Shown here in pieces: positions 1 through 64,000 of a stretch of DNA of 64,000 nt. Source of the stretch: a bacterium 1XD42-54 (GTDB lineage Bacteria > Bacillota > Clostridia > Lachnospirales > Lachnospiraceae); assembly GCA_003612585.1 (NCBI GenBank), contig RAZH01000004.1, positions 248,001-312,000 of the forward strand. Reading direction: 5' to 3'. The notes beneath the pieces were generated by a model. That model was not told where the DNA came from. It saw only the letters and a program-made list of their open reading frames with translations, and made no database searches. Both the position numbers and the translations under genes were made by a program. The stretch's first letter is position 1, and each line of letters begins with the position of its first letter.

Positions 1-1321
1 ACTGACGCGCCTCGGTCAGATACTGATCTACCATCTTGTTTGAATATCCGGAATAATTTGCTCCCTTGTCTGTCCCAAATACTTTATACGTATGGTCGTC
101 TGCATCAAACGGGCTGCCCCATCCGATCAGATATGCCATCTGTCCGCCCCAGTCGACCTGAGCCGGTATGTCTACTGTCACGTCAAGACCAATCTCCCGC
201 AGCTGCTGTGCGGCTGCCTGCGCCATATCCACGCGCACCTGGTCGCCTGATCCGACACTGATCACAAAGCCAAGCTTTTCCCCGTCTCTGTAATAGAAGC
301 CGTCCTCCTCCATCGTACATCCGGCCGCTTCCAGTATCTCTTTTGCTTTTTCCGGATTGTAATCATAATGTTCCACATTCTCATTATTATAGATGTTTCG
401 CTGTAGCGGTCCGTAAGCTGGCATTCCCTGTCCAAGAATTATGGCATTAATAATTGCCTCGCGGTCGATTCCATAGCAGATTGCCGGAATAATATCTTTG
501 TTTTTCGTCCAGTATTCATTCCAGAAATTAAAGAGAATTCCACGGTAATCCGATGTCTGCATATCATAACACGTATAGCCTTCTCTTTCGGCAAACAGCT
601 GCGCATCCTTCGGCGTCAGAAGCGCCAGATCCAGCTCACCGGCTTCCATTTGCATTGCTTTCGCATTGTCGTCTGTTACGATCTTGAAAATAATCTCGTC
701 GATGTTCGGTTCCCCTTTGAAATATTCCTCATTTTTTTCGAGAATAATCGCCTGGCCCTCATCCCACTCGGCAAGCTTATACGGCCCTGTACCGACCGGA
801 TTGCGGAAGAAATCAGATTCCTGCATATTTTCTTCTGCAAGCAGATGCTCGGGAAGAACCGCCATCGTCATATAATCAAGAAACGCCACGTTCGGAGAGG
901 ACAGCCAAAATGCAATCGTATAGTCGTCAATTACTTCTATCTCTTCCACATCCTCATAATTCGGTGCATTCTCAGAGCCGTTCTCCGGATCCATAATAGA
1001 TTCAATCGTAAATTTCACATCGTCTGCTGTAAACGGCTCCCCGTCGTGCCACTTCACGCCTTCTTCCAGATGGAACGTATACTTAAAAGCTTCCTCGTCA
1101 AATTCCCAGCTCTTTGCAAGTCCCGGAACGACCTGATTCTCACCGTCGTGCGCGGTCAGACCATTAAAGAGCAGAATATTGATCTCTCCATGTTCATCCA
1201 TCGCAGGATTGATTCTCGTATAATCACCGCTTCCGTAAACAAGTGTGGATGCTTCTGCCGCGCAGACATTCATACACGCCAATGCAGCGGTTGCTGCAAG
1301 AAATAATATTGCTTTTTTCAT
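1..1321 (-). CDS. ABC transporter substrate-binding protein, family 5 (partial, C-terminus outside window)
   Basis: Reading the minus strand from an ATG at 1321, preceded by AGGAGG, gives about 440 residues with no stop before the window edge. The N-terminus has a short basic signal peptide with a hydrophobic core and an Ala-rich cleavage region (after ACMNVCA). Motifs typical of the oligopeptide/dipeptide/nickel binding-protein family (SBP_bac_5) follow in order: an NPAMDEHGEINILLFNGL segment, HDGENQVVPGLAKSWEF, VKWHDGEPFTADDVKFTIE, a VGTGPYKL motif and a later YGIDREAII segment. The family delivers peptides or small metal complexes to an ABC importer at the outer membrane face; the substrate cannot be read here. 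No permease genes lie on the visible side, so they would have to be beyond coordinate 1. It lies downstream of lysR on the same strand, and a LysR-type operator motif lies about 120 bp upstream of the start. Confidence 0.9.
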   Translation of the reverse strand, partial: MKKAILFLAATAALACMNVCAAEASTLVYGSGDYTRINPAMDEHGEINILLFNGLTAHDGENQVVPGLAKSWEFDEEAFKYTFHLEEGVKWHDGEPFTADDVKFTIESIMDPENGSENAPNYEDVEEIEVIDDYTIAFWLSSPNVAFLDYMTMAVLPEHLLAEENMQESDFFRNPVGTGPYKLAEWDEGQAIILEKNEEYFKGEPNIDEIIFKIVTDDNAKAMQMEAGELDLALLTPKDAQLFAEREGYTCYDMQTSDYRGILFNFWNEYWTKNKDIIPAICYGIDREAIINAIILGQGMPAYGPLQRNIYNNENVEHYDYNPEKAKEILEAAGCTMEEDGFYYRDGEKLGFVISVGSGDQVRVDMAQAAAQQLREIGLDVTVDIPAQVDWGGQMAYLIGWGSPFDADDHTYKVFGTDKGANYSGYSNKMVDQYLTEARQ

Positions 1322-1443
1322 TTGTTTCCTCCTGTTTTTATATACTGCTTTACCCGCAGCTTCCTGATTCATCAGCTTATAAAATTTGCCCCCAGGCAGT
1401 CAAATTTTCTATGTGCTATCTTATCGTGCAGAAGAAATTTTCG

Positions 1444-1463
1444 CAAGCCTCCCGGGGGGATAT
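1444..1463 (-). promoter_or_regulatory. Operator-like motif, copy 1 of 3
   Basis: The sequence fits CAAGCCTCCCnnGGGGATAT exactly on the plus strand. It lies between lysR and the binding-protein gene, about 120 bp upstream of the latter. The core CCTCCC-nn-GGGGAT is an imperfect palindrome, as expected of a LysR-type site. Two further copies lie upstream of lysR. Confidence 0.65.
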
Positions 1464-1483
1464 GAAACCATTCCTGTTTTTGC

Positions 1484-2377
1484 CTATCCATTCCGTTTCT
1501 GACATAGCTTTTCTCTCAAAAAAGAAATCAGCTCTTTTATTCCCCCACTCAGCTCCGCCCCTTTATATACGATACAACCAAAAAGGAAACGAGTTGCCGA
1601 TCCATCCACACTCAGTTTGCATGTGCCCGTTTCCGTCTGGTGCAGATAACTCCCGCTGATATTCACCAGGTCTGTCTCATCCAGCATCCTGCTCATGATA
1701 TAATCACTGTTCGTAATTACTGAGATTTCCAAATCCTCCCATATGGAAGAACCTTCCCAAATCTCAGAATAATTCTGTATCAGCCGATGGCCCTTCAATT
1801 CCTCTAAAGTAACGATTTGCCCTTCCTGTTTAGACAGCGTACTCTTTTTTCCTGGATATAGCTCCATCGTCTCCCCATACAGCTCAATAAAAGCCAGTTT
1901 ATTTCCCGCCAGTTCCTCGCAAAAAATTCTTTTCTGATCCTCTGGCACATACACGAACCCAATATCATCCAGATGCTTCGCCATCCGCTCCATGACAGTT
2001 CGTACGTCTGCCGCATAAATCTGAAAATGATATTTCTTCTGGTCATTCACACGATAAAATTCTACGATCTGATCTGCCATCCAGTAACTCGGATTCATGG
2101 AAATACGAAGCCATTTTGTAATACCAGAACGTGGAAAAGATTCCAGCATATCCATATCATTTACAATCTTATGTGCATAGGAATAGATATGCTTTCCCTC
2201 CTCCGTCAGCGCAATCCCTCTCGGAAGCCGTTCAAACAGGCCGACTCCCAGATCTGTTTCCAGTCCTTTTATTGTCTTGCTCACGGCGGACTGCGTTGTG
2301 TAAAGCCGTCTGGCTGCCTGACTGATCGAGCCCGCCTGCACACAGGCGACAAAATATTTTAACTGTTTAATATCCAT
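1484..2377 (-). CDS. LysR-family transcriptional regulator
   Basis: 297 residues, the usual length for the family. The first 60 residues are a clear LysR winged helix-turn-helix (MDIKQLKYFVACVQ, then SISQAARRLYTTQSAVSKTI and GLFERLPRGIALTEEG). The rest is a divergent effector-binding region without a recognisable ligand signature. The ATG at 2377 follows an AAAGGCGGA ribosome site. Three copies of one 20-bp motif lie around it: two upstream of its own start and one upstream of the next gene on the same strand, a family-5 binding protein. That arrangement suggests autoregulation and control of the transporter gene; this is inference. Fold and DNA-binding class are certain, the ligand is unknown. 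Confidence 0.92.
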   Translation of the reverse strand: MDIKQLKYFVACVQAGSISQAARRLYTTQSAVSKTIKGLETDLGVGLFERLPRGIALTEEGKHIYSYAHKIVNDMDMLESFPRSGITKWLRISMNPSYWMADQIVEFYRVNDQKKYHFQIYAADVRTVMERMAKHLDDIGFVYVPEDQKRIFCEELAGNKLAFIELYGETMELYPGKKSTLSKQEGQIVTLEELKGHRLIQNYSEIWEGSSIWEDLEISVITNSDYIMSRMLDETDLVNISGSYLHQTETGTCKLSVDGSATRFLFGCIVYKGAELSGGIKELISFLREKLCQKRNG

Positions 2378-2434
2378 CGTTCCATATCCGCCTTTCTCTC
2401 ACTGCCAAATCATAGCGCAGCAAACGAAATCCTG

Positions 2435-2454
2435 CAAGCCTCCCATGGGGATAT
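2435..2454 (-). promoter_or_regulatory. Operator-like motif, copy 2 of 3
   Basis: Exact match to CAAGCCTCCCnnGGGGATAT, 58 bp upstream of the lysR start codon, in the same orientation as copy 1. The position suits an autoregulatory site overlapping or close to the lysR promoter. Confidence 0.65.
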
Positions 2455-2516
2455 ACCAGGACATTTTCATAGCTATTCTTTTTTTGCATAGATTCCTGTC
2501 TTTATTTCATATTGTG

Positions 2517-2536
2517 ATATCCCCCGGGGAGGCTTG
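2517..2536 (+). promoter_or_regulatory. Operator-like motif, copy 3 of 3 (inverted)
   Basis: Exact reverse complement of the motif seen at 1444 and 2435. With copy 2 it forms an inverted pair about 60 bp apart upstream of lysR. A tetrameric LysR-type regulator could bridge the two; that is inference. Confidence 0.6.
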
Positions 2537-2628
2537 TTTTCTTCAGCTCTTCTGAATAAAATAATAACCGTGCATAATACCTCCACCAAAAATGCACGTA
2601 AGATTAACGAAACTCCCATTATAAAAAG

Positions 2629-2699
2629 AGCTGCTGTAAACTATGTAAGAAAAGAATATTGACCATATCATATTCTTAATCTTACATTTTACAGCAGCT
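2629..2699 (-). terminator. Long imperfect palindrome, probable terminator of the amylase operon
   Basis: A perfect 12-bp outer stem, AGCTGCTGTAAA (2629-2640) with TTTACAGCAGCT (2688-2699), encloses a second pairing between ATGTAAGA...GAATA and its near-complement TATTCTTAATCTTACAT. The palindrome therefore runs almost through. It lies 40 bp beyond the stop of the esterase remnant that ends the operon. The flanks are A/T rich, but there is no classic long T-run, so a small mobile palindrome is an alternative. The rest of 2378-2739 contains only the operator copies and no gene. Confidence 0.5.
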
Positions 2700-2739
2700 T
2701 CTTTTATGCTTTTCTCTTAAATTTAATCAAAATTTCTTA

Positions 2740-3149
2740 TTATTCTGCATCCGTCGGGAATCCAAAATAATCTGTCGTATATTCTTCCATCAACTGTTCC
2801 AGCTCACTCAGCTCTTCCTCATGAACAGCAATGCCTGCTCCGAAGTCGATATACCCCATGCCTTCGTCAGCTACCGGCCACTCGGCCAGTCCTTCGCCGT
2901 TCGGATCTCCGGTCTTACATCATCCCATGCTTCCGGATCTTCCGGCGCTTTCCAGCGAAGCTCTCCTACCGGCGGAGCCGCATAAGGAATTCCGCGAAAT
3001 TCTACGATATCCTCATATCCATCCGTATGGTTGATTCCCTGTACTTTTCCATAAGCCGTATCCACGACATTTTCTGTATTTTCCGCCGCTGTTACATTCA
3101 AGCTGCCCATCAGCATCGCTGCTGCCAGTACAATCATTCTCTTTTTCAT
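2740..3149 (-). pseudogene. Carboxylesterase (type B), internally deleted remnant
   Basis: The 5' part encodes a signal peptide followed by the opening of a type-B carboxylesterase (TAYGKVQGI, VEFRGIPYAAPPVGELRW, APEDPEAWDDV) and stops at 2871 after 92 residues. In another frame the same stretch continues as the family's C-terminal end (DPNGEGLAEWPVADEG, then MGYIDFG) to a stop at 2740. Full-length members have about 450-550 residues, so roughly 400 residues are missing, including the GxSxG nucleophile and the rest of the catalytic triad. The two ends join near 2905-2920 with a shift of one frame. It is the last gene of the amylase operon and still has a ribosome site (GGAGAACGTGCT) before the ATG. 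It should produce no active enzyme. An internal deletion is the simplest reading. Confidence 0.8.
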
Positions 3150-3225
3150 AGCACGTTCTCCTTTTTTCTCTCCTAATATTTCAGATCATTACAAAATCTT
3201 TCCCCTTCAGAAAACACCGGCACTT

Positions 3226-4995
3226 TTACTCCAGTACAAGCAGTGAGTACGGATTGATTGTAACATGGTTTCCATCCAGACTGCTCTGCGTATCATCTGT
3301 GCTCTGGAACAGAATCTGAGTAAACTCTCCGTAAGTTTCTGACGGAACCAGATCAAGCTCCTTGACCTCGCCAGTCAGGTTTACCAGCACCAAAGCGCTT
3401 TCGTTCTGTGTCATACGAATAAATGATACAATTCCCTGATCCTCTGTCTCATAAACGTCAATATCACCGTCTCTTAATACATCGCAGCTCTTCTTCAGGT
3501 TCATAACCTCTTTATAGTATGTATATAACGGATTCACGCCTGCTTCTGCATCTTCTACAGAAAGACCTTCTACAGCCATATCTGCTGTCCACGGCATTTT
3601 GATCGGGCCATCTGAATTCCAGGATTCTGTTGCACCCAGCTCTTCCTGAAAATACATAAATACATTTCCCGGCATTGCTGCAAGCAGAGAAGCTGCTGTA
3701 CGTGCATGATCCTTATTTCCTTCTAACTGTTTCATGACACGCTGCTGATCATGATTGGAAAGGAATGGACAATCAATGAAATTACCGTCAGAAGCAGCAT
3801 TACAAGTTTCATAATATGCTTTCAGGTCTTCTACAAGATTCAGATCATTGCTTGTCTTGTCTGTGAGTGCATCTTCACCTTCCACATACTGATAAGCAGT
3901 AGACTCATTTTTAGCTGCCATCAGCATCTTACTTCCAAGATTAAAATTGTAAAGGCTGTCCAGATGTCCGCCCGTAATAAACGGAATCATATGGCTGGCA
4001 TCTTTGTCCCATACCTCTGCAATCAAATATGCATCCGGATGCTCTGCATGAACACCTTCACTGAATTCCTGCCAGAAAGCCATATTTTTCGCAAAAATTT
4101 CGTCGCTGTAAATATTGGAGAAGTAATCTCCGAAAATGTGACGCGCTGCATCCAGTCGGAATCCGTCAAAGCCGAGATCCAGCCAGAAATTTGCACAGTC
4201 AATAAACTCCTGACGTACTTCCGGATTATCAAAGTTCAAATCTGGCACATTGTCCTGGAAAATATCAATCCACGTATAATCAAATTCTTTTCCAAAATAC
4301 GGTGAATCCTCTGCCAGCTGATCTGTGGTCCACCACACGGACTCAAATCTGCCATTTGCATTATCTCCGGAATACGTTCCGCCTGTCATCGGATACTGCT
4401 CTGTCCAACCATCCAGATTGCCATGCTCTTTTTCATAAGCATTTCTCTCTTCCTGAATTTCAAGAGCGGTCTTATCTACAAAGTTGGCATCCTTCGAAAC
4501 AAAGTTGAACCAGTCAAAATATTTGTTCTTGCTTCCGTCTTCCAGAACCGGTCCCTCAAGTGCAGACTCAAACCACGGGTTGTTGTATGCACAGTGATTG
4601 ATTACTAAATCCATGACAACACGGATTCCTTTTTCTTTTGCCGAAGCAAGGAAAGATTTCAGCTCCTGCATGGTTCCATAGCTAGCGTTCAGTCCATAAT
4701 AATCAATCGTGCTGTAAGGGGAAGCGTTTGATTTATTAATCGGCTGAACCCATATTCCGGTAACACCGAGGTCTTCCAGATAACCGAGTTTCTTCTCTGC
4801 GCCTTTGAAATCTCCGATTCCATCTCCGTCGCTGTCAAAAAAAGTGCCTACATTCAGCTCATACCAGATTCCGCCTTCCTGAAGCTCAGCCTCCGGATAC
4901 GTGCCTGCTCCCGCACAAGCCGCGCTTCCATTTCCCATAACCATAGAAAGTGTCAGCATAGCTGCCATTGATTTCTTTTTCACATTTCTTTTCAT
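3226..4995 (-). CDS. Secreted alpha-amylase, GH13 family
   Basis: 589 residues from the ATG at 4995, which follows GGAGG with about 10 nt spacing. An in-frame TTG at 5004 is too close to the ribosome site. A signal peptide covers roughly residues 1-28. All four GH13 motifs are intact: DLVINH (region I), GFRLDAARH with the nucleophile Asp (II), LIAEVWD with the acid/base Glu (III) and FLSNHDQQR (IV). A DSDGDGIGDF loop near the N-terminus is a typical calcium-binding segment of amylases. The enzyme would cleave alpha-1,4-glucans outside the cell. No carbohydrate-binding module or sortase anchor is visible. It follows a kinase, regulator and solute-binding protein on the same strand, which points to control by sensed malto-oligosaccharide or starch. 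The exact GH13 subfamily cannot be assigned by eye. Confidence 0.93.
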   Translation of the reverse strand: MKRNVKKKSMAAMLTLSMVMGNGSAACAGAGTYPEAELQEGGIWYELNVGTFFDSDGDGIGDFKGAEKKLGYLEDLGVTGIWVQPINKSNASPYSTIDYYGLNASYGTMQELKSFLASAKEKGIRVVMDLVINHCAYNNPWFESALEGPVLEDGSKNKYFDWFNFVSKDANFVDKTALEIQEERNAYEKEHGNLDGWTEQYPMTGGTYSGDNANGRFESVWWTTDQLAEDSPYFGKEFDYTWIDIFQDNVPDLNFDNPEVRQEFIDCANFWLDLGFDGFRLDAARHIFGDYFSNIYSDEIFAKNMAFWQEFSEGVHAEHPDAYLIAEVWDKDASHMIPFITGGHLDSLYNFNLGSKMLMAAKNESTAYQYVEGEDALTDKTSNDLNLVEDLKAYYETCNAASDGNFIDCPFLSNHDQQRVMKQLEGNKDHARTAASLLAAMPGNVFMYFQEELGATESWNSDGPIKMPWTADMAVEGLSVEDAEAGVNPLYTYYKEVMNLKKSCDVLRDGDIDVYETEDQGIVSFIRMTQNESALVLVNLTGEVKELDLVPSETYGEFTQILFQSTDDTQSSLDGNHVTINPYSLLVLE

Positions 4996-5086
4996 ATTGC
5001 ACAAACCTCCTTTTTTATTTTATACATATTTTATTATTGTACAATAACTACCATGGAGATTTGTCTTTGTTTTCAAGGTTTATTTT

Positions 5087-6718
5087 TCACTTCTCGTTCT
5101 GATTTGAAAATTGTTCTCGTTCTCTGCACCAATTGTCAGTCGGACTTCCATTTTCCTCCCATATCCCAACAAATTCATCAAATGCTTCGATTGATTCCTG
5201 CCCGAGAATGATTTTTGCATACGTCTGCTCTTCTAAAGTTTTCAATGCCTTCCACTTTGTTTCCCCTGAGCCTGCAATTCCCGCCCCCTCATTATAAACG
5301 GGATGATACTTCTGATCGGCAATCGGTCTGACTCCATTCAAAATCCCGAAAAGCCGTATAAAACTGTCCTCTTTTTCTTCTTTGTAATCCTCTATTCCAA
5401 AATGATCATACGGATATCGGTTCAGTTCTTTTAAATTATCAATATCGCTCTGCAACCTCTTATGTCTGGAATAATTAATTTCCTGCTCCGCACCTTCCAT
5501 GACATTGTTCAGTACTATCCAGGTATACTCCAATTCGTTGGCAAAATCGTGCTCCCATCCGAGTGGATAAGCCTTTATGCTCGGTCCTTCCTGCCGTTCT
5601 TCTTCCCGCCAGCCATACTCCAACTGAAGCCCATAATTCAACACCTGAATAACACTTTTAGGATCCCTGCACTTTTTATGAATGACTAGGTACTGATTCA
5701 CATTCGACGGCATTGTACAAATGTATTCTCCTTGCGCATCAAGTGGCGCGCCATATGCCTGCCATTCACTTTTATTGTCAATCATATCCCGCTTCAGTCG
5801 CTCTGCTGCCCACCAGGGACCAAAAAAGATTCCAACCTTCCCTTCCTCCAGTATCTCCTGTATGTTTTCACGGAAAAAGATCTCCTGATCCAATATGCCT
5901 TCCTGATATAACTCAGCCAATACCTCCAACGCCTGCCTCGCCTCTTCCTGTACTGAACCGTACACCAGTTCTCCGTCTTCGTTGGTGATCCAGTAACCAG
6001 GATATGCATGAAAGGCTGAAAAAATCGGTCCCAGCCCGAAACAGCACTTTCCTACTGCCGTAAGAGAATCCTCTATCCCCGGTCCAAGGATTCCAATTGT
6101 TCCATTGCCTCCCATCTGTTTTTCTACAAACTGCCCGCTCACCCCGATAATTTCTTCCATAGTCCGCGGTGCTTCCAGTCCCAGTTCATCCAGCCAGTCC
6201 TGACGAATCCACATTACATTGATGTTGCTCGCTATCAGATTCGGGAAAGGAATTGCCATCATTTCTCCTCCCGTTTTCACTGTCTCTATAATCTGCTCTC
6301 CTCCGCTTTCGACAAAGGCCTTCACCTGTTCGGAAACTTCCTGCTCATAAAGCGTGGTTACGGGCTGAAGCTGCCCGTACTCCAACATCTGGAGATATTG
6401 TTCCTCCTCCACCAACAGCGCGTCCGGCAGCGCATCGCATGCAATGTGCATGTCGATGTTACGGGCAAATTCTTCTTTTGAATAAATCCAGTCGTATACA
6501 ATATGAATTCCCAGATCCTCACGAATCAGATCCAGAAGCTGATTGTTGCTCATGTTTTGTCCTTCAGGCAAGAACGTATTATCCTCTACCGTCAGACCCA
6601 AATGCAATTCCTTTTCTGCCTGCTCTTTTTCTGGTTCTGCCTCCATCCGGATCCAGGTCAGACCTGATCCTATAACTGCCAGGAGTAGCCCAATCCCAAG
6701 TAAATTCCCTTTTTTCAT
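5087..6718 (-). CDS. Extracellular solute-binding protein, family 1 (LplA-like)
   Basis: 543 residues from an ATG at 6718 that overlaps the upstream regulator's stop codon (ATGA) and follows GGGAGG. The N-terminus has one hydrophobic helix (about residues 5-20) without a lipobox Cys, so it may be tethered by an uncleaved helix. The body has the two-lobe pattern of family-1 sugar-binding proteins: a WIRQDWLDELGL segment followed by PRTMEEIIGVSGQF, a GKVGIFFGPWW segment and a C-terminal domain of the kind seen in LplA-type proteins. No ABC permease gene lies in this operon. It sits between a YesM/YesN-type pair and an amylase, so a role as the ligand-binding partner of the kinase, or as feeder of a permease encoded elsewhere, is likely. 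Confidence 0.85.
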   Translation of the reverse strand: MKKGNLLGIGLLLAVIGSGLTWIRMEAEPEKEQAEKELHLGLTVEDNTFLPEGQNMSNNQLLDLIREDLGIHIVYDWIYSKEEFARNIDMHIACDALPDALLVEEEQYLQMLEYGQLQPVTTLYEQEVSEQVKAFVESGGEQIIETVKTGGEMMAIPFPNLIASNINVMWIRQDWLDELGLEAPRTMEEIIGVSGQFVEKQMGGNGTIGILGPGIEDSLTAVGKCCFGLGPIFSAFHAYPGYWITNEDGELVYGSVQEEARQALEVLAELYQEGILDQEIFFRENIQEILEEGKVGIFFGPWWAAERLKRDMIDNKSEWQAYGAPLDAQGEYICTMPSNVNQYLVIHKKCRDPKSVIQVLNYGLQLEYGWREEERQEGPSIKAYPLGWEHDFANELEYTWIVLNNVMEGAEQEINYSRHKRLQSDIDNLKELNRYPYDHFGIEDYKEEKEDSFIRLFGILNGVRPIADQKYHPVYNEGAGIAGSGETKWKALKTLEEQTYAKIILGQESIEAFDEFVGIWEENGSPTDNWCREREQFSNQNEK

Positions 6719-7728
6719 TCCTGCCTCCCGTTCTGTTTTCTGTATTCGACAGGACTGCACTGCATTTTTTCCCGGAATACACGGCTGAAATAATAAACAT
6801 CCTCGTACCCGCTTTTTTCTGCAATTTCCGCCACTCCAAGTTCTGTATTTAAAAGCAGTTCTTCTGCTTTGCCAATCCTCAGTTTTGAAACAAAATCTCC
6901 AAATGTAACACCTGTATACTTTTTAAATTTCATGCTGAAACAGCTGCGGCTCATTCCGATTTCCGCTGCCACCTCCGATGCGTGAAGCGGACCAGTAAAC
7001 GTGCGTTCAATCCGTCTGACCGCTTTCATCATACTCCCGAACTCGTTCTTTCCAAAATCACAGCTGCGATACTCCCCGCGCATCTGCTCTACCCATTCAA
7101 AAATTTCCTCAACAGACTGAAACCATGGAATATCCGTTTCGCGACGTTCGAGATTTTGATCCGCTTTTCCGATACATTTTACCATCAGCCGTTCCAAAAT
7201 GCGCACCTCTGGATGGCAGGCCCTCGTGTAATCTAACAATTCCCCATAAAACATGGTATCAAAAACCCACCAGAGACTGTTCCACTGTTCTTTTATCTTC
7301 TCCCATGCTTTTATATCTCCGCTTTTGCCATGAACCATCCCCTGATTCCTTTCATAATACTTTTTTGCAATACGCTCCAGCAAAATTTCTCCATCCGTAA
7401 ATTCAAGGGAAGCCTTTGAAATGTATTCCAGACATCCCAGCCGGACTGCGGACTGCGCATAGGAAAACTCCTCATAAAAGGTCAGCACAACAAAACGGAT
7501 ATCCGGTCTTTCAGCAGTGCATTGTTCCATAAATTCAATCCCGTCCATTTCCGGCATATCAATATCTACAAAAACCAGATCCGTATCGTTTTCCCGCAAA
7601 AAGCGCAACGCCTCTCTGCCGTTTTGTACATCTCCGACGACTTCCATCTGATATTTCTTCCAGGGAAGAAGTGCAATAATCCCCTGTCTCGCCAGCTTGT
7701 CATCATCTACTACCAAAACTCTGATCAT
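6715..7728 (-). CDS. Response regulator, receiver plus AraC-type HTH (YesN-like)
   Basis: 337 residues from the ATG at 7728 (GGAGGAGAAG ribosome site); upstream in-frame ATGs would add a non-homologous tail. The receiver domain covers about residues 1-115, with the acidic pocket VVDDD, the phospho-acceptor Asp in DLVFVDIDMPEMDG and the conserved Lys in YISKAS. A middle linker follows. The last 100 residues form two AraC-type helix-turn-helices (EIGMSRSCFSMKFKKYTGVTF and EIAEKSGYEDVYYFSRVFR). It lies directly after its kinase gene and overlaps the next gene by 4 bp, so the unit is translationally coupled. Its likely target is its own operon, including the amylase; that is inference. Confidence 0.93.
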   Translation of the reverse strand: MIRVLVVDDDKLARQGIIALLPWKKYQMEVVGDVQNGREALRFLRENDTDLVFVDIDMPEMDGIEFMEQCTAERPDIRFVVLTFYEEFSYAQSAVRLGCLEYISKASLEFTDGEILLERIAKKYYERNQGMVHGKSGDIKAWEKIKEQWNSLWWVFDTMFYGELLDYTRACHPEVRILERLMVKCIGKADQNLERRETDIPWFQSVEEIFEWVEQMRGEYRSCDFGKNEFGSMMKAVRRIERTFTGPLHASEVAAEIGMSRSCFSMKFKKYTGVTFGDFVSKLRIGKAEELLLNTELGVAEIAEKSGYEDVYYFSRVFREKMQCSPVEYRKQNGRQE

Positions 7729-7826
7729 CTTCTCCTCCTTCATCTTTTCAAATGCCCAGCGCAACTCCACTCTAATCGCAGCAGTCCTATTTAATCTGCA
7801 GCGAAACTCCATTTGCACCGCATGTT

Positions 7827-9587
7827 CTATTTCATCTTCAGCTGAACTCCTTTTTCACCAAGCGGAATCAGGATACTGATTTTCGTCCCTCTGCCTTTCA
7901 TACTGTTCACATTCAAAACTGCTTTTTCCCCGTAAAAAGATTCCAGCATATAACGCACATAGCGAAAACCAATCCCTGCTTTTTTTGCATTATCCGTTTC
8001 CATGCCAAGTGGCTGACTGATCCGCCTGTAGTCCTCCTGGCTCAGGCCATCCCCATAATCACGCACAATAATACCTGCATATTCCCGAACCACATCTTCA
8101 AAAATCCATAATTCTAACCGCCCCCGATCCCCCAGACCATGCTGCAATGCATTTTCAAGTAACGGCTGAAGCAACATATGGATCGTCGGCACATCGAGAT
8201 AGCTGCCTTCTTCTATTTGAAGCATTACTTCAAAATCATACCTTTGTTTTTGAATTTCTATATATTTTCTGGCAATCTCCACCTCCGTGCGCAGGGTACT
8301 GCTTCCGTTTTCCTTTCCCAGGTTATACGATAATATTACGGTGAGATCGTGTACAAACTCACGGATTTTTAAATTGCCATCTCTCTGCGCCATCCACTGA
8401 ACAGAATACAGCGTATTCAAAACGAAATGCGGATTGATCTGATACATCAATTTTTCCAGTTCTGCCTTCTTGCGCAGCTCATACCCTCTTCGCTCCTGCT
8501 CCTGAAGTTCTCTGATATTTTGCCGCATCCGGCTGATCGTTGCCAGGATCTGGTTAAACTCTTCCATTCCTATATCTTCTTCAACCACCTCAAATTTCCC
8601 TTTTCCCGTTTCTTCTATCTCGTATTTCAGCTTTTCAATCGGCTTTCCGATCATCCGATAAACCACAAGAACAATGCTGTAAAATACCGCCAGGGTTACT
8701 GCAAAAATAAGAATACTGTGTTTCTGCCATTCCCTGCTTTCATGATTGTATACAGACAGCGGAACAGCCAAAATATAGTAAAAACCCATCCGGCTTTTTT
8801 CCATCAGCAAATAATATTCTTTCTCACGGAAGCTGTTTTCCGCCGCTTCCCCTGACCATATGAAATTCAGTTTTTCCCCTTGCGGGAACTCATCTGCTTC
8901 TGAATAGAGTACCTCCATGTTTTCGTTCAGCTGAAGCAGCCTGTAATCCTCCATTGCCAGATCATCCAGCTGCACTTCCAGGTAAATATCAAGCTCTGAC
9001 TCTCCGAATTTCTGTTTTTGCTTTTCCATAGAAATCAGGTATTGCGACTGATATTTGTTTTTGTCATTTTCTATTGCAAAAAACAGATTATCCCCAACCT
9101 GCTTTAGTTCTTTCTTTTGTTCCGATACCTTTCCATAAGCGCTGCCCCCGGTGAACAGCACCTCCTTACTTGAAGCATCCTCGTAAAAAACCCGCCGGAC
9201 ATTCAAATTCGTGAATAAAATGTTGGCCAGCTGCTCCTGAACATAATACCTCTGAAGTCGCTTCTCATAATTTTCAGACTGCATCAAATAATCTGTCACA
9301 GCTCTTCCGCTGCTTCCCTGCGGCTCCAGGTTCTGCATAATATTCACCAGATTGAGGTACCCCTGATCCAGGCTTGTGCTGATCTGATGCAGAGAAAAGC
9401 GCATGGATTTCTGAATCTGCTTTTTTTCTACAGAAGAAATCGTCATAGAAGAAAGAACAAAGGTTGCCAGAATGCTCACAATTGTACTGATCATAATAAT
9501 CTGAAAAAATCTGTTTTTGAGTGAATTTTTCTTTTTTGTTTTTCCTTTGTACGCCATCTCACATTTCTCTTTCCTGTATTTTTCCAT
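7827..9587 (-). CDS. Sensor histidine kinase, YesM/LytS type
   Basis: Up to 586 residues. The start is uncertain: the ATG at 9587 has GGAGGGG 15 nt upstream, and the ATG at 9557 has AGGAAAG about 11 nt upstream. Order of parts: cytoplasmic basic tail, membrane helix (IIMISTIVSILATFVLSS), an extracellular sensing region of about 230 residues, a second membrane helix (ILIFAVTLAVFYSIVLVV), a HAMP segment, the His_kinase motif with QINPHFVLNTLYSVQW (phospho-acceptor His) and an ATPase domain with LLQPLLENALQHGLGD. It is the first gene of the operon that continues with its regulator, a binding protein and an amylase. A carbohydrate signal is probable from context. The 200 bp upstream (9588-9788) hold only the trpS terminator and A/T-rich DNA. 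Confidence 0.92.
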   Translation of the reverse strand: MEKYRKEKCEMAYKGKTKKKNSLKNRFFQIIMISTIVSILATFVLSSMTISSVEKKQIQKSMRFSLHQISTSLDQGYLNLVNIMQNLEPQGSSGRAVTDYLMQSENYEKRLQRYYVQEQLANILFTNLNVRRVFYEDASSKEVLFTGGSAYGKVSEQKKELKQVGDNLFFAIENDKNKYQSQYLISMEKQKQKFGESELDIYLEVQLDDLAMEDYRLLQLNENMEVLYSEADEFPQGEKLNFIWSGEAAENSFREKEYYLLMEKSRMGFYYILAVPLSVYNHESREWQKHSILIFAVTLAVFYSIVLVVYRMIGKPIEKLKYEIEETGKGKFEVVEEDIGMEEFNQILATISRMRQNIRELQEQERRGYELRKKAELEKLMYQINPHFVLNTLYSVQWMAQRDGNLKIREFVHDLTVILSYNLGKENGSSTLRTEVEIARKYIEIQKQRYDFEVMLQIEEGSYLDVPTIHMLLQPLLENALQHGLGDRGRLELWIFEDVVREYAGIIVRDYGDGLSQEDYRRISQPLGMETDNAKKAGIGFRYVRYMLESFYGEKAVLNVNSMKGRGTKISILIPLGEKGVQLKMK

Positions 9588-9726
9588 AAAATTTTACCAT
9601 ATCCCCTCCCAGCCTGCTATTAACAAATGTTTTCATCTTTCAAAACAATTTTCAAATAGAGGTACAAACTGTTCTCACAGCCTGACAACTGCATGCCAGG
9701 TGGTTTATTTTTATCGTGGGTACAAT

Positions 9727-9755
9727 AAAAGCTGCCGCAATATATTTGCAGCAGC
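9727..9755 (-). terminator. Rho-independent terminator of trpS
   Basis: Read on the minus strand, a 10-bp stem (GCTGCTGCAA with TTGCGGCAGC, one G-U pair) and a 5-base loop are followed by TTTTATT. It lies 34 bp after the trpS stop codon. Confidence 0.85.
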
Positions 9756-9788
9756 CCTCTGTCAAGATATTTACAATTTTTCTTTAGT

Positions 9789-10793
9789 TCAGCGTACACG
9801 CTCCGGGAATCCCACTTTTTTCTGCACCTTACGCAGTGTTTTCTGCGCAAAATAATTTGCCTTTTCTGCGTTGTTTTTAATTACGCCGTCAAGATATGCC
9901 TTATCTTTCTCAAGCTCCGCTACGCGCTTCTGAAGCGGCTCCAGAACGGACACAACAGCCTCTCCTACTGCTTCCTTCAGCTGGCCGTAACCACATCCGG
10001 AAAACTCTTTTACCACTTCGTCTGGCGTTTTGTCAAGACATGCGCAGTAAATGTCAATCAGATTATGCAGCCCCGGCTGCTCCTCGCAGTAGCGGATCTC
10101 ACCCATGGAATCCGTCACTGCCCGTTTGCATTTTCTGCGGATTGTGTCCGGATCATCCATCAGATAAATACTGCCGTTCGGATTCTCATCGGATTTGCTC
10201 ATTTTCTTTGTCGGCTCCTGCAGACTCATAATCTTTGCCCCGGCCTTTCCAATATATGCCTGCGGCACGGTAAACACATCGCCGTAAATCGCATTAAAGC
10301 GCTGCGCAATGTCTCTGGTCAGCTCAAGATGCTGCATCTGGTCAATTCCCACCGGAACGACATCCGCCTGATACAGCAAAATATCAGCAGCCATCAAAAC
10401 CGGGTACGTAAACAGGCCTGCATTGATATTGTCCGCATGTTTCGCCGCCTTGTCTTTGAATTGTGTCATACGATTCAGCTCGCCCATGTACGTGAAACAG
10501 TTCAAAATCCAGGACAGCTCCGCATGGCCGGATACATGGGACTGATAATAAATACAGTTCTTCTCCGGATCAAGCCCGGCTGCTATGTAAAGGGTCAGAA
10601 GCGCTCTCGCACGCTTACGCAGCGTCGCCGGATCCTGACGTACTGTAATGGAATGCATATCTACTACCGAATAAAAGCACTCATATTCATCGCTTAAGGT
10701 CACCCAGTTTTTCAGAGCGCCAAGATAATTTCCAAGCGTCAGATTGCCCGTCGCCTGCATGCCGCTGAACAGTACCTTTTTATCGTTAATCAT
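9789..10793 (-). CDS. trpS: Tryptophanyl-tRNA synthetase
   Basis: 334 residues from the ATG at 10793, which has an AGGAGG site; earlier in-frame ATGs lie in the promoter region. It is a class I synthetase that charges tRNA-Trp. Visible motifs: FSGMQATGNLTLGNYLGAL with the HIGH-equivalent, VDMHSITV, a QADVVPVGIDQMQHLELTRD tryptophan-site segment and the KKMSKSDEN signature. The length matches the bacterial family. It is transcribed alone, from a promoter facing away from luxS, and ends in a terminator. No T-box leader fits in the 115 bp upstream. Confidence 0.97.
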   Translation of the reverse strand: MINDKKVLFSGMQATGNLTLGNYLGALKNWVTLSDEYECFYSVVDMHSITVRQDPATLRKRARALLTLYIAAGLDPEKNCIYYQSHVSGHAELSWILNCFTYMGELNRMTQFKDKAAKHADNINAGLFTYPVLMAADILLYQADVVPVGIDQMQHLELTRDIAQRFNAIYGDVFTVPQAYIGKAGAKIMSLQEPTKKMSKSDENPNGSIYLMDDPDTIRRKCKRAVTDSMGEIRYCEEQPGLHNLIDIYCACLDKTPDEVVKEFSGCGYGQLKEAVGEAVVSVLEPLQKRVAELEKDKAYLDGVIKNNAEKANYFAQKTLRKVQKKVGFPERVR

Positions 10794-10848
10794 TGATTTT
10801 TCCTCCTGGATTTTCATTCTATATCTATATATAAACAAATTCTTAAAA

Positions 10849-10877
10849 AGTTTATCACTTTCACACAGTAAAGTCAA
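10849..10877 (-). promoter_or_regulatory. Sigma-70-type promoter of trpS
   Basis: On the minus strand TTGACT (10877-10872) is separated by exactly 17 bp from TAAACT (10854-10849). It lies about 56 bp upstream of the trpS start. Confidence 0.7.
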
Positions 10878-10879
10878 GG

Positions 10880-10908
10880 TTGTATAACTCGGCCAAATTT
10901 GCTATCAT
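10880..10908 (+). promoter_or_regulatory. Sigma-70-type promoter of luxS
   Basis: TTGTAT (10880-10885), a 17-bp spacer and TATCAT (10903-10908) lie 70 bp upstream of luxS. The -35 boxes of this promoter and the trpS promoter are only 2 bp apart, so the two polymerase sites may interfere with each other. Confidence 0.65.
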
Positions 10909-10977
10909 GAAGCTGCAAATAATGTAATTATGAAGGCATGGAGCAGTTATCAAATAACTATATAAGGAGATATTACC

Positions 10978-11457
10978 ATGAAAAAAATAGCGAGCTTTAC
11001 TGTTGACCATATCAAACTACTTCCCGGGCTGTACGTTTCCCGGAAAGATCACATAGGCGCAGAGATAATCACTACCTTTGATATCCGTATGACAAAGCCA
11101 AATGAGGAACCTGTCATGAATACGGCAGAGGTACACACGATCGAACACCTTGGCGCCACTTTTCTGCGCAACCATCCGCAGTACGCAGACCAGACCATCT
11201 ATTTCGGACCGATGGGCTGCCGCACAGGCTTTTATCTGCTGCTTGCAGGAGACCTTGCATCGCGCGACATTCTACCGCTGATGCAGGAGATGTTTGCTTT
11301 TATCCGTGATTTTCGCGGTGATGTGCCGGGAGCTTGCGCAAAAGACTGCGGAAATTACCTTGATATGAACCTGCCTATGGCAAATTATCTGGCAGAAAAA
11401 TATCTGCGTGAAGTACTGGCAGACATCAGCCCGGAGCGCCTTTCCTATCCGGAATAA
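10978..11457 (+). CDS. luxS: S-ribosylhomocysteine lyase (LuxS)
   Basis: 159 residues, the normal LuxS length, with an AAGGAG ribosome site. The metal ligands are visible in HTIEH and in the Cys of GACAKDCGNYLDMNL; the catalytic loop MGCRTGFYLL is intact. The enzyme splits S-ribosylhomocysteine into homocysteine and the autoinducer-2 precursor, as part of the activated methyl cycle. It stands alone on the plus strand, with its own promoter. No Pfs (nucleosidase) gene is adjacent. The convergent 75-bp gap to the next gene (11458-11531) shows no convincing terminator. Confidence 0.97.
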   Translation: MKKIASFTVDHIKLLPGLYVSRKDHIGAEIITTFDIRMTKPNEEPVMNTAEVHTIEHLGATFLRNHPQYADQTIYFGPMGCRTGFYLLLAGDLASRDILPLMQEMFAFIRDFRGDVPGACAKDCGNYLDMNLPMANYLAEKYLREVLADISPERLSYPE

Positions 11458-11531
11458 AAGTTATATTTCTCGATATGCTCTGTGATCAGCGTCCTGACTG
11501 TCACACAATTATGCTCCCGCGCCTGAGATAA

Positions 11532-12371
11532 CTATCTCTTTGCACCGGATCCAAGCTGCCAGAATGCAACCGCGCTGGCAGCCGCCACATTCAGGGAATC
11601 TACGCCGTGTGACATCGGAATGCGAATGGTATAATCACAGGCGGCTATCGTCTCATCTGACAGTCCGTCTCCTTCCGTACCAAGAATCACCGCAAGCTTT
11701 TCTATTTCCCTGAGCCTCGGATCATCAATGCTGACTGTGTCTTTTCGCAGCGCCATTGCTGCTGTCTGAAATCTCTGTTCCCGCAAAAAGCGCATACCCG
11801 CTTCAGGCCACGCACACGTTTCTTTGTCCAGGATTGTCCACGGAATCTGAAAAACGGTGCCCATGCTCACCCGGATCGCCCGGCGGTACAGCGGATTGCT
11901 TCCTTCCGGAGTCAGCAGTACCGCATCCATATGTAAAGCTGCTGCCGAGCGGAAAATCGCTCCGACATTCGTCGGGTTTACAACATTTTCCAGAACTGCA
12001 ATCCGCTTCGCGTTCCGGCATACATCTGCTGCACTTGGCATCGGAGGCCGATACATCGCGCAAAGCATCCCTCTTGTCAGCTGAAATCCTGTAATCCTTG
12101 TCAGAATATCGAACTCAGCCGTATAGACAGGAATGCCAGGGCACCGCTCCAAAATGCCACTGGCTACACTCTCCACATGCTTTCGTTCCATCAAAATCGA
12201 TACAGGAACGCAGCCGGCATCGAGTGCCCGCTCAATGACCCGTGGGCTTTCTGCAATAAAAATCCCCTTCTCCGGCTCGTGACGGTTCAACAGCTGATTT
12301 TCCGTAAGACGACAGAAAACATCCAGCTCCGGCGCTTCAAACTCCTTTATTTCAATAATATTTGCTGTCAT
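11532..12371 (-). CDS. TrmH/SpoU-family RNA 2'-O-methyltransferase
   Basis: 279 residues. The C-terminal two thirds carry the three SPOUT motifs: NPTNVGAIFRSAAAL (1), LGTEGDGLS (2) and IPMSHGVDSLNVAAASAVA (3), which form the trefoil-knot SAM site. The N-terminal 100 residues resemble the substrate-binding region of rRNA methylases of the TsnR/RlmB type (KGIFIAESPRVIERALDAG). The product would 2'-O-methylate a ribose in rRNA or tRNA; the target base is not readable. It follows the DUF5662 gene by 31 bp and is probably co-transcribed with it. The ribosome site is AAAGGAATAGAT. Confidence 0.92.
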   Translation of the reverse strand: MTANIIEIKEFEAPELDVFCRLTENQLLNRHEPEKGIFIAESPRVIERALDAGCVPVSILMERKHVESVASGILERCPGIPVYTAEFDILTRITGFQLTRGMLCAMYRPPMPSAADVCRNAKRIAVLENVVNPTNVGAIFRSAAALHMDAVLLTPEGSNPLYRRAIRVSMGTVFQIPWTILDKETCAWPEAGMRFLREQRFQTAAMALRKDTVSIDDPRLREIEKLAVILGTEGDGLSDETIAACDYTIRIPMSHGVDSLNVAAASAVAFWQLGSGAKR

Positions 12372-12402
12372 ATCTATTCCTTTATCTCAATGGTCTTCGT
12401 GA

Positions 12403-12990
12403 TTATATCTTATAACCTTTCAGATAGTAGTCCCGCACAAAACGCATCAGCGTTTCTTCTCCACGCTCATCCAGTATGCGCAGCATGCCGTGCAGCTCCT
12501 TCTCGGTCTGCGGATGCAGCAGATAATGACTCTTTCCATGCTCAAAATATTCCAGCGGATGATGCCTGGTATACGTCTCTTTATTGTAGTTTTTGGATGC
12601 GCTGATACGGTCCATCAGCATCTCTGCCACATATTTCCTGGGCATCTGCACGGCCTGAAGCGGATACTTCTTTTCCACCGGATGCAGAGAGTAATCTGTC
12701 CAATACTCAAAATGATGTCTGTTTCTGCCTTTGTGGTGCATCCATGCAGCAGAATATCCTTTATCCCGACGCTCACCGTTATTCGGACTGCTTTTCCCGT
12801 CATCGTAATACAGAAAACCCATCAGTAGCTCTGACGGCATATATTTGGACAAATCGTGAAGAAGCCCCTGTTTATATAAGCCAATCCGGAAACAGTGTTT
12901 CATCACCAGAAGCTTATGTTCATTGATTGTTTTCAGATGTCCCCGGATCTTTCTCCAGGAAATCATCTTCCATGCTTTTGACAGTTTCAT
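12403..12990 (-). CDS. DUF5662 family protein
   Basis: 195 residues, matching the DUF5662 family in style: an N-terminal basic helix, NEHKLLVMKHCFRIGLYKQGLLHDLSKYMP, then HHKGRNRHHFEYWTDY and MPRKYVAEMLMDRISASKNY. The spaced His and Asp residues (HxxxV...HDLSKY, HHKxRNxHH) recall a metal-dependent HD-type phosphohydrolase arrangement; that is my reading, not an established activity. It starts 1 bp after the stop of the GH13-like gene, with the ribosome site inside that gene's end, so the two are translationally coupled. No membrane segment or signal peptide. Function unknown. Confidence 0.75.
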   Translation of the reverse strand: MKLSKAWKMISWRKIRGHLKTINEHKLLVMKHCFRIGLYKQGLLHDLSKYMPSELLMGFLYYDDGKSSPNNGERRDKGYSAAWMHHKGRNRHHFEYWTDYSLHPVEKKYPLQAVQMPRKYVAEMLMDRISASKNYNKETYTRHHPLEYFEHGKSHYLLHPQTEKELHGMLRILDERGEETLMRFVRDYYLKGYKI

Positions 12991-12991
12991 T

Positions 12992-14929
12992 TTATTTTCC
13001 TTCTAAAATTATAATCGTTCTTCCCGGGACGGTAAACGCCTTCACCTCGCCAATCTTCTCCTGCGCATCTTCCTCCGGAAAGCTCTCTTTCAATGAAGTA
13101 TCCATCACCTTGCGCCATGTCTGGCCTTTCGGCAGAGACGGAAGCGCAAACTCTTTGGGATTCCAGTGGAAATTCCATGCAATATATACAAAGCCATCCT
13201 CGCCTGCATAACGGCCGGAATACATGCACCCAAGATGTCGCCCTGAGCGGCAGAAATCCCCGTACCAGGCGCGTTCACTGTGGAAAGATAAGGCCGGATA
13301 TCCGCTGGACAGATGATCCGTAAGCTTCGGTTCCCTGGCCTGATGCAGTACCCGGTGAGCCTTTCGATAGGCAATCGCTTTCTCCACAAATTCCGTCAGC
13401 TCCTTCTGACGGCGACAGGTACTCCAGTCCACCCAGGAAAGCTCGCTGTCATGACAGTAGGGATTATTGTTGCCCTCCTGTGAATTTCCAAATTCATCGC
13501 CGGCCAGCAGCATTGGAACTCCCTGCGAGAACAGAAGCATCGCATATGCATTTTTCCTCTGGCGCATTCGCAAAGCAGCGATCGCTTTTTTCGCGGAAGG
13601 ACCCTCACATCCGCAGTTCCAGCTGTAATTATAATCCGTACCATCCCTGTCATTTTCACCGTTAGCAAGGTTATGTTTATGCTCATACGATACGAGATCC
13701 ATCAGCGTAAAGCCATCGTGATTCGTTAGATAATTCACCTTTGCACAGCCTTCCGGATGACTGCGCAGCTGACAGCTGAAAGCCTCCAGACAAGATTCAT
13801 CGCCTTTTAAAAGCCTGCGACAGTCGTTCATAAAGCCGTCGTTTGACTCAGCTAAAAATCTGTGCCCGATTCTTTCGTTCCAGCCCTTAATATACTCCGG
13901 ATGCCAGCCACAGATCAGCTTTCTCGTCCGAAAAAGCGGAAGCCTGGCAAGCTCTGCCGTCACGCTTTCTCTTGCAATGACAGAAAAGCCATCAATATGA
14001 TACTCACAGGCCCAGTAAGAAAGGCATTCCGTTATCATGGAAATATCTGTATCCTCTGTAAAGCAAAATTCCAGAAGCAGCTCTATGTCGTTTGCATGCA
14101 GCGCTTTAACCAGATCTTTCAGCTCTGTATCCGGGTGCTCTCCGGCAGCATAGGAATGCTTCGGTGCAAAGTAATACCCCACTCCGTACCCCCAGAAATT
14201 CGTCCGATATTTTTCGCTGACGCTCGTCCCCTCTGTCCAATGTAATGACTGGTTTTGCCTATTTACCGCAGAATCGGTCATCGGCTCCGGCAGTTCAAAG
14301 GCCCGCTTTGCCGCCTCCTGCTGCGTCTGCGGCGGTTCCTGATGTCTGGAAACCCGCAGCGAAACCTCCGCAAATTCATACACAGGCATCAGTTTTAACT
14401 GATTCACCCCAAGCTTTTTCAAATAGGGAATCTTTTCTTTTAACCCAGAGTAGGTTCCTTTTTTGCGCACACCTGAATTTTTCTGCATCGTAAAACCGCG
14501 AACGTGCAGATGATACATCACCGCATCCTCAAATGGAATTGCCGGAAGACGGTCATTCTCCCAGCTGTACTTCGGTACCATAAATCCGCCGCGAAGAGCG
14601 TGTGCACAGTCCGCAGGCACGGTACCGAATGTCTCCCTTCCACATATTTTTCTTGCATATGGGTCCGTAAATATCCTGTCCCCTTCGCGGAAATTGTATT
14701 CATACGCTTCCGTCGGAAGCTTCACTTTCATAGCATAATAGAGATCCCCGGCACCTGTTTCTGGAAACGGCAGCTCTGCCACAATTTCCTGCGTCCCTTT
14801 TTTGTAAAGCAGCAGAACTGGCGTTTCTTTCCCTGAACCGAAACAGCCAAAATGTATACCGTCACGCATGGGCACTGCTCCTGGCTGCCGGCAGTTGTCT
14901 TCTGTTATTTTAAAATTTATTTCGTTCAA
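12992..14929 (-). CDS. GlgX/isoamylase-like GH13_11 protein lacking catalytic acids
   Basis: 645 residues. A CBM48-like N-terminal domain (about 15-110) is followed by a GH13 barrel of the debranching-enzyme type (MYHLHVRGFTMQ; GTYSGLKEKIPYLKKLGV; NFWGYGVGYYFAPKHSY) and a C-terminal beta domain. Region IV is intact (NHDGFTLMDLVSYEHKHN, about 403-420). The other three motifs are broken: region I reads ELLLEFCFTED instead of a VxxDVVxNH form; region II reads DGFSVIAR, with Ile where the nucleophile Asp belongs (near 318); region III reads LICGWHP, with Gly where the acid/base Glu belongs (near 341). It should not hydrolyse glycosidic bonds, although the rest of the fold is well kept. A glucan-binding or regulatory role is possible. 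It leads an operon with DUF5662 and a methyltransferase. Confidence 0.85.
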   Translation of the reverse strand: MNEINFKITEDNCRQPGAVPMRDGIHFGCFGSGKETPVLLLYKKGTQEIVAELPFPETGAGDLYYAMKVKLPTEAYEYNFREGDRIFTDPYARKICGRETFGTVPADCAHALRGGFMVPKYSWENDRLPAIPFEDAVMYHLHVRGFTMQKNSGVRKKGTYSGLKEKIPYLKKLGVNQLKLMPVYEFAEVSLRVSRHQEPPQTQQEAAKRAFELPEPMTDSAVNRQNQSLHWTEGTSVSEKYRTNFWGYGVGYYFAPKHSYAAGEHPDTELKDLVKALHANDIELLLEFCFTEDTDISMITECLSYWACEYHIDGFSVIARESVTAELARLPLFRTRKLICGWHPEYIKGWNERIGHRFLAESNDGFMNDCRRLLKGDESCLEAFSCQLRSHPEGCAKVNYLTNHDGFTLMDLVSYEHKHNLANGENDRDGTDYNYSWNCGCEGPSAKKAIAALRMRQRKNAYAMLLFSQGVPMLLAGDEFGNSQEGNNNPYCHDSELSWVDWSTCRRQKELTEFVEKAIAYRKAHRVLHQAREPKLTDHLSSGYPALSFHSERAWYGDFCRSGRHLGCMYSGRYAGEDGFVYIAWNFHWNPKEFALPSLPKGQTWRKVMDTSLKESFPEEDAQEKIGEVKAFTVPGRTIIILEGK

Positions 14930-15022
14930 TCTTCCGCCCCCTTCCCTGCTTGTACCTTCTTCTTAATCTGTCTCTATCTTTTACGTTTCATATTTATTTT
15001 TACGGTCATCCGATCTCCGCAC

Positions 15023-15781
15023 TTATGTCAGATCAAGCTCCAACTCAACCGGACAATGATCCGATCCCATCACTTCCGTATGAATCTTCGCATCCACCAG
15101 GCAGGATTTCAACGCTTCCGACACACAGAAATAATCAATCCGCCATCCCGCATTTTTCTCTCTTGCTTTAAACCGATAGGACCACCAGCTGTAGACACCT
15201 TCTGTTTCCGGATAAAAATAACGGTACGTATCAACAAAACCCTGTTCCGTAAGCTGTGTAAACTTTGCCCGCTCCTCATCCGTAAACCCTGCGTTTTTGC
15301 GATTTGTCTTTGGATTTTTTAAATCAATTTCCCGGTGAGCAACATTCAGGTCTCCGCAGAAAATCACCGGTTTGTTCTTTTCCAGCGTTTTTAAATAGGC
15401 CAGGAAGTCATCCTCCCACTGCATCCGATAATCCAGTCTCGCAAGCTCGCTTTGAGAATTCGGCGTATAAACGGTCACAAGATAAAATGCCTCAAATTCC
15501 AGGGTAATCACCCGGCCTTCCTGGTCATGCTGTTCGATTCCTATGCCATAGGAGACAGACAATGGCTCCTGTTTTGAAAACACCGCTGTCCCGGAATAAC
15601 CTTTTTTCTTTGCATAATTCCAGTACTGAAAATAGCCAGGAAGCTCCAGCTCTATCTGCCCTTCCTGCAGCTTGCTCTCCTGAATACAGAAAATATCAGC
15701 ATCCGTCTCTTTGAAAAAATCGAGAAATCCTTTCTGGACGCATGCCCTCAACCCATTTACATTCCATGATATTAACTTCAT
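15023..15781 (-). CDS. xth: Exodeoxyribonuclease III
   Basis: 252 residues, the usual size. An endonuclease/exonuclease/phosphatase fold is shown by [13 protein letters not shown] at the N-terminus, FCIQESKLQ (metal-binding Glu), VVYTPNSQ-type and [12 protein letters not shown] segments (catalytic Asp/Asn) and the C-terminal [11 protein letters not shown] (catalytic His). It acts at abasic sites and on 3' ends in base-excision repair. The ATG follows GGAGAGCACA. It is 93 bp upstream of the GH13-like gene on the same strand and faces away from the DUF1292 gene. Confidence 0.96.
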
Positions 15782-15913
15782 TGTGCTCTCCTCTCTGACG
15801 CTTATTATATCATTATTTGAAATATTTTCCCAGTAGTATCTTTCCTTTTTGCCTGCTTTATGTTAAAGTAAGAAAACAAGCTTACAACTATTTAGAATAA
15901 GTGAGGTACAGAC

Positions 15914-16264
15914 ATGAGCGATTTCGAAACATGCAGCGGCAATTGTGAAGGCTGCGCAGAAGAATGCAGCGAAGGCGGCGCAACAATCACGCTGACTCTT
16001 GACAACGACGAAACTATTGAATGCTCCATCCTTACCGTCTATGAAGCGGCAGGCAAAAACTACATTGCACTGCTTCCGCTGAATGAACAGGGGATCAATG
16101 AGGACGGAGAAGTATTTATCTATCGTTTCCACGAAGAAAATGGGGTTCCGGTACTGGAAAACATTGAGGACGACGACGAATACGAGGCTGCATCTGACGG
16201 CTTCGACGAGTGGCTCGATTCCATGGAATACGATGAACTGGTTCCGGCTGAAGACGAGGAATAA
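15914..16264 (+). CDS. DUF1292 family acidic protein
   Basis: 116 residues, soluble and very acidic. The DUF1292 core runs from about residue 22 to 85 (TITLTLDNDETIECSILTV, GKNYIALLPL, GEVFIYRF, IEDDDEYEAASDGFDEWLD). The N-terminus carries an extra Cys cluster, CSGNCEGCAEEC, that could bind metal. DUF1292 proteins are common in Firmicutes and have no established role. The ribosome site is GAGGTACAGAC. It is a single-gene unit ending in a strong shared terminator. It lies convergent with the helicase gene. Confidence 0.88.
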   Translation: MSDFETCSGNCEGCAEECSEGGATITLTLDNDETIECSILTVYEAAGKNYIALLPLNEQGINEDGEVFIYRFHEENGVPVLENIEDDDEYEAASDGFDEWLDSMEYDELVPAEDEE

Positions 16265-16336
16265 AACTCGTTTAAAACGAAAACAGACAGCAAAGCTGTC
16301 GGAGGTTTTGCAAACAGATTTCCTGTCCGGAATTCA

Positions 16337-16375
16337 AGAGCGGGCTGCCGAAAGAAAGCAGCCCGCTCTTTTTAT
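16337..16375. terminator. Bidirectional rho-independent terminator
   Basis: A perfect 12-bp G/C-rich stem (AGAGCGGGCTGC with GCAGCCCGCTCT) with a 9-base loop is followed by TTTTTAT. It serves the DUF1292 gene on the plus strand and lies 5 bp from the helicase stop on the minus strand. Confidence 0.92.
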
Positions 16376-16379
16376 CCCT

Positions 16380-18206
16380 TTATTCCGGCAGCAGCTTTTC
16401 CAGAAACTGTGATGGCTCCGCCTCTTTTCCATACCGCTCTTTTACATAAAAAATATGCAGCCGGTCTTTGGCCCGCGTCATCCCGACATAAAACAGGCGG
16501 CGTTCTTCTTCCAGATCTGCCTCCACCGACGCCTTCCGGTGAGGAATCACCCCTTCATTCACATCGACAAGAAACACTTCCGTAAATTCAAGCCCTTTAG
16601 AACTATGCAATGTAGCCAGAGTGATTGCATCTTCCTTTTTCTGACTTCCATTTTGTTTTCTCTCTTCCAGAGCCTCTTTATAAGCGCGCAGATGTTCAAA
16701 CCATTCTTCATACGTATGAAACGGCTTTGCACACTGCTGAATCTCATCAATCAGATCGGTCAGTTCCTCTGATTTCATCCTTCTGCTCTTTGCATATTCT
16801 TTCAGGTACTCTTCATACTGCATTCCATAACGTATGTAATTCACTGCCGCATAAGGCGTCATACCTGCCAGAAGTTTCAAATCCTGCTCCATCCGGTCAA
16901 TGCGATCCAACATCCATTCCTTTTCCTCATAATATGTCCGCAGCGTCTCAAACGATACGACCGGCGCATCAATGCTGTCGCGGCTGAAATAGCGCGTCGG
17001 CCGGTTCATCACCTGCAAAAATTCTGCCCTGTCAAGTCCTGCTCTTGCCAGATGCAGATAGGCAAAAATATCTTTCGCAATCCAGTGTTCGTATATATTA
17101 GGCAGTGCATCCCTCATTTCAAACGGCAAATTAAATTCCATCAGCCGCTGTGCAAACGGGCCTGCTCCCTGATTCGTGCGCATCAGTACTGCAATCTCCG
17201 TAAGTGGAACTCCCGCTTCCACGCATTTCTGAATACATTTCACAAGATACAGACTCTCATGTTCCTGATGTTCCAGTTGCCGGACATCTACAGCGACGCC
17301 TCCGGTACGAACATGCAGGATTTTCTTCGGAAAACGATTTCGATTTTCTTCAATCACAAGCTGCGCACTCTGTATTACCGGAGCCGTAGAACGAAAATTC
17401 ATATCCAGCAAAATCATCTCCGCCCCCGGATAATCTTTCGGAAAATTCAGCATAATCTCCGGCTTCGCTCCCCGGAAACGATAAATAGACTGATCATCAT
17501 CTCCCACAATAAAAAGATTATCTTCCGGTTTCGCAAGCATTTTCAAAATCTCATACTGCAAAAGATTAATATCCTGAAACTCATCCACGAGAATGTAGCG
17601 AAACCGCTGCTGCCATGCGGCAAGAATATCCTCCCTCTCTCTCAGAAGTTCATACGTACACACGAGCATATCATCAAAATCCAACAGGCCCATCTCTTTG
17701 TGCGCCTGCTCATAACGTGCGAACAGCATCCGAAACCTTTCCTCCGGACACGATCTCGAATAATAATGAGCAAGGTCAATCTGCTCATTTTTCACAAGGC
17801 TGATCTCTGCTGCAAGCTCCGGAAGCAATTCCTTTTCTTCCGCTGGATTGAGCCGATATTCTCTTAAAAGCTGCTGTAATATCTGGTATTTTTTCTCTTC
17901 GCTTAAAATATTTGCTGAAGTAAACCGGTACGCCGCTTTCAGAATACTAAAAAAAACGGCATGAAATGTACCGAATATTACTCCTTTTGCGCCTGAAATC
18001 TTTGCAAACCGATTTTGCATCTCCTGTGCCGCCGCTCTGGTAAATGTGATCACCAGTATTTCCCGCGGACTGACCCGATGCTTTTCGATCAGATATTTTG
18101 TTCTCTGTGTAATAACAAGGGTTTTTCCGGAACCAGGTCCCGCCAGTACCATGGCAGGACCTTTTCCATGGGCGATCGCCCGTGACTGTGCATTGCTTAT
18201 CTGCAT
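16380..18206 (-). CDS. UvrD/Rep-family ATP-dependent DNA helicase
   Basis: 608 residues. Superfamily-1A helicase motifs in order: [23 protein letters not shown] (Q motif and Walker A, split here by natural spacing), [16 protein letters not shown] (Walker B), [14 protein letters not shown] (III), LDMNFRST (IV), [15 protein letters not shown] (V) and [13 protein letters not shown] (VI). It is shorter than PcrA (about 740), mainly through smaller 1B/2B inserts and no C-terminal extension, so it is a UvrD-like paralogue rather than PcrA itself. The start overlaps the end of gltX by 10 bp, so both belong to one operon. It probably acts in DNA repair or in removing proteins from DNA. Confidence 0.92.
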
Positions 18207-19657
18207 GCTTCACCTAATCGTTCAATTGCTTTTTTGATTCTTGCAACAGATTCTTCTTTTCCAAGTATCTCCATAATCTCCGTCGCCCCGGCCGGCGTCA
18301 TCTGCTTTCCGGAAACGGCCACGCGGATTGGCCACATCACAAAATTCACCTTACAGCCCTTTTCATCCACATATGCTTTGAGCATATCAAAAAGTGCGTC
18401 GTTCGTGAAATTTTCCTGTGCTTCAATCACAGGCAGAAGCTCTGTCAGTACCTCATAGCAGCTCTGCTCCGTCGTTTTTGACTTTTTGTGCGTATACATG
18501 GAAAGTTCATATTCCGGAAGTACTTCAAAGAAATCAACCATCTCCGTGATATCCGGATATACTTCAATCCTTGTTTTTACCATCTGCGCAATCTTTCTGA
18601 AGTCAAGATCTTTGGAAATTGCATTCTTCAAATACGGAAGCGCCATTTCATAAAATACTTCATCATCCATTGCCTTCAGATATTCTCCGTTCATCCAGCG
18701 CAGCTTCTGCACATCAAATACAGCCGGAGATTTACTCATATGGTGATAATCAAAAGCCTTCACCAGCTCCTCCAAAGAGAAAATCTCCTGGTTATCCTCC
18801 GGGCACCAGCCAAGCAAAGCCACATAATTGACAATCGCCTCTGACACAAAGCCCTGCTCCAGCAAATCCTCATAGGAGGAATGACCGGAACGTTTGGAAA
18901 GCTTTTTGTGCTCCTCGTTCGTGATCAGCGGACAGTGCACATATACCGGAACCTCCCAGCCAAATGCATCGTAAAGGCGGTTATACTTTGGTGCAGAAGA
19001 AAGATATTCGTTTCCGCGTACGACATGCGTGATTCCCATCAGATGATCGTCTACAACGTTGGCGAAATTGTAGGTCGGAAAACCGTCTGATTTGATCAGA
19101 ATCATATCGTCAAGCTCTGCATTCGGCACCTCAATCACGCCGTAAATCTCATCCACAAACCGCGTTGTACCCTCACGTGGTACGTTCTGACGAATGACAT
19201 ACGGCACGCCCGCTGCCAGTTTCGCCTCTACCTCTTCTTTAGAAAGATGCAGGCAATGCTTGTCGTATACAACAATCTCCTTTCCTGCAACTTCCTGCTT
19301 CAGAGAATCCAGACGCTCCTTATCGCAGAAACAATAATAAGCTTCTCCTTTTTCAATCAGTTTTTTCGCATATTCCATATAGATTCCGGCTTTCTGCCGT
19401 TCACTCTGCACGTATGGACCGCAGCCGCCATCTTTATCCGGCCCTTCGTCATGAATCAGCCCCGTCTTTTCCAGAGTGCGGTTGATAATCTCCACAGCGC
19501 CTTCCACATAACGTTCCTGATCGGTATCCTCAATGCGCAGCATAAACGTCCCATCCTCATGCTTCGCAATCAGATAAGCGTACAACGCCGTCCTTAAATT
19601 TCCCACATGCATTCTGCCTGTCGGGCTTGGTGCGAATCTCGTCTTTACTTTGCTCAT
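18197..19657 (-). CDS. gltX: Glutamyl-tRNA synthetase
   Basis: 486 residues, a normal length for the enzyme. The class I signature [22 protein letters not shown] region is at the N-terminus and the second signature [11 protein letters not shown] is in the middle. [34 protein letters not shown] and the C-terminal anticodon-binding helices are also present. It attaches glutamate to tRNA-Glu, and in many Firmicutes to tRNA-Gln as well (discriminating ability cannot be read here). The ribosome site is AGGAGTAGAGT. It follows ftsW by about 80 bp and overlaps the helicase gene. Confidence 0.96.
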
Positions 19658-19734
19658 ACTCTACTCCTCTTTTTCTTCCTGCACAGACACCAGGCAAAGC
19701 ATGTCTCCGCCTGAAATACAGTCTGCCATGTATT

Positions 19735-20952
19735 TTATTTAAAACGAATCTGTCGTGACACACTGAGCGCCAGCGCCATCTCCGCCATCAAAAACAAAAT
19801 CGACGTACCTCCGTAACTGACAAACGGAAGCGTAATTCCCGTCGTCGGAATCATATTTGTCACTACCGCAATGTTCAGTACTACCTGAAGCGCGATATGC
19901 ACAAAAATACCGGATGCAATCAGAGAGCCCAGCAAATCCGGTGCATTCTGTGCGATAAAAAACAGCCGGTACAGCATCAGCACAAACATCAGAATCACTA
20001 AGACCGCTCCAAACACACCGAGTTCTTCACAGATAATCGAAAAAATCATATCGTTCTGCGCCTCCGGAAGCGCTCCAAGTTTCTGTGCACTGTTTCCAAG
20101 ACCTTTTCCAAAAAAGCCGCCGGACCCAATCGCATACAGCCCCTGCATAACCTGATAACCGCCGAGACTCGAATATGATTCCGGATCAATCCAGACCTGA
20201 ATACGCCGAATTCGGAAATTCTCAGAGTTTGCCGCGCTGTTTACAAGAATAAGCACAACGAGCGCGACAAGCGCAGCGCCCGCTACAGCGGCAATCACAA
20301 AAGGCGCCGTTTTCGGGTGTGCAATAAAAACCAGAACCACTGTGATACCGGCAATAATAATCGCCGTACTCAGGTTCTCCGTAAACACATACGTAAAGGC
20401 TGCCGACAGAAGGCCAAAACCAAACACAATGCACGGGGCCTTAACCCCCTTCAGCTTGTACCCTATCTTTACAATTAAAACCGGGATAAACAGAATCACT
20501 GCAAGCTTTGCAAGCTCCGCCGGCTGAAAGGATATCGGACCGAAATAAATCCAGCGCTTCGCACCGTTTACCTCCCGCCCGATAAATTTTGTGATAAACA
20601 AAAAAAACATGGACACGGCATAAATCGGAACCGAAAACCGTGCCAGAAAATGGTAATCAATCTGAGAGCCGACAAGCGCCAGAACCAGAGCTCCCACGCT
20701 GATCACTGCCTGCTTTCTGAAATAAGCCATATCGTCGCCCGCTGATTCCAGCATCGCCTCATAAGCACTTGTACTGTACAGCATAACTAGTCCGAAACAT
20801 GTCAGCAAAATTACGATTGCCAGAAGATTATAATCGAAATAATCCCGTTCTGTACTCAGGACACGCCGCACATATTTTCGATTGGAATTCTGCGTTTTTC
20901 CCGTACTTCTGCTTTTCGGAACCGGGCGCAGATTACTGCTTCTTGCCGCCAT
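19735..20952 (-). CDS. FtsW/RodA/SpoVE-type peptidoglycan glycosyltransferase
   Basis: 405 residues from the ATG at 20952 (AGAAGGTG ribosome site); the ATG at 20970 sits too close to its own site. A basic cytoplasmic tail is followed by about ten membrane helices. SEDS family landmarks: VMLYSTSAYEAM, NGAKRWIYFGPISFQPAELAKLA, YQVMQGLYAIGSGGFFGKGLGNS, a QNDMIFSIICEELG segment (conserved Asp/Glu) and TGITLPFVSYGGTSI. The enzyme polymerises lipid II during division, elongation or spore cortex formation. Which of the three roles applies cannot be decided from sequence alone; FtsW fits best, with no penicillin-binding protein gene adjacent. It is the first gene of the ftsW-gltX-helicase unit. Confidence 0.9.
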   Translation of the reverse strand: MAARSSNLRPVPKSRSTGKTQNSNRKYVRRVLSTERDYFDYNLLAIVILLTCFGLVMLYSTSAYEAMLESAGDDMAYFRKQAVISVGALVLALVGSQIDYHFLARFSVPIYAVSMFFLFITKFIGREVNGAKRWIYFGPISFQPAELAKLAVILFIPVLIVKIGYKLKGVKAPCIVFGFGLLSAAFTYVFTENLSTAIIIAGITVVLVFIAHPKTAPFVIAAVAGAALVALVVLILVNSAANSENFRIRRIQVWIDPESYSSLGGYQVMQGLYAIGSGGFFGKGLGNSAQKLGALPEAQNDMIFSIICEELGVFGAVLVILMFVLMLYRLFFIAQNAPDLLGSLIASGIFVHIALQVVLNIAVVTNMIPTTGITLPFVSYGGTSILFLMAEMALALSVSRQIRFK

Positions 20953-21042
20953 ATAACACCTTCTATTCATACCTCTTCAACAAATCACCCGGTAATCATA
21001 CCATATTCGATTCTTTTTTTCCAGTAGTTGCGGGAATTTCTT

Positions 21043-21082
21043 AAAAAAAGAGACTGCCGTTCCATACAAAAGCGGCAGTCTC
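21043..21082 (-). terminator. Terminator of the cotJ operon
   Basis: A perfect 10-bp stem (GAGACTGCCG with CGGCAGTCTC) is followed, on the minus strand, by TTTTTTT. It lies 35 bp beyond the cotJC stop. Confidence 0.92.
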
Positions 21083-21116
21083 AAATTTAAATCATTTTAT
21101 TAGCACTTTGTATTAC

Positions 21117-21746
21117 TCACTGCTTATTCCCAGGCGGGCAGGAAACAGGCGCATCAAAGCTGGCATTAAATGCATAGAAATTCTTGGCGTCAAGATCTTC
21201 CTGCACGGAGCGGAGAGCTTCACCGAAACGCTGGAAATGCACAACTTCCCGCATACGCAGAAAACGAATCGGGTCAGCAACTTCCGGTGTATTTTTTACA
21301 ACACGCAAAATATTGTCATATGTGCTGCGCGCCTTTTGCTCTGCTGCAAGATCCTCAAACAAATCTGTAATTGGATCTCCCTTACTCTGGAATTCACATG
21401 CATTCTGCGGAACACCGCCAGCTGCCTGAGGCCACACACCGACCGTATGATCAATATAATACGGTCCAAGACCGCTCTTTTCAATCTCTTCCATTGAAAG
21501 ATCTCTTGTCAGCTGATGCACTATGGTAGCTACAATTTCCAGATGTGCCAACTCTTCTGTACCTACATCTGTCAAAGTCGCCATCGCTATCCTGTTTTTC
21601 ATGGCAAAACGCTGCGAAAGATAGCGCAGGGAGGCATTGATTTCTCCATCTGGACCTCCATATTGACTCATGATAAACTGTGCGAGTTTTGCATTCGGAG
21701 TCGTAATGTTTACCGGATATTCAAGTCTTTTTTCATAAAACCACAT
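21117..21746 (-). CDS. cotJC: CotJC, manganese-catalase-like spore coat protein
   Basis: 209 residues from the ATG at 21746 (GGGGGGAA ribosome site), which gives the family's characteristic opening MWFYEKRLEYPV. The four-helix manganese-catalase core shows the Glu/His metal ligands in EINASLRYLSQRF, GTEELAHLEIVA and MREVVHFQRFGEAL. CotJC belongs to the outer spore proteins and family members can break down hydrogen peroxide. The start codon shares its A with the cotJB stop (TAATG), so the two are coupled. A pure structural role, without catalase activity, remains possible. Confidence 0.95.
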   Translation of the reverse strand: MWFYEKRLEYPVNITTPNAKLAQFIMSQYGGPDGEINASLRYLSQRFAMKNRIAMATLTDVGTEELAHLEIVATIVHQLTRDLSMEEIEKSGLGPYYIDHTVGVWPQAAGGVPQNACEFQSKGDPITDLFEDLAAEQKARSTYDNILRVVKNTPEVADPIRFLRMREVVHFQRFGEALRSVQEDLDAKNFYAFNASFDAPVSCPPGNKQ

Positions 21747-22315
21747 TAACAATTCCCCCCTTCCCACGGCCATGGCTGACAAGCCCACTCCCAGGAACGA
21801 CCTGCGTCATCATCCATGGTGCCGATGTTCAGCGGACCATAGGCTTTCGCGTATTCTTCCAGGGCAAAATTGCGTTTCATATTGTGACGATTAAAATAGT
21901 GAAGCGCTGCATCATCATTCGGATGCGTATCGAGATAAAGCAGGGCATCGTATACCGCAAAGCTTACTTCATCAATATAGCACAAAAGCTTTTTCTGGTT
22001 TCCTGTCGGTACTTCCTGTTTCCAGTCTTCTTCGCAAGTGCACGGCGACGACACTCTGTCCTGTCCCATATCCTGATGGTGGTGCCTCATATGATTTTCC
22101 GTACACGGATGATTCTGGCCCATGCGATTTTCCATACACGGACGATTCTGATTCATGTGATTTTCCATGCACGGACGATTCTGGCCCATGCGATTTTCCA
22201 TGCACGGACGCACTGGCTCCTTCACTGGCATCGCGCAGCGCGCCTGGCCCATATTATTTCTGGCGCCATGCGGCCCCATATTCTGTGTACAGCAAGCATT
22301 TCGGTTCATCAGCAT
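21746..22315 (-). CDS. cotJB: CotJB domain protein with a repetitive N-terminal extension
   Basis: 189 residues, about twice the usual CotJB length (roughly 85-100). The canonical CotJB domain is C-terminal (about 107-189: LLCYIDEVSFAVYDALLYLDTHP, then NRHNMKRNFALEEYAKAYGPL). The N-terminal half is rich in Met, Cys, His, Asn and Arg and contains four tandem 11-residue units of the form RPCMENRMGQN. Each unit holds one Cys and one or two Met, a composition that could bind metal or cross-link in the coat. The start overlaps the cotJA stop; a second ATG six bases on is equally possible. It lies between cotJA and cotJC in the standard order. Confidence 0.9.
   Translation of the reverse strand: MLMNRNACCTQNMGPHGARNNMGQARCAMPVKEPVRPCMENRMGQNRPCMENHMNQNRPCMENRMGQNHPCTENHMRHHHQDMGQDRVSSPCTCEEDWKQEVPTGNQKKLLCYIDEVSFAVYDALLYLDTHPNDDAALHYFNRHNMKRNFALEEYAKAYGPLNIGTMDDDAGRSWEWACQPWPWEGGNC
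22079..22210 (-). repeat. Four in-frame 33-bp tandem repeats inside cotJB
   Basis: The units encode RPCMENRMGQN, RPCMENHMNQN, RPCMENRMGQN and HPCTENHMRHH. They are nearly identical at the DNA level in the first three copies. Being multiples of three, changes in copy number would alter length without breaking the frame. Confidence 0.9.
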
Positions 22316-22530
22316 TTACCCCCTCTCCCACAAAATGGCTTATCAAGGCACGGAAAAATAGTTCCAGCAGCAAGTGCCTGACACACATCATACGTTGTAT
22401 CCCAACTCTGATACGGCACATATCCCATTGCCAGAGGCGCATTCGCCTCTGCCATATGATGATAGACTTCATTTACCCGGCAATTTGTGAAAACTCCGCA
22501 TTCACAGCCGGCATTTCTCATATCTGACAT
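22309..22530 (-). CDS. cotJA: CotJA, spore coat associated protein
   Basis: 73 residues from the ATG at 22530 (GGAGAGGAG ribosome site). The CotJA signature is unmistakable: PLAMGYVPYQSWDTTYDV followed by ALAAGTIFPCLDKPFCG. In Bacillus subtilis the cotJ operon is made in the mother cell and its products sit in the spore coat. It is first in the cotJA-cotJB-cotJC unit, overlapping the next gene by 7 bp. The 130 bp upstream hold the promoter region, but I could not recognise a sigma-E site with confidence. The N-terminus has an extra Cys-rich stretch (NAGCECGVFTNC). Confidence 0.94.
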   Translation of the reverse strand: MSDMRNAGCECGVFTNCRVNEVYHHMAEANAPLAMGYVPYQSWDTTYDVCQALAAGTIFPCLDKPFCGRGGKC

Positions 22531-22658
22531 ACGCGCTCCTCTCCTTTTCAAAAAATATACTTCATTATCAGAATATGACTGTTTTCTGAAAACGTTATTA
22601 TCTGCAAAGTGCCCAGAAGTACCGCAGAGCCCAAAAATTAGAATTCTGTTTCCACAAT

Positions 22659-22695
22659 CAAAAAACAGGCAACCATCCAAACGGATGATTGCCTG
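22659..22695 (-). terminator. Terminator of the Tat/metallo-hydrolase operon
   Basis: A stem of CAGGCAA and CATCC pairing with GGATG and TTGCCTG around an AAAC loop (one bulged pair) is followed on the minus strand by TTTTTT. It lies about 30 bp past the stop of the esterase-metallohydrolase gene. Confidence 0.9.
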
Positions 22696-22726
22696 CGATA
22701 CTCATTGCCTTTATAATTTAGGCGTT

Positions 22727-24331
22727 TTAGCTATAAAAAATATTTGCGGACTCGTAAGTCGCATATTTTCCTTCACGCCGTGTATAAACACCCTCCTCAA
22801 TTTGTCCTGCCAGCATATATTTGACAAGCAGTACCATATCACGTACATACTGTACACTAAACGGATTCAGGTTCTCAAAATGACCCGTCAGAAGTTCATA
22901 TTCCTGCCCCCGCGCTGCAATATCTGCCATGAAATGCTCTACAGACGGACGGTAATCTTCAAATGATGTTCCAAACAACCACAAATCGCCAGAGCCAACT
23001 GCATCACCGGAGAAAATATAATTTTTATAATACAGACAGATCGAACCATCCGTATGCCCCGGAACCAGAATTACTTCCATTGCCTCGTCGCCAAGTGTAA
23101 TCATATCGCCATCGTTTACTTCCTGAATATTCAGTGAATCCTCTGATACGCCAGATTTATCCATCGTTTCAACGAAACCTGCGCGGTCTGCCGGATGGAT
23201 GTATGTTTTACGGACATTTCCGGAAGCCATCAACGACGGAATGCCAAGAATATGATCGCCGTGCAGATGTGTGACAAAAATGTCCATTTCAGCCTTCGGG
23301 TCTGTCAAAACATTCTCTGCCAGATAAGCGTACAAATCCGCTTGTCCAAAACCGCCCATTGCGCTGTCAACCACGAGTACCTCTTTTCCAAAATCAATAA
23401 CATACAGTCTGTCCAGATCGTAGTCACGAATCTCTGTCACATTATCGTTTAATACCTTATGTGTAAACAGCATATTCGGTGCGTTCTTACCGTGATCGGT
23501 ACGTGCAAGATCCTGACTGAACAGCCAGTTATACGGTGTTCCGATGCTGTATACACGCTCCCATACATTATGTGCAGGTGTGATAGAACCGGCGCTGAAT
23601 ACCTCGTATTTCACGGCTCCGCTTCCTGCTTCCTGCAGTGCTGCAACCGCATCTGCTGTTGCCTTCTCCGGAACAACGTCGTCATCCGCATTGTGGAATG
23701 CCCAGATCGGCATGTTTGCCAGCGCTTCAAATACACCCTTCTGTCCATAGAAACGCTCCGGCGCCTCGCCGCACATCGGCATTGCACCGGCAAAAAGATC
23801 CGGATAGGTCAGGAGCATCGCCCATACACCCGTTCCACCCATGGACATTCCCTGGATGTAGATACGGTCCTTATTGATCTTCGGATTCGCCGCACAGTAC
23901 TCCTCCACTATCTGCTTTACAGCAGCAAGCGTTTCTTCACCGGACCAGTCGTCTGCCGGACACTGCGGCGCCAGAATATACGTAGCATTTTTATTCAGCT
24001 GCGCTGATTCCATAAAAAATGTTGCGCCACGGTTTGCAGTTAGCTGTGTACCATTTGCACCCTTTCCATCTTCGCCATGCAGAAATACTACAAGCGGAAC
24101 AGACTCTGGAAGCTCTTTTACATCCCCGGACGGATCATACGCACAGTACTCCATATCTCCGCTCTTACCTGCTGTGAATTTAGCTGCCAATTCCTCTGAG
24201 CTTTCGATCTTCAGTTCAACGGTATCTTCTCCATTCTCTTCTGCAAAAGCCATAGTTCCAAGCCCCAGCGTTCCGGCCGCAAGCGCCATCGCGGTAGCTC
24301 CCTTTAAAAAATCACGTCTTGATAACTGCAT
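22727..24331 (-). CDS. Tat-exported esterase / metallo-beta-lactamase-fold fusion protein
   Basis: 534 residues from the ATG at 24331 (AGGAGG site). Residues 4-30 are a twin-arginine signal (SRRDFLKG, hydrophobic core, AFA cleavage). Residues about 60-275 form an alpha/beta-hydrolase of the PHB-depolymerase/dienelactone type: VVFLHGEDGKG oxyanion region, nucleophile Ser163 in GMSMGG, candidate Asp near 217-219 and His254 in PAHNVW. Residues about 285-534 form a metallo-beta-lactamase fold with HLHGDH (355-360), His426 in PGHTDGS, Asp443 and a later LLTGHFENL. Both active sites look complete. The gene follows another Tat-dependent metallo-hydrolase and the tat translocase genes. Two hydrolytic steps on one ester- or lactone-containing substrate are plausible; the substrate is unknown. 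Confidence 0.88.
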   Translation of the reverse strand: MQLSRRDFLKGATAMALAAGTLGLGTMAFAEENGEDTVELKIESSEELAAKFTAGKSGDMEYCAYDPSGDVKELPESVPLVVFLHGEDGKGANGTQLTANRGATFFMESAQLNKNATYILAPQCPADDWSGEETLAAVKQIVEEYCAANPKINKDRIYIQGMSMGGTGVWAMLLTYPDLFAGAMPMCGEAPERFYGQKGVFEALANMPIWAFHNADDDVVPEKATADAVAALQEAGSGAVKYEVFSAGSITPAHNVWERVYSIGTPYNWLFSQDLARTDHGKNAPNMLFTHKVLNDNVTEIRDYDLDRLYVIDFGKEVLVVDSAMGGFGQADLYAYLAENVLTDPKAEMDIFVTHLHGDHILGIPSLMASGNVRKTYIHPADRAGFVETMDKSGVSEDSLNIQEVNDGDMITLGDEAMEVILVPGHTDGSICLYYKNYIFSGDAVGSGDLWLFGTSFEDYRPSVEHFMADIAARGQEYELLTGHFENLNPFSVQYVRDMVLLVKYMLAGQIEEGVYTRREGKYATYESANIFYS

Positions 24332-24442
24332 AAAAAATCCTCCTTTAGTTTCAACCAAGCTCTCAAATGTTCAGACCGTGTTTTTCAAAATAGCATCAAA
24401 AAATTTTAATATCCGAAAACGTTGCGTAACTTGCTTTCCTGA

Positions 24443-25705
24443 TTAATTTTCTTTCTCTGCTATGCCAGCGTATTCTTTCATCGCATCCAACGGTCCTGTG
24501 ATCGCTGCAGCGGAAGTAAGCGTAGTTCCGAAATAGCACGTATAACGTCCAAAAGCACCAACACTCTTGAGTGCAACGTAGCCGCGTTTCATCCAGTCTT
24601 CCATGGTAAGGCCATCCACACCGTCATACTGCCATTTATCTGCATCAGACAGAATATGAATCAGGTTCTGCATGCTCTTTGCATACTCAATATCCATATT
24701 CATCGTACCGAAACGGTTGACATACTGCCAGCCATGTCCTCCCAGAAACAGCATTTTAGCTCCTGTCTCTTCTCCTGCGCCAAGGCCGGCATCAAAAGAA
24801 GTGTAGCTTTCCAGTTTTTCTACGACAGCGTCAATTCCTTCATTAAGCTGATTCAATCCGTCCAGGCTGAAAATCCATACGCTTGATCCGGAGCCGATCG
24901 CATCCCCGATCAGAGACAAATACGTTGCCGTAGCGTTGCTTGCGTCATAATTATAAGTAATCAGCGGCGTATTGATTACATAAATAGTAGATGCGTCTGT
25001 ATGGCCCGGACAGAGAATCGTATCCAACGCAATTTCGCCTACCTGAATCGTAAATTCACCCGGCATAAAGGTCTGGAACTCATATGATGCAAAACGCTCT
25101 TTAATCTTATCATCCACATCGCCTTCCGGAAAAAGAACCGTATAGCCGAGTCCTTCAAACGCTGTGGAATATCCCACATGATCGCCATGCTTGTGCGTGA
25201 TTGCAATTTTCAAATTCCGGTCCTCTGTAAGAGAAAGAATCAGGTCCCGGTATTCTGTATTGATTTTTTCCAGAACTGCCGCATCCTCTGCATCCTCCCC
25301 AAAATGCATGGCCGTAGCAGCCGGACCATTGCCTAAATCAACCAAAAGTGCATCTTTTCCTGATGTAATGAGATACATACTGGCTGTGTTGTTGTCGTTT
25401 GTGGCGCCGTTCGTATCCATGCTGTCAGCATACGGAACTTCTTTCGTATAGTCCATGATGTGATACAGACTGAACGACGGATTCGGATTGTGCTCCTCAC
25501 TGTTTGCGTCAATTACCGTTGCTTCCACGGTAAAATGGCCATACTCATATTTGCTTCCGTAACCGTCAAAAACAGGGGCAAGTCCTGCCTTACTCTCCTG
25601 CTCTGCCGCACCGGCGCTCATACCTGCTGCTCCAAGTACAGCCACACTTAAGGTTCCCGCCGCTGCTCCTCTCAAAAAATCTCTTCTTGAAATAGTTTTT
25701 CCCAT
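24443..25705 (-). CDS. Tat-exported metallo-beta-lactamase-fold hydrolase
   Basis: 420 residues with an AGGAGG site. The N-terminus is a twin-arginine signal (ISRRDFLRGAAAG, then AVLGAAGMSAGA). The metallo-beta-lactamase fold has HKHGDHVGYS, PGHTDAS, GDAIGSGSSVWIF and GGHGWQYV, supplying the usual His/Asp zinc ligands. The GDAIGSG...WIF segment closely matches GDAVGSGDLWLF in the neighbouring fusion protein, so the two metallo-domains are paralogues. An N-terminal region of about 70 residues before the fold is not recognised. It lies between tatC and the fusion gene. The fold covers lactonases, thioesterases and phosphodiesterases among others, and I cannot choose between them. Confidence 0.88.
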   Translation of the reverse strand: MGKTISRRDFLRGAAAGTLSVAVLGAAGMSAGAAEQESKAGLAPVFDGYGSKYEYGHFTVEATVIDANSEEHNPNPSFSLYHIMDYTKEVPYADSMDTNGATNDNNTASMYLITSGKDALLVDLGNGPAATAMHFGEDAEDAAVLEKINTEYRDLILSLTEDRNLKIAITHKHGDHVGYSTAFEGLGYTVLFPEGDVDDKIKERFASYEFQTFMPGEFTIQVGEIALDTILCPGHTDASTIYVINTPLITYNYDASNATATYLSLIGDAIGSGSSVWIFSLDGLNQLNEGIDAVVEKLESYTSFDAGLGAGEETGAKMLFLGGHGWQYVNRFGTMNMDIEYAKSMQNLIHILSDADKWQYDGVDGLTMEDWMKRGYVALKSVGAFGRYTCYFGTTLTSAAAITGPLDAMKEYAGIAEKEN

Positions 25706-25820
25706 AAAATAGTACCTCCTGAAATTTGTAAGTCACACCTAAGTTACAACAGTCTGGTTTTGAGAACTCGTATATGAGTAACGGCGTTATGCCGGCTCAT
25801 CTTAAACTTATCGCCAAATC

Positions 25821-25848
25821 ACCTGGTTCCAGGTCATGCTTTCGCATG
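25821..25848 (-). other. Two adjacent small palindromes after tatC
   Basis: ACCTGGTTCCAGGT (25821-25834) and CATGCTTTCGCATG (25835-25848) sit side by side in the gap between tatC and the next gene. On the minus strand the second forms a 5-bp stem with a GAAA tetraloop. No T-run follows, so processing or attenuation is likelier than termination. The rest of 25706-25859 shows nothing else. Confidence 0.45.
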
Positions 25849-25859
25849 TAGGTCAAAAA

Positions 25860-26612
25860 CTATATATCCTCTTCATCCTGCTGCTTCTTTTTTCTCAGCT
25901 TCAGAAGCGCACTGCTGATCAGGATACTTACCTCATACAACGCAATCATAGGGATTGCCACCATAATCTGTGATACAATATCAGGTGGAGTCACCAGCGC
26001 TGAAATCACAAAAATACAGATAACAATCAGCTTCCGTCCCTTTCTCATCCATTTCGTTTTCAGAATACCCACCTGAGTCAAAACCACCGACATTACAGGA
26101 AGCTCAAAAATAATTCCGAAAATCAGAAAGATACTGAACAGAAACGTCAGATAGCTCTGTACACTGATCGATGCCGTAATATCACTTCCACGGCTCAGAT
26201 CAATCAGAAAATGAAGCATGAACGGTATCATGATATAGTAGGCAAACAAAACACCTATCACAAAACAGCCCAACCCGCATACGAGCGCTGCCCGTATCAG
26301 AAAATTTTCGTTTTTCCGAAGTCCGGGCTTCATAAATGCCCAGATGTTGTATGCAATAACCGGAAAAGCGATACAAAGTGCAGCAATCAGGGCAACCGAA
26401 AAGTACTGCATCAGAAGCTCCTGCGGTGCGATATATACGTATTGATAACCGTATTGCTCCCCCATCCCGGTGAGCAGCTCCACCAGATCCGGTGCAAAAT
26501 GCAGGCCCACCAGAAACGTAAAGACAAGACAGACAACACAGATCACCACACGGTTTCTCAGTTCTCTCAAATGCCCTGACAGTGACATATTACTTTCTTT
26601 CTTTTTGCGCAT
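25860..26612 (-). CDS. tatC: Twin-arginine translocase subunit TatC
   Basis: 250 residues with six membrane helices. Family landmarks: MSLSGHLRELRNRV at the N-terminus (receptor Glu in HLxELRxR), FPVIAYNIWAFMKPGL, FGIIFELPV and ALVTPPDIVSQ in the last periplasmic loop region. TatC recognises twin-arginine signal peptides and, with TatA/B proteins, exports folded proteins. The ribosome site is weak (GAGAGATT before the ATG). It lies 17 bp after a tatA-like gene. Two proteins with twin-arginine signals follow downstream on the same strand and ought to be its cargo. Confidence 0.95.
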   Translation of the reverse strand: MRKKKESNMSLSGHLRELRNRVVICVVCLVFTFLVGLHFAPDLVELLTGMGEQYGYQYVYIAPQELLMQYFSVALIAALCIAFPVIAYNIWAFMKPGLRKNENFLIRAALVCGLGCFVIGVLFAYYIMIPFMLHFLIDLSRGSDITASISVQSYLTFLFSIFLIFGIIFELPVMSVVLTQVGILKTKWMRKGRKLIVICIFVISALVTPPDIVSQIMVAIPMIALYEVSILISSALLKLRKKKQQDEEDI

Positions 26613-26629
26613 AATCTCTCAGACGGTAT

Positions 26630-26809
26630 TCAGATCGTTTCTTTTTCTTCCGCAGAAGTGGAATCTCCTTCGCCCTCCTCCGTCATTCCTTTCTGAAAAC
26701 TTTTTACGCTCCGTCCAACCATCCTCGTCAGCTTCGGAATCTGGGACGGTCCGAATATCAGTAAAACAACTGCCAAAATAATTAATAACTCCGTCGTACC
26801 TATCTTCAT
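26630..26809 (-). CDS. tatA: TatA/E-type translocase subunit
   Basis: 59 residues, found by reading the gap between tatC and the tatB-like gene. MKIGTTELLIILAVVLLIFG is followed by PSQIPKLTRMVGRSVKSFQK: a short membrane helix, the FGP hinge and an amphipathic helix, the pattern of TatA/TatE. The tail is short and acidic. TatA oligomers form the export path. The ATG at 26809 has a modest AGGAAT ribosome site. It stands between a longer TatA/B homologue and tatC. Confidence 0.92.
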   Translation of the reverse strand: MKIGTTELLIILAVVLLIFGPSQIPKLTRMVGRSVKSFQKGMTEEGEGDSTSAEEKETI

Positions 26810-26849
26810 AATCTCTATTCCTTTCTATCTCATATATTTTATTCTGTTT

Positions 26850-27359
26850 TTACGCCTCGCAGGGCTCTTCCGAATTCGCGGATCCATTTTTCAGCTCCGT
26901 CTGTATGTCCATAGAATCTATAGATTCGCTTTGCAGATTTTCTGTTGCATTATCCTGCTTTTTTGATTCGTTATGCAGATCTTCCGGTGCATTCTGCAAC
27001 TTTTCTGATTCATTCTGTGAATGTTCCGTAACACTCTCTGTTTTTTCCTTTCTCTGGAAACCGCCGTTTTTCACCGGTTTCCCGATATCAGAAAACGAAG
27101 CTTTTACTTCATTCACGCTCCCTTTCACTTCACGGCTAATCTCGTCAAACGGTTCCATTGCCTCTCGAAGCGGCCTCTGCGCTTCCTGCAGCGGTTCCAC
27201 TACATTTTCCCTGATCTCTTTTGTTGCTTCGGCAGTATATTTTTTGAACTGCGCCATAGCCTGCCCGAATTTCTTCGCATAATAGGGCAGCTTATCCGGC
27301 CCGACTACTACCAGTGCAACAATGAATACGATCAGAAGTTCCTGAAACCCGATCTTCAT
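26850..27359 (-). CDS. tatB: TatB-like translocase subunit with long polar tail
   Basis: 169 residues from the ATG at 27359 (GAGGAAAG site). The first 20 residues form the membrane helix (MKIGFQELLIVFIVALVVV), followed by GPDKLPYYAKKFGQAMAQFKKY, the hinge and amphipathic helix. The rest is a helical, charged tail whose last 60 residues are low complexity (repeats of LQN/LHN/LQS with Glu, Ser, Lys, Asn). Length and position first in the operon suggest the TatB role, but single TatA-type proteins can serve both roles in Firmicutes. Its start faces the start of a histidine kinase gene 165 bp away. Confidence 0.85.
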   Translation of the reverse strand: MKIGFQELLIVFIVALVVVGPDKLPYYAKKFGQAMAQFKKYTAEATKEIRENVVEPLQEAQRPLREAMEPFDEISREVKGSVNEVKASFSDIGKPVKNGGFQRKEKTESVTEHSQNESEKLQNAPEDLHNESKKQDNATENLQSESIDSMDIQTELKNGSANSEEPCEA

Positions 27360-27523
27360 CTTTCCTCTAATCCCTCCTTTTTGTGTGCAACGGCTTTGCA
27401 GCATTTATGACAACAGTATAGGTGGAAACAAGTGAAATTTCTTCCAATTATGTTGGGAAAACTTTTGAATATATTTGTTCTTTATGATAAAATGATAAGG
27501 ATTTTTATAAAGAGGTGGTTTTT

Positions 27524-29179
27524 TTGATAAAAATGACAGTTTTTCATTCAATATATAGTAAATTAGTGTTCTGGGCATTGCTTTTTACCGTTCCGATTAT
27601 CGGTCTGCTTACTGCAGGGATTTTGATTGCCATGAACTCCTTTGAGCAACAGCTGACGCTCTCCCACCAGCAGCTGCTTCTTCCGTACGCCTCAGAAATA
27701 GAAGTTACGTTGGAGAATATTCACAGTTATGTCGCCAACCGTACGGTTCCCACACAGTTTCTTTCGAAAATCGAATCCGGTTCGGAATTAGAGCAGCTTC
27801 AGGCAATGCAAGACTTAAATGCCTACTATTCGGAAGATATTTATACTTATTCGCAGATAGATGGTATCTTTGTATTGCACAATGAAAAGTTTCGTTTTAT
27901 ACGAAACAGAGACCGCGACTATTCCAAACAGTGCCAGGCAGCGCAATATATACAAGATTTTCTTTGTTCGCTTACGGCAGAAGAAAATCCTTTCCGTCAG
28001 GGCTATCAGGCTTTTATGCTCGATGGAGATCCGTATCTGATGCTTACTCAGCGAAGCGGAAATACTTTGTGGGGCTGTTGGATTCATACACAACAGCTGC
28101 TTTCAGCCATCCGTAACCAGGAGATTGACGGTCTCACCAGCCTGTTCCTTGAAGATGAAAACAATATCTGGAAATACGAAACATCCGGAACCAGCTCTCC
28201 GCTTATCATCCGCCAGTCATTTTACAAAAACGCTTTCTTTCTGACTGCTGTCCTGGACCGCAGTGAGCTTTTTTCCGTGTTTCATCAGCTTCGCCTCGTC
28301 CTGTTTTTCCTGATTGCCTTTGCCATATTGCTGTTTTTCCTTTATCTCAGTGTTCTTGTCACCCTTTTAATCCGCCCTTTACAAGTACTCGTCACACAGA
28401 TGAACCGCATCAAAAGCGGTGATTTCTCCGAGTATACCATCGCCGAGAATACGGCTCTGGAGCTGCGTGAGGTATATACAGCCATGAATGCAATGACAAG
28501 AGAAATTGACCATTTAAAAATAGGTATTTATGAGCAGAAACTGCTTGAACAGGAAGCAAAGCTTCAGCTTTTACAATTACAGGTCAAGCCCCATTTTATC
28601 TTAAACGGCCTGAATACCATTATGGGCTTTGCGCAATCACATGACTTTGAAATGACACAGAAAATGACGTTCTTTCTTTCCCGCCATTTCCGTTATCTGC
28701 TCTATCAGGAGCATATGGTATCCCTGGCGGAAGAACTCGAACATATCAAAAACTATCTGGAAATCCACCATATGAAACACCAGACAGTTTTTTCTTATAT
28801 CATAAACGTACCGGAGGAATTATATGAAACGGAAATCCCTATTCTTTCCTTGCAGACCTTTGTGGAAAATTCCCTGAAATACGCCCGTACCAGTGAAATC
28901 AAAATCACGATAACGGGACAGCTCATAAAAAAACAGGAAACAGATTTCCTGATGTTGCAGGTAACGGATAACGGCGTCGGTTTTTCAGAAGAACTGCTCT
29001 CACAGTTACCGCACCCGGAAAAAGGCCTCCTGTCCAGGAAAAACGCTGGTATCGGCATGTACAACGTCAACCAGCGCCTGACCATTTTATATCATGGCAG
29101 GGCGCGCCTGCATGTTGCCAACCAAAAGCAGGGCGGAGCACAGATCACAATCCTGCTCCCGTTTTCTGAAAATACCTGA
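27524..29179 (+). CDS. Sensor histidine kinase, YesM/LytS type (second system)
   Basis: About 551 residues. The start is taken as TTG at 27524, five bases after AGAGGTGG; ATG at 27533 is the alternative. Order: membrane helix (LVFWALLFTVPIIGLLTAGI), an extracellular region of about 240 residues, a second helix (LVLFFLIAFAILLFFLYLSV), HAMP (RPLQVLVTQMNRIKSGDFSE), His_kinase with QVKPHFILNGLNTIMGF (phospho-acceptor His) and an ATPase domain (LSLQTFVENSLKYA, DNGVGFSEELL, GIGMYNVNQRL). It is followed by a binding protein and an AraC-type regulator on the same strand and is divergent from the tat operon. Confidence 0.92.
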   Translation: MIKMTVFHSIYSKLVFWALLFTVPIIGLLTAGILIAMNSFEQQLTLSHQQLLLPYASEIEVTLENIHSYVANRTVPTQFLSKIESGSELEQLQAMQDLNAYYSEDIYTYSQIDGIFVLHNEKFRFIRNRDRDYSKQCQAAQYIQDFLCSLTAEENPFRQGYQAFMLDGDPYLMLTQRSGNTLWGCWIHTQQLLSAIRNQEIDGLTSLFLEDENNIWKYETSGTSSPLIIRQSFYKNAFFLTAVLDRSELFSVFHQLRLVLFFLIAFAILLFFLYLSVLVTLLIRPLQVLVTQMNRIKSGDFSEYTIAENTALELREVYTAMNAMTREIDHLKIGIYEQKLLEQEAKLQLLQLQVKPHFILNGLNTIMGFAQSHDFEMTQKMTFFLSRHFRYLLYQEHMVSLAEELEHIKNYLEIHHMKHQTVFSYIINVPEELYETEIPILSLQTFVENSLKYARTSEIKITITGQLIKKQETDFLMLQVTDNGVGFSEELLSQLPHPEKGLLSRKNAGIGMYNVNQRLTILYHGRARLHVANQKQGGAQITILLPFSENT

Positions 29180-29236
29180 TTTTAAAAAGAAATGACAATC
29201 GATCGATACCTCTTTTACCAGAAAGGAATAAATTTT

Positions 29237-30730
29237 ATGAAACTCCTGTATAACCGGATCACGCCTATCCGTATCCAAAAACAGAAACAAAAAAGAATCC
29301 GAAAAAATACAGCTTTTTTAGCTGTTATACTATGTCTCCTGTCCACCTGTCATTCCATAGCAGCTGAAGAACCTGTCACAATCAATGTTATGATTGCCTA
29401 TGATTTTTTTATCCCGGATGATTTTGAGTTGATTGCTGCCCATGCCGACGCATTGATGTGGGAAAAACGTCAGTTTCATGTACAGTTTTATCCTGCATTA
29501 ATCATTGACAGAAAACGGCAAATGGAGCAGCTTGAAAAACAAGGCATCACAATCGACGTATCCACAACGACTGAAGACGAACACCTCTGTCTGGATCTTG
29601 ATCCCCTGTTGCCCATCTGGGAACAGGATATTTGCGAAATTGCAACCGAAGAAGAAATAGAACATACGAGACGAAATGGCAAACTCTACACCCTTCCATC
29701 CAAAGCTGATTATGTAGCTTCCTTTGGGATTGTGTTTCGAAAAGATATTTTAGAGAAATATGCGATTGACCCTGAAAATATCCAGACAATCCAGGATCTC
29801 GACACACTTTTTGAAAAACTCAGCCAGAACGAACCAGACCTTATCATGACAGCGCCACTTTGGACACATTCCGGTTTTCTACTCCGATACCATCAGTTTG
29901 ACGCCGTAAAAAACTGCATTTTTACTATAGCGCCAACTGCAGAAGAAGAAATTGTCAATAAATACACAACAGACGAATATCTGTCATGGATTACGATGCT
30001 GTACAAATGGAATCAGGCCGGATATTTTCCGGAGGAGCTCCCGCTTCAAAATCTCAAAGGCTCCGAACTTATGCGGACTGGAAAGCTTTTTTCTTACTTT
30101 TGTGCCTGCAAACCCGGAATTGAATGGGAAGAAAATGTGAGCTCCGGCTGCGAATTGGTCAGCGTTCCTCTCATGGAGCCGCGCGTCACAAATTCGTCTG
30201 CCGAAATTTCGTCATGGGGTATTATGAAAAACAGTAACCATCCGGAAGAATCCATGCAGTTTCTGTACGAAATTTATACCAACCCGGAGCTCATAAATCT
30301 CTTTCTTTATGGCATAGAAAATACTCATTATGTGCTTCTTCCGAATGGCACAATTGATTTCCCAGAGGGTATGAACGCAGAAAATTCTGGTTATTATCCA
30401 AACATCGGCTGGTCCTTTCCAAATCAAACACTCTCTTATATTTGGAACGGAAATGATCCCGATCTGTGGAAAAAAAATGAAATCTATCAGAACGAAGCCC
30501 GCCGGGATGCTTCTCTTGGATTTCGCTTTGATGACAGTGTCGTCGCATGGCAAAATAATGCATTATATGAAATCGCCGATACTTACGCTTATGGTCTTGA
30601 AACCGGCATGCTGGACCCTACTGTCTATCTGCCACAGATGCTGAACGAAATGGAAAAGGCGGGTGCCGCTGAAGTACAGGCGGAACTCAAAGATCAGTAT
30701 GAAACATGGAGGAATACACAGAAACCATGA
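29237..30730 (+). CDS. Extracellular solute-binding protein, family 1 / DUF3502-like, sensor-linked
   Basis: 497 residues from the ATG at 29237 (AGAAAGGAA site). A basic stretch precedes a hydrophobic signal (AFLAVILCLLSTCHSIAA). The middle has binding-protein features (TLPSKADYVASFGIVFRKDIL; SSAEISSWGIMKNSNHPEES) and the C-terminus has the helical DUF3502-type end (SLGFRFDDSVVAWQNN, then PTVYLPQMLNEMEKAGA). No ABC permease accompanies it. It lies between a YesM-type kinase and its regulator, overlapping the regulator start by 4 bp. The likely job is ligand detection for the kinase. LplA-like sugar binding is the family norm; the ligand here is unknown. Confidence 0.85.
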   Translation: MKLLYNRITPIRIQKQKQKRIRKNTAFLAVILCLLSTCHSIAAEEPVTINVMIAYDFFIPDDFELIAAHADALMWEKRQFHVQFYPALIIDRKRQMEQLEKQGITIDVSTTTEDEHLCLDLDPLLPIWEQDICEIATEEEIEHTRRNGKLYTLPSKADYVASFGIVFRKDILEKYAIDPENIQTIQDLDTLFEKLSQNEPDLIMTAPLWTHSGFLLRYHQFDAVKNCIFTIAPTAEEEIVNKYTTDEYLSWITMLYKWNQAGYFPEELPLQNLKGSELMRTGKLFSYFCACKPGIEWEENVSSGCELVSVPLMEPRVTNSSAEISSWGIMKNSNHPEESMQFLYEIYTNPELINLFLYGIENTHYVLLPNGTIDFPEGMNAENSGYYPNIGWSFPNQTLSYIWNGNDPDLWKKNEIYQNEARRDASLGFRFDDSVVAWQNNALYEIADTYAYGLETGMLDPTVYLPQMLNEMEKAGAAEVQAELKDQYETWRNTQKP

Positions 30731-31473
30731 ATGTATTGTTAGTAGATGACAATGTTCCCATTGTGCAGGGATTAAAGGATTCCATCCATTGGGCAAAGCT
30801 TTCTTTTCAACAAGTACTGGGCGCCTATTCTATGACAGAAGCCATAGAACAGTTTCGCTCCAAACAAATTGCTCTTCTGATCAGTGACATCGAACTGCCG
30901 GATGGTGATGGCCTTACTCTGATCTCCTGGGTAAAAAAAGCTTATCCGAACTGTGTCTGTATCATTCTGAGCAGTTTCCCGAATTTTGACTATGCCAAGC
31001 GGGCCATCAGCCTGGGCGTCTCAGAGTATTTACTGAAGCCGGTTGACAAACTGGAACTTGAGCATTCAATTACCAAATCCATGGCCCTCTATTACGGACA
31101 GACCGCGCAGACGCCCAAGAACAAAACATCCCCTTCTGTTTCTGAGTCGGTCCTGCATATCCAGCAATACATTGAGCAGCACCTAGCGGAAGAAATCTCC
31201 CGCAGCACCCTGGCCGAATCCTTCGGATTCAATCCGGAATATCTCTCCACAATGTTTAAAAAAGAAACCGGAGATACGCTTTCTGAATATATACAGAAAA
31301 AACGGTTGAGCGTTGCGCGCAAGCTTCTGCTCCAGACCAATCTTCCGATCAGCCTAATCAGCCAGAGCTGCGGTTATGAAACGCTTTCCTATTTCTCTAC
31401 TGTCTTTCGCCAGAAAACCGGGATGTCTCCGCGGGAATACAGGAAAATACACGACACCGCAGAAAAAATATAA
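30727..31473 (+). CDS. Response regulator, receiver plus AraC-type HTH (second system)
   Basis: 248 residues from the ATG at 30727, which overlaps the binding-protein stop (ATGA) and gives the canonical MNVLLVDDNVPIVQG opening; an upstream in-frame ATG at 30706 would add seven residues. Phospho-acceptor Asp in LLISDIELPDGDG and Lys in YLLKPVDK mark the receiver. Residues about 150-245 carry the two helix-turn-helices (LAESFGFNPEYLSTMFKKETG and ISQSCGYETLSYFSTVFRQKTG). It is more compact than the regulator at 6.7 kb because the middle linker is missing. It probably controls its own operon and possibly the divergent tat operon. Confidence 0.93.
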   Translation: MNVLLVDDNVPIVQGLKDSIHWAKLSFQQVLGAYSMTEAIEQFRSKQIALLISDIELPDGDGLTLISWVKKAYPNCVCIILSSFPNFDYAKRAISLGVSEYLLKPVDKLELEHSITKSMALYYGQTAQTPKNKTSPSVSESVLHIQQYIEQHLAEEISRSTLAESFGFNPEYLSTMFKKETGDTLSEYIQKKRLSVARKLLLQTNLPISLISQSCGYETLSYFSTVFRQKTGMSPREYRKIHDTAEKI

Positions 31474-31477
31474 AGAG

Positions 31478-31521
31478 ACAGGGCAGCTGCAAAATCTCCC
31501 TTTGCGCAGCTGCCCTGTTTT
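31478..31521 (+). terminator. Rho-independent terminator after the second sensor operon
   Basis: A perfect stem of 12-13 bp (ACAGGGCAGCTGC with GCAGCTGCCCTGT) is followed by TTTTTAG. It abuts the stop of the convergent ABC transporter gene. Confidence 0.93.
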
Positions 31522-33179
31522 TAGCTGATCCTTCCATGTTCTACCGAATATACCTGATCTGTAATCCGCATTGTGGACGCTCTGTGCGATACCAGAACCA
31601 CGGTCTTTCCTTCCCGCTCTTTATAAAGTGACTTCAAAATAACCGCTTCGTTCAGGCTGTCAAGGTTGCTGGTAGGCTCGTCCAGCAGTAACAACGGGGC
31701 GTCATGCAAAAATGCCCTGGCCAGACCGATTCGCTGTCTCTCTCCGCCGGACAACGTATCTCCCAGTTCGCCAACCTCTGTATCATACCCTTCTGGCAGA
31801 CTCATGATAAAGTCGTGAATGGATGCTTTTTTACATGCACGCACCAGTTCTTCATCCGTAGCAGACAACTTTGCAATCTTCAGATTATTTTTTATACTGT
31901 CATGAAATAAATACGTTTCCTGCGTCACAAAACTTTCCATCGCCCGCAGATTTGTCGTATTTATCTCATTAATATCCTGTCCTGAGATCCCGATATTTCC
32001 TTTGTCTGTTTTCCAGAAACGCATCAACAGCTTTAAAAATGTAGACTTTCCGCTGCCGCTTCGTCCGGAGATTCCGATCACCGCATGCTTTGGAATCTCA
32101 ACACACACATCTGATAAAATCGTTTCGTCCTTGTAGGAAAACGTGACATGCTCTGCCTGAGCCCCCCTGAATTCAACCTCCGGAAATCCGGACACATCCT
32201 CAACAACCGGCGTTTCTTCCAGAATATCCAACACACGCTCACCTGCCGCAAAAGTGTTCTGCAGTGTACTTCCCAGATTTGCCAATGCCACTACCGGCCC
32301 GAAAGAACTCATAAGAGCTAATACCGCAAGCAACATTCCCTTAAAATCAATTACCCCATTCCTGCATAATCCCACTGCTGTAAAAATCATCAACAAATCA
32401 AACAGCAGAATCGCTGTATTCGTAAGCGCTGTATTTCTTCCGGTTACCCGCTTCATCTGCTCTTCTTCTTTTGAAAGCCCGTCGGTCCGCCCGTTCATGG
32501 CAGCCAAACGTACGGCGCCTGTACCGTATTGCTGAATTTCAGAAAGTCCCCGCAGACTATCCAGAACAAAGCTGCTGAGTTCACCGGATTTCTGGCGAAA
32601 TTTCATTCCTGTATCTCCATTTTGCTTCGAAATCATCAGCGGAATGCTCACCCCTACCACGACATATGCCCCCAGTCCGATTAAACCAAGCGCCGGATGG
32701 AACTGTCCAAGGTAGAAACACATCACCACGCAGAACAGTACTGCAATCACAATCGGCGAAATGGTATGCGCATAAAAAACTTCCAGCAGTTCTATGTCAG
32801 ATGTGATAACTGAAATCAGATTTCCTTTATCTTTTCCTTCCAGCTTTGCCGGGCAAAGTCTTCGAAGTGCCAGAAATACTTTATCGCGTATCAACGCCAG
32901 CAGCTTGAATGCGATAAAATGATTACAAGACTGTTCTGCATAGCGTAAAATACCCCGAAATGCCGCGAGAAGTACTGCCGTCAAAAAAATACAGGTTAAA
33001 GAAAACATTGTTTCCAATCCCATTGCATTCAATAAGGCATAACCTCCCAGCACTGTAATGAACGTAGCGCAAAGATGGCCACAAAGCCCCATCAGTATAG
33101 CAAGCAGCATATAACCGGTCAGAGGTTTTACCATCCCAATCAGATCAAGCATTACACGAAATCCACTTCTCTTCTTCAT
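31521..33179 (-). CDS. ABC transporter with fused membrane and ATPase domains, CydC-like
   Basis: 552 residues from the ATG at 33179, preceded by GGAGGAG and overlapping the partner's stop (ATGA). Six membrane helices are followed by an ATPase domain with GRSGSGKST (Walker A), LSGGERQRIGLARAFL (signature) and LLLLDEPTSNLD (Walker B). With the upstream gene it forms a heterodimeric exporter of the CydDC type, known to move thiols (cysteine, glutathione) and to be linked to haem and cytochrome bd assembly. No cydAB genes are nearby, so the CydC label is by similarity only. It is the last gene of the long minus-strand cluster that starts near 48.9 kb. Confidence 0.85.
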   Translation of the reverse strand: MKKRSGFRVMLDLIGMVKPLTGYMLLAILMGLCGHLCATFITVLGGYALLNAMGLETMFSLTCIFLTAVLLAAFRGILRYAEQSCNHFIAFKLLALIRDKVFLALRRLCPAKLEGKDKGNLISVITSDIELLEVFYAHTISPIVIAVLFCVVMCFYLGQFHPALGLIGLGAYVVVGVSIPLMISKQNGDTGMKFRQKSGELSSFVLDSLRGLSEIQQYGTGAVRLAAMNGRTDGLSKEEEQMKRVTGRNTALTNTAILLFDLLMIFTAVGLCRNGVIDFKGMLLAVLALMSSFGPVVALANLGSTLQNTFAAGERVLDILEETPVVEDVSGFPEVEFRGAQAEHVTFSYKDETILSDVCVEIPKHAVIGISGRSGSGKSTFLKLLMRFWKTDKGNIGISGQDINEINTTNLRAMESFVTQETYLFHDSIKNNLKIAKLSATDEELVRACKKASIHDFIMSLPEGYDTEVGELGDTLSGGERQRIGLARAFLHDAPLLLLDEPTSNLDSLNEAVILKSLYKEREGKTVVLVSHRASTMRITDQVYSVEHGRIS

Positions 33180-34918
33180 GCGTTTTCTCCTCCCCTCCCA
33201 TACTGCTCCAGATCTGCCTGGGTATCCCACAATTCCGCATAGATTCCATGGTTTTTCAACAATTCTTCATGTGTGCTGACTTCTGCCAGGCAGCCTTTGT
33301 CCATTACATAAATCTCATCCGCCGGTACAACATTTGCAAGTCTGTGCGAAACCAGAATCACAGTTCTTCTTTTTGCCAGTTCAAAAATCTGCTCCATAAT
33401 ATCATTTTCGCTCTCCACGTCAATATTAGATGTGGCCTCATCAAATATGTAAACCTTAGCGTCAAATAGCAACGCCCTTGCAAGAGCCAGGCGCTGGCAT
33501 TGCCCGCCGGAAAAATTCCCGGCATTTTCTGTAAGTTCCGTATCAAGCCCCTGTTCGGACCTCAGGAATTCTGCAAGATTCACCTGTTCCAACGCCCGCC
33601 AGAGCGCTTCATCTGAAGCATCCGGATTCCCCATAAGCAGGTTTTCTCTGACAGTTCCCTTAAACAGGTAACTGTGATGGCTGATATATACAAAATTTTT
33701 CAGCAGACTCGTCTCTTCGATCTCCCTGAGCTCATTATGTCCGATTTTCACACTGCCTTTATATCCTTTGTTCCTTCCCATCAAAACAGCTGCAATTGTG
33801 GATTTTCCACAACCGCTTTCTCCCACAATTGCCGTAAGCTTTCCCTGTTTAAAATTCATCTGGACATTCTGAAGCACCTCTCTGTCTTCTGTATAAGAGA
33901 AGCAGAGATTCTCGCATACAATGCTGGTGTCATCCGTTATCTTTTTCTTATGTTCCTGCGATTCCTCAGGCAGATCCAGCAGGCGAAAAATCTTATCACT
34001 CGCCGCCATTCCGTTCATTGCCACATGGAAAAAGGACCCTAGCTGACGCATAGGAATAAAAAAGTCTGCCGAAAGAAGAATAATAAACAATGCGCCTGCA
34101 AACTCTACTTTACCGGCTTTATACTGTGTAACAGCCATAATCATTCCAAGAGCTGCCCCACCATAGGCAATCAGATCCATAATGGTGATAGAATTCAGCT
34201 GCATGGTCAGAACCTTCATTGTAATCTTGCGGAACTTTTCTGCCTCCTCATTCATCTGCTGATTCTTAAAATCATCCGACTGGTAGATTTTCATTGTAGT
34301 AAGGCCCTGCAGATTTTCCAGAAAAGTATCGCCAAGCGCAGTATACTGTCCCCAATACTTTGCAAGCAGTTTCTTTGCCCAGGTCTGAACTGCCGCAATC
34401 GCCAGTGGAATCATCGGCACACAGATTAACAAAATGACCGCAGACGGTATATTCACAAAACACAATACGCCAAAGAGTGTCAACGGCGCCAGCATAGCAT
34501 AAAAGAACTGTGGAAGATATGCGCCAAAATACGTTTCCAGCTGATCAACTCCCTCCACAGCAACCTGAATAATTTCCGATGTATGAACCTGCTCAAGATA
34601 AGAAGTTCCCAGCCGGAGTAATTTTTCATAAATCATCTGTCGAAGTGTTTTTTTCACTGCTTTGGAGGAAAGATAACTCATCCTTGCTGAGCCCTCCGAG
34701 CAAAACCAGCGAACCAAAACCGCCGTCGCCGCAATTGCTATTGTCGTAAGAAATTGCCGCTGCGTCACATCCTGTTTATAAATTCCCGCAATCAGCCAGC
34801 TAACAGATCCCATCATGGTAATGTTCGCGGCAAGAGAACACCACTGCAGAACAACATTATTCCTCACATACTTTTTGCTTTCACTGACTGTATTGATCAG
34901 GCGCTTATTGATCATCAT
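33176..34918 (-). CDS. ABC transporter with fused membrane and ATPase domains, CydD-like
   Basis: 580 residues. The membrane domain includes YFGAYLPQFFYAMLAPLTLF, in which the YLPQ element is typical of CydD, and an FIPMRQLGSFFHVAMNGMAAS coupling region. The ATPase has GESGCGKST, FSGGQCQRLALARALL and VYIFDEATSNID. Substrate assignment (thiol or haem-related) is by family only. The start ATG at 34918 follows GAGAGG. It overlaps its partner gene by 4 bp and is 82 bp downstream of the large repetitive surface protein, with a perfect inverted repeat between them. Confidence 0.85.
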   Translation of the reverse strand: MMINKRLINTVSESKKYVRNNVVLQWCSLAANITMMGSVSWLIAGIYKQDVTQRQFLTTIAIAATAVLVRWFCSEGSARMSYLSSKAVKKTLRQMIYEKLLRLGTSYLEQVHTSEIIQVAVEGVDQLETYFGAYLPQFFYAMLAPLTLFGVLCFVNIPSAVILLICVPMIPLAIAAVQTWAKKLLAKYWGQYTALGDTFLENLQGLTTMKIYQSDDFKNQQMNEEAEKFRKITMKVLTMQLNSITIMDLIAYGGAALGMIMAVTQYKAGKVEFAGALFIILLSADFFIPMRQLGSFFHVAMNGMAASDKIFRLLDLPEESQEHKKKITDDTSIVCENLCFSYTEDREVLQNVQMNFKQGKLTAIVGESGCGKSTIAAVLMGRNKGYKGSVKIGHNELREIEETSLLKNFVYISHHSYLFKGTVRENLLMGNPDASDEALWRALEQVNLAEFLRSEQGLDTELTENAGNFSGGQCQRLALARALLFDAKVYIFDEATSNIDVESENDIMEQIFELAKRRTVILVSHRLANVVPADEIYVMDKGCLAEVSTHEELLKNHGIYAELWDTQADLEQYGRGGENA

Positions 34919-34942
34919 GTTTTTAACCTCTCAATATATACT

Positions 34943-34993
34943 AGATAAACAACCTCAGAAATAAGATCAAAACGTTTCCAAGGTTGTTTATCT
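34943..34993 (-). repeat. Perfect 13-bp inverted repeat
   Basis: AGATAAACAACCT (34943-34955) and AGGTTGTTTATCT (34981-34993) flank a 25-bp loop in the gap between the repetitive protein and the CydD-like gene. No T-run follows. It could be a partial terminator, an mRNA-processing hairpin or a regulator site that uncouples the two parts of the cluster. Confidence 0.6.
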
Positions 34994-35000
34994 GTTATCC

Positions 35001-38000
35001 TTATTCAGCTATTGTTTCCGTATTTGCCTCTGTTGTCACTTCTGCCATCGGCTCAGTTTCTGTCTCCGTCTCTGTTGCTGCTGTCTCCTCAGTTTCCGTA
35101 CCGGTCTCTGTTGCTGCCTCAGTTTCCGTTTCTGTCTCTGCTGCCTCAGTTTCCATTGCCGCTTCTGTCATCGGCTCAGTCTCTCCTTCTGCCTCTGTGT
35201 TCTCTGCTTCCTGTGCTTTCCGCTTCGCTGCATAAGTCCGGTTCTCTACTGTCTTGGCAGCTCCCGACTCGTCTCCGCCAATCGTTCCCGTATATGGCAC
35301 AAAGTTTCCATCGTCATCCACATTGTTAAAAGTCACAGCTCCGTACCACAGCTTCGAAGTAAATGTAATTACACCGTTTGCGTACGTAAAGGTAGTCGTA
35401 TTTCCACTCTCATAATTCAGAGTATACACGCCTTCTGCACTCGTAATCGTTCCGCTTCCTTTGCTTGTTTCCGGTGCGCTTGCATTATATACATCAAACG
35501 TCATAGCTGATGCATCAATCTCAAGGATCGGCGACATCATTGCGCCCATCGGAGACCAGCTGATATCTACCGCATATTTTCCGCTTGCCAGTACAGCAGT
35601 TTCACCTTCCCCTGTCCCCGGCTCATTTCCGCTTCCATGAACAGTTCCGGTATACGGCACAAAATTCCCATCGTCATCTGCATTGTTAAAACTTGCCGCC
35701 CCATACCACAGCTTGGAAGTGAATGTGATCACGCCCTTTGCATAGGTAAACGTAGTCGTGTTTCCATTCTCATAATTCAGCGTATATACGCCTGCTGCGC
35801 ATGTAATCGTTCCGCTGCCCTTGCTCGCGTCCGGAGCACTCTCGCCATATACGTTAAAGGTCATAGCTGCCGCATCAATATCCAGTACCGGAGTAATCAT
35901 TGCGCCCATCGGAGACCAGCTGATATCTACCGCATATTTTCCGCTTGCCAGTGCGGTTGTTTCTCCTTCTGCCTCGCTCTCAGATTCCTTTTCGGATTCT
36001 GTTTCTTTTTCTGTTTCCTTTTCGGATTCCTTCTCAGACTCACTCTCATTCGTTTCCGGTACATCGCCATAAACAAAATTCAGAGCAACCGTATCCGCTG
36101 CAAAAGAAGAAACCTTCCTTGTCACAGAAATTGTTCCATTGCTGTTCACGGTACCAGCCATCTGTGTGCCATCCGCTGCTACCAGCATAAGAGTACTTCC
36201 ATCAACCTTATAAGTACCATTCTCTGACTCGTTGTACTCATTTCCCATCATATTGAATGTGACAGAATAACGGTAAGTACTGTCTGCATTCAGTATCATA
36301 GAATATGCATAAACCACCTGTGATCCCATTGCAGTTTTTGTGTAAGTTCCACTGTAAGTACCAGTTTTCAGTACTGCTGTCTCATTTCCGCCTGGTTCTG
36401 TCTCAACCGGTTTCTCTGTTTCTTTTTCCGTTTCTGATGCAGTTCCTGTCCCCATCAATGTAGCTGTATAAGGCACAAACTTACCTGATGCGTTCTCATT
36501 ATTGAAGCTTGCCGATCCGTACCACAACTTGGATGTAAATGTAATCACGCCATCTTTAAAAGTAAATTTCGTTTTCTTTCCTGTCGTATAATTCAGTGTA
36601 AATACGCCTTTTGCATATTTAATCGTTCCGCTTCCGCGGCTCGTTCCTGATGCGCCCTTATTATAGAGATTGAACGTCATATTTTTTGCATCAATATCAA
36701 GGATCGGCGAAAACATCGATGCCATTGGAGACCAGCTGATGTCTACTGCATACTTTCCACCAACAAGTCCTTCCGCACTCACAACCGGATCCGCATTGCT
36801 TTCGGTTTCTTTTTCACTCTCTTTTCCATTATCTGGCGTAGTTGCCGGGCTGCTGCTCACAGACGGAGAATAGCCATACGTAAAAGTAACCGTAGCCGGA
36901 GAAAAAGCAAAGGAAGAAAGATATCCTGTCAGCGTTACTGTGTTTCCACTGATACTTCCGGACATGCTTTTTCCACCGGTCAGCGTAATCGAGCTTCCAT
37001 TGATTGTATACGTTCCATTGTCTGTTTCATTATAATCAGATCCCATTACATGAAACTTTACACTGTAAAAATATGTTCCATCTGCATTGAATGTAATCGT
37101 GCACGCATACACCAGTGGATTTCCCATCGCCGTTGTGCTGTACGTTCCGCCGTAGGTTCCTGTCTTAAAAGCAGAAGCTCCATCTTTGCTTCCAACAGAA
37201 TCTGCCGCATTCTCTGCATTCAGAGCCATTGATTTACTGATAATCGCTTCTTTGTCAATATCCGCAATCAGTTTCTCCTCCGAGATCATAAACTCCGGAT
37301 AGGCCACTTCTTCACTGCCTTCTTCCGTAAACTTTGGCTCTGTAGCTCCAAACCAGAATGGAGATACAAAAATAATTCTTCCATCTTCGCCAATCTCAAA
37401 TTCTGAGATATAATCGCCTTCCACTACCTGTTCTCCGTTTACAATATAGTATACGAAGTAATACTTTGTTTCCTCCGGCTCCGCTTCTGCGCCTGTCTCT
37501 TTTGCAGCCGTCTCTTCTGCTTCCGCCTCCGCTTCTTCTTCCAGCTTAGCTGTATACGGTACGAAATTTCCTGCTTCGTCCTCACTGTTAAAGCTTGCAG
37601 AACCATACCATAACTTAGAAGTAAATGTAATCACACCGTCTTCATAAGTAAATTCTGTTGTGTTTTCCCCATCCGCAAAATGCATCGTGTACACATCATC
37701 TTCAAAAGAAATCGAACCGTTTCCTTTTTCTGTATCCGGATCTGATGCACTATACAGTATAAAAGTCATATTCTCTGTGTCGATATCAAGCACCGGCGCA
37801 AACATTTCCGCCATCGGTGACCAGCTGATGTCTACAGAATATGCACCTGCCTCCAGATCTCCTGCCGGTGTCTGTTTGAATACTTTTCCAGCGCCCTTTT
37901 CCGTATCAGAAAAATCCGTATTACGGGAGAATACAAAATTCCCCTCCTCATCAATGCGCAGATACATCGTTACTGCCAGATCTTCTGAAACGACCAGTTC

Positions 38001-38336
38001 ACATTCATAAATATTTTCCAGATCTGTCACAATCGTTCCGGCAAAATTGTAGCTGCCTGTTACCGTCATATCCTGTGCAGGCATAACCTTCGGAAGATTT
38101 TTCCACTCCGTGAACACAAACTTTTCTTTTTCCGGAGCCTCCGGTGCTTCCGGCGTCTCGCCCTGCTGATACTTCTGCTCCGTAAATGCTTCCCCGTCCA
38201 GCAGGTAAGTTAAAGTATATCCCTCATCCTCTGCTGCGAATGCGACAAAGCTGCCCGAAAAAACGGCAATGCAAAGCATCAGCAGCGCAGCCAGCATCAT
38301 TCCCACGCCATGGCAACGTTTTTTTACATGAAACAT
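35001..38336 (-). CDS. Large secreted protein with two families of internal repeat domains
   Basis: 1,111 residues from the ATG at 38336 (AGAGGAG site seven bases upstream). A signal peptide ends near residue 35. Residues about 36-100 resemble an InlB-type beta-repeat (YTLTYLLDGEAF...FTEWKN). About 105-155 hold a small domain (AVTMYLRIDEEGNFVFSRNTDF region). Repeat A (about 100 residues, opening YAVDISWSPM and closing KLWYGSASFN...FVPYT) occurs four times, near 163, 526, 800 and 915. Repeat B (about 95 residues, opening KTGTYGGTYSTTAMG) occurs twice, near 391 and 660. Linkers and the last 90 residues are Glu/Thr/Ser low complexity. No LPxTG, lipobox or C-terminal helix is visible, so anchoring is unclear. 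A lipocalin-like or jelly-roll ligand-binding role is possible. Function unknown. Confidence 0.8.
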   Translation of the reverse strand: MFHVKKRCHGVGMMLAALLMLCIAVFSGSFVAFAAEDEGYTLTYLLDGEAFTEQKYQQGETPEAPEAPEKEKFVFTEWKNLPKVMPAQDMTVTGSYNFAGTIVTDLENIYECELVVSEDLAVTMYLRIDEEGNFVFSRNTDFSDTEKGAGKVFKQTPAGDLEAGAYSVDISWSPMAEMFAPVLDIDTENMTFILYSASDPDTEKGNGSISFEDDVYTMHFADGENTTEFTYEDGVITFTSKLWYGSASFNSEDEAGNFVPYTAKLEEEAEAEAEETAAKETGAEAEPEETKYYFVYYIVNGEQVVEGDYISEFEIGEDGRIIFVSPFWFGATEPKFTEEGSEEVAYPEFMISEEKLIADIDKEAIISKSMALNAENAADSVGSKDGASAFKTGTYGGTYSTTAMGNPLVYACTITFNADGTYFYSVKFHVMGSDYNETDNGTYTINGSSITLTGGKSMSGSISGNTVTLTGYLSSFAFSPATVTFTYGYSPSVSSSPATTPDNGKESEKETESNADPVVSAEGLVGGKYAVDISWSPMASMFSPILDIDAKNMTFNLYNKGASGTSRGSGTIKYAKGVFTLNYTTGKKTKFTFKDGVITFTSKLWYGSASFNNENASGKFVPYTATLMGTGTASETEKETEKPVETEPGGNETAVLKTGTYSGTYTKTAMGSQVVYAYSMILNADSTYRYSVTFNMMGNEYNESENGTYKVDGSTLMLVAADGTQMAGTVNSNGTISVTRKVSSFAADTVALNFVYGDVPETNESESEKESEKETEKETESEKESESEAEGETTALASGKYAVDISWSPMGAMITPVLDIDAAAMTFNVYGESAPDASKGSGTITCAAGVYTLNYENGNTTTFTYAKGVITFTSKLWYGAASFNNADDDGNFVPYTGTVHGSGNEPGTGEGETAVLASGKYAVDISWSPMGAMMSPILEIDASAMTFDVYNASAPETSKGSGTITSAEGVYTLNYESGNTTTFTYANGVITFTSKLWYGAVTFNNVDDDGNFVPYTGTIGGDESGAAKTVENRTYAAKRKAQEAENTEAEGETEPMTEAAMETEAAETETETEAATETGTETEETAATETETETEPMAEVTTEANTETIAE

Positions 38337-38384
38337 AATTTTCTCCTCTTCTTTCTTTTTATTTAGCAATTACAAAATACCAAA

Positions 38385-38393
38385 CGATAACGA
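38385..38393 (+). promoter_or_regulatory. CGATAACGA element in the promoter of the repetitive protein gene
   Basis: CGATAACGA lies about 50 bp upstream of the start. On the minus strand it overlaps a possible promoter (TTGCAA, 18 bp, TATTTT). The same 9-mer lies upstream of the first gene of the cluster at 48990. It resembles half of a Fur-type site, but the full palindrome is missing. Confidence 0.3.
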
Positions 38394-38420
38394 TATTTTG
38401 CAAAATACTCTAATTTCAAA

Positions 38421-39398
38421 TCAACAACAAAATCTGCACGCTACAAAATGATCGGGTTCCACTTCCGTCAGTTTGCACTCTTCTGTCTCACAATCCGCAC
38501 GTGCGGCGGGACAACGCTTACAAAAGCGACAGCCTACCGGTGGATTAATTGGGCTCGATACATCCCCTTTCAGCGTAATCCGTTTTTGGTCGGAATTCAC
38601 ATCAATGGAAAGAACGGCAGAGATCAGCGCCTTTGTGTATGGATGAAGCGGATTCGCAAATATCTTTTCTGAATCGCCATATTCTACGACTTTCCCGAGA
38701 TACATAATCGCCATCCGATCGCAGATTTTTTTCACTACAGCCAGATTGTGAGAGATAAATAAATACGTAATTCCCATTTTTTTCTGCATATCCATCAGTA
38801 GATTCAGTATTTGCGCATGTACCGATACGTCCAATGCGCTGACCGGTTCATCGCAGACAAGATACTCCGGCCTCAGAATCAGAGCCCGGGCAATTGCAAT
38901 ACGCTGCTGCTGACCTCCGGAAAAATCAGAAGGATACCGATACAGATCAGCCTCACTTAACCCTACACTTTCCAGCATTCTGACAACCATCTCTTTTTGC
39001 TGCGAAAGCGTATAACCGCCGCGGATCACTAACGGTTCCGCGATCAGTTCAAATACTGTAAATCTCGGATTCAGGGAAGACCCCGGATCCTGAAAAATCT
39101 TCTGCATCCGCTTGCGCATTTCCCGAAACTGCTGCGTCGGCAATTCGTTGATATCCTGGCCGTCAAACAGCACCTTCCCTGCGCTCGGCTTCAAAAGTCC
39201 CAGCGTCGCATTGGCAAATGTCGATTTCCCGCATCCGCTCTCTCCCACCAGGCCGAACGTTTCCCCGCGGTGAATCTGTATCGATACATCTGTCGCTGCC
39301 TGCAAATACTTTGGTTTTGAAAATAACGCGTCTTTTTTTACCGGAAAATTGACACAAAGCCCGGAGGACTCTACCAGAATTTTATTTTTATGGCTCAT
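38421..39398 (-). CDS. Peptide/nickel-type ABC transporter ATPase, OppF-like
   Basis: 325 residues from the ATG at 39398 (AGGAGG site), overlapping the OppD-like gene by 11 bp. Walker A GESGCGKSTFANA, signature FSGGQQQRIAIARALI and Walker B YLVCDEPVSALDVS are intact. The C-terminal oligo_HPY region ends in an unusually Cys-rich tail (CRFCKRCPAARADCETEEC, then ACRFCC). In peptide importers this zone can carry an iron-sulfur cluster; that fits but is not proved here. Last gene of the five-gene importer, ahead of the repetitive surface protein. Confidence 0.93.
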   Translation of the reverse strand: MSHKNKILVESSGLCVNFPVKKDALFSKPKYLQAATDVSIQIHRGETFGLVGESGCGKSTFANATLGLLKPSAGKVLFDGQDINELPTQQFREMRKRMQKIFQDPGSSLNPRFTVFELIAEPLVIRGGYTLSQQKEMVVRMLESVGLSEADLYRYPSDFSGGQQQRIAIARALILRPEYLVCDEPVSALDVSVHAQILNLLMDMQKKMGITYLFISHNLAVVKKICDRMAIMYLGKVVEYGDSEKIFANPLHPYTKALISAVLSIDVNSDQKRITLKGDVSSPINPPVGCRFCKRCPAARADCETEECKLTEVEPDHFVACRFCC

Positions 39399-40371
39399 GC
39401 GCTTCCTCCTGTATCCAGCATCGTACCTGCCGTCCATTTTCCAAAGTCCGCAAAGGCGGCATATATGTTTTGCATTTCTCTGTCGCGCAGGCGCATCTGG
39501 GATGAAAATAGCATCCGGATGGTTTATTCATCGGATTTGGCAAGGAATCCGGAATCTGGATGAATTTGCCCTTTTTATCCTCCATCTTTGCCACTGAGCC
39601 AATCAGACCTTTTGTATACGGGTGCAACGGCTCACGAAATAATTCCTTTGCCGGTGCTTTTTCCACAATTTTACCACTGTACATCACGCAGATTTCATCT
39701 GCCATATGTACTACTACGCTGAAATCATGTGTAATCAGCAGCAATGCCTTATGATGGCTTTTCTGCAGATCGGATAACAGATCCAGCACCTGCGCCTGAA
39801 TGGTCACATCCAAGGCTGTCGTCGGCTCATCCGCGATGATCAGATCCGGATTACATGCAAACGCCATGGCAATCAAAACGCGCTGACGCATGCCGCCTGA
39901 CAATTCATGCGGATAGGCCTTGTAGCGAACCGCCGGATCTGGCACACCCACGAGCTTTAACGCCTCTATGGAATGTTCCTTCGCTTCTTTTTTTGATACA
40001 TTGAAATGTCTGATAAATATCTCATCCAGCTGTTTCCCTATGGTCATTACAGGATTTAATGCTGACAGTGCATCCTGAAAAATCATGGAAATTCTTTTGC
40101 CTCGGAAATCCTGCATATCTTTATCGCTCAGTTCCCGTATGTCTGTACCGCACAGCTCCATTTTGTCTGCACGCACAATCGCGCCTGAATTTCCCAGCAG
40201 TTTCATGGACGCCAGGGATGTAACGCTTTTTCCGCACCCGCTTTCTCCCACAAGAGCAACGCATTTTCCTTTCTCAATTTCCAGGTCTATCCCCTCTACC
40301 GCACGGATGATTCCAAGTTCATTTGGAAAAACCACTTTCAGGTTTCTGATATCAAGTACTCTTTCACTCAT
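39388..40371 (-). CDS. Peptide/nickel-type ABC transporter ATPase, OppD-like
   Basis: 327 residues from the ATG at 40371 (AGGAGG site), overlapping the permease gene by 8 bp. Walker A is VGESGCGKSV, signature LSGGMRQRVLIAMAF and Walker B LIIADEPTTALDV. The C-terminal oligo_HPY domain has the HPRCACATEKC cysteine pattern. It powers import through the adjacent OppB/OppC-type permeases. The class covers peptides, nickel chelates, haem-like compounds and oligosaccharides, so the substrate is open. Confidence 0.93.
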   Translation of the reverse strand: MSERVLDIRNLKVVFPNELGIIRAVEGIDLEIEKGKCVALVGESGCGKSVTSLASMKLLGNSGAIVRADKMELCGTDIRELSDKDMQDFRGKRISMIFQDALSALNPVMTIGKQLDEIFIRHFNVSKKEAKEHSIEALKLVGVPDPAVRYKAYPHELSGGMRQRVLIAMAFACNPDLIIADEPTTALDVTIQAQVLDLLSDLQKSHHKALLLITHDFSVVVHMADEICVMYSGKIVEKAPAKELFREPLHPYTKGLIGSVAKMEDKKGKFIQIPDSLPNPMNKPSGCYFHPRCACATEKCKTYMPPLRTLENGRQVRCWIQEEAHEP

Positions 40372-41350
40372 CTGCGGTTCCTCCTGTCTCCACATCATTC
40401 ATAGACTGGAAAACCTCTTCCAGATAACGATGATTCAGCTGCCGATGCATCACATACGCTCCGCTTTTTCGCTTCATCTTCGGATTCAGAATTTCTTCAA
40501 TTGCCAGTCCGAGGCGCATAAATGCAAACACAGACAGAAAAATTCCAATTCCCGGTGCAAGAATCGTCCACCAGTGTCCAAACAGCATCGAGCCGCCGCT
40601 TTGCGCATCAGCAAGCATTTTTCCCCAGCTGATTGCAGTTGGATTGCCAAGTCCCAGGAAACTCAGTCCTGCTTCTGCGATCATAATCCCCGCACACGTA
40701 AGCGCAGTGTTCATTACAACCAGATGGGAAACGCCCGGAAGAATATGCCGAAACATAATGTACTTTTTTCCCGCCCCGGCCAGCTCCGCCGCCTTCACAT
40801 AATCGGAATTTTTCAAAAGGAGTACCTGGGAGCGCACAACTCTGGAAAGGCTCTGCCACCCGAAAAGTACAAATACAAGCACAATGACTACGTAGCTGTG
40901 CCCGAAAATATTTGTAATCACAATCGTAAGCGGCAAAGTCGGAATCACAATCATGATATCCACGATACGCATCAGTACCATATCCACAATGCCTCCCAGA
41001 TAGCCTGCAGCCACACCAAGAACAGAGCCGAGCACTGCAATCGCCAGTCCCGTAATGATGCCGACGCTTAAAGATACCCTTGTTCCATAAATCAGCATGC
41101 TGAACACGTCCTGTCCCGTCGTAATGGATGTCCCCAGCAGATGCGTCAGGCTTGGGGAAAGCCCTTTGTCAACACGCTGCGTTACGTCATAAGGATCATA
41201 TGGTGCAATCCATTTTGCGAATACCGCAGTCAGAACCAGCAGCAAAACAACGATCATACCGATTCTTCCCTGCCTGTGCTTCCAGATCTTTCTGACAAAT
41301 GCTCCGCTCTTATTTTTCAGTATTTTTAAATTTTCAACTTTACTTTTCAT
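40364..41350 (-). CDS. Peptide/nickel-type ABC permease, OppC-like
   Basis: 328 residues from the ATG at 41350 (GGGGAGAAG site), overlapping the OppB-like gene by 4 bp (ATGA). The first 30 residues are cytoplasmic; an OppC_N helix (GRIGMIVVLLLVLTAVFAKW) is followed by LLGTSITTGQDVFSMLIYG, typical of OppC/DppC. Five further helices and the EAA-type loop (ELAGAGKKYIMFRHILPGV) are visible. It forms the channel with OppB. Confidence 0.93.
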   Translation of the reverse strand: MKSKVENLKILKNKSGAFVRKIWKHRQGRIGMIVVLLLVLTAVFAKWIAPYDPYDVTQRVDKGLSPSLTHLLGTSITTGQDVFSMLIYGTRVSLSVGIITGLAIAVLGSVLGVAAGYLGGIVDMVLMRIVDIMIVIPTLPLTIVITNIFGHSYVVIVLVFVLFGWQSLSRVVRSQVLLLKNSDYVKAAELAGAGKKYIMFRHILPGVSHLVVMNTALTCAGIMIAEAGLSFLGLGNPTAISWGKMLADAQSGGSMLFGHWWTILAPGIGIFLSVFAFMRLGLAIEEILNPKMKRKSGAYVMHRQLNHRYLEEVFQSMNDVETGGTADE

Positions 41351-42345
41351 CTCTTCTCCCCTAACGTTACACGAGGATCCAGCAAACTGTAACATAAATC
41401 TGTAACAAGATTTGCCACCAGCGCAAAAGCGGATAAAAATATCATAATCCCCATCATAAGAGGATAATCATTTGTGTTATTCGCCTCTAGGAACAGTGTA
41501 CCTACACCGTTCCAGTTGAAAATCTGTTCAATCACCACCGAACCGCCAATCAGACCGGAAATGCTCATTCCGAGACTGGTGGCAATAGGCAGCATGGCAT
41601 TACGCAGCGTATGCTTGTAAATAACTGCAGTATTGGAAACGCCCTTCGCCTTTGCCGTAATAATAAAATTTTCATTGGATACCGCAATCACACTGTTTCG
41701 TGTACTCTGAGCATAAGAAATGATTCCGCCAATGACACTGCTGATCACAGGAAGAGCCGCATTATATGCAACATTCAGCACACTTTTTGCATTCCATCTA
41801 AACGAAGACACCATGTTCTGGTCTGTGTATGCCGGGAATATCTCCCACTGAAAACCCAGAAAAAATGCAAGAAGCAATGCAAGAAAGAAAGCCGGCAACG
41901 CAGTTGTAATGGTAGATGCGTTCATCAGCGCCCGATCCTGCCATCCGCCTCGTTTCCAGGCGCAGAATGCGCCGATCAACATACCGAAGAAAAGAGAAAT
42001 CAGCATACTGGATACCGACAATACAAGCGTCCACGGAAGTCTGGCAAAGATCAGATCAATAACCTTCGGACTTCCTGACTGGTAAGACGTTCCCAGATCG
42101 CCTTTACATAAATTTGATATGTATCTGCAAAACTGTGACCAGGTCGTTCCATCCAGCCCGTACTGCTCCCTGGTAAGTTCCTTGATCACCTCATACTGTG
42201 CATCGGACATGTTTCCCTGTGCCGGATAATAACGGGAACAGGGATCGTCCACTCCAATACGCGGAATAAAGAAACACAGCGTCACTACGACTGCAAACAC
42301 AAAAACGGTATACAAAATTCGTTTGACTATATAGATCTTTCCCAT
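41347..42345 (-). CDS. Peptide/nickel-type ABC permease, OppB-like
   Basis: 332 residues with six helices. The first helix (ILYTVFVFAVVVTLCFFIPRI), the QYGLDGTTWSQFCRYISNL segment with GDLGTSYQ, and the loop ITAKAKGVSNTAVIYKHTLRNAMLP are typical of OppB/DppB. It starts 3 bp after the binding-protein stop, so all five importer genes (binding protein, B, C, D, F) are translationally coupled or nearly so. Confidence 0.93.
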   Translation of the reverse strand: MGKIYIVKRILYTVFVFAVVVTLCFFIPRIGVDDPCSRYYPAQGNMSDAQYEVIKELTREQYGLDGTTWSQFCRYISNLCKGDLGTSYQSGSPKVIDLIFARLPWTLVLSVSSMLISLFFGMLIGAFCAWKRGGWQDRALMNASTITTALPAFFLALLLAFFLGFQWEIFPAYTDQNMVSSFRWNAKSVLNVAYNAALPVISSVIGGIISYAQSTRNSVIAVSNENFIITAKAKGVSNTAVIYKHTLRNAMLPIATSLGMSISGLIGGSVVIEQIFNWNGVGTLFLEANNTNDYPLMMGIMIFLSAFALVANLVTDLCYSLLDPRVTLGEKR

Positions 42346-42348
42346 TCT

Positions 42349-44256
42349 TTACTCCACCTTTTTCAGTGCACACAACGTCTTTGTATGAAACACCGTCTGT
42401 CCCGGAACTACTTGGTAGCCGGAAAACCGGTCTGTCCGCGCTACAGACAGCACCTCAGCAGAATACAGCGGAATTTTATAATACGCCTGCGCAGTCTTTT
42501 CCTGAAGCTCATAAATCAAATCCACCTTCAGATCCTGATTCAGGGTATAACGCATCTGTTCAATCAATTCTGTCATTTCTTCATCCTGGTATTTTCCATA
42601 ATTAGACGAACGTTCTCTTGTCACAAAATGAGCTCTGTACATGGTATCTGCATTCGCCATAGACAAAATGACCGCCTGTACTGTCATATCAAAATTACTC
42701 GAATAAAGATACGTGGTCTCCGGCGTCGAACCGGACGCTTTAAATTGTATTTCAATTCCGATTTTCTGGAACTGCCTCTGCAAATAAGCAATCAGATCCT
42801 GCTGACCGGCAGACGCCAGTATCTCAAAAGAAATCCGTGCCCCATCAAGAATACGGTAACCACTTTCATCCTTCTTTGGACATATGCTATCCAGTATTTC
42901 ATTGGACTGCGCAATTTTCTCCTCCATATCACCGGACAGAATATCGGAATTTGCGTTATATAGCAGCTCATTGGAGGAAAGAATCAATCCTGCCGAAACC
43001 GTCGTTCCTGCACCATTCAGAATTTTATCCACAAGTTCATCCTGATTAATTGCCAGTGCCACTGCTTTCCGAAAGTCTACATCCTGAAGAAGAACTTTCA
43101 TTCCTTCCTTATATGGATCCGACGGATTCACATTCAAAACCAGCGACGTAACCGATGTGCCGGGTGAACGGGAAATATAAATGTTTTCTTCTTTTTCAAA
43201 AAGTGTCAGATAGTCGGAGCTGACAGCCGAATCCAGAATATCCACATATCCTTTGAGGAAAGCAAAAATCGCCGTATTGGAATCAAGATAAAGCATCAGC
43301 TTAATTTTATCGACTTTATACAGCGGCCCTCCGTCCTCATCCGTCAGATGATAATTCGGATTGCGATCCAGTGTAATCAACTGACTGTTTGTCTCCTCCC
43401 GGTTCAAAATCCACGGCCCGCTCCCTACAGGGTTCTGATACTGTTCCAAAAATTCACCCTGGGGGTTTTTGTTGTTCAGCTGCTGCTGTTCACTGACCAT
43501 CGGTTCCCAAATATGTTCCGGTAAAATCAGAATCGTGTTAAAAAGTGTTGTCACTGCTCCCAGCACTTTGTTTACCAGAAGATACATAACGGTATCCTCT
43601 TCCCCTTCTTCAATCGGAAAAGTACCGCTGTAATCCGGATGTCCTGCAGTAAACATTCCCTGCTTTACCAGTTCTCCCTTTGAAGACTCATGCAACAGAT
43701 CTGCTGTCCAGGCCAATGCACCGGCATGATTGCTGAGTGCATTATCAGTCGCCACATCAAACGTATAATATACGTCTTCTACCGTAAGCTTTTCGCCGTC
43801 TGACCAGTAAATATTATCAAACAGCTCCAGCCTCACAACCATGTAGTCTTCTGATGTTCCACTGTAATATTCCTCTACTGCCTGATAGTCAATGGCCCCG
43901 TCATACGTCCCGTCATCTGTTAGCGGCTTTCCCTCCAGATCCACATAACACCACTGCTTTGCTGTGAGAGCTTCAAACGTTCCCGTTTCATCATCATACG
44001 AAAACAGCGTATTATACAGCATGCTCGCTACCGTCGGTGCAATCCCGTCTCTCGAAAGCCATGGCATAAAAGAAGACGGAAATGAGGTTCCCACATAGCC
44101 TACATACAAACTGGAGGAATCATCGGTCTTTCGTGTATCAATAGAGGTACTACAACCTGTCAGATTCACGATCAGCAGGCATATCATTGACAGCGCCGCT
44201 ATTTTTCTTGTCATACGGAAACCGTAGTTTCCTGTACGGCAGCTTTTACGCTTCAA
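42349..44256 (-). CDS. Family-5 solute-binding lipoprotein of the importer
   Basis: 635 residues if the TTG at 44256 (AGAGGTG site, spacing 7) is used, 621 from the ATG at 44214. The shorter form gives a textbook lipoprotein signal (MTRKIAALSMICLLIVNLTGC). SBP_bac_5 features: PTVASMLYNTLFSYDDETG, IYWSDGEKLTVEDVYYTFDV, PVGSGPWILNREE, DFRKAVALAINQDELVD. It is longer than typical (about 520-550) because of insertions in the first lobe. It binds the importer's substrate at the outer face of the membrane. The start overlaps the flavin-type gene by 11 bp. Confidence 0.9.
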   Translation of the reverse strand: MKRKSCRTGNYGFRMTRKIAALSMICLLIVNLTGCSTSIDTRKTDDSSSLYVGYVGTSFPSSFMPWLSRDGIAPTVASMLYNTLFSYDDETGTFEALTAKQWCYVDLEGKPLTDDGTYDGAIDYQAVEEYYSGTSEDYMVVRLELFDNIYWSDGEKLTVEDVYYTFDVATDNALSNHAGALAWTADLLHESSKGELVKQGMFTAGHPDYSGTFPIEEGEEDTVMYLLVNKVLGAVTTLFNTILILPEHIWEPMVSEQQQLNNKNPQGEFLEQYQNPVGSGPWILNREETNSQLITLDRNPNYHLTDEDGGPLYKVDKIKLMLYLDSNTAIFAFLKGYVDILDSAVSSDYLTLFEKEENIYISRSPGTSVTSLVLNVNPSDPYKEGMKVLLQDVDFRKAVALAINQDELVDKILNGAGTTVSAGLILSSNELLYNANSDILSGDMEEKIAQSNEILDSICPKKDESGYRILDGARISFEILASAGQQDLIAYLQRQFQKIGIEIQFKASGSTPETTYLYSSNFDMTVQAVILSMANADTMYRAHFVTRERSSNYGKYQDEEMTELIEQMRYTLNQDLKVDLIYELQEKTAQAYYKIPLYSAEVLSVARTDRFSGYQVVPGQTVFHTKTLCALKKVE

Positions 44257-44923
44257 CGCCTGTCACCTCTGAAACCGGATATGCCAGCTGTTTTCCAAAT
44301 CCGTTTTTGGATGCAGAATTGTCATAAATTTCTTCAATCCGGAAAATGTAGGCCGGATAACTCAGCCATCTGGTCATATCTGGTGTATGATAGACGTCAT
44401 GCTGCGCATTGATAAACTGCTGGTACAGTTCTCTCTTTCCTGAAATGTTCTCATCGTAAATTTCCACTTTTCCTTTTAATTTGTAGGAAATACCAGGCGG
44501 CTGATGAAAAATCAACGCAGCCTCCTTATTTACCTGATAATTGATCCATGTGTGTGACTTTGCCATCTCCAGACTGCCCAGCTTTGATAAATCTACTCTG
44601 TCATATGCATCTTCGCCATACATGTATTTGATCAGAAGTTCCATACCGCGCTGCCCGTATGTTTTATCCTCCGGATCATACGTTTTGATATGCGCAACGT
44701 ATGCCTCCAGCGTCTCTTCCAGATATTCATCCTTAGGCAGAAAGCCAACGCCTTTTATACTTGCATTCGGTCCTGCCGGCCCATAGGAAACAAATGCCGG
44801 TTCATGGGAACAGAAATTCAAAAACAATTGTTCTTTTGATCCCATTACGCCATTGTACATATCAATAACATGCTTTGCTCTTTTCTTAAAAGCCCAGTCA
44901 AAAAATCTCTGTGATGATTCCAT
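44246..44923 (-). CDS. Putative FMN-binding split-barrel (PNPOx-like) protein
   Basis: 225 residues from the ATG at 44923 (GGGAGGAACCT site). No signal or membrane segment, so cytoplasmic. The stretch SHTWINYQVNKEAALIFHQP followed by YKLKGKVEIYDE has the form of the pyridoxamine-phosphate-oxidase-like split barrel (strand, short turn, GxVEI strand). The N-terminal 100 residues are helical and not recognised. Split-barrel proteins include flavin reductases and haem-degrading enzymes of the HugZ class, so a reductive or cleaving step on an imported compound is conceivable. It sits inside the importer operon, overlapping the binding-protein gene. The family call is tentative. Confidence 0.5.
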   Translation of the reverse strand: MESSQRFFDWAFKKRAKHVIDMYNGVMGSKEQLFLNFCSHEPAFVSYGPAGPNASIKGVGFLPKDEYLEETLEAYVAHIKTYDPEDKTYGQRGMELLIKYMYGEDAYDRVDLSKLGSLEMAKSHTWINYQVNKEAALIFHQPPGISYKLKGKVEIYDENISGKRELYQQFINAQHDVYHTPDMTRWLSYPAYIFRIEEIYDNSASKNGFGKQLAYPVSEVTGVEA

Positions 44924-44958
44924 AGGTTCCTCCCATTTCTGCTCTGTTTTCCTTTTCA

Positions 44959-46083
44959 TCATTTATCTGCAACTACTGTGCACTCATATCTTGCCAGCCC
45001 CGCTGATTTACGCACCCGAAGCCCGTTAAAAGTAAGCTTTCCACCTTCACAGGAACATGTTCCGGCCGGCACGGTAGCTACCTGTTTCAATCCACGCACA
45101 GATGTCTCCGGATGATCCGGATACTGTTTGATATAACCGTTAGCCGTATTAATTGACAGAATTCCTGTCTCTGTAAAATCCGCCGCCGTTGCTTCGTAGC
45201 TTCCGTCTGCATACACCTTTACCTTCACATCAAAGGTTTCATTCTCTCCCGTCACCTCTCCGTTTCCGGAAAGCTCTGCGATCACAGACGGTTCCTCTAT
45301 CCTTGTAAACTCCAGTTTTTCTCTCTCCTGCGCGTTTGTATCAGGATACACGGACACCTGTAATGTTTCAGCATCTACGACATCGCAGGAAATCCGGGAA
45401 CCACCGTCCGGCTCCAGGGCCAGCTGCGTGGTGTTAACACCGTACGTTCCTGTTTCATACCAGAAACACATCTGACCATCCTGCTCATAGCGGATCATAT
45501 GCATATAGCTGTCGTCTTCGTAGAAAGCAACCGTATGCAGATACGTCACACCGTCTTCTGCCATATCCGCCGCTTCATAGCTTCCGACCTGAAACTCTGA
45601 TTCCGTATCCGGCGCATCATAATCTTCCGGAATAACAACCGCAATCAACTGCGCATCCGGATTATCGTCCGAAGTCGTCGTAGCCTTTGCAGAACCGTAG
45701 TAAATGTAATCACAGCCGGTAAAATCAAGGCTTCCATCCTCCGTCACAACAAAACTGCTCGTCAAACCGTCAGATACTGATTTTTCTTCTCCGTTAACGG
45801 TCTCATACACCATAATGTACTCGTCTTCGGACTCCTGAAACGTTCCTGAACTCTTATTTGTGGCAAAATCAACCGTATTGGAAAACAGGAAATTTCCATC
45901 TTCTTCCAGACGGAGATAAATAGTCAGATTCATTCCTAGCTCCGTCAGATCAACATAATAATCATTGGCAACCTCTTTCGTATCCGTTGCTTTTTTCTCT
46001 TCTGACTGTCCGCAGCCTGTCATACCCAAAACCAGAACTGCCGCCATCAGACCTTCCAAATATCTGCCAGCTGATTTTCCCAT
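44959..46083 (-). CDS. Lipoprotein sharing domains with the large repetitive protein
   Basis: 374 residues with a clear lipobox (VLVLGMTGC, Cys near 24). The first 120 residues (NLTIYLRLEEDGNFLFSNTV, then DEYIMVYETV) match the small N-terminal domain of the 1,111-residue protein. Residues about 170-260 (VGSYEAADM, VAFYEDDSYMHMIRYEQDG, ETGTYGVNTTQLAL) match its repeat B. A last domain follows (DVKVKVYADGSYEATAADF). It would be anchored to the outer face of the membrane. It starts 2 bp after the stop of the Ig-like protein gene and precedes the split-barrel gene. Likely role: ligand capture or hand-over beside the importer; inference. Confidence 0.8.
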   Translation of the reverse strand: MGKSAGRYLEGLMAAVLVLGMTGCGQSEEKKATDTKEVANDYYVDLTELGMNLTIYLRLEEDGNFLFSNTVDFATNKSSGTFQESEDEYIMVYETVNGEEKSVSDGLTSSFVVTEDGSLDFTGCDYIYYGSAKATTTSDDNPDAQLIAVVIPEDYDAPDTESEFQVGSYEAADMAEDGVTYLHTVAFYEDDSYMHMIRYEQDGQMCFWYETGTYGVNTTQLALEPDGGSRISCDVVDAETLQVSVYPDTNAQEREKLEFTRIEEPSVIAELSGNGEVTGENETFDVKVKVYADGSYEATAADFTETGILSINTANGYIKQYPDHPETSVRGLKQVATVPAGTCSCEGGKLTFNGLRVRKSAGLARYECTVVADK

Positions 46084-46085
46084 CT

Positions 46086-46799
46086 CTATTTCTCCGTATC
46101 TTCCTCTGTTTTCTCAGTACTTTCTTCTTCCGTATCCTCTTCTTCCACTTTTACAAGCTCCATCTCTGTAGCGGCACCGCCTGTCGGGAGCTTGCCCGTG
46201 AGACATCCCTTCTCATCTGAAATGAGAAACACAGCCGTATACTCACCCAAAACATCATCTGTAAAAGTAATCTCCGTGCCTGCCATCACATAAGTTCCTT
46301 CTGCCTCCAGAGCCGGCATCTCTCCGCCGCCATTTAACGAAACCTCCATCGGCGCCCTGTAGTAAGAATAAGTGCCATCCTCCTTCAATACAATATCAAC
46401 AGCAACATCACATCCCATTGCTTCAATTTTTTTCACACCGGAGTATGTGCCAAACAGATCATAAACTGCCACATCCATACTTGCCGAGACAGTCTCATCC
46501 GCTGCAGAAGTTGCAATTATTGTCGTAACTCCATATCCAGTCGCTGTAATCACACCTTCTCCGGAAACCTCTGCAACCGAATCATCATACGTAGAAAAAA
46601 TAATCTCTTCATTTGCATCATCCCCTGAAATTTCAAGAGCTGCCGCTGCGTCATATGTGCTCCCAAGCCCCGGAATCAAATGTGCCGCTTCCTCAAATTG
46701 AATACTTTCCGGTACCTTTCCCTGTGCGCCTGCAGCCGCCGGGATGCCCAGTACGCAAAGTGTTGCCATTCCTGTTGCAAAAAGTTTTTTCCGATTCAT
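46086..46799 (-). CDS. Secreted protein with Ig-like (Big_2) and repeat-B-like domains
   Basis: 237 residues, AGAGGAGG ribosome site. Signal peptide about 1-25 (ATLCVLGIPAAAGA). Residues about 30-110 look like a bacterial Ig-like domain (EIIFSTYDDSVAEVSGEGVI and TATGYGVTTIIATSA are typical Big_2 strands). Residues about 115-210 resemble repeat B (FGTYSGVKKIEAMG, LKEDGTYSYYRAP, EAEGTYVMAGTEITF). The tail is Glu/Thr-rich. No anchor is visible. It lies between the M6 protease pseudogene and the lipoprotein gene. Confidence 0.75.
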   Translation of the reverse strand: MNRKKLFATGMATLCVLGIPAAAGAQGKVPESIQFEEAAHLIPGLGSTYDAAAALEISGDDANEEIIFSTYDDSVAEVSGEGVITATGYGVTTIIATSAADETVSASMDVAVYDLFGTYSGVKKIEAMGCDVAVDIVLKEDGTYSYYRAPMEVSLNGGGEMPALEAEGTYVMAGTEITFTDDVLGEYTAVFLISDEKGCLTGKLPTGGAATEMELVKVEEEDTEEESTEKTEEDTEK

Positions 46800-46850
46800 C
46801 TTCTTTTCCTCCTCTTATTGATAAATCCTTTTCTATCTGTATTTCGGATT

Positions 46851-48933
46851 TTACACTCCCGTTATAAATCCAAAGATACTGTTAAAGTTATTCCTTACTG
46901 ACTGTGATTCTGTGCTTTTTACAACCCCAGCCGGAATTACCAGCGTATAATCGCAATTACTTTCCAGCGCTTCATCAAACACAATGCGCATCTCTCTTCC
47001 ATCTGTCACAACATGGTATTCGTCCAACAGCTGGTTTCCTGACGCAACTATAATCTTTGAAAACGAATCTTCATCAACCGCTGCAATCATGCGGTCGAAT
47101 GTCACGGTAATCTCTTGCGTATCCGCCGGAATCGTCACAATCTCGCTCTCCCGGCAGGGAACAATTACCGGCTCCGGTGTGACGCTTTCAATCGATAGAC
47201 TATTCGTCGGTTCTTCATAGCTCAGTCTGATTACGGCCTCTCCCGTTTCCGATATTGATGCAACCGTAATCGCCAGGCCATTATAAACCGTTGCATTTCC
47301 ATAGGCATCGTATCCGTTCGTATTCGGATAAGTCTCCGGTGTAATCTGATCTCCTGCCAGATAGTAATCTTTCGGATCATAAGAAATTTTGTTGCCTGAA
47401 CCCATCGTAAGATAATTCAGTATTTCATCTTTTCCATCCGCTTCAAGAGCACTGATGAACTTCGTACTCGTATAAGAGTTATCATATTTGAATCCAAATG
47501 CATTCCAGTTTCCTTCCAATTCTCCTTCATCTAAAGAAGCGTCATATGAAGAACTCTCACAACAGGCTCCTTAAGTCGTGTCAGCTCTCCTGCATTCATC
47601 GTTGGGCTGACGACCTCAATCACCAACAATTCTGTAAACAGCGAATCCGAATCCTTTAATTTTACAAAGATCGCGTCTCCTCTCTCATTTGACGGCCGAA
47701 GCGTGTAAACGTGCTCCGCCTCGTTTAGCGAAGCAATATCCAGATATTCGATTACTTCCGGATCAACCCATCCTAACAGCCATTTGCTAAATGCATTATG
47801 ATCCGCTGTGTTGGAATCCATCATATCCATTCCACCAAGTCCGCCTTCTAAGGCTCCTCCGGTATATGCGTTCCCGTATCTGGTTCTCTCTTTCGTATCA
47901 TAACTGTAATAATCATTTAATCCGAGCAAATGTCCTGTCTCGTGCGTCAGAGAATTGACATTGCATACAAGCGGCGGCACCGATGACCAGACTGTCGTTC
48001 CCGGCACGAAAATGTACCCTGTCACTTTTGCATCCCATTCTTGCGGAGAATTCATCCAGGAGGACCGGTATGCGCAGGACCACATCCCCGTATCGTTGTC
48101 CATGTTTCCTGCCCAGAGGACATAAAGAGAATCAATAACACCGTCCTTATCTGCATCATATTCCGTCAGATTCAGTCCCTCTTCCTGAATAAAATAATTC
48201 AGCACTTCTTCCATGATCTCTTTATCCGATTCGTACTTGCCTCGCTCTTTTTTCATGCGGTACCAGTCCAGCACGGTCCCATCAATCGTCAGATTTCCAT
48301 AGGAAGACCTGTAATAATATGCACTGAGCGAAGTTCTGTTTGACAGTCCAAATAATGCCTCTTCGATTCCTTCTGCCGTAATAAACCGCGGCCTCTTGTA
48401 ATCCGGAAAATCAATTAAAAGTACCAACGGCCTTGCAGTTCCAAGAGACGGCATGCTCTGCTGTAGCATCACGGTTCCATTTTCAAATGCACGCACAACA
48501 GGCGCCTCTTTTCCACTGACATCCTGCGGCTCATACACCACTGTATCTTCCTGTTCCCGTTCGACCTTTTCAATAAACTCCAGTGTAGTCCCTGCCGTCC
48601 AGTACACTCCATACCCGCTTGCCGGATCAATATTCCCGCTTCTCGGAAGCAGATACGTCGACGCCGCGAATTACAAACACGTCTGCATCATAAAGAGAAA
48701 GTGTGTAAGTCCCCATTGCATGCTCTGCATCATATGAAACCGGAGCATCCGTATAGGTAAACACAATGTCCTCTGCCGTATCCTTCCCCCGATTCAAGCT
48801 CATCGTAAATAAACGTCCGACCATTCAAAACGTCCGGGAGTATTTGCATTTCAGCTGCCCTTACTTTCTGATCCATCCCCCACATGCAGCACATACCGGT
48901 CACCATAGCCATTCCTATCAAGAATTTTTTCAT
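46851..48933 (-). pseudogene. Secreted M6-type metalloprotease, frameshifted
   Basis: The reading frame is continuous only if three shifts are allowed. A signal peptide and start (ATG at 48933, GGGAGAC site) run into a G5 tract at 48786-48790, where one base too many breaks the frame. The second piece ends its match near 48660-48670 and continues in the third frame (STYLLPRSGNIDPASGYG). The third piece has the catalytic motif HETGHLLGLNDYY (zinc HExxH with downstream Asp) and the family's LVLLIDFPDY. A one-base loss near 47546 then moves to the last frame (DASLDEGELEGNWNAFG), which ends in a beta-rich domain with an Ig-like segment. Intact it would have about 690 residues. All neighbours are intact, so decay is likelier than poor sequence. 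Confidence 0.8.
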
Positions 48934-48989
48934 ATCGAAATGTCTCCCTTTCTCTTCTCGAAATGCGCTGAAAATCTATTGACTCATTT

Positions 48990-48998
48990 TCGTTATCG
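48990..48998 (-). promoter_or_regulatory. CGATAACGA element upstream of the M6 gene
   Basis: The same 9-mer as at 38385, here about 57 bp upstream of the first gene of the cluster. The match in two promoters of one cluster suggests a shared regulator, but two sites are too few to define a motif. Confidence 0.3.
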
Positions 48999-49062
48999 GT
49001 AAATAGTTTAGAGTTATTCTATGCTAATATATATTAGTCTTCACTAACTCATAGCAAATTAT

Positions 49063-49086
49063 AAATCGGCATTTCTGCCGATTTTT
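49063..49086 (+). terminator. Orphan terminator-like hairpin
   Basis: AAATCGGCA and TGCCGATTT form a perfect 9-bp stem with a TTTC loop, followed on the plus strand by TTCTTT. No plus-strand gene lies upstream within 17 kb, so it may end a short non-coding transcript or be a relic. The remaining bases of 48934-49291 show no gene. Confidence 0.5.
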
Positions 49087-49291
49087 CTTTAAATCATTAT
49101 ATATGAATGGAAACTTTCAGCCGCAGCCCGCAAACAGTTAGTTTTATCTAACGCCTTTTTATACTATCACACTAATTTTACATCGTCAAGTAAAACCTGA
49201 TACCAAGAACTTACCCTTTAAAAATAATGGAGCCTTTGGGTAATTCCCAAAAGCTCTTGATTCAACATTTTCAGCCTTACATCTTTCCGTT

Positions 49292-49767
49292 TCAAATTCC
49301 AAGTTTCTTTGTTTGATTTAACAGAATGTCACTCTGATCGGGGTACGCATTCCAGTATTTACCCACGAAAGCACTATTTCCATTCCTGAGTGCTCTTCCC
49401 TGTAATGGCAGTGCTATCAGATTTCCGTTCCTGCTTGCCGTGGGATGGATAACATTCTGTCATTCCATCGATTATTCACAGAGAAAAATACCCACCGTTT
49501 GCCCATCTCTTTGCATATACATCGGTTCTTCCCCAGAACATTGCAAATACTGGTTGGCTAAATCTTTCATAATGTCTTTATTCAGAATACATTCATCCTA
49601 ATATAGATCATATTCTTCTATAACTTTCAATTTTTTCACTAAATGCATTTTCTGTATCATACGAAATATTTGCTTCTTCCAGTTGTTCTTTTAATCTCTT
49701 ATTTTTCATCCTGAAGGATCCATACTAATTTTCGAAACGAAACCAGATTATATGCTTCTGTATTCAT
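49292..49767 (-). pseudogene. Remnant of a TOTE conflict-system primase (AEP) gene
   Basis: Fragments of one protein can be read in order across several frames from an ATG at 49767: MNTEAYNLVSFRKLVWILQD, then NKRLKEQLEEANISYDTEN, then DIMKDLANQYLQ, FWGRTDVYAKRWANGGYF, NNRWNDRML, and finally NGNLIALPLQGRALRNGNSA with WNAYPDQSDIL before a stop at 49292. These match, in order, the coiled-coil start, the WGRxDVYAKR segment, the NNRWNDR segment and the GNLIALPLQG...YPDQ segment of the archaeo-eukaryotic primase part of TOTE conflict proteins. At least three frameshifts are present. About 150 residues are missing before the last fragment, and the helicase and nuclease parts are gone. It lies 39 bp beyond ptuB on the same strand. 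Confidence 0.8.
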
Positions 49768-49805
49768 GATAACAGCATTCCTTATGTATAGGTCAGAATG
49801 ATTGT

Positions 49806-50549
49806 CTATAATCCACGCCTTACAAACGATTTATATTTCTTTGTAAAATAGAAAATTTTTACTCCAACATACTCTTCACGTTCTTCTTTACTAGAGAGAG
49901 TCTCCATCAGTTTTTTCAACGTAATTGAATTGCACTTTCCCTCTCTATTCAACTTATCCATCATAAGTTTTGCTCTTTCATAGGTATCTCTTCTGCCTTT
50001 TAATACTTCAGTGGCAGTATCTCTGATGGTTCCATCTGCCTTTCTTATACCATTCAAATGCAATGTCTCATTGATATCCGTTTCCATATCTTTGTCAAAC
50101 GGATTTGTATGGATTGTTCCGTCTGGCTTATATGCGATTTTATCCATTTGTACTTTGTTAAGCGGACTCAAAAATAACTCGTTTTCTTTCTTGTATGCAT
50201 CACAACAAAGAATCTTTCCCTGCTGCCCCGTTGCTTTCTCTCCGCCATCACATACACCAAGCATGTTGCTGTAGTTAATGGCATTTTCCTTGTCCTTACT
50301 GAGCGGCACCAAATGCTCCACTCTGGAATGAATGTCGTCTTTTATTCGTTTCATACAATAAGCACATAATCCATGCTGCTCGTGAATGAGAATACGCTTC
50401 ACTTCATCCTTCGGGAAATCATTATTAAAAATATTTCTGATAGCTGTAGTATTACCTTCCTCGATTGCTTTCCAGGCTTCACTCTTTCTAATCCCGATAA
50501 TACGCTCCTTTACAGAAGACGACAGTCCTTCCTTTTCTATAAAAATCAT
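49806..50549 (-). CDS. ptuB: Septu-type HNH endonuclease PtuB
   Basis: 247 residues, GGAGGTATACGT before the ATG. The HNH core is at about 60-110: CAYCMKRI (zinc-knuckle Cys pair), SRVEHLVPLSKD (catalytic His) and INYSNMLGVCDGG (Asn and Cys). This arrangement is typical of the HNH proteins paired with AAA ATPases in Septu systems. The C-terminal third is helical and basic. It lies 18 bp after ptuA in one operon with an XRE regulator. In characterised systems the pair forms a complex that cuts nucleic acid after phage infection. Codon use and A/T content look higher than in the flanking core genes, consistent with transfer. Confidence 0.88.
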   Translation of the reverse strand: MIFIEKEGLSSSVKERIIGIRKSEAWKAIEEGNTTAIRNIFNNDFPKDEVKRILIHEQHGLCAYCMKRIKDDIHSRVEHLVPLSKDKENAINYSNMLGVCDGGEKATGQQGKILCCDAYKKENELFLSPLNKVQMDKIAYKPDGTIHTNPFDKDMETDINETLHLNGIRKADGTIRDTATEVLKGRRDTYERAKLMMDKLNREGKCNSITLKKLMETLSSKEEREEYVGVKIFYFTKKYKSFVRRGL

Positions 50550-50567
50550 ACGTATACCTCCGTCAGA

Positions 50568-51839
50568 TTAAAGATTACTGATCAGCTTTGCATCATCAAT
50601 AATCCCTGCAACTCTCTTATATTCCGTATTATCCTCACCTAAAACAGCTTTAAGTTTTCCTAATGCTTCATCTGCTTTATCAAAATCGTCATCTTCAAGT
50701 GCCGCATCAACCGCATCCATATGAATCTTAATATTCTTAGGCCTTGATACGCTTTCCTGTCTGAATAGCAGCACATCCTCTACCGGATATCCATAGCTAT
50801 CTGGAAGATAGGTCGCAGTCTTCTTATCATCAAGGAAAATTAAATTCGCGCTTTTGGCAGATGAAATCACAATTGGCGAATGTGTCGCTATGATAAACTG
50901 TACATTAGGAAACGATGCATTTAATGCTTTGATGATATTCCACTGCCACTTTGGGTGAAGGTGCATGTCAACTTCATCAATAAGAACGATTCCTTTAACT
51001 TCCGAAAGATTACTAAGATCAGGATTTATAAGTGCCACTCTGTATGCCAGATCCATCATCATCCATAATAAAGATTGATATCCCGCACTCAGCTTAGAGA
51101 TCGCCATTTCTACTTTGTCATCCCTATAAACCAGTTCTTTGAACTGACCTGAGTAATAAATTTCCGGCATATTTTCAAGTTCATTTATTTCTTTCATAAA
51201 AACAGCAATTATTTTCTTAAAAGTTTCATATTCACAAATTTTTCTGCCCTTATTGACTGTAGCAATTTCCTGGTTCATACACCATTGCTGGATTGCTTTT
51301 ACATCCATAGAAAAATCCAGGCAGCCAATGTATCCGCATCGTCTGTCATCCAGTTTTTTCTTCAATTCATTTCCAAAGTCTCCACGTCTTACTTTCCATA
51401 CTCTAGCCGCACTCTGGTAACTGAGAAGCGGCAGTGAAGTACCTGGTTTATTTGTAAGCTTTTTCATCCACGCACATACTTTACGGTCATCAGTTTTTGT
51501 ATGTGTAGAGGATATTTGCTCCTTAATACGGTTCCAGGTGTAATCATCTGAATCTGTTTTTAGACTGCATCCTACCGAAACAGGCTCACAATAAGAAACC
51601 ATTTGAGAATTATCGCCCACCCGGTTTACAACAATATGAACGTCTTCTTTGGGTATATTTTTTGCGCTGACTCCTTGTACATTTACAAAGAGTCCGCTAA
51701 GAGCAATCGCAATACCATCCAGCACAGAAGTTTTTCCAGTACCATTATCACCTATCAGAAGGTTGGTTCCCGGCTGGAGATCGATTTCGATTTCTTCGAT
51801 CGCCTTATAATTCTTTAAACTAACCTTTTCTAAAAACAT
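50568..51839 (-). CDS. ptuA: Septu-type AAA/SMC-like ATPase PtuA
   Basis: 423 residues. SMC/RecF-like opening MFLEKVSLKNYKAIEEIEI, Walker A GDNGTGKTSVLDGIA, signature-like KLSAGYQSLLWMMMDLAY, Walker B GIVLIDEVDMHLHPKWQ and switch FIIATHSPIVISSA. The C-terminal 60 residues are acidic and helical (DDDFDKADEALGKLKAVLGED), as in PtuA proteins. It would act as the sensor and scaffold that holds the HNH partner inactive until infection. It follows an XRE regulator by 78 bp and precedes ptuB by 18 bp. The combination fits a type I Septu system. Confidence 0.88.
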   Translation of the reverse strand: MFLEKVSLKNYKAIEEIEIDLQPGTNLLIGDNGTGKTSVLDGIAIALSGLFVNVQGVSAKNIPKEDVHIVVNRVGDNSQMVSYCEPVSVGCSLKTDSDDYTWNRIKEQISSTHTKTDDRKVCAWMKKLTNKPGTSLPLLSYQSAARVWKVRRGDFGNELKKKLDDRRCGYIGCLDFSMDVKAIQQWCMNQEIATVNKGRKICEYETFKKIIAVFMKEINELENMPEIYYSGQFKELVYRDDKVEMAISKLSAGYQSLLWMMMDLAYRVALINPDLSNLSEVKGIVLIDEVDMHLHPKWQWNIIKALNASFPNVQFIIATHSPIVISSAKSANLIFLDDKKTATYLPDSYGYPVEDVLLFRQESVSRPKNIKIHMDAVDAALEDDDFDKADEALGKLKAVLGEDNTEYKRVAGIIDDAKLISNL

Positions 51840-51917
51840 TTTCCATCATCTCCTTCTTATATGTTTTCCAGAATATTTCATGGATATGTCCCTTATAATA
51901 TACTTTTCAACCATATC

Positions 51918-52142
51918 TTACCTTTCTTTTTCTTCCTCTGCATCGGGTATCACTTCCATAATGTCACCAATATCGCATTTCAACACTTCACAGATACGCA
52001 CCAATACATCCAGAGATACATTCTCGTCTCTGCCCATCTTAGCCATTGTATTAGGACTCATGCTGACTGCATGACGCAAAGCATTCTTATTCATTTTCTT
52101 GTCAATTAACATTTTCCAAAGCTTGTTATAATTTACTTTCAT
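51918..52142 (-). CDS. XRE-family regulator of the Septu operon
   Basis: 74 residues, almost entirely one helix-turn-helix of the Cro/HTH_26 type (YNKLWKMLIDKKMNKNALRHA, then SPNTMAKMGRDENVSLDVL, then CEVLKCDIGDIMEV). The ribosome site is AGAGGTAGATGT. It is the first gene before ptuA and ptuB on the same strand. Small XRE repressors often hold defence operons in check; here that is inference from position. Confidence 0.9.
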   Translation of the reverse strand: MKVNYNKLWKMLIDKKMNKNALRHAVSMSPNTMAKMGRDENVSLDVLVRICEVLKCDIGDIMEVIPDAEEEKER

Positions 52143-52481
52143 ACATCTACCTCTTATGTAACTACAAGTTTATTCTTTTAACTTGTTCTTCTCCATTATC
52201 TGCATTGTTTCCAAGTACAGAACACTGCTTACAGCATAGCATAAGAGTCTCAATACATCAATAATTTATGTTCACAAGATTATAACTTTATTACATTCTT
52301 ATTTTAAATAATGATATACTAGGTTAACCCGAGAGGTTTCCGAAAGACTCATTTTTCGGAAGTTTCAGGAGTAAAATATTAGAATAGCAATCCTATATTA
52401 TTTCCGCACCCCCCCTAAAAAGCAGGACAACTTGTTATTCCTTCGAAAATATCCGTATCCGATTTTCTTGATCTATGGATT

Positions 52482-52532
52482 AAAAAAGACTGGTAAATAC
52501 AGTTATTCACACCGCTTTTACCAGTCTTTTTA
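52482..52532. terminator. Bidirectional terminator-like hairpin
   Basis: GACTGGTAAA (52488-52497) pairs perfectly with TTTACCAGTC (52517-52526). A-runs on the left and T-runs on the right allow it to work in both directions. It probably ends the GGGtGRT operon on the minus strand. Confidence 0.75.
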
Positions 52533-52670
52533 GTTTCAATGCTGTTGCTGATAAGAGGCATTCCTCTGTCGCTTTCTGAAGGCCTCTTTTCTGTCATCTT
52601 ATTCAGTTTATGTTCTCGTTTTAAAACTGCAAATGTTCCTTGTGCCCATATGGGGTGTACAAGTAGTGTA

Positions 52671-52705
52671 GGAGTAGCCTGTATTTTCATACTTTTGGCT
52701 ACTCC
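52671..52705. repeat. Nested inverted repeat
   Basis: GGAGTAGCC and GGCTACTCC enclose a second small stem (GTAT-TTTC-ATAC). Flanking AGTGT and ACTCACT extend the pairing imperfectly. There is no T-run, so it is not a standard terminator. It lies 37 bp from the stop of the GGGtGRT gene. Confidence 0.5.
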
Positions 52706-52741
52706 CACTCACTTTAAAAATCCCTTATTTTACGGCATTTT

Positions 52742-53752
52742 TTAGAACTTGCCTTCCTTAGCTGCTTCCTCGATCGAAACGGCTACTGCAACCGTCATAC
52801 CTACCATCGGATTGTTACCTGCACCGATCAGACCCATCATCTCTACGTGAGCCGGTACGGAGGAAGAACCTGCGAACTGTGCATCAGAGTGCATACGTCC
52901 CAGAGTATCTGTCATACCGTAGGAAGCCGGTCCTGCTGCCATGTTATCCGGATGAAGCGTACGTCCTGTACCACCGCCGGATGCTACAGAGAAATATTTC
53001 TTGCCCTTCTCGTTGCATTCCTTCTTGTATGTACCTGCAACCGGATGCTGGAAACGTGTCGGGTTGGTGGAGTTACCTGTAATGGAAACGTCTACGCCCT
53101 CTTTCCACATGATTGCTACACCTTCCGGGACGCTGTTTGCGCCATAGCAGTTAACCTTTGCACGAAGTCCCTCAGAATATGACTTGCGGGATACTTCTTT
53201 TACTTCGTTTGTATACGGATCATACTCTGTCTCAACAAAAGTGAAGCCGTTAATTCTTGCGATGATCTGTGCAGCATCTTTTCCAAGACCGTTCAGGATA
53301 ACGCGCAGCGGTTTCTGACGAACCTTGTTTGCTTTCTCTGCGATACCGATAGCACCCTCTGCTGCTGCGAAAGACTCATGGCCTGCCAGGAATGCGAAAC
53401 ACTCTGTCTCTTCTTCCAGAAGCATCTTGCCAAGATTTCCATGTCCAAGACCAACCTTACGTGTATCAGCTACAGAACCCGGAATACAGAATGCCTGAAG
53501 TCCCTCGCCGATTGCCGCTGCTGCGTCTGCTGCTCTCTTGCAGCCTTTTTTAATCGCAATTGCTGCGCCTACCGTGTATGCCCAGCATGCATTCTCGAAA
53601 CAGATCGGCTGAATGCCCTTGATCTGATTGTAAACATCAAGACCAGCGTCTTTTGTGATCTTCTCTGCTTCTTCAATGGAAGCAATGCCATAACTATTCA
53701 AAACAGAATTGATTTTGTCAATTCTTCTCTCGTATGATTCAAATAAAGCCAT
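52742..53752 (-). CDS. GGGtGRT protein (unknown function)
   Basis: 336 residues, soluble, without signal peptide. The family takes its name from the motif visible here as SVASGGGTGRTLHPDNMAAG. Other conserved-looking parts are AIGEGLQAFCIPGSVADTRK, GLGHGNLGKMLLEEETECFAF, GHESFAAAEGAIGIAEKANK and SSSVPAHVEMMGLIGAGNNP. The Gly- and Ala-rich loops suggest nucleotide or cofactor binding, but no standard fold signature appears. It follows the NifU/IscU-like scaffold by about 20 bp, a pairing found in anaerobes. A role in building or using an iron-sulfur or related cofactor is inferred from the neighbour only. Confidence 0.85.
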   Translation of the reverse strand: MALFESYERRIDKINSVLNSYGIASIEEAEKITKDAGLDVYNQIKGIQPICFENACWAYTVGAAIAIKKGCKRAADAAAAIGEGLQAFCIPGSVADTRKVGLGHGNLGKMLLEEETECFAFLAGHESFAAAEGAIGIAEKANKVRQKPLRVILNGLGKDAAQIIARINGFTFVETEYDPYTNEVKEVSRKSYSEGLRAKVNCYGANSVPEGVAIMWKEGVDVSITGNSTNPTRFQHPVAGTYKKECNEKGKKYFSVASGGGTGRTLHPDNMAAGPASYGMTDTLGRMHSDAQFAGSSSVPAHVEMMGLIGAGNNPMVGMTVAVAVSIEEAAKEGKF

Positions 53753-53770
53753 TTTTCATTACCTCCCTAA

Positions 53771-54463
53771 TTACTCTTTTCTCGGATCAATAATCTTCAC
53801 TGCGTCAGCAACACGGCCGTACTGTCCTTTGGCCTTTTCCCATGCGGTATTCGGGTCGTCGCCTTTTTTGATGAAATCTGTCATCTTTCCAAGGCTTACG
53901 AACTGATAGCCAATGATCTGATCATCCGCATCGAGAGCAATACCGGTAACGTATCCTTCTGCCATTTCCAGATAACGCGGACCTTTTTTCAATGTACCGT
54001 ACATGGTACCAACCTGGGAACGAAGTCCCTTTCCAAGATCCTCAAGACCAGCTCCAACCGGAAGCCCATCCTCAGAAAATGCGGACTGGCTGCGGCCATA
54101 AACGATCTGAAGGAAAAGCTCTCTCATAGCTGTATTGATTGCATCACATACAAGGTCTGTATTCAGCGCTTCCATGACCGTCAGACCCGGCAGAATCTCT
54201 GATGCCATAGCTGCAGAATGCGTCATACCAGAGCAGCCGATTGTCTCAACAAGAGCCTCCTGGATGATACCTTCCTTAACGTTCAGGGTCAGTTTACAGG
54301 CTCCCTGCTGCGGAGCACACCAGCCCACACCGTGTGTCAGACCGGAAATATCCTTAACTTCCTTCACCTGTACCCATTTTGCCTCTTCCGGAATCGGAGC
54401 AGCGCCATGATGAACGCCCTGTGCAACCGGGCACATTTCTTCTACTTCGCGTGAATAAATCAT
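53771..54463 (-). CDS. NifU/IscU-like iron-sulfur scaffold protein
   Basis: 230 residues from the ATG at 54463 (AAAGGAG site). The N-terminal part has the scaffold fold: WCAPQQGACKLTLNVKEGII, then ETIGCSGMTHSAAMASEILP, then MEALNTDLVCDAINTAMREL. The first two cluster-binding Cys positions have plausible counterparts. The third, usually in an HCS-type segment, seems absent: the matching region reads YGRSQSAFSEDG. The C-terminal 60 residues are an addition not seen in simple IscU. No sulfurase gene is adjacent. It is first in a two-gene unit with the GGGtGRT protein, so it may be a specialised rather than a general scaffold. Confidence 0.8.
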   Translation of the reverse strand: MIYSREVEEMCPVAQGVHHGAAPIPEEAKWVQVKEVKDISGLTHGVGWCAPQQGACKLTLNVKEGIIQEALVETIGCSGMTHSAAMASEILPGLTVMEALNTDLVCDAINTAMRELFLQIVYGRSQSAFSEDGLPVGAGLEDLGKGLRSQVGTMYGTLKKGPRYLEMAEGYVTGIALDADDQIIGYQFVSLGKMTDFIKKGDDPNTAWEKAKGQYGRVADAVKIIDPRKE

Positions 54464-54690
54464 TATAATACTCCTTTCAGTTGTAAAATATGTAATTGCC
54501 CAGTGCCAGCTGGACAACTGCGAATTATTTTTCGCCTTATTCTCTCACAAAATACTATAGAAGTCAATTCCTGAAAATACGCATGTTTACAGAAAAGGTC
54601 ATGATTCGAGATGCCTTCTAATTCTAAAATATTACCTTCACTGCGAATAAAATTTCCGTACTTGATCTATACTTTAATTGGGGTGATAAA

Positions 54691-55206
54691 ATGAATCAGT
54701 TAAAATCATATACCATTATTGGAACAATCTTTGTTATTATACTCGGAACACTCTCTCATTTTTTCTTTGAGTGGTCAGATCATAACTTTATAGTTGGATT
54801 GTTTACTCCTGTCAATGAATCCACCTGGGAACACATGAAGCTTGTTTTCTTTCCAATGCTTCTATATTTTCTCGTCATAATTCCAAACCTTAAAAGAGCC
54901 TACCCTTGTATTTCTTCTGCATCTCTGTCTGGTATCTTATTGGGCACGCTGTTAATACCGGTTATTTTCTACACGTATACCGGGATACTTGGACAAAATT
55001 TTCTTGTTCTGGATATCATCACTTTCGTATTAAGCGTTGTGATCGCATTCTATGCCGTATACCGACTTGCTATATCTTGCAGAGCAAAAAATTATTCGCT
55101 TCTTTTATGTGCCGCTGTGTTCTTTCTTATGATATGCTTTCTTATATTTACATATGATCCTCCGGAAATTAGTCTGTTTGCTGATCCTACTGCTATTTCC
55201 AAATGA
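54691..55206 (+). CDS. DUF6512 family membrane protein
   Basis: 171 residues with five predicted membrane helices. The family's marks are near the start: a first helix, then SHFFFEWSDHNFIVGLFTPV and NESTWEHMKLVFFP, conserved polar residues (His, Glu, Trp) next to the membrane. GTLLIPVIFYTYTGILG and VLDIITFVLSVVIAFYAVY follow. No enzymatic motif. Single gene on the plus strand with GGGGTGATAAA as ribosome site. Function unknown. Confidence 0.8.
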   Translation: MNQLKSYTIIGTIFVIILGTLSHFFFEWSDHNFIVGLFTPVNESTWEHMKLVFFPMLLYFLVIIPNLKRAYPCISSASLSGILLGTLLIPVIFYTYTGILGQNFLVLDIITFVLSVVIAFYAVYRLAISCRAKNYSLLLCAAVFFLMICFLIFTYDPPEISLFADPTAISK

Positions 55207-55251
55207 GGCTACAGTCCTATGATGGCCAATATGCTCTTTTGTAATGTTAAT

Positions 55252-55274
55252 AAAAAGGCGGCCACCTGGCCGCC
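55252..55274 (-). terminator. Terminator directly after the 48-residue gene
   Basis: GGCGGCC and GGCCGCC pair perfectly around a 4-base loop, followed on the minus strand by TTTTTATT. The stem begins at the base after the stop codon at 55275-55277. Confidence 0.93.
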
Positions 55275-55421
55275 CTATCGCTTTTGATTGATTGGTGTCG
55301 TTCCCTCTTTCCGGACATTATGTGTCTGGTTCTGGTTCTCCACCTTGACTTTCTGCGTGATACTGTTGAATTTTTCGTTTGATTTTTTCTGTTGCTGCTT
55401 TTCCAGTTCTTTTTTATCCAT
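55275..55421 (-). CDS. Small hydrophilic protein, 48 residues, unknown function
   Basis: A frame too short for routine calling. From the ATG at 55421, with GAGGTG six bases upstream, it encodes MDKKELEKQQQKKSNEKFNS, then ITQKVKVENQNQTHNVRK, then a short tail ending in NQKR. An ATG at 55427 would add two residues. The composition is Lys/Gln/Asn/Glu-rich with no Cys, Trp or hydrophobic segment, so it is soluble and possibly disordered. The terminator abutting its stop and the good ribosome site support a real gene. It lies upstream of nothing on its strand and downstream of galE by about 50 bp. A small spore-associated protein is one possibility but has no direct support. Confidence 0.65.
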   Translation of the reverse strand: MDKKELEKQQQKKSNEKFNSITQKVKVENQNQTHNVRKEGTTPINQKR

Positions 55422-55473
55422 CGCCATCACCTCAGTGATAGGATGCACGGTCCGGAAGAAATTTATTCTTCGT

Positions 55474-56490
55474 TTATTCGTTATATCCGTTCGGATTCAT
55501 AGACTGCCATCTCCAGGAATCTTCACACATTTCTTCAATTCCATACTCTGCTTCCCAGCCAAGCTCTGCCTTCGCCTTTGCCGGATCTGCATAACAAGTC
55601 GCGATATCTCCCGCACGTCTCGGTTTAATTTCATACGGAAGCGTCTTTCCGCATGCCTTTTCAAACGCATGAAGCACCTGAAGTACACTGTAGCCGTTGC
55701 CGGTACCAAGGTTATAAATACGTACCTCCGGCTGATCTTCAAACTTCTTCATCGCTTTTACATGGCCTTTTGCCAAATCTACCACATGGATGTAATCACG
55801 CACTCCGGTGCCGTCCGGTGTATCGTAATCGTCTCCAAACACGCCGAGCTTTTCCAGCTTGCCAACTGCCACCTGTGCAATATATGGAACAAGGTTATTC
55901 GGTATTCCTTTCGGATCTTCGCCAATGATGCCTGCCTTATGAGCTCCGATCGGATTAAAATAACGAAGCAGCACAACATTCCATTCCGGGTCAGACACAT
56001 GCAGGTCTGTCAGAATCTGCTCCAGCATGCCTTTCGTCTGTCCATAAGGATTCGTAATCTGGCCTTTCGGACAATCCTCCGTGATTGGCACAAAGGCCGG
56101 ATCTCCATAAACAGTTGCTGAGGAACTGAAAATAATATTTTTTACTCCATGTTTTCTCATAACATCACAGAGATTCAGGGTACCCGTAATGTTATTGTGA
56201 TAATACTCCAGAGGTTTGCGGACCGACTCGCCTACTGCCTTGTAGCCTGCAAAATGAATCACAGAATCAATCGTTTCTTTTTCAAAAATCTCATTCATTG
56301 CTTCCCGGTCCAGCATGTCTACATTGTAGAATGTAACCTTTTTCCCGGTGATCTGCTCCACGCGTTCCAGAGCCTTTTCGTTGGAATTGTAGAGATTGTC
56401 CATAACTACAACTTCATAGCCGTTATTCAAAAGTTCCACACACGTATGGCTGCCGATATAACCAGCTCCGCCAGTAACCAATACTGCCAT
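55474..56490 (-). CDS. galE: UDP-glucose 4-epimerase
   Basis: 338 residues from the ATG at 56490 (AGGAGG site), giving the canonical [20 protein letters not shown]. Extended short-chain dehydrogenase fold with the GxxGxxG NAD loop, [23 protein letters not shown] and the catalytic YGQTKGMLE (Tyr and Lys). [16 protein letters not shown] and the C-terminal [16 protein letters not shown] are typical of GalE. It interconverts UDP-glucose and UDP-galactose for galactose use and cell-surface glycans. No other Leloir gene is adjacent. The short gap to the small protein gene allows co-transcription. Confidence 0.96.
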
Positions 56491-56652
56491 AATATAACCT
56501 CCTGCGATCTGACTTTTCCATAGCTTCCCATTCATTATACTTCAAAAAAATGATTTGTAAAGAAATACCTTTTTCTTTACATAAAAATTGCTGCGTGATA
56601 AACTTGCCTGTAGAAAACCGTTTTATAACAGTCTCATCCAAAGGAGCCATTT

Positions 56653-57723
56653 ATGAACCATTCGTTTTTCCGTATCATTTTATCCATAAAAGAACATTCC
56701 AAACTGTGTATTTCCGGCAACTTTTCTTTTAAAATTTATCTCGCTGTCAGTGGGCTGCTTTTCTATTTTGCATGCGCTTACTTTACCGATACGGCTTTCG
56801 CCCAAACGTCTGCATCCATTTCAGACACCGGATTTTATTTCGATACGGTTGTGACAATACGGCTCGACGGAACACAGGACGAAACAATCCTTGAAGAAGC
56901 CTTTGCACAAATGGCCCGATATGAAGCAATTCTCTCGCGCACCTGTGAGGGAAGCGATGTCTGGAATATCAACCACAGTGGTGGTCAAACTGTGGAAGTT
57001 CATGATGAAACGGCAGAACTCCTTGCGCTGGCACTCGACTATGCCGCTTTGTCTGACAGCGCTTTTGATATCACAATTGCTCCGTATATTGACCTCTGGG
57101 ATTTTCAGAATAATCCTGGAAATGTCCCATCCCACGATATGATTGCGCAGGCCGGCAAACATATCGGTATCTCTGGATTACACTTAAACGGAACCACGGT
57201 AACTCTTGATGATCCTGATGCATCCATTGACCTCGGCGGCATCGCCAAAGGCTATATCGCAGACCGAATCAAAGAATTTCTGCTTGAAAAAGGAATTACC
57301 AGCGCTTTTATCAACCTGGGCGGCAATGTATTGACCATCGGCACCAAACCGGACGGACAGCTCTGGAACATCGGCATCCGCGATCCGTTCCTGACAGCTT
57401 CCGACATCATTTCAATTGTAAAAATTGACGATCAGTCAGTGGTAACTTCTGGTACCTACGAACGATTTTTTGAAAAAAATGGTACCGTTTACCATCATAT
57501 TCTCGATCCACATACGGGATATCCTGTCCAAAACGGCCTGAAAAGTGTCACAATCCTGTCCGATTCTTCTGCTGACGCCGACGCGCTGAGCACCACCTGT
57601 TTCGTTCTGGGCCTCGACAAAGGCATGGAACTGATTGAGTCTCTCGACTATGCAGAAGCAATGTTTCTTACAGAAGAAAAAGAAATCCATTATTCCAGCG
57701 GATTGCCACAAAACAAAAATTAA
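56653..57723 (+). CDS. apbE: FAD:protein FMN transferase (ApbE)
   Basis: 356 residues, AAAGGAGCC before the ATG. The N-terminus has a basic stretch and a hydrophobic segment (YLAVSGLLFYFACAYF), so the enzyme is exported and either cleaved or tethered. ApbE features: GTTVTLDDPDASIDLGGIAK with GGIAKGYIAD, INLGGNVLTIG, DQSVVTSGTYERFF, HHILDPHTGYPV and SADADALSTTCFVLG (metal-binding Asp). It transfers FMN from FAD to a Thr or Ser in SGAT-type motifs of extracytoplasmic proteins. Such motifs are present in the secreted FMN-binding protein and in the RnfD-RnfG fusion 3-7 kb downstream. Confidence 0.95.
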   Translation: MNHSFFRIILSIKEHSKLCISGNFSFKIYLAVSGLLFYFACAYFTDTAFAQTSASISDTGFYFDTVVTIRLDGTQDETILEEAFAQMARYEAILSRTCEGSDVWNINHSGGQTVEVHDETAELLALALDYAALSDSAFDITIAPYIDLWDFQNNPGNVPSHDMIAQAGKHIGISGLHLNGTTVTLDDPDASIDLGGIAKGYIADRIKEFLLEKGITSAFINLGGNVLTIGTKPDGQLWNIGIRDPFLTASDIISIVKIDDQSVVTSGTYERFFEKNGTVYHHILDPHTGYPVQNGLKSVTILSDSSADADALSTTCFVLGLDKGMELIESLDYAEAMFLTEEKEIHYSSGLPQNKN

Positions 57724-57740
57724 AAAGGAACCGAAATTTA

Positions 57741-58883
57741 ATGATTATTATTACAGAAAACATTGATCATTTTGCTACTTACCATGAATTTCTGGGCTAC
57801 TCTCCAAAGAGCAGCCTCTTTTTTGATATTGAAACAACCGGATTTTCTCCTCAATCCTCTTTCTTATTTCTGATCGGAATGCTGTATCAGGAAAATGACT
57901 GCTGGAAACTGACGCAGCTTCTGGCAGAAGAACCGGAAGATGAATGCCTGCTGCTTCGTATCTTTCTGGAAACAGCCGACAGATATGAGACTCTGATTCA
58001 TTTTAACGGCAGCACCTTTGATCTTCCCTATCTCATCAAAAAAGCGCAAATCCTGCATCTGCCTCATTCCCTTGAGCACCTCCGTTCTCTTGACCTGTAC
58101 CGCATCTTCCGGCCTCTCGGTAAGCTGCTGTCACTCGAAAACATGAAGCAGCAAACCCTGGAGACTTTCCTTGGCTGGAAACGCACCGATCAGCTGACCG
58201 GAAAGGACATGATATGCCTGTTTCGCCAATATACCGACAGCCGACGTAACAGCGACAATCCACGGTCTGACTCTGCACGCCTGCAAACGCTTCTGCTCTT
58301 ACACAACCACGATGATATGCTCGGAATGACAAAGCTTACCTGCATGGCTGCTTATCTTGCGCTTCGGGACGGAAACATTTCATCAGTCACCTTCTGCGGC
58401 TTCCGGGAAACGATCAGGCTTTGCCTTACCTTCACTCTGTCAACTGCTGTCCCCATCCCTTTTTCTCTCAGTGGACAAAAAAGCGCACCTGATCGTCTTT
58501 CTGCCACATCCTTTTATTCTGATTATGCCCTGACCGTGGAAGGCGCGCACGGTACCCTGTCCCTTCCCGTTTATCAGGGAACCCTGTTTCATTTCTTTTC
58601 AGATTATAAAAATTATTATTATCTGCCATACGAAGATCAGGCGATCCACAAAAGCGTCGCTTCTTTTGTGGACAAAACCTGCCGCATACCAGCCAAGGCT
58701 TCAAATTGTTACATAAAAAAAAGCGGTACCTTTCTCCCGCAACCAGAAGAAATCGTATCCCCCATTTTCAAACGTTCTTATGAAGAAAATCAACTGTATT
58801 TTATCTGCAATGAATCATTTATCGAACATACCCCCCTGCAGAAAACATATCTTTCTGCAGTTCTCCGAATACTGCTTGCTTGA
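57741..58883 (+). CDS. RNase H-like (DEDD) exonuclease, YprB type
   Basis: 380 residues, 17 bp after apbE. The DEDD motifs are FFDIETTGFSPQ (Exo I), FNGSTFDLPYL (Exo II) and LLHNHDDMLGM (Exo III), in a layout like that of YprB/RNase_H_2 proteins of Firmicutes. SLDLYRIFRPLGK and ETFLGWKRTD are further family marks. The C-terminal 150 residues are not recognised. It probably trims DNA or RNA 3' ends; the function has not been settled for the family. It may be co-transcribed with apbE, although no functional link is evident. Confidence 0.85.
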   Translation: MIIITENIDHFATYHEFLGYSPKSSLFFDIETTGFSPQSSFLFLIGMLYQENDCWKLTQLLAEEPEDECLLLRIFLETADRYETLIHFNGSTFDLPYLIKKAQILHLPHSLEHLRSLDLYRIFRPLGKLLSLENMKQQTLETFLGWKRTDQLTGKDMICLFRQYTDSRRNSDNPRSDSARLQTLLLLHNHDDMLGMTKLTCMAAYLALRDGNISSVTFCGFRETIRLCLTFTLSTAVPIPFSLSGQKSAPDRLSATSFYSDYALTVEGAHGTLSLPVYQGTLFHFFSDYKNYYYLPYEDQAIHKSVASFVDKTCRIPAKASNCYIKKSGTFLPQPEEIVSPIFKRSYEENQLYFICNESFIEHTPLQKTYLSAVLRILLA

Positions 58884-58945
58884 ATATGTCAAAGCAGCAG
58901 AAACGAGTTTTCCGGACAACAGCCGTCAAAGGAACGATTTTACTA

Positions 58946-59614
58946 TTATCCCTGCTCTTCCCGATATCTGGAAGGCGTTTTCCCCGTTTTTTTCTTAAAC
59001 AGGCGGCTGAAATAATGCACATCTGTGATTCCCACCTGCTTTGCGATTATTTTTACCGGATTCCGTGTTGTCAACAGCAACTCCGCTGCACATTTCATCC
59101 GCTGATCCGTCACATAATCCGTTATCGTCATTCCTGTCTCCCTCCGAAACAAATGAGACAAATACGATGGATTGACATTCAAACTGTCCGAAAAATACTG
59201 TAACGTCAGCCCTTCGCTCAAATCCATATCCACTTTCTGAATAATTTTTTGCACTAATGGAGAATACCCGTAAATGGCTCGCAGTGAGTTCAATTCACAC
59301 AACCGCGTCAAAGTCTCCTCCGCTATCCTTTTGCAATCCTCCACACACACCGCAAAATACAGCTGTTGCGTAAAGTCTGAATATATATCATCCAACTGTA
59401 AATCTATCACATGAAGCCTGCGAAATTCCTGAAATATAACAGCCATAAACCGAATCAGATCATACTTCCAATCTGTCAGTCTGTCCTCCAGCCTGCCTGG
59501 TTCCCCCAACGTATTTCTCAAGTGAAGCGTCTGAAGTACCTGATGCAGGTTTCCTTTCCGGATGCCCTGTAAAATCTTCTCTTCCAGTTCATATCGTTTC
59601 ATCACATTTTCCAT
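58946..59614 (-). CDS. AraC-family transcriptional regulator
   Basis: 222 residues from the ATG at 59614 (GGAGCGTTAC upstream); a GTG at 59632 is the alternative. The C-terminal 100 residues are a complete AraC double helix-turn-helix (LQYFSDSLNVNPSYLSHLFR and IAKQVGITDVHYFSRLFKKK). The N-terminal 120 residues are helical and resemble the middle part of longer clostridial AraC regulators, which usually carry a further sensing domain of 100-200 residues in front. That front part is absent here, and no remnant is visible upstream. Convergent with the exonuclease gene, divergent from the FMN-binding gene. It could regulate the FMN-binding/Rnf operon from this position. Confidence 0.88.
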   Translation of the reverse strand: MENVMKRYELEEKILQGIRKGNLHQVLQTLHLRNTLGEPGRLEDRLTDWKYDLIRFMAVIFQEFRRLHVIDLQLDDIYSDFTQQLYFAVCVEDCKRIAEETLTRLCELNSLRAIYGYSPLVQKIIQKVDMDLSEGLTLQYFSDSLNVNPSYLSHLFRRETGMTITDYVTDQRMKCAAELLLTTRNPVKIIAKQVGITDVHYFSRLFKKKTGKTPSRYREEQG

Positions 59615-60014
59615 GTAACGCTCCGTTCCCACACCTATAACCAGCAGTCATAATATTTAAAATTTCGATTTTCCTGTTCCGGATATCTATAAAATCAATA
59701 GAAGTAACCATATCATTCCGTACTTCTTTTGTCAATCCTGTTATTAGCGAATATTACCAGAATTCTCTTTGCATCTTTTCTATTTTTCTCTCATAATCAT
59801 TGTATATTTTTCTCAAATAAACAAATATTATCCACTAAATACCAAAAATTATCTGGCGAAAAAAAAAACAAACTCTGCTATTCTAAAGAGAGTTTATTGT
59901 GTATTTTGCCTAACTTTTAACAATCTAGCATCTGGCAACCGACGATTTACACGAATGGCATCGCTTTTTCGGTAAACATTCACGAAAAGCCAGGAAACGG
60001 AAAGGAAAAGAAAA
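59615..60014. other. 400-bp spacer before the FMN-binding/Rnf operon
   Basis: A/T-rich spacer without a gene. It contains an AAACTCT...AGAGTTT hairpin (about 59870-59897) and, closer to the operon, a structured leader at 59932-59993. Open frames here are A/T-run artefacts. Confidence 0.6.
59932..59993 (+). promoter_or_regulatory. Possible structured 5' leader of the FMN-binding/Rnf operon
   Basis: CTGGC (59932-59936) pairs with GCCAG (59989-59993). Inside, ACCG pairs with CGGT and CGAT pairs with ATCG, giving a nested three-stem fold. It lies 21 bp before the start codon. I cannot match it to a known riboswitch. Confidence 0.35.
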
Positions 60015-60776
60015 ATGGGAAAGGAAACAATATCGCAAACAACCTTCCTGAAAGGACTGACAACAGGGGCCATCATTGCGGCAAGTCTCGGAATCCTGAG
60101 CATTGGAGACTATACTACGAATAACATCCAGCTAAAAGAAAACAATCCTTCTGGTGATGCTGCCCAGGTAACAGCTTCTGTCAACTCAACAGATTCCAGT
60201 AATATCAAAATAGAAACATTTCCCACTCCTGAAATAGAAATTATCAATGAAACAGAATCAGAAATGGAAACGGAAACGAATACCGAACCTGAGCCACAAT
60301 CAGAAACCGAATCGGAATCTTCAACCAAATCCGGCAGAAATTCCGATTCGACCACTGCAAAATTTGAACCTGGCACCTATCGTGCTTCCGCTTCCGGTAT
60401 TTCCAGTGATATTACCGTGTCAACTATTTTTAGTGAAAACAAAATTATCAAAATTTCGACGGACGTTTCAGGCGAAACATCCAGAATCGGTGCAGAATCC
60501 GGTGAAGTTCTGATCCGGAAAGCACTTGCTGCCCAATCAGCCGAATTTGACGGCATTTCCGGCGCGACCATTACCTCTGATGCGTTTAAAGAAGCACTCA
60601 ATGATTGCATCACGCAGGCACAGGAGCGAAAAGCAAAAACGCAAAACCAAACTGAGTTCAAGAGCGTATTTGAAAATAAAATAGTATTCAAAACGAAACC
60701 CAAAACGAAATCCGAAACTGAGTCAGAGAATGAATCTGAAATAGAATCCGGCTCTATTGCCAGGATAAGGAGGTAG
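60015..60776 (+). CDS. Secreted FMN-binding domain protein
   Basis: 253 residues, GGAAAGGAAAAG before the ATG. A hydrophobic N-terminal helix (LTTGAIIAASLGILSI) serves as export signal or membrane anchor. Residues about 65-115 are a Glu/Thr/Ser-rich linker. The FMN-binding domain lies at about 117-205 (FEPGTYRASASGI, VSTIFSENKIIKI and the attachment motif EFDGISGATITSDAF, in which the Thr after SGA is the usual FMN site). The C-terminal tail is again Lys/Glu/Ser/Thr low complexity. It starts the operon and ends 3 bp before rnfC. It may receive electrons from the Rnf complex at the cell surface; that is inference from motif and position. Confidence 0.85.
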   Translation: MGKETISQTTFLKGLTTGAIIAASLGILSIGDYTTNNIQLKENNPSGDAAQVTASVNSTDSSNIKIETFPTPEIEIINETESEMETETNTEPEPQSETESESSTKSGRNSDSTTAKFEPGTYRASASGISSDITVSTIFSENKIIKISTDVSGETSRIGAESGEVLIRKALAAQSAEFDGISGATITSDAFKEALNDCITQAQERKAKTQNQTEFKSVFENKIVFKTKPKTKSETESENESEIESGSIARIRR

Positions 60777-60779
60777 CAT

Positions 60780-62114
60780 ATGAAGCTTAAAACATTTCGG
60801 GGTGGCATTCATCCTCCCGAACACAAAACCCTTTCGCTTGGAAAGGCAGTCACAACATTTTTCCCAAAAGGCGATCTCGTATTCCCGATCAATCAGCACA
60901 TCGGGAAACCTGCAAAGCCGGTTGTGTCCAAGGGAGATTTTGTACTTGCCGGACAGATTATCGCTGAAGCGGATGGTTTTGTATCTGCAAATATTATCAG
61001 TTCCTGCTCTGGAAAAGTAAAAGCCATTGAAGAGCGCCGCACCGCTTCCGGAGCAAGAGCTACCTGCATTGTCATCCAAAATGACAGACAGTACAGTCAG
61101 ATCCCTGGTATCGGAAGAACTCCGCAAAATGGCACACTTTCCAGTAAAGATATCCTCGATGCTGTTAAGGCAGCAGGGATCATCGGTCTTGGAGGAGCTG
61201 GTTTTCCAACTCACGTAAAACTCTCCTGCAAAAATCCGGAGGCAATTGATTATGTCATCGCCAACGGATCGGAATGCGAACCTTATATCACCTGCGACGA
61301 CCTTCTGATGCAAAATGAAAACCGTGGCATTCTCGAAGGTCTTCGAATTGTACTTCAGCTCTTCCCCAATGCAAGAGGTGTAATCGCTGTTGAAAACAAC
61401 AAGCCTGAAGCCATCCGTTCCATGGAAGCCGTCTGTGCCGGAGAAAAACTGATTTCGGTACAGCCGGTTATGGCAAAATATCCGCAGGGCGGGGAACGGA
61501 ATCTGATTTCTGTTATCACCGGACGTGATCTGCATTTCGGCCAGCTTCCTGCGGACGTGGGCTGCATCGTATGCAATGTCGCTACTTTAAATGCCATCTA
61601 TCATGCAGTACACAAATCCGAGCCCCTGATCGAGCGTTATTTTACGGTATCTGGAAATGCCGTTGCTGCCCCAAGAACGATGAAAGTCCGGATCGGTACT
61701 TCCTGTGAAGAGCTTCTGGAAGCCGCCGGAGGCATAAAAAAAGACAGTCACGTAAAAAAAGCATTATTCGGCGGTCCGATGATGGGCGTTGCACTCACCA
61801 CACTTCAGATTCCGGTATGCAAAAATAACAACGCGCTCACAGTGCTTGCCGATGATGAAGTAGAATTTGCACAGTCCCAGGAAACCGCATGTATCCGCTG
61901 CGGACGCTGCATGCGTGCCTGTCCCGTTCACCTGCTTCCTCAGGCAATGGCCGAAGCGGCACAGCGCCTTGACTATGAACAATACGAAAAACGACTTTAC
62001 GGTCTGGATTGCATCGCCTGCGGTTCCTGTACATACGTATGTCCAGCGAAACGCCCTCTGATGCAGCTTTTCAAACAGACCAAAGCTGCTGTCATGGCAG
62101 CCAAAAGAAAGTGA
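60780..62114 (+). CDS. rnfC: Rnf electron transport complex subunit C
   Basis: 444 residues, AAGGAGG site. RnfC N-terminal domain (TFRGGIHPPEHK), the Complex1_51K-like NADH/FMN domain (GLGGAGFPTHVKL, VIANGSECEPYIT, AVENNKPEAI) and a SLBB domain are followed by two 4Fe-4S motifs: CIRCGRCMRACP and CIACGSCTYVCP. RnfC is the cytoplasmic NADH-binding subunit of the Rnf complex, which couples ferredoxin:NAD+ oxidoreduction to Na+ or H+ transport. The length is at the short end of the family. It lies 3 bp after the FMN-binding gene and 13 bp before the fused rnfD-rnfG. Confidence 0.96.
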   Translation: MKLKTFRGGIHPPEHKTLSLGKAVTTFFPKGDLVFPINQHIGKPAKPVVSKGDFVLAGQIIAEADGFVSANIISSCSGKVKAIEERRTASGARATCIVIQNDRQYSQIPGIGRTPQNGTLSSKDILDAVKAAGIIGLGGAGFPTHVKLSCKNPEAIDYVIANGSECEPYITCDDLLMQNENRGILEGLRIVLQLFPNARGVIAVENNKPEAIRSMEAVCAGEKLISVQPVMAKYPQGGERNLISVITGRDLHFGQLPADVGCIVCNVATLNAIYHAVHKSEPLIERYFTVSGNAVAAPRTMKVRIGTSCEELLEAAGGIKKDSHVKKALFGGPMMGVALTTLQIPVCKNNNALTVLADDEVEFAQSQETACIRCGRCMRACPVHLLPQAMAEAAQRLDYEQYEKRLYGLDCIACGSCTYVCPAKRPLMQLFKQTKAAVMAAKRK

Positions 62115-62127
62115 GGGAGCTGACGAG

Positions 62128-63669
62128 ATGAATGATAAATTACTGAATGTTTCTTCCGGTCCGCACATGCGCAGCAAACTGACAACAGGAATTGTAATGC
62201 TGGATGTCATGCTCGCGCTTATGCCCACAACACTTTTCGGTATTTACCGTTATGGACTGCATGCATTTCTCATTGTTGCCGTTTCTGTTTTCTCGGCAGT
62301 TATGACAGAATTTGTATTTGATTATATTGCAAAGAAGCCAAACACAATCAAGGACGGAAGCGCCGCTGTAACCGGTCTTTTACTGGCCCTCTCCCTCCCG
62401 CCCCACATTCCCCTTTACATCCCGGTCATCGGCAGTATGTTTGCTATTTTATTTGTAAAATGCTTCTTCGGAGGTCTCGGCAAAAACTTCATGAACCCGG
62501 CCGTTACTGCAAGATGCTTCCTTCTGCTTTCTTTCGGAAGTGTTATGACCGACTTTTCCGTGGACGGTATCTCCGGCGCCACCCCACTGGCTGCCATGCG
62601 TTCCGGTGAAATGATTAACATATCACAGCTTTATCTCGGTTTCACAAACGGAGTGATCGGCGGTTCAGCGCTTGCACTTTTGATCGGCGGGCTGCTGCTG
62701 TGGTGTGCAGGCGGAATTACCATGGAAATCCCATTTTCCTGTGTGGCTGCCTTCACTGCTTTTATGGCTGTGTTTGGCGGACATGGCACTGACCCCTTGT
62801 TTTTACTGGCACACCTTTGCGGCGGCGGCGTTTTCATGGGAGCATTTTTTATGGCTACCGATCCCGTCACCAGTCCCCTCACCTCCCGTGGTCAAATACT
62901 CTACGGGGCTGTCATGGGAATTCTGGCCGCACTGTTTCGCGTATTTGGCACGGCTGCTGACTCCTTCAGCTACGCGATCCTCATTTCAAATATGCTCGTT
63001 CCATTTATTGACAAGCTTCCTGTTCCCAAACCGCTTGGGTACAAAAACGGCGAATACAAAGAAAAACAGTTTCCGAAAGCTGCCGTCAATCTCACCGTAA
63101 TCACTCTGATTTCCGGTCTGGCTCTGAGCAGCGTATACATGCTCACAAAAGACCGGATCGACAAACAAAAGGAAGCTGCAAACGCCGCCTCTTACCAGGA
63201 AGTATGCCCGTCTGCCACATCCTTTTTGCCAGAGGAAGACATGACTGCTGCAATCGAAGCATTAAACGGAGACGTTTTTGATACGAAATTTGGAAAAACA
63301 TATATCAACAAAGCGATGGCCGGGTATTCGGACAACGGTTCGCTTGCAGGTTATGTCATCAGTGTCACAAGCGGTGATGGTTTTGAGGGCAATATCACAC
63401 TCTCCGTAGGGATTGCGCCGGATGGCACCATAAACAGCATTGCCTTTACGGAACTGAACGAAACTGCCGGAATGGGAATGCTCTGCGGCGAGGATGCCTT
63501 CAAGAACCAGTTTTCCGGCGTTAAAACCAGCGCCTTTACCCTGAACAAAACAGGCGGGTCCACTACGGACAAGGATATCGACACAGTATCAGGCGCCTCC
63601 ACCTCTTCGGGTGCTGTCGTTAACGCAGTCAATGCTGCACTTGCCTTTTTTGCAGCAAACACACAGTAG
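62128..63669 (+). CDS. Fused Rnf subunits D and G
   Basis: 513 residues. Residues 1 to about 315 are RnfD: ten-helix type membrane protein with SGPHMRSKLTTGIVMLDVMLA, KDGSAAVTGLLLALSLPPHI, NPAVTARCFLLLSF and the FMN motif DGISGATPLA (Thr152). Residues about 318-513 are RnfG: one membrane helix (AAVNLTVITLISGLALSSVYML), a periplasmic-type domain with AGYVISVTSGDGFEGNI, NETAGMGM and the second FMN motif DTVSGASTSSGAV (Ser491). In most organisms these are two genes. No stop or ribosome site lies between the parts. Both flavins would be attached by ApbE. The gene order is C, D-G, E. Confidence 0.93.
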   Translation: MNDKLLNVSSGPHMRSKLTTGIVMLDVMLALMPTTLFGIYRYGLHAFLIVAVSVFSAVMTEFVFDYIAKKPNTIKDGSAAVTGLLLALSLPPHIPLYIPVIGSMFAILFVKCFFGGLGKNFMNPAVTARCFLLLSFGSVMTDFSVDGISGATPLAAMRSGEMINISQLYLGFTNGVIGGSALALLIGGLLLWCAGGITMEIPFSCVAAFTAFMAVFGGHGTDPLFLLAHLCGGGVFMGAFFMATDPVTSPLTSRGQILYGAVMGILAALFRVFGTAADSFSYAILISNMLVPFIDKLPVPKPLGYKNGEYKEKQFPKAAVNLTVITLISGLALSSVYMLTKDRIDKQKEAANAASYQEVCPSATSFLPEEDMTAAIEALNGDVFDTKFGKTYINKAMAGYSDNGSLAGYVISVTSGDGFEGNITLSVGIAPDGTINSIAFTELNETAGMGMLCGEDAFKNQFSGVKTSAFTLNKTGGSTTDKDIDTVSGASTSSGAVVNAVNAALAFFAANTQ

Positions 63670-63680
63670 GAGGACAGAAT

Positions 63681-64000
63681 ATGAATCAATATACAGAACG
63701 AATTTTTAACGGTATTATAAAAGAAAACCCGGCCATCATTCTGATGCTCGGAATGTGTCCGACGCTTGCTGTCACAACTTCTGCAATCAATGGCCTGGGA
63801 ATGGGCCTTTCCACACTCGTGGTACTGATCTTTTCCAATCTGATCATATCCATGATGCGCAATATCATTCCGGATCAGGTACGCCTTCCGGCCTATATTG
63901 TTATCGTAGCCTCACTCGTTACCGTAGTCGATCTTGGCATGCAGGCATACGTACCGGATCTTTACCGTTCCCTCGGAATTTATATTCCCCTGATTGTTGT
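63681..64000 (+). CDS. rnfE: Rnf electron transport complex subunit E (partial, 3' end outside window)
   Basis: The ATG at 63681 has AGGAGG just before it. About 106 residues are visible: IFNGIIKENPAIILMLGMCP, then LAVTTSAINGLGMGLST and MMRNIIPDQVRLPAYIVIVA, with membrane helices typical of RnfE, a subunit that with RnfA forms the membrane core. It lies 11 bp after the RnfD-RnfG stop. rnfA and rnfB are expected beyond 64000. Confidence 0.94.
   Translation, partial: MNQYTERIFNGIIKENPAIILMLGMCPTLAVTTSAINGLGMGLSTLVVLIFSNLIISMMRNIIPDQVRLPAYIVIVASLVTVVDLGMQAYVPDLYRSLGIYIPLIV

Follow-up and report, generated by a model that had tools for sequence, protein, structure and literature searches.

In Paracoccus denitrificans, the split-barrel c-type haem oxygenase Pden_1323 is encoded inside an opp operon, and uptake of haem-peptides by Opp has been proposed; enteric bacteria carrying Opp together with a Pden_1323 homologue have been suggested to be able to exploit haem-peptides (PMC8131568). 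In HugZ-type haem oxygenases a C-terminal loop carries the haem-ligand histidine (PMC8131568), and HupZ is a further split-barrel haem protein (PMC9237417). DppA-dependent haem uptake exists (PMC6751184), and in Haemophilus and M. tuberculosis a peptide-type importer of the Dpp type is used for haem, with no split-barrel or CydDC partner mentioned in the excerpts consulted (PMC6751184, PMC2738685). In E. coli CydDC, the axial haem ligands are reported to be CydC His85 and CydD His312 (PMC13337084).

Here we analysed a stretch of 64,000 nucleotides (the window) from the Lachnospiraceae bacterium 1XD42-54. Like the Paracoccus operon, it encodes a split-barrel protein, named SB, within an OppABCDF operon; unlike it, the cluster adds the exported proteins lipo and rep and a CydDC-like pair, and the host is probably anaerobic. 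The likeness to Dpp-type uptake lies in the peptide-type importer, haem being a candidate substrate of the window's OppA. What is new is that Opp and a split-barrel protein are combined with CydDC and exported proteins, in a host that is probably anaerobic. The original prediction knew of no described system with this set: the whole set is indeed undescribed in the literature searched, while its core has a precedent in the Paracoccus opp/Pden_1323 arrangement (PMC8131568). Our search, with most subscription journals outside its scope, found no description of this operon among the papers listed, and none of anaerobic haem degradation in gut Lachnospiraceae.

Organisation of the gene cluster

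The window contains a genuine gene cluster, composed of a broken M6-type gene, exported proteins, SB, OppABCDF, rep and a CydDC-like pair. Thirteen ORFs of at least 200 amino acids lie on the minus strand between 31521 and 48607; the reading frame of M6, with its broken 5' end, begins beyond them at about 48933. If the M6 pieces are taken together, there are twelve genes with a largest gap of 82 nucleotides, which confirms the predicted one-direction run of eleven or twelve. In the 5' to 3' direction the features are:

47531..48933, minus strand: broken M6-type peptidase gene (an ORF at 47531-48607 and, out of frame with it, a 5' stretch reaching about 48933; PF05547, 31.1 bits, cut-off 22)
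46851..47519, minus strand: Big_5 ORF (PF13205, 32.2 bits against a cut-off of 23.6)
46086..46799, minus strand: Big2, with a signal-like start judged by eye and a weak Big_2 match under the cut-off (PF02368, E 0.0033)
44959..46083, minus strand: lipo, a putative beta-rich lipoprotein (lipobox by eye) and candidate capture protein
44246..44962, minus strand: SB, member of a rare split-barrel family that may handle haem as an enzyme or as a chaperone
42349..44256, minus strand: OppA-type substrate-binding protein (PF00496, 146.9 bits; lipobox by eye)
41347..42345, minus strand: OppB-type permease (PF00528, 136.5 bits)
40364..41395, minus strand: OppC-type permease (PF00528 and PF12911)
39388..40398, minus strand: OppD-type ATPase (PF00005 and PF08352)
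38421..39437, minus strand: OppF-type ATPase (PF00005 and PF08352)
35001..38369, minus strand: rep, a candidate for capture at the surface, repetitive, with four SWSPM-type units, lipocalin-like stretches and, judged by eye, a signal-like start
33176..34918, minus strand: CydD-like ABC subunit (408.3 bits against a cut-off of 435)
31521..33230, minus strand: CydC-like ABC subunit (321 bits against a cut-off of 329.05)

By ORF coordinates, the gaps measure 11 (M6/Big_5), 51 (Big_5/Big2), 2 (Big2/lipo), 3 (OppA/OppB), 51 (OppF/rep) and 82 nucleotides (rep/CydD), and neighbouring ORFs overlap by 4 (lipo/SB), 11 (SB/OppA), 49 (OppB/OppC), 35 (OppC/OppD), 50 (OppD/OppF) and 55 nucleotides (CydD/CydC). 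The long overlaps arise because first start codons were chosen mechanically, and the true starts of these ORFs probably lie further in. A consensus scan of 31000-50000 placed no minus-strand terminator-like site between the genes of the cluster. The same region holds 23 terminator-like sites, the top-listed one (49256-49230) lying upstream of M6, against 13.7 expected by chance, and single sites therefore mean little. Fur-like boxes are not above chance (6 against 5.81 expected).

The M6 gene was confirmed to be broken, as predicted: its 5' part is interrupted by stops, the M6 match lies in a second ORF and the Big_5 match in a third, which is probably the 3' part of the same gene. This gene had been assigned the release step of the pathway, an assignment that is not supported, the gene being broken and the M6 match being absent from the stretches retrieved for the three further Opp-type loci described below (G026, L010 and G776). 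The M6 gene is outside the conserved unit.

The importer is a full Opp/Dpp-type set, with SBP_bac_5, two BPD_transp_1 and two ATPases with oligo_HPY, all over their gathering scores; the predicted peptide-type importer is thus confirmed by PF00496, PF00528 and PF08352. As for the exported proteins, lipo matched nothing in Pfam or NCBIfam at E 0.001, and its poor model (pLDDT 56.8) gave no Foldseek match at the same threshold. In rep, the SWSPM motif occurs at residues 182, 545, 817 and 937, and Lipocalin_4 is matched with 25.8 bits (cut-off 22.4). The original prediction of three extracellular proteins with shared domains holds for lipo and rep, which share stretches (E 5e-4 and 8e-4), but not for Big2, which has no BLAST match to either. 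In a Pfam-type profile search, none of the three showed a NEAT or Shp match.

Neighbourhoods in related genomes

The order lipo-SB-OppABCDF was found in all four Opp-type SB loci, namely the window, G026, L010 and G776, with SB directly before OppA in each. The grouping is therefore more than chance, since the same order recurs in other genomes. The OppA orthologues are 75% (G026), 68% (L010) and 49% (G776) identical to that of the window; for lipo, the values are 58% in G026 and 45% in L010, with a homologue in G776 at E ~1e-11. A Big2 orthologue (55% identical) is present in G026, and rep follows OppF also in G026 and L010. The SWSPM unit of rep occurs in two of 144 relatives, the own genome and G026. 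In a sample of 299 genomes, mostly one per genus, the Opp orthologue was found in the own genome only. No CydDC-like gene appears before the contig end in L010 and G776, and in G776 a ZIP metal transporter gene comes after the Opp genes.

SB itself is rare: it was found in 4 of 98 relatives, 1 of 392 genomes of the order and 2 of 391 of the class, in overlapping samples that each include the own genome. In all four SB carriers of the genus (the window's genome, G026, G029 and G046) SB adjoins the CydDC-like pair, in G026 divergently. In G029 and G046, SB lies between an importer made of an IsdE-like protein, FecCD and an ATPase and the CydDC-like pair, without Opp at the locus. The flags for an internal TGA raised there by the SB search are consistent with the normal stop at the gene end. 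In L012, SB stands alone, without any of these genes, beside neighbours that we take to be TldD/TldE.

The IsdE model (E<=1e-40) matches in 6 of 98 relatives, and among 47 of the genus in G029 and G046 only, both SB carriers; at E 1e-40 the window's genome has no match. In all four genomes with IsdE and CydD matches at the thresholds used (G029, G046, G051 and G088) the two lie within ~6 kb. The G051 and G088 loci, from the same order as the window's genome, lack SB; there the CydDC-like pair lies next to genes whose products have NEAT and Shp matches over the cut-off, the G088 locus being divergent. Further IsdE matches were seen in G051 on fragments of a second contig. The window thus resembles this Isd/Hts-type uptake (NEAT, Shp, IsdE) in combining exported proteins at a single locus with an ABC importer and a CydDC-like pair, and differs from it in having Opp in place of IsdE/FecCD, no NEAT or Shp match, and SB added; G029 and G046 hold SB within the IsdE-like version.

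According to the original prediction, finding these genes at unrelated loci in relatives would speak against a common unit. Such scattering was found for CydDC and M6, but not for lipo-SB-OppABCDF.

The split-barrel protein and the CydDC-like pair

SB falls below every Pfam gathering score. PNPOx_N is matched in three of seven members (best E 0.0056), with no match for the window copy, and the G046 copy reaches 15.6 bits against a cut-off of 28.1. The predicted fold is an FMN/haem split barrel, in a model of moderate confidence built from 6 sequences, and to that extent supports the split barrel guessed earlier for the cytoplasmic candidate. The best matches of the model are split barrels, with HupZ as the first row in both aligners, although tied in Z with flavin and non-haem split barrels among the top rows. 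The fold matches include the haem-bound KtzT, At3g03890 and HugZ as well as the biliverdin reductase Rv2074, and many rows are flavin or PNPOx-type proteins. Flavin and F420 enzymes use the split-barrel fold as well, which, like the tie among the top rows and the moderate confidence of the model, weighs against a role in haem handling.

As to Pden_1323, the SB profile matched no PDB split-barrel chain up to E 10, and the model gave a weak Foldseek match with 6vna_B (E 6.9e-3); two model helices at 78-92 and 102-115, which we take for an insertion, set SB apart. The alignment of seven SB members shows no invariant His after residue 203, so nothing points to the C-terminal ligand loop of HugZ. 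SB would thus share the fold of HupZ, HugZ and HutZ but differ from them in its low identity (13-16%), its Z tie with non-haem barrels and the absence of an invariant C-terminal His.

The last two genes are nearest to CydD and CydC yet under both curated cut-offs (NCBIfam TIGR02857 and TIGR02868), whose models are named thiol exporter. In the tree, the two halves group with E. coli CydC and CydD (support 100/93 and 100/97), with seven own paralogues outside and long branches to E. coli. The His85 equivalent is kept in 21/21 CydC-like and that of His312 in 22/22 CydD-like sequences aligned; among seven further ABC exporters from this genome, the corresponding counts are 2/7 for His85 and 0/7 for His312. 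The tree and the histidine check cover 22 of 23 CydD loci (G029 is cut by the contig end) and 21 CydC sequences, as the contigs of G029 and G035 carry none. The pair thus resembles E. coli CydDC in its grouping and in both axial haem histidines, and departs from it in the sub-threshold scores, in three residues of the CydC site that are not kept (E. coli R81, H132 and R136), and in the cytochrome bd search: PF01654 has no match in the genome, the control giving matches in 10 of 14 genomes. The predicted haem-type ABC pair is supported by these histidines and by the haem-uptake neighbours in relatives. Seventeen of the 23 CydDC-like pairs have no recognised SB, Opp or Isd neighbour, a call based on BLAST comparison with reference genes and on visual inspection, several of the contigs being short. 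The pair is therefore not tied to the SB-Opp operon, and the fixed complete path first proposed is not supported.

Proposed haem acquisition and other readings

We consider it likely that a Lachnospiraceae-like bacterium, probably a gut dweller, uses this operon to acquire haem or haem-peptides. This reading is favoured because lipo-SB-OppABCDF recurs in G026, L010 and G776, because Opp is swapped for an IsdE-like importer beside SB in G029 and G046, because SB and the CydDC-like pair lie side by side in every SB carrier of the genus, because the CydDC-like pair accompanies haem-uptake genes and keeps the axial histidines, because the genome has no ferrochelatase or cytochrome bd match, because the best matches of the SB model are split barrels, HupZ first and haem-bound members among them, and because precedents are published for an oxygenase in an opp operon (PMC8131568) and for haem uptake through DppA (PMC6751184). 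The substrate proposed earlier, a haem or other tetrapyrrole, is supported by the IsdE, NEAT and Shp neighbours, the CydDC histidines and the SB fold. Several observations weigh against this reading: the 17 CydDC-like pairs without such neighbours, the L010 and G776 contigs that show no CydDC-like gene, the lone SB of L012, the missing NEAT or Shp match in the exported proteins, the poor lipo model, the three CydC residues that are not kept and the chance-level number of Fur-like boxes.

Specifically, lipo, rep and perhaps Big2, exported and lipocalin-like, would capture haem, or peptides that carry it, at the cell surface. OppABCDF, an importer assigned to its family by sequence, would then bring these in, and the cytoplasmic SB, to judge from its predicted fold, may bind haem and free its iron or hand it on as a chaperone. 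The CydDC-like pair would move haem through the membrane, in the simplest case to discharge surplus or spent tetrapyrrole, with import as a possible alternative; both export and its direction are what we infer. Iron is the likeliest gain, because the genome has no match to cytochrome bd or to ferrochelatase, the sole haem-synthesis gene looked for.

To our knowledge, little is established on how obligate gut anaerobes gain iron from haem, and the cluster may show how they use it. HugZ-type proteins are not known to catalyse a reaction without oxygen, and the host is probably anaerobic, which counts against the haem reading. We put forward only tentatively, as a rather doubtful extension, that gut anaerobes forage on haem-peptides that digestion makes, such as cytochrome fragments, with Opp import, oxygen-free iron release by SB, perhaps flavin-reductive, and bd-independent clearance of the tetrapyrrole by the CydDC-like pair. 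If true, the Paracoccus opp/Pden_1323 route would have an anaerobic counterpart, and a new type of haem breakdown without oxygen would be at hand. The operon offers a small testable set: Opp where relatives have an IsdE-like importer, a rare split-barrel family beside either, and a CydDC-like pair in a genome without a cytochrome bd match. It is also a natural test of the suggestion that enteric bacteria with Opp and a split-barrel protein obtain iron from haem-peptides (PMC8131568).

Plain peptide nutrition would account for the Opp family and for the M6 peptidase gene upstream: Opp would import peptides, the exported proteins would bind peptides or mucin, SB would be a flavin-type housekeeping oxidoreductase, as its many flavin or PNPOx-type fold matches allow, and CydDC would export cysteine or glutathione, in keeping with the thiol-exporter name of its models. 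We regard this as unlikely, given that SB adjoins an IsdE-like importer in two genomes and that the CydDC-like pair, with both haem-ligand histidines kept, stands beside NEAT/Shp-IsdE genes in two more. The match to Rv2074, an F420-dependent biliverdin reductase, and a gut setting likely from the lineage would suit the import of bilirubin- or biliverdin-like tetrapyrroles and their reduction by SB. Such a bilin system appears very improbable, as the IsdE, NEAT and Shp partners indicate haem itself and the conserved axial histidines suit an iron centre.

Compared with haem acquisition, the handling of another metal chelate is likewise improbable, to a slightly lesser degree than a bilin system. 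Here a siderophore or corrinoid would be captured and imported, SB would be a flavin-dependent reductase, and the exporter-fold pair would recycle the ligand or import it as IrtAB does, exporter-fold siderophore importers being known (PMC10246721). The FecCD-type permease adjoining SB in G046 and the ZIP gene in G776 are consistent with it; the kept haem-ligand histidines and the NEAT/Shp partners in two genomes argue against it. So does the G046 binding protein, which fits IsdE (286.2 bits, just under the cut-off of 298.65) far better than the ferric dicitrate (61.4) or BtuF (38.1) models.

Gene order of the cluster and occurrence of the split-barrel gene

The window belongs to a genome of 3.7 Mb in 34 contigs, from an organism that, judging by its lineage, is probably a gut anaerobe. 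Thirteen open reading frames of at least 200 aa lie on the minus strand of 31521-48607, and the frame of the broken M6-type peptidase gene starts near 48933. The genes of the cluster are tightly spaced, and no minus-strand terminator-like sites are listed in the gaps within it.

31521-48933 (-): in transcription order, pieces of the broken M6-type gene with a Big_5 tail; exported-type protein with a weak Big_2 match; putative lipoprotein; split-barrel protein; OppA; OppB; OppC; OppD; OppF; repetitive exported protein; CydD-like protein; CydC-like protein
44246-44962 (-): the split-barrel gene (predicted fold)

The split-barrel gene is rare. It is present in 4 of 98 relatives, in the organism's own genome alone among 392 from the order, and in 2 of 391 genomes of the class (its own and G776). 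Scanning named genome contigs yielded five loci, of which three lie on contigs of genomes G026, G029 and G046. Altogether, seven distinct loci were found (window, G026, L010, G776, G046, G029 and L012), those outside the window coming from metagenome bins or from genomes without an organism name.

In all four loci with an Opp-type importer (window, G026, L010, G776), the split-barrel gene lies immediately 5' of OppA. A lipoprotein-type gene is found just upstream of it in the window, G026 and L010, while in G776 the homologue (E about 1e-11) is divergent. OppABCDF is complete in the window, L010 and G776, and is spread across two contigs in G026, the second holding OppD, OppF and the repetitive protein. 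The latter follows OppF in the window, G026 and L010; in G776, genes for a 137-aa protein and a ZIP transporter come after OppF instead. The Big_2-type protein was found in the window and G026 only, and no M6 match shows in the stretches examined at the other three Opp-type loci. Since gene order agrees among these four loci, chimaeric contigs are an unlikely source of the arrangement. At L012 (Candidatus Fermentithermobacillaceae) the split-barrel gene occurs without any other gene of the cluster, next to genes that look like TldD/TldE.

Exchange of the importer

In G046, the split-barrel gene accompanies a different importer:

G046 locus: in order, binding protein; FecCD permease; ATPase; split-barrel protein; 232-aa protein; CydD-like protein; CydC-like protein
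L008 (G046), 10428-11126 (-): the 232-aa protein, with a Cys/His-rich N-terminus

The order is the same in G029, on a shorter contig that stops within CydD. The G046 binding protein scored 286.2 bits with the model of the haem protein IsdE, under the cut-off of 298.65, and 61.4 and 38.1 bits with the ferric dicitrate and BtuF models, respectively. The 232-aa protein has neither a Pfam match above gathering score nor an NCBIfam match, and lacks a counterpart in the window's operon.

At E<=1e-40, the IsdE model matches 6 of 98 genomes and 0 of 14 control genomes; within the genus (47 genomes) the matches are confined to G029 and G046. All four genomes that also have a CydD match (E<=1e-100) carry the two within about 6 kb, and the remaining two, G079 and G092, have no CydD match at that threshold. 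These two belong to one genus; at their loci (L035 and L036) the genes for an IsdE-like importer (binding protein, permease and ATPase) are surrounded by others whose products resemble, by eye, parts of nitrogenase-like reductases.

Kinship and neighbours of the CydDC-like pair

A 52-sequence tree groups CydC and CydD of the window with their E. coli counterparts, whose branches are long, and apart from seven paralogues of the window's own genome. The haem iron of the E. coli protein is described as held by CydC His85 and CydD His312 (PMC13337084). His85 is kept in 21 of 21 related CydC sequences and His312 in 22 of 22 related CydD sequences; among the seven paralogues, the corresponding counts are two and none. 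E. coli CydC R81, H132 and R136 are not conserved, being Q, V and H, respectively, in the window. Neither cytochrome bd nor ferrochelatase, the haem-synthesis gene sought, has a match in the window's genome.

The pair lies near the split-barrel gene in all four carriers of the genus, on the same strand in the window, G046 and G029 and divergent in G026; in L010 and G776 no CydDC-like gene was seen up to the contig ends. Of 98 genomes, 23 have a CydD homologue (E<=1e-100), and the surroundings of each were inspected. Four of these loci belong to split-barrel genomes; in G051 and G088 the pair adjoins importers of the IsdE type along with proteins carrying NEAT and Shp domains, the G088 pair being divergent from the haem-uptake genes with a regulator gene between them. 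The other 17 have no recognised split-barrel, Opp or Isd neighbour. Small genes beside CydDC-like pairs or the G776 Opp genes (L061, L064, L066, L077, L080) are YgbA_NO (PF11756), DUF454 (PF04304) and ZIP (PF02535).

Proposed route, known systems and adjoining loci

Sequence comparison establishes the gene order, the importer family, the conserved CydDC haem histidines and the change of partner. In the proposed haem or haem-peptide acquisition operon, the lipoprotein and the repetitive protein would capture haem or haem-peptides, Opp would import them and the split-barrel protein would handle them. The CydDC-like pair may transport outward; published accounts differ, the E. coli paper describing export (PMC13337084), whereas an enterococci review regards import as the likely function of CydCD and mentions oppBCDF, proposed to be a haem transporter of low affinity (PMC11282960).

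The closest known system is an opp operon of Paracoccus that includes the split-barrel c-haem oxygenase Pden_1323; the authors of that work suggest that enteric bacteria having Opp and a Pden_1323 homologue could use haem-peptides (PMC8131568). In a test of sequence kinship, the profile of the window's split-barrel family gave no match up to E 10 to split-barrel chains of the PDB. In M. tuberculosis, haem uptake was shown to be DppA-dependent (PMC6751184). To the known combination, the window's set adds exported proteins and a CydDC-like pair.

Other loci of the window are:

49806-51839 (-): upstream of the broken M6 gene, a PtuB-like HNH protein and a PtuA-like ATPase, together a Septu-type defence system of two genes (best PADLOC scores 130.7 and 500.5 bits, respectively)
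27515-31473 (+): genes for a histidine kinase, a DUF3502 protein whose SBP_bac_1 match is below threshold, and a response regulator of the AraC type, all convergent with the operon's end
25860-27404 (-) and 22727-24358 (-): TatC and TatA/B-type genes and a nearby protein with a Tat-signal match, also carrying hydrolase and metallo-beta-lactamase domains; possibly a small Tat system with its own substrate
52742-54517 (-): GGGtGRT protein (PF14057) and, upstream of its gene, a protein whose NifU_N match is weak and below the cut-off
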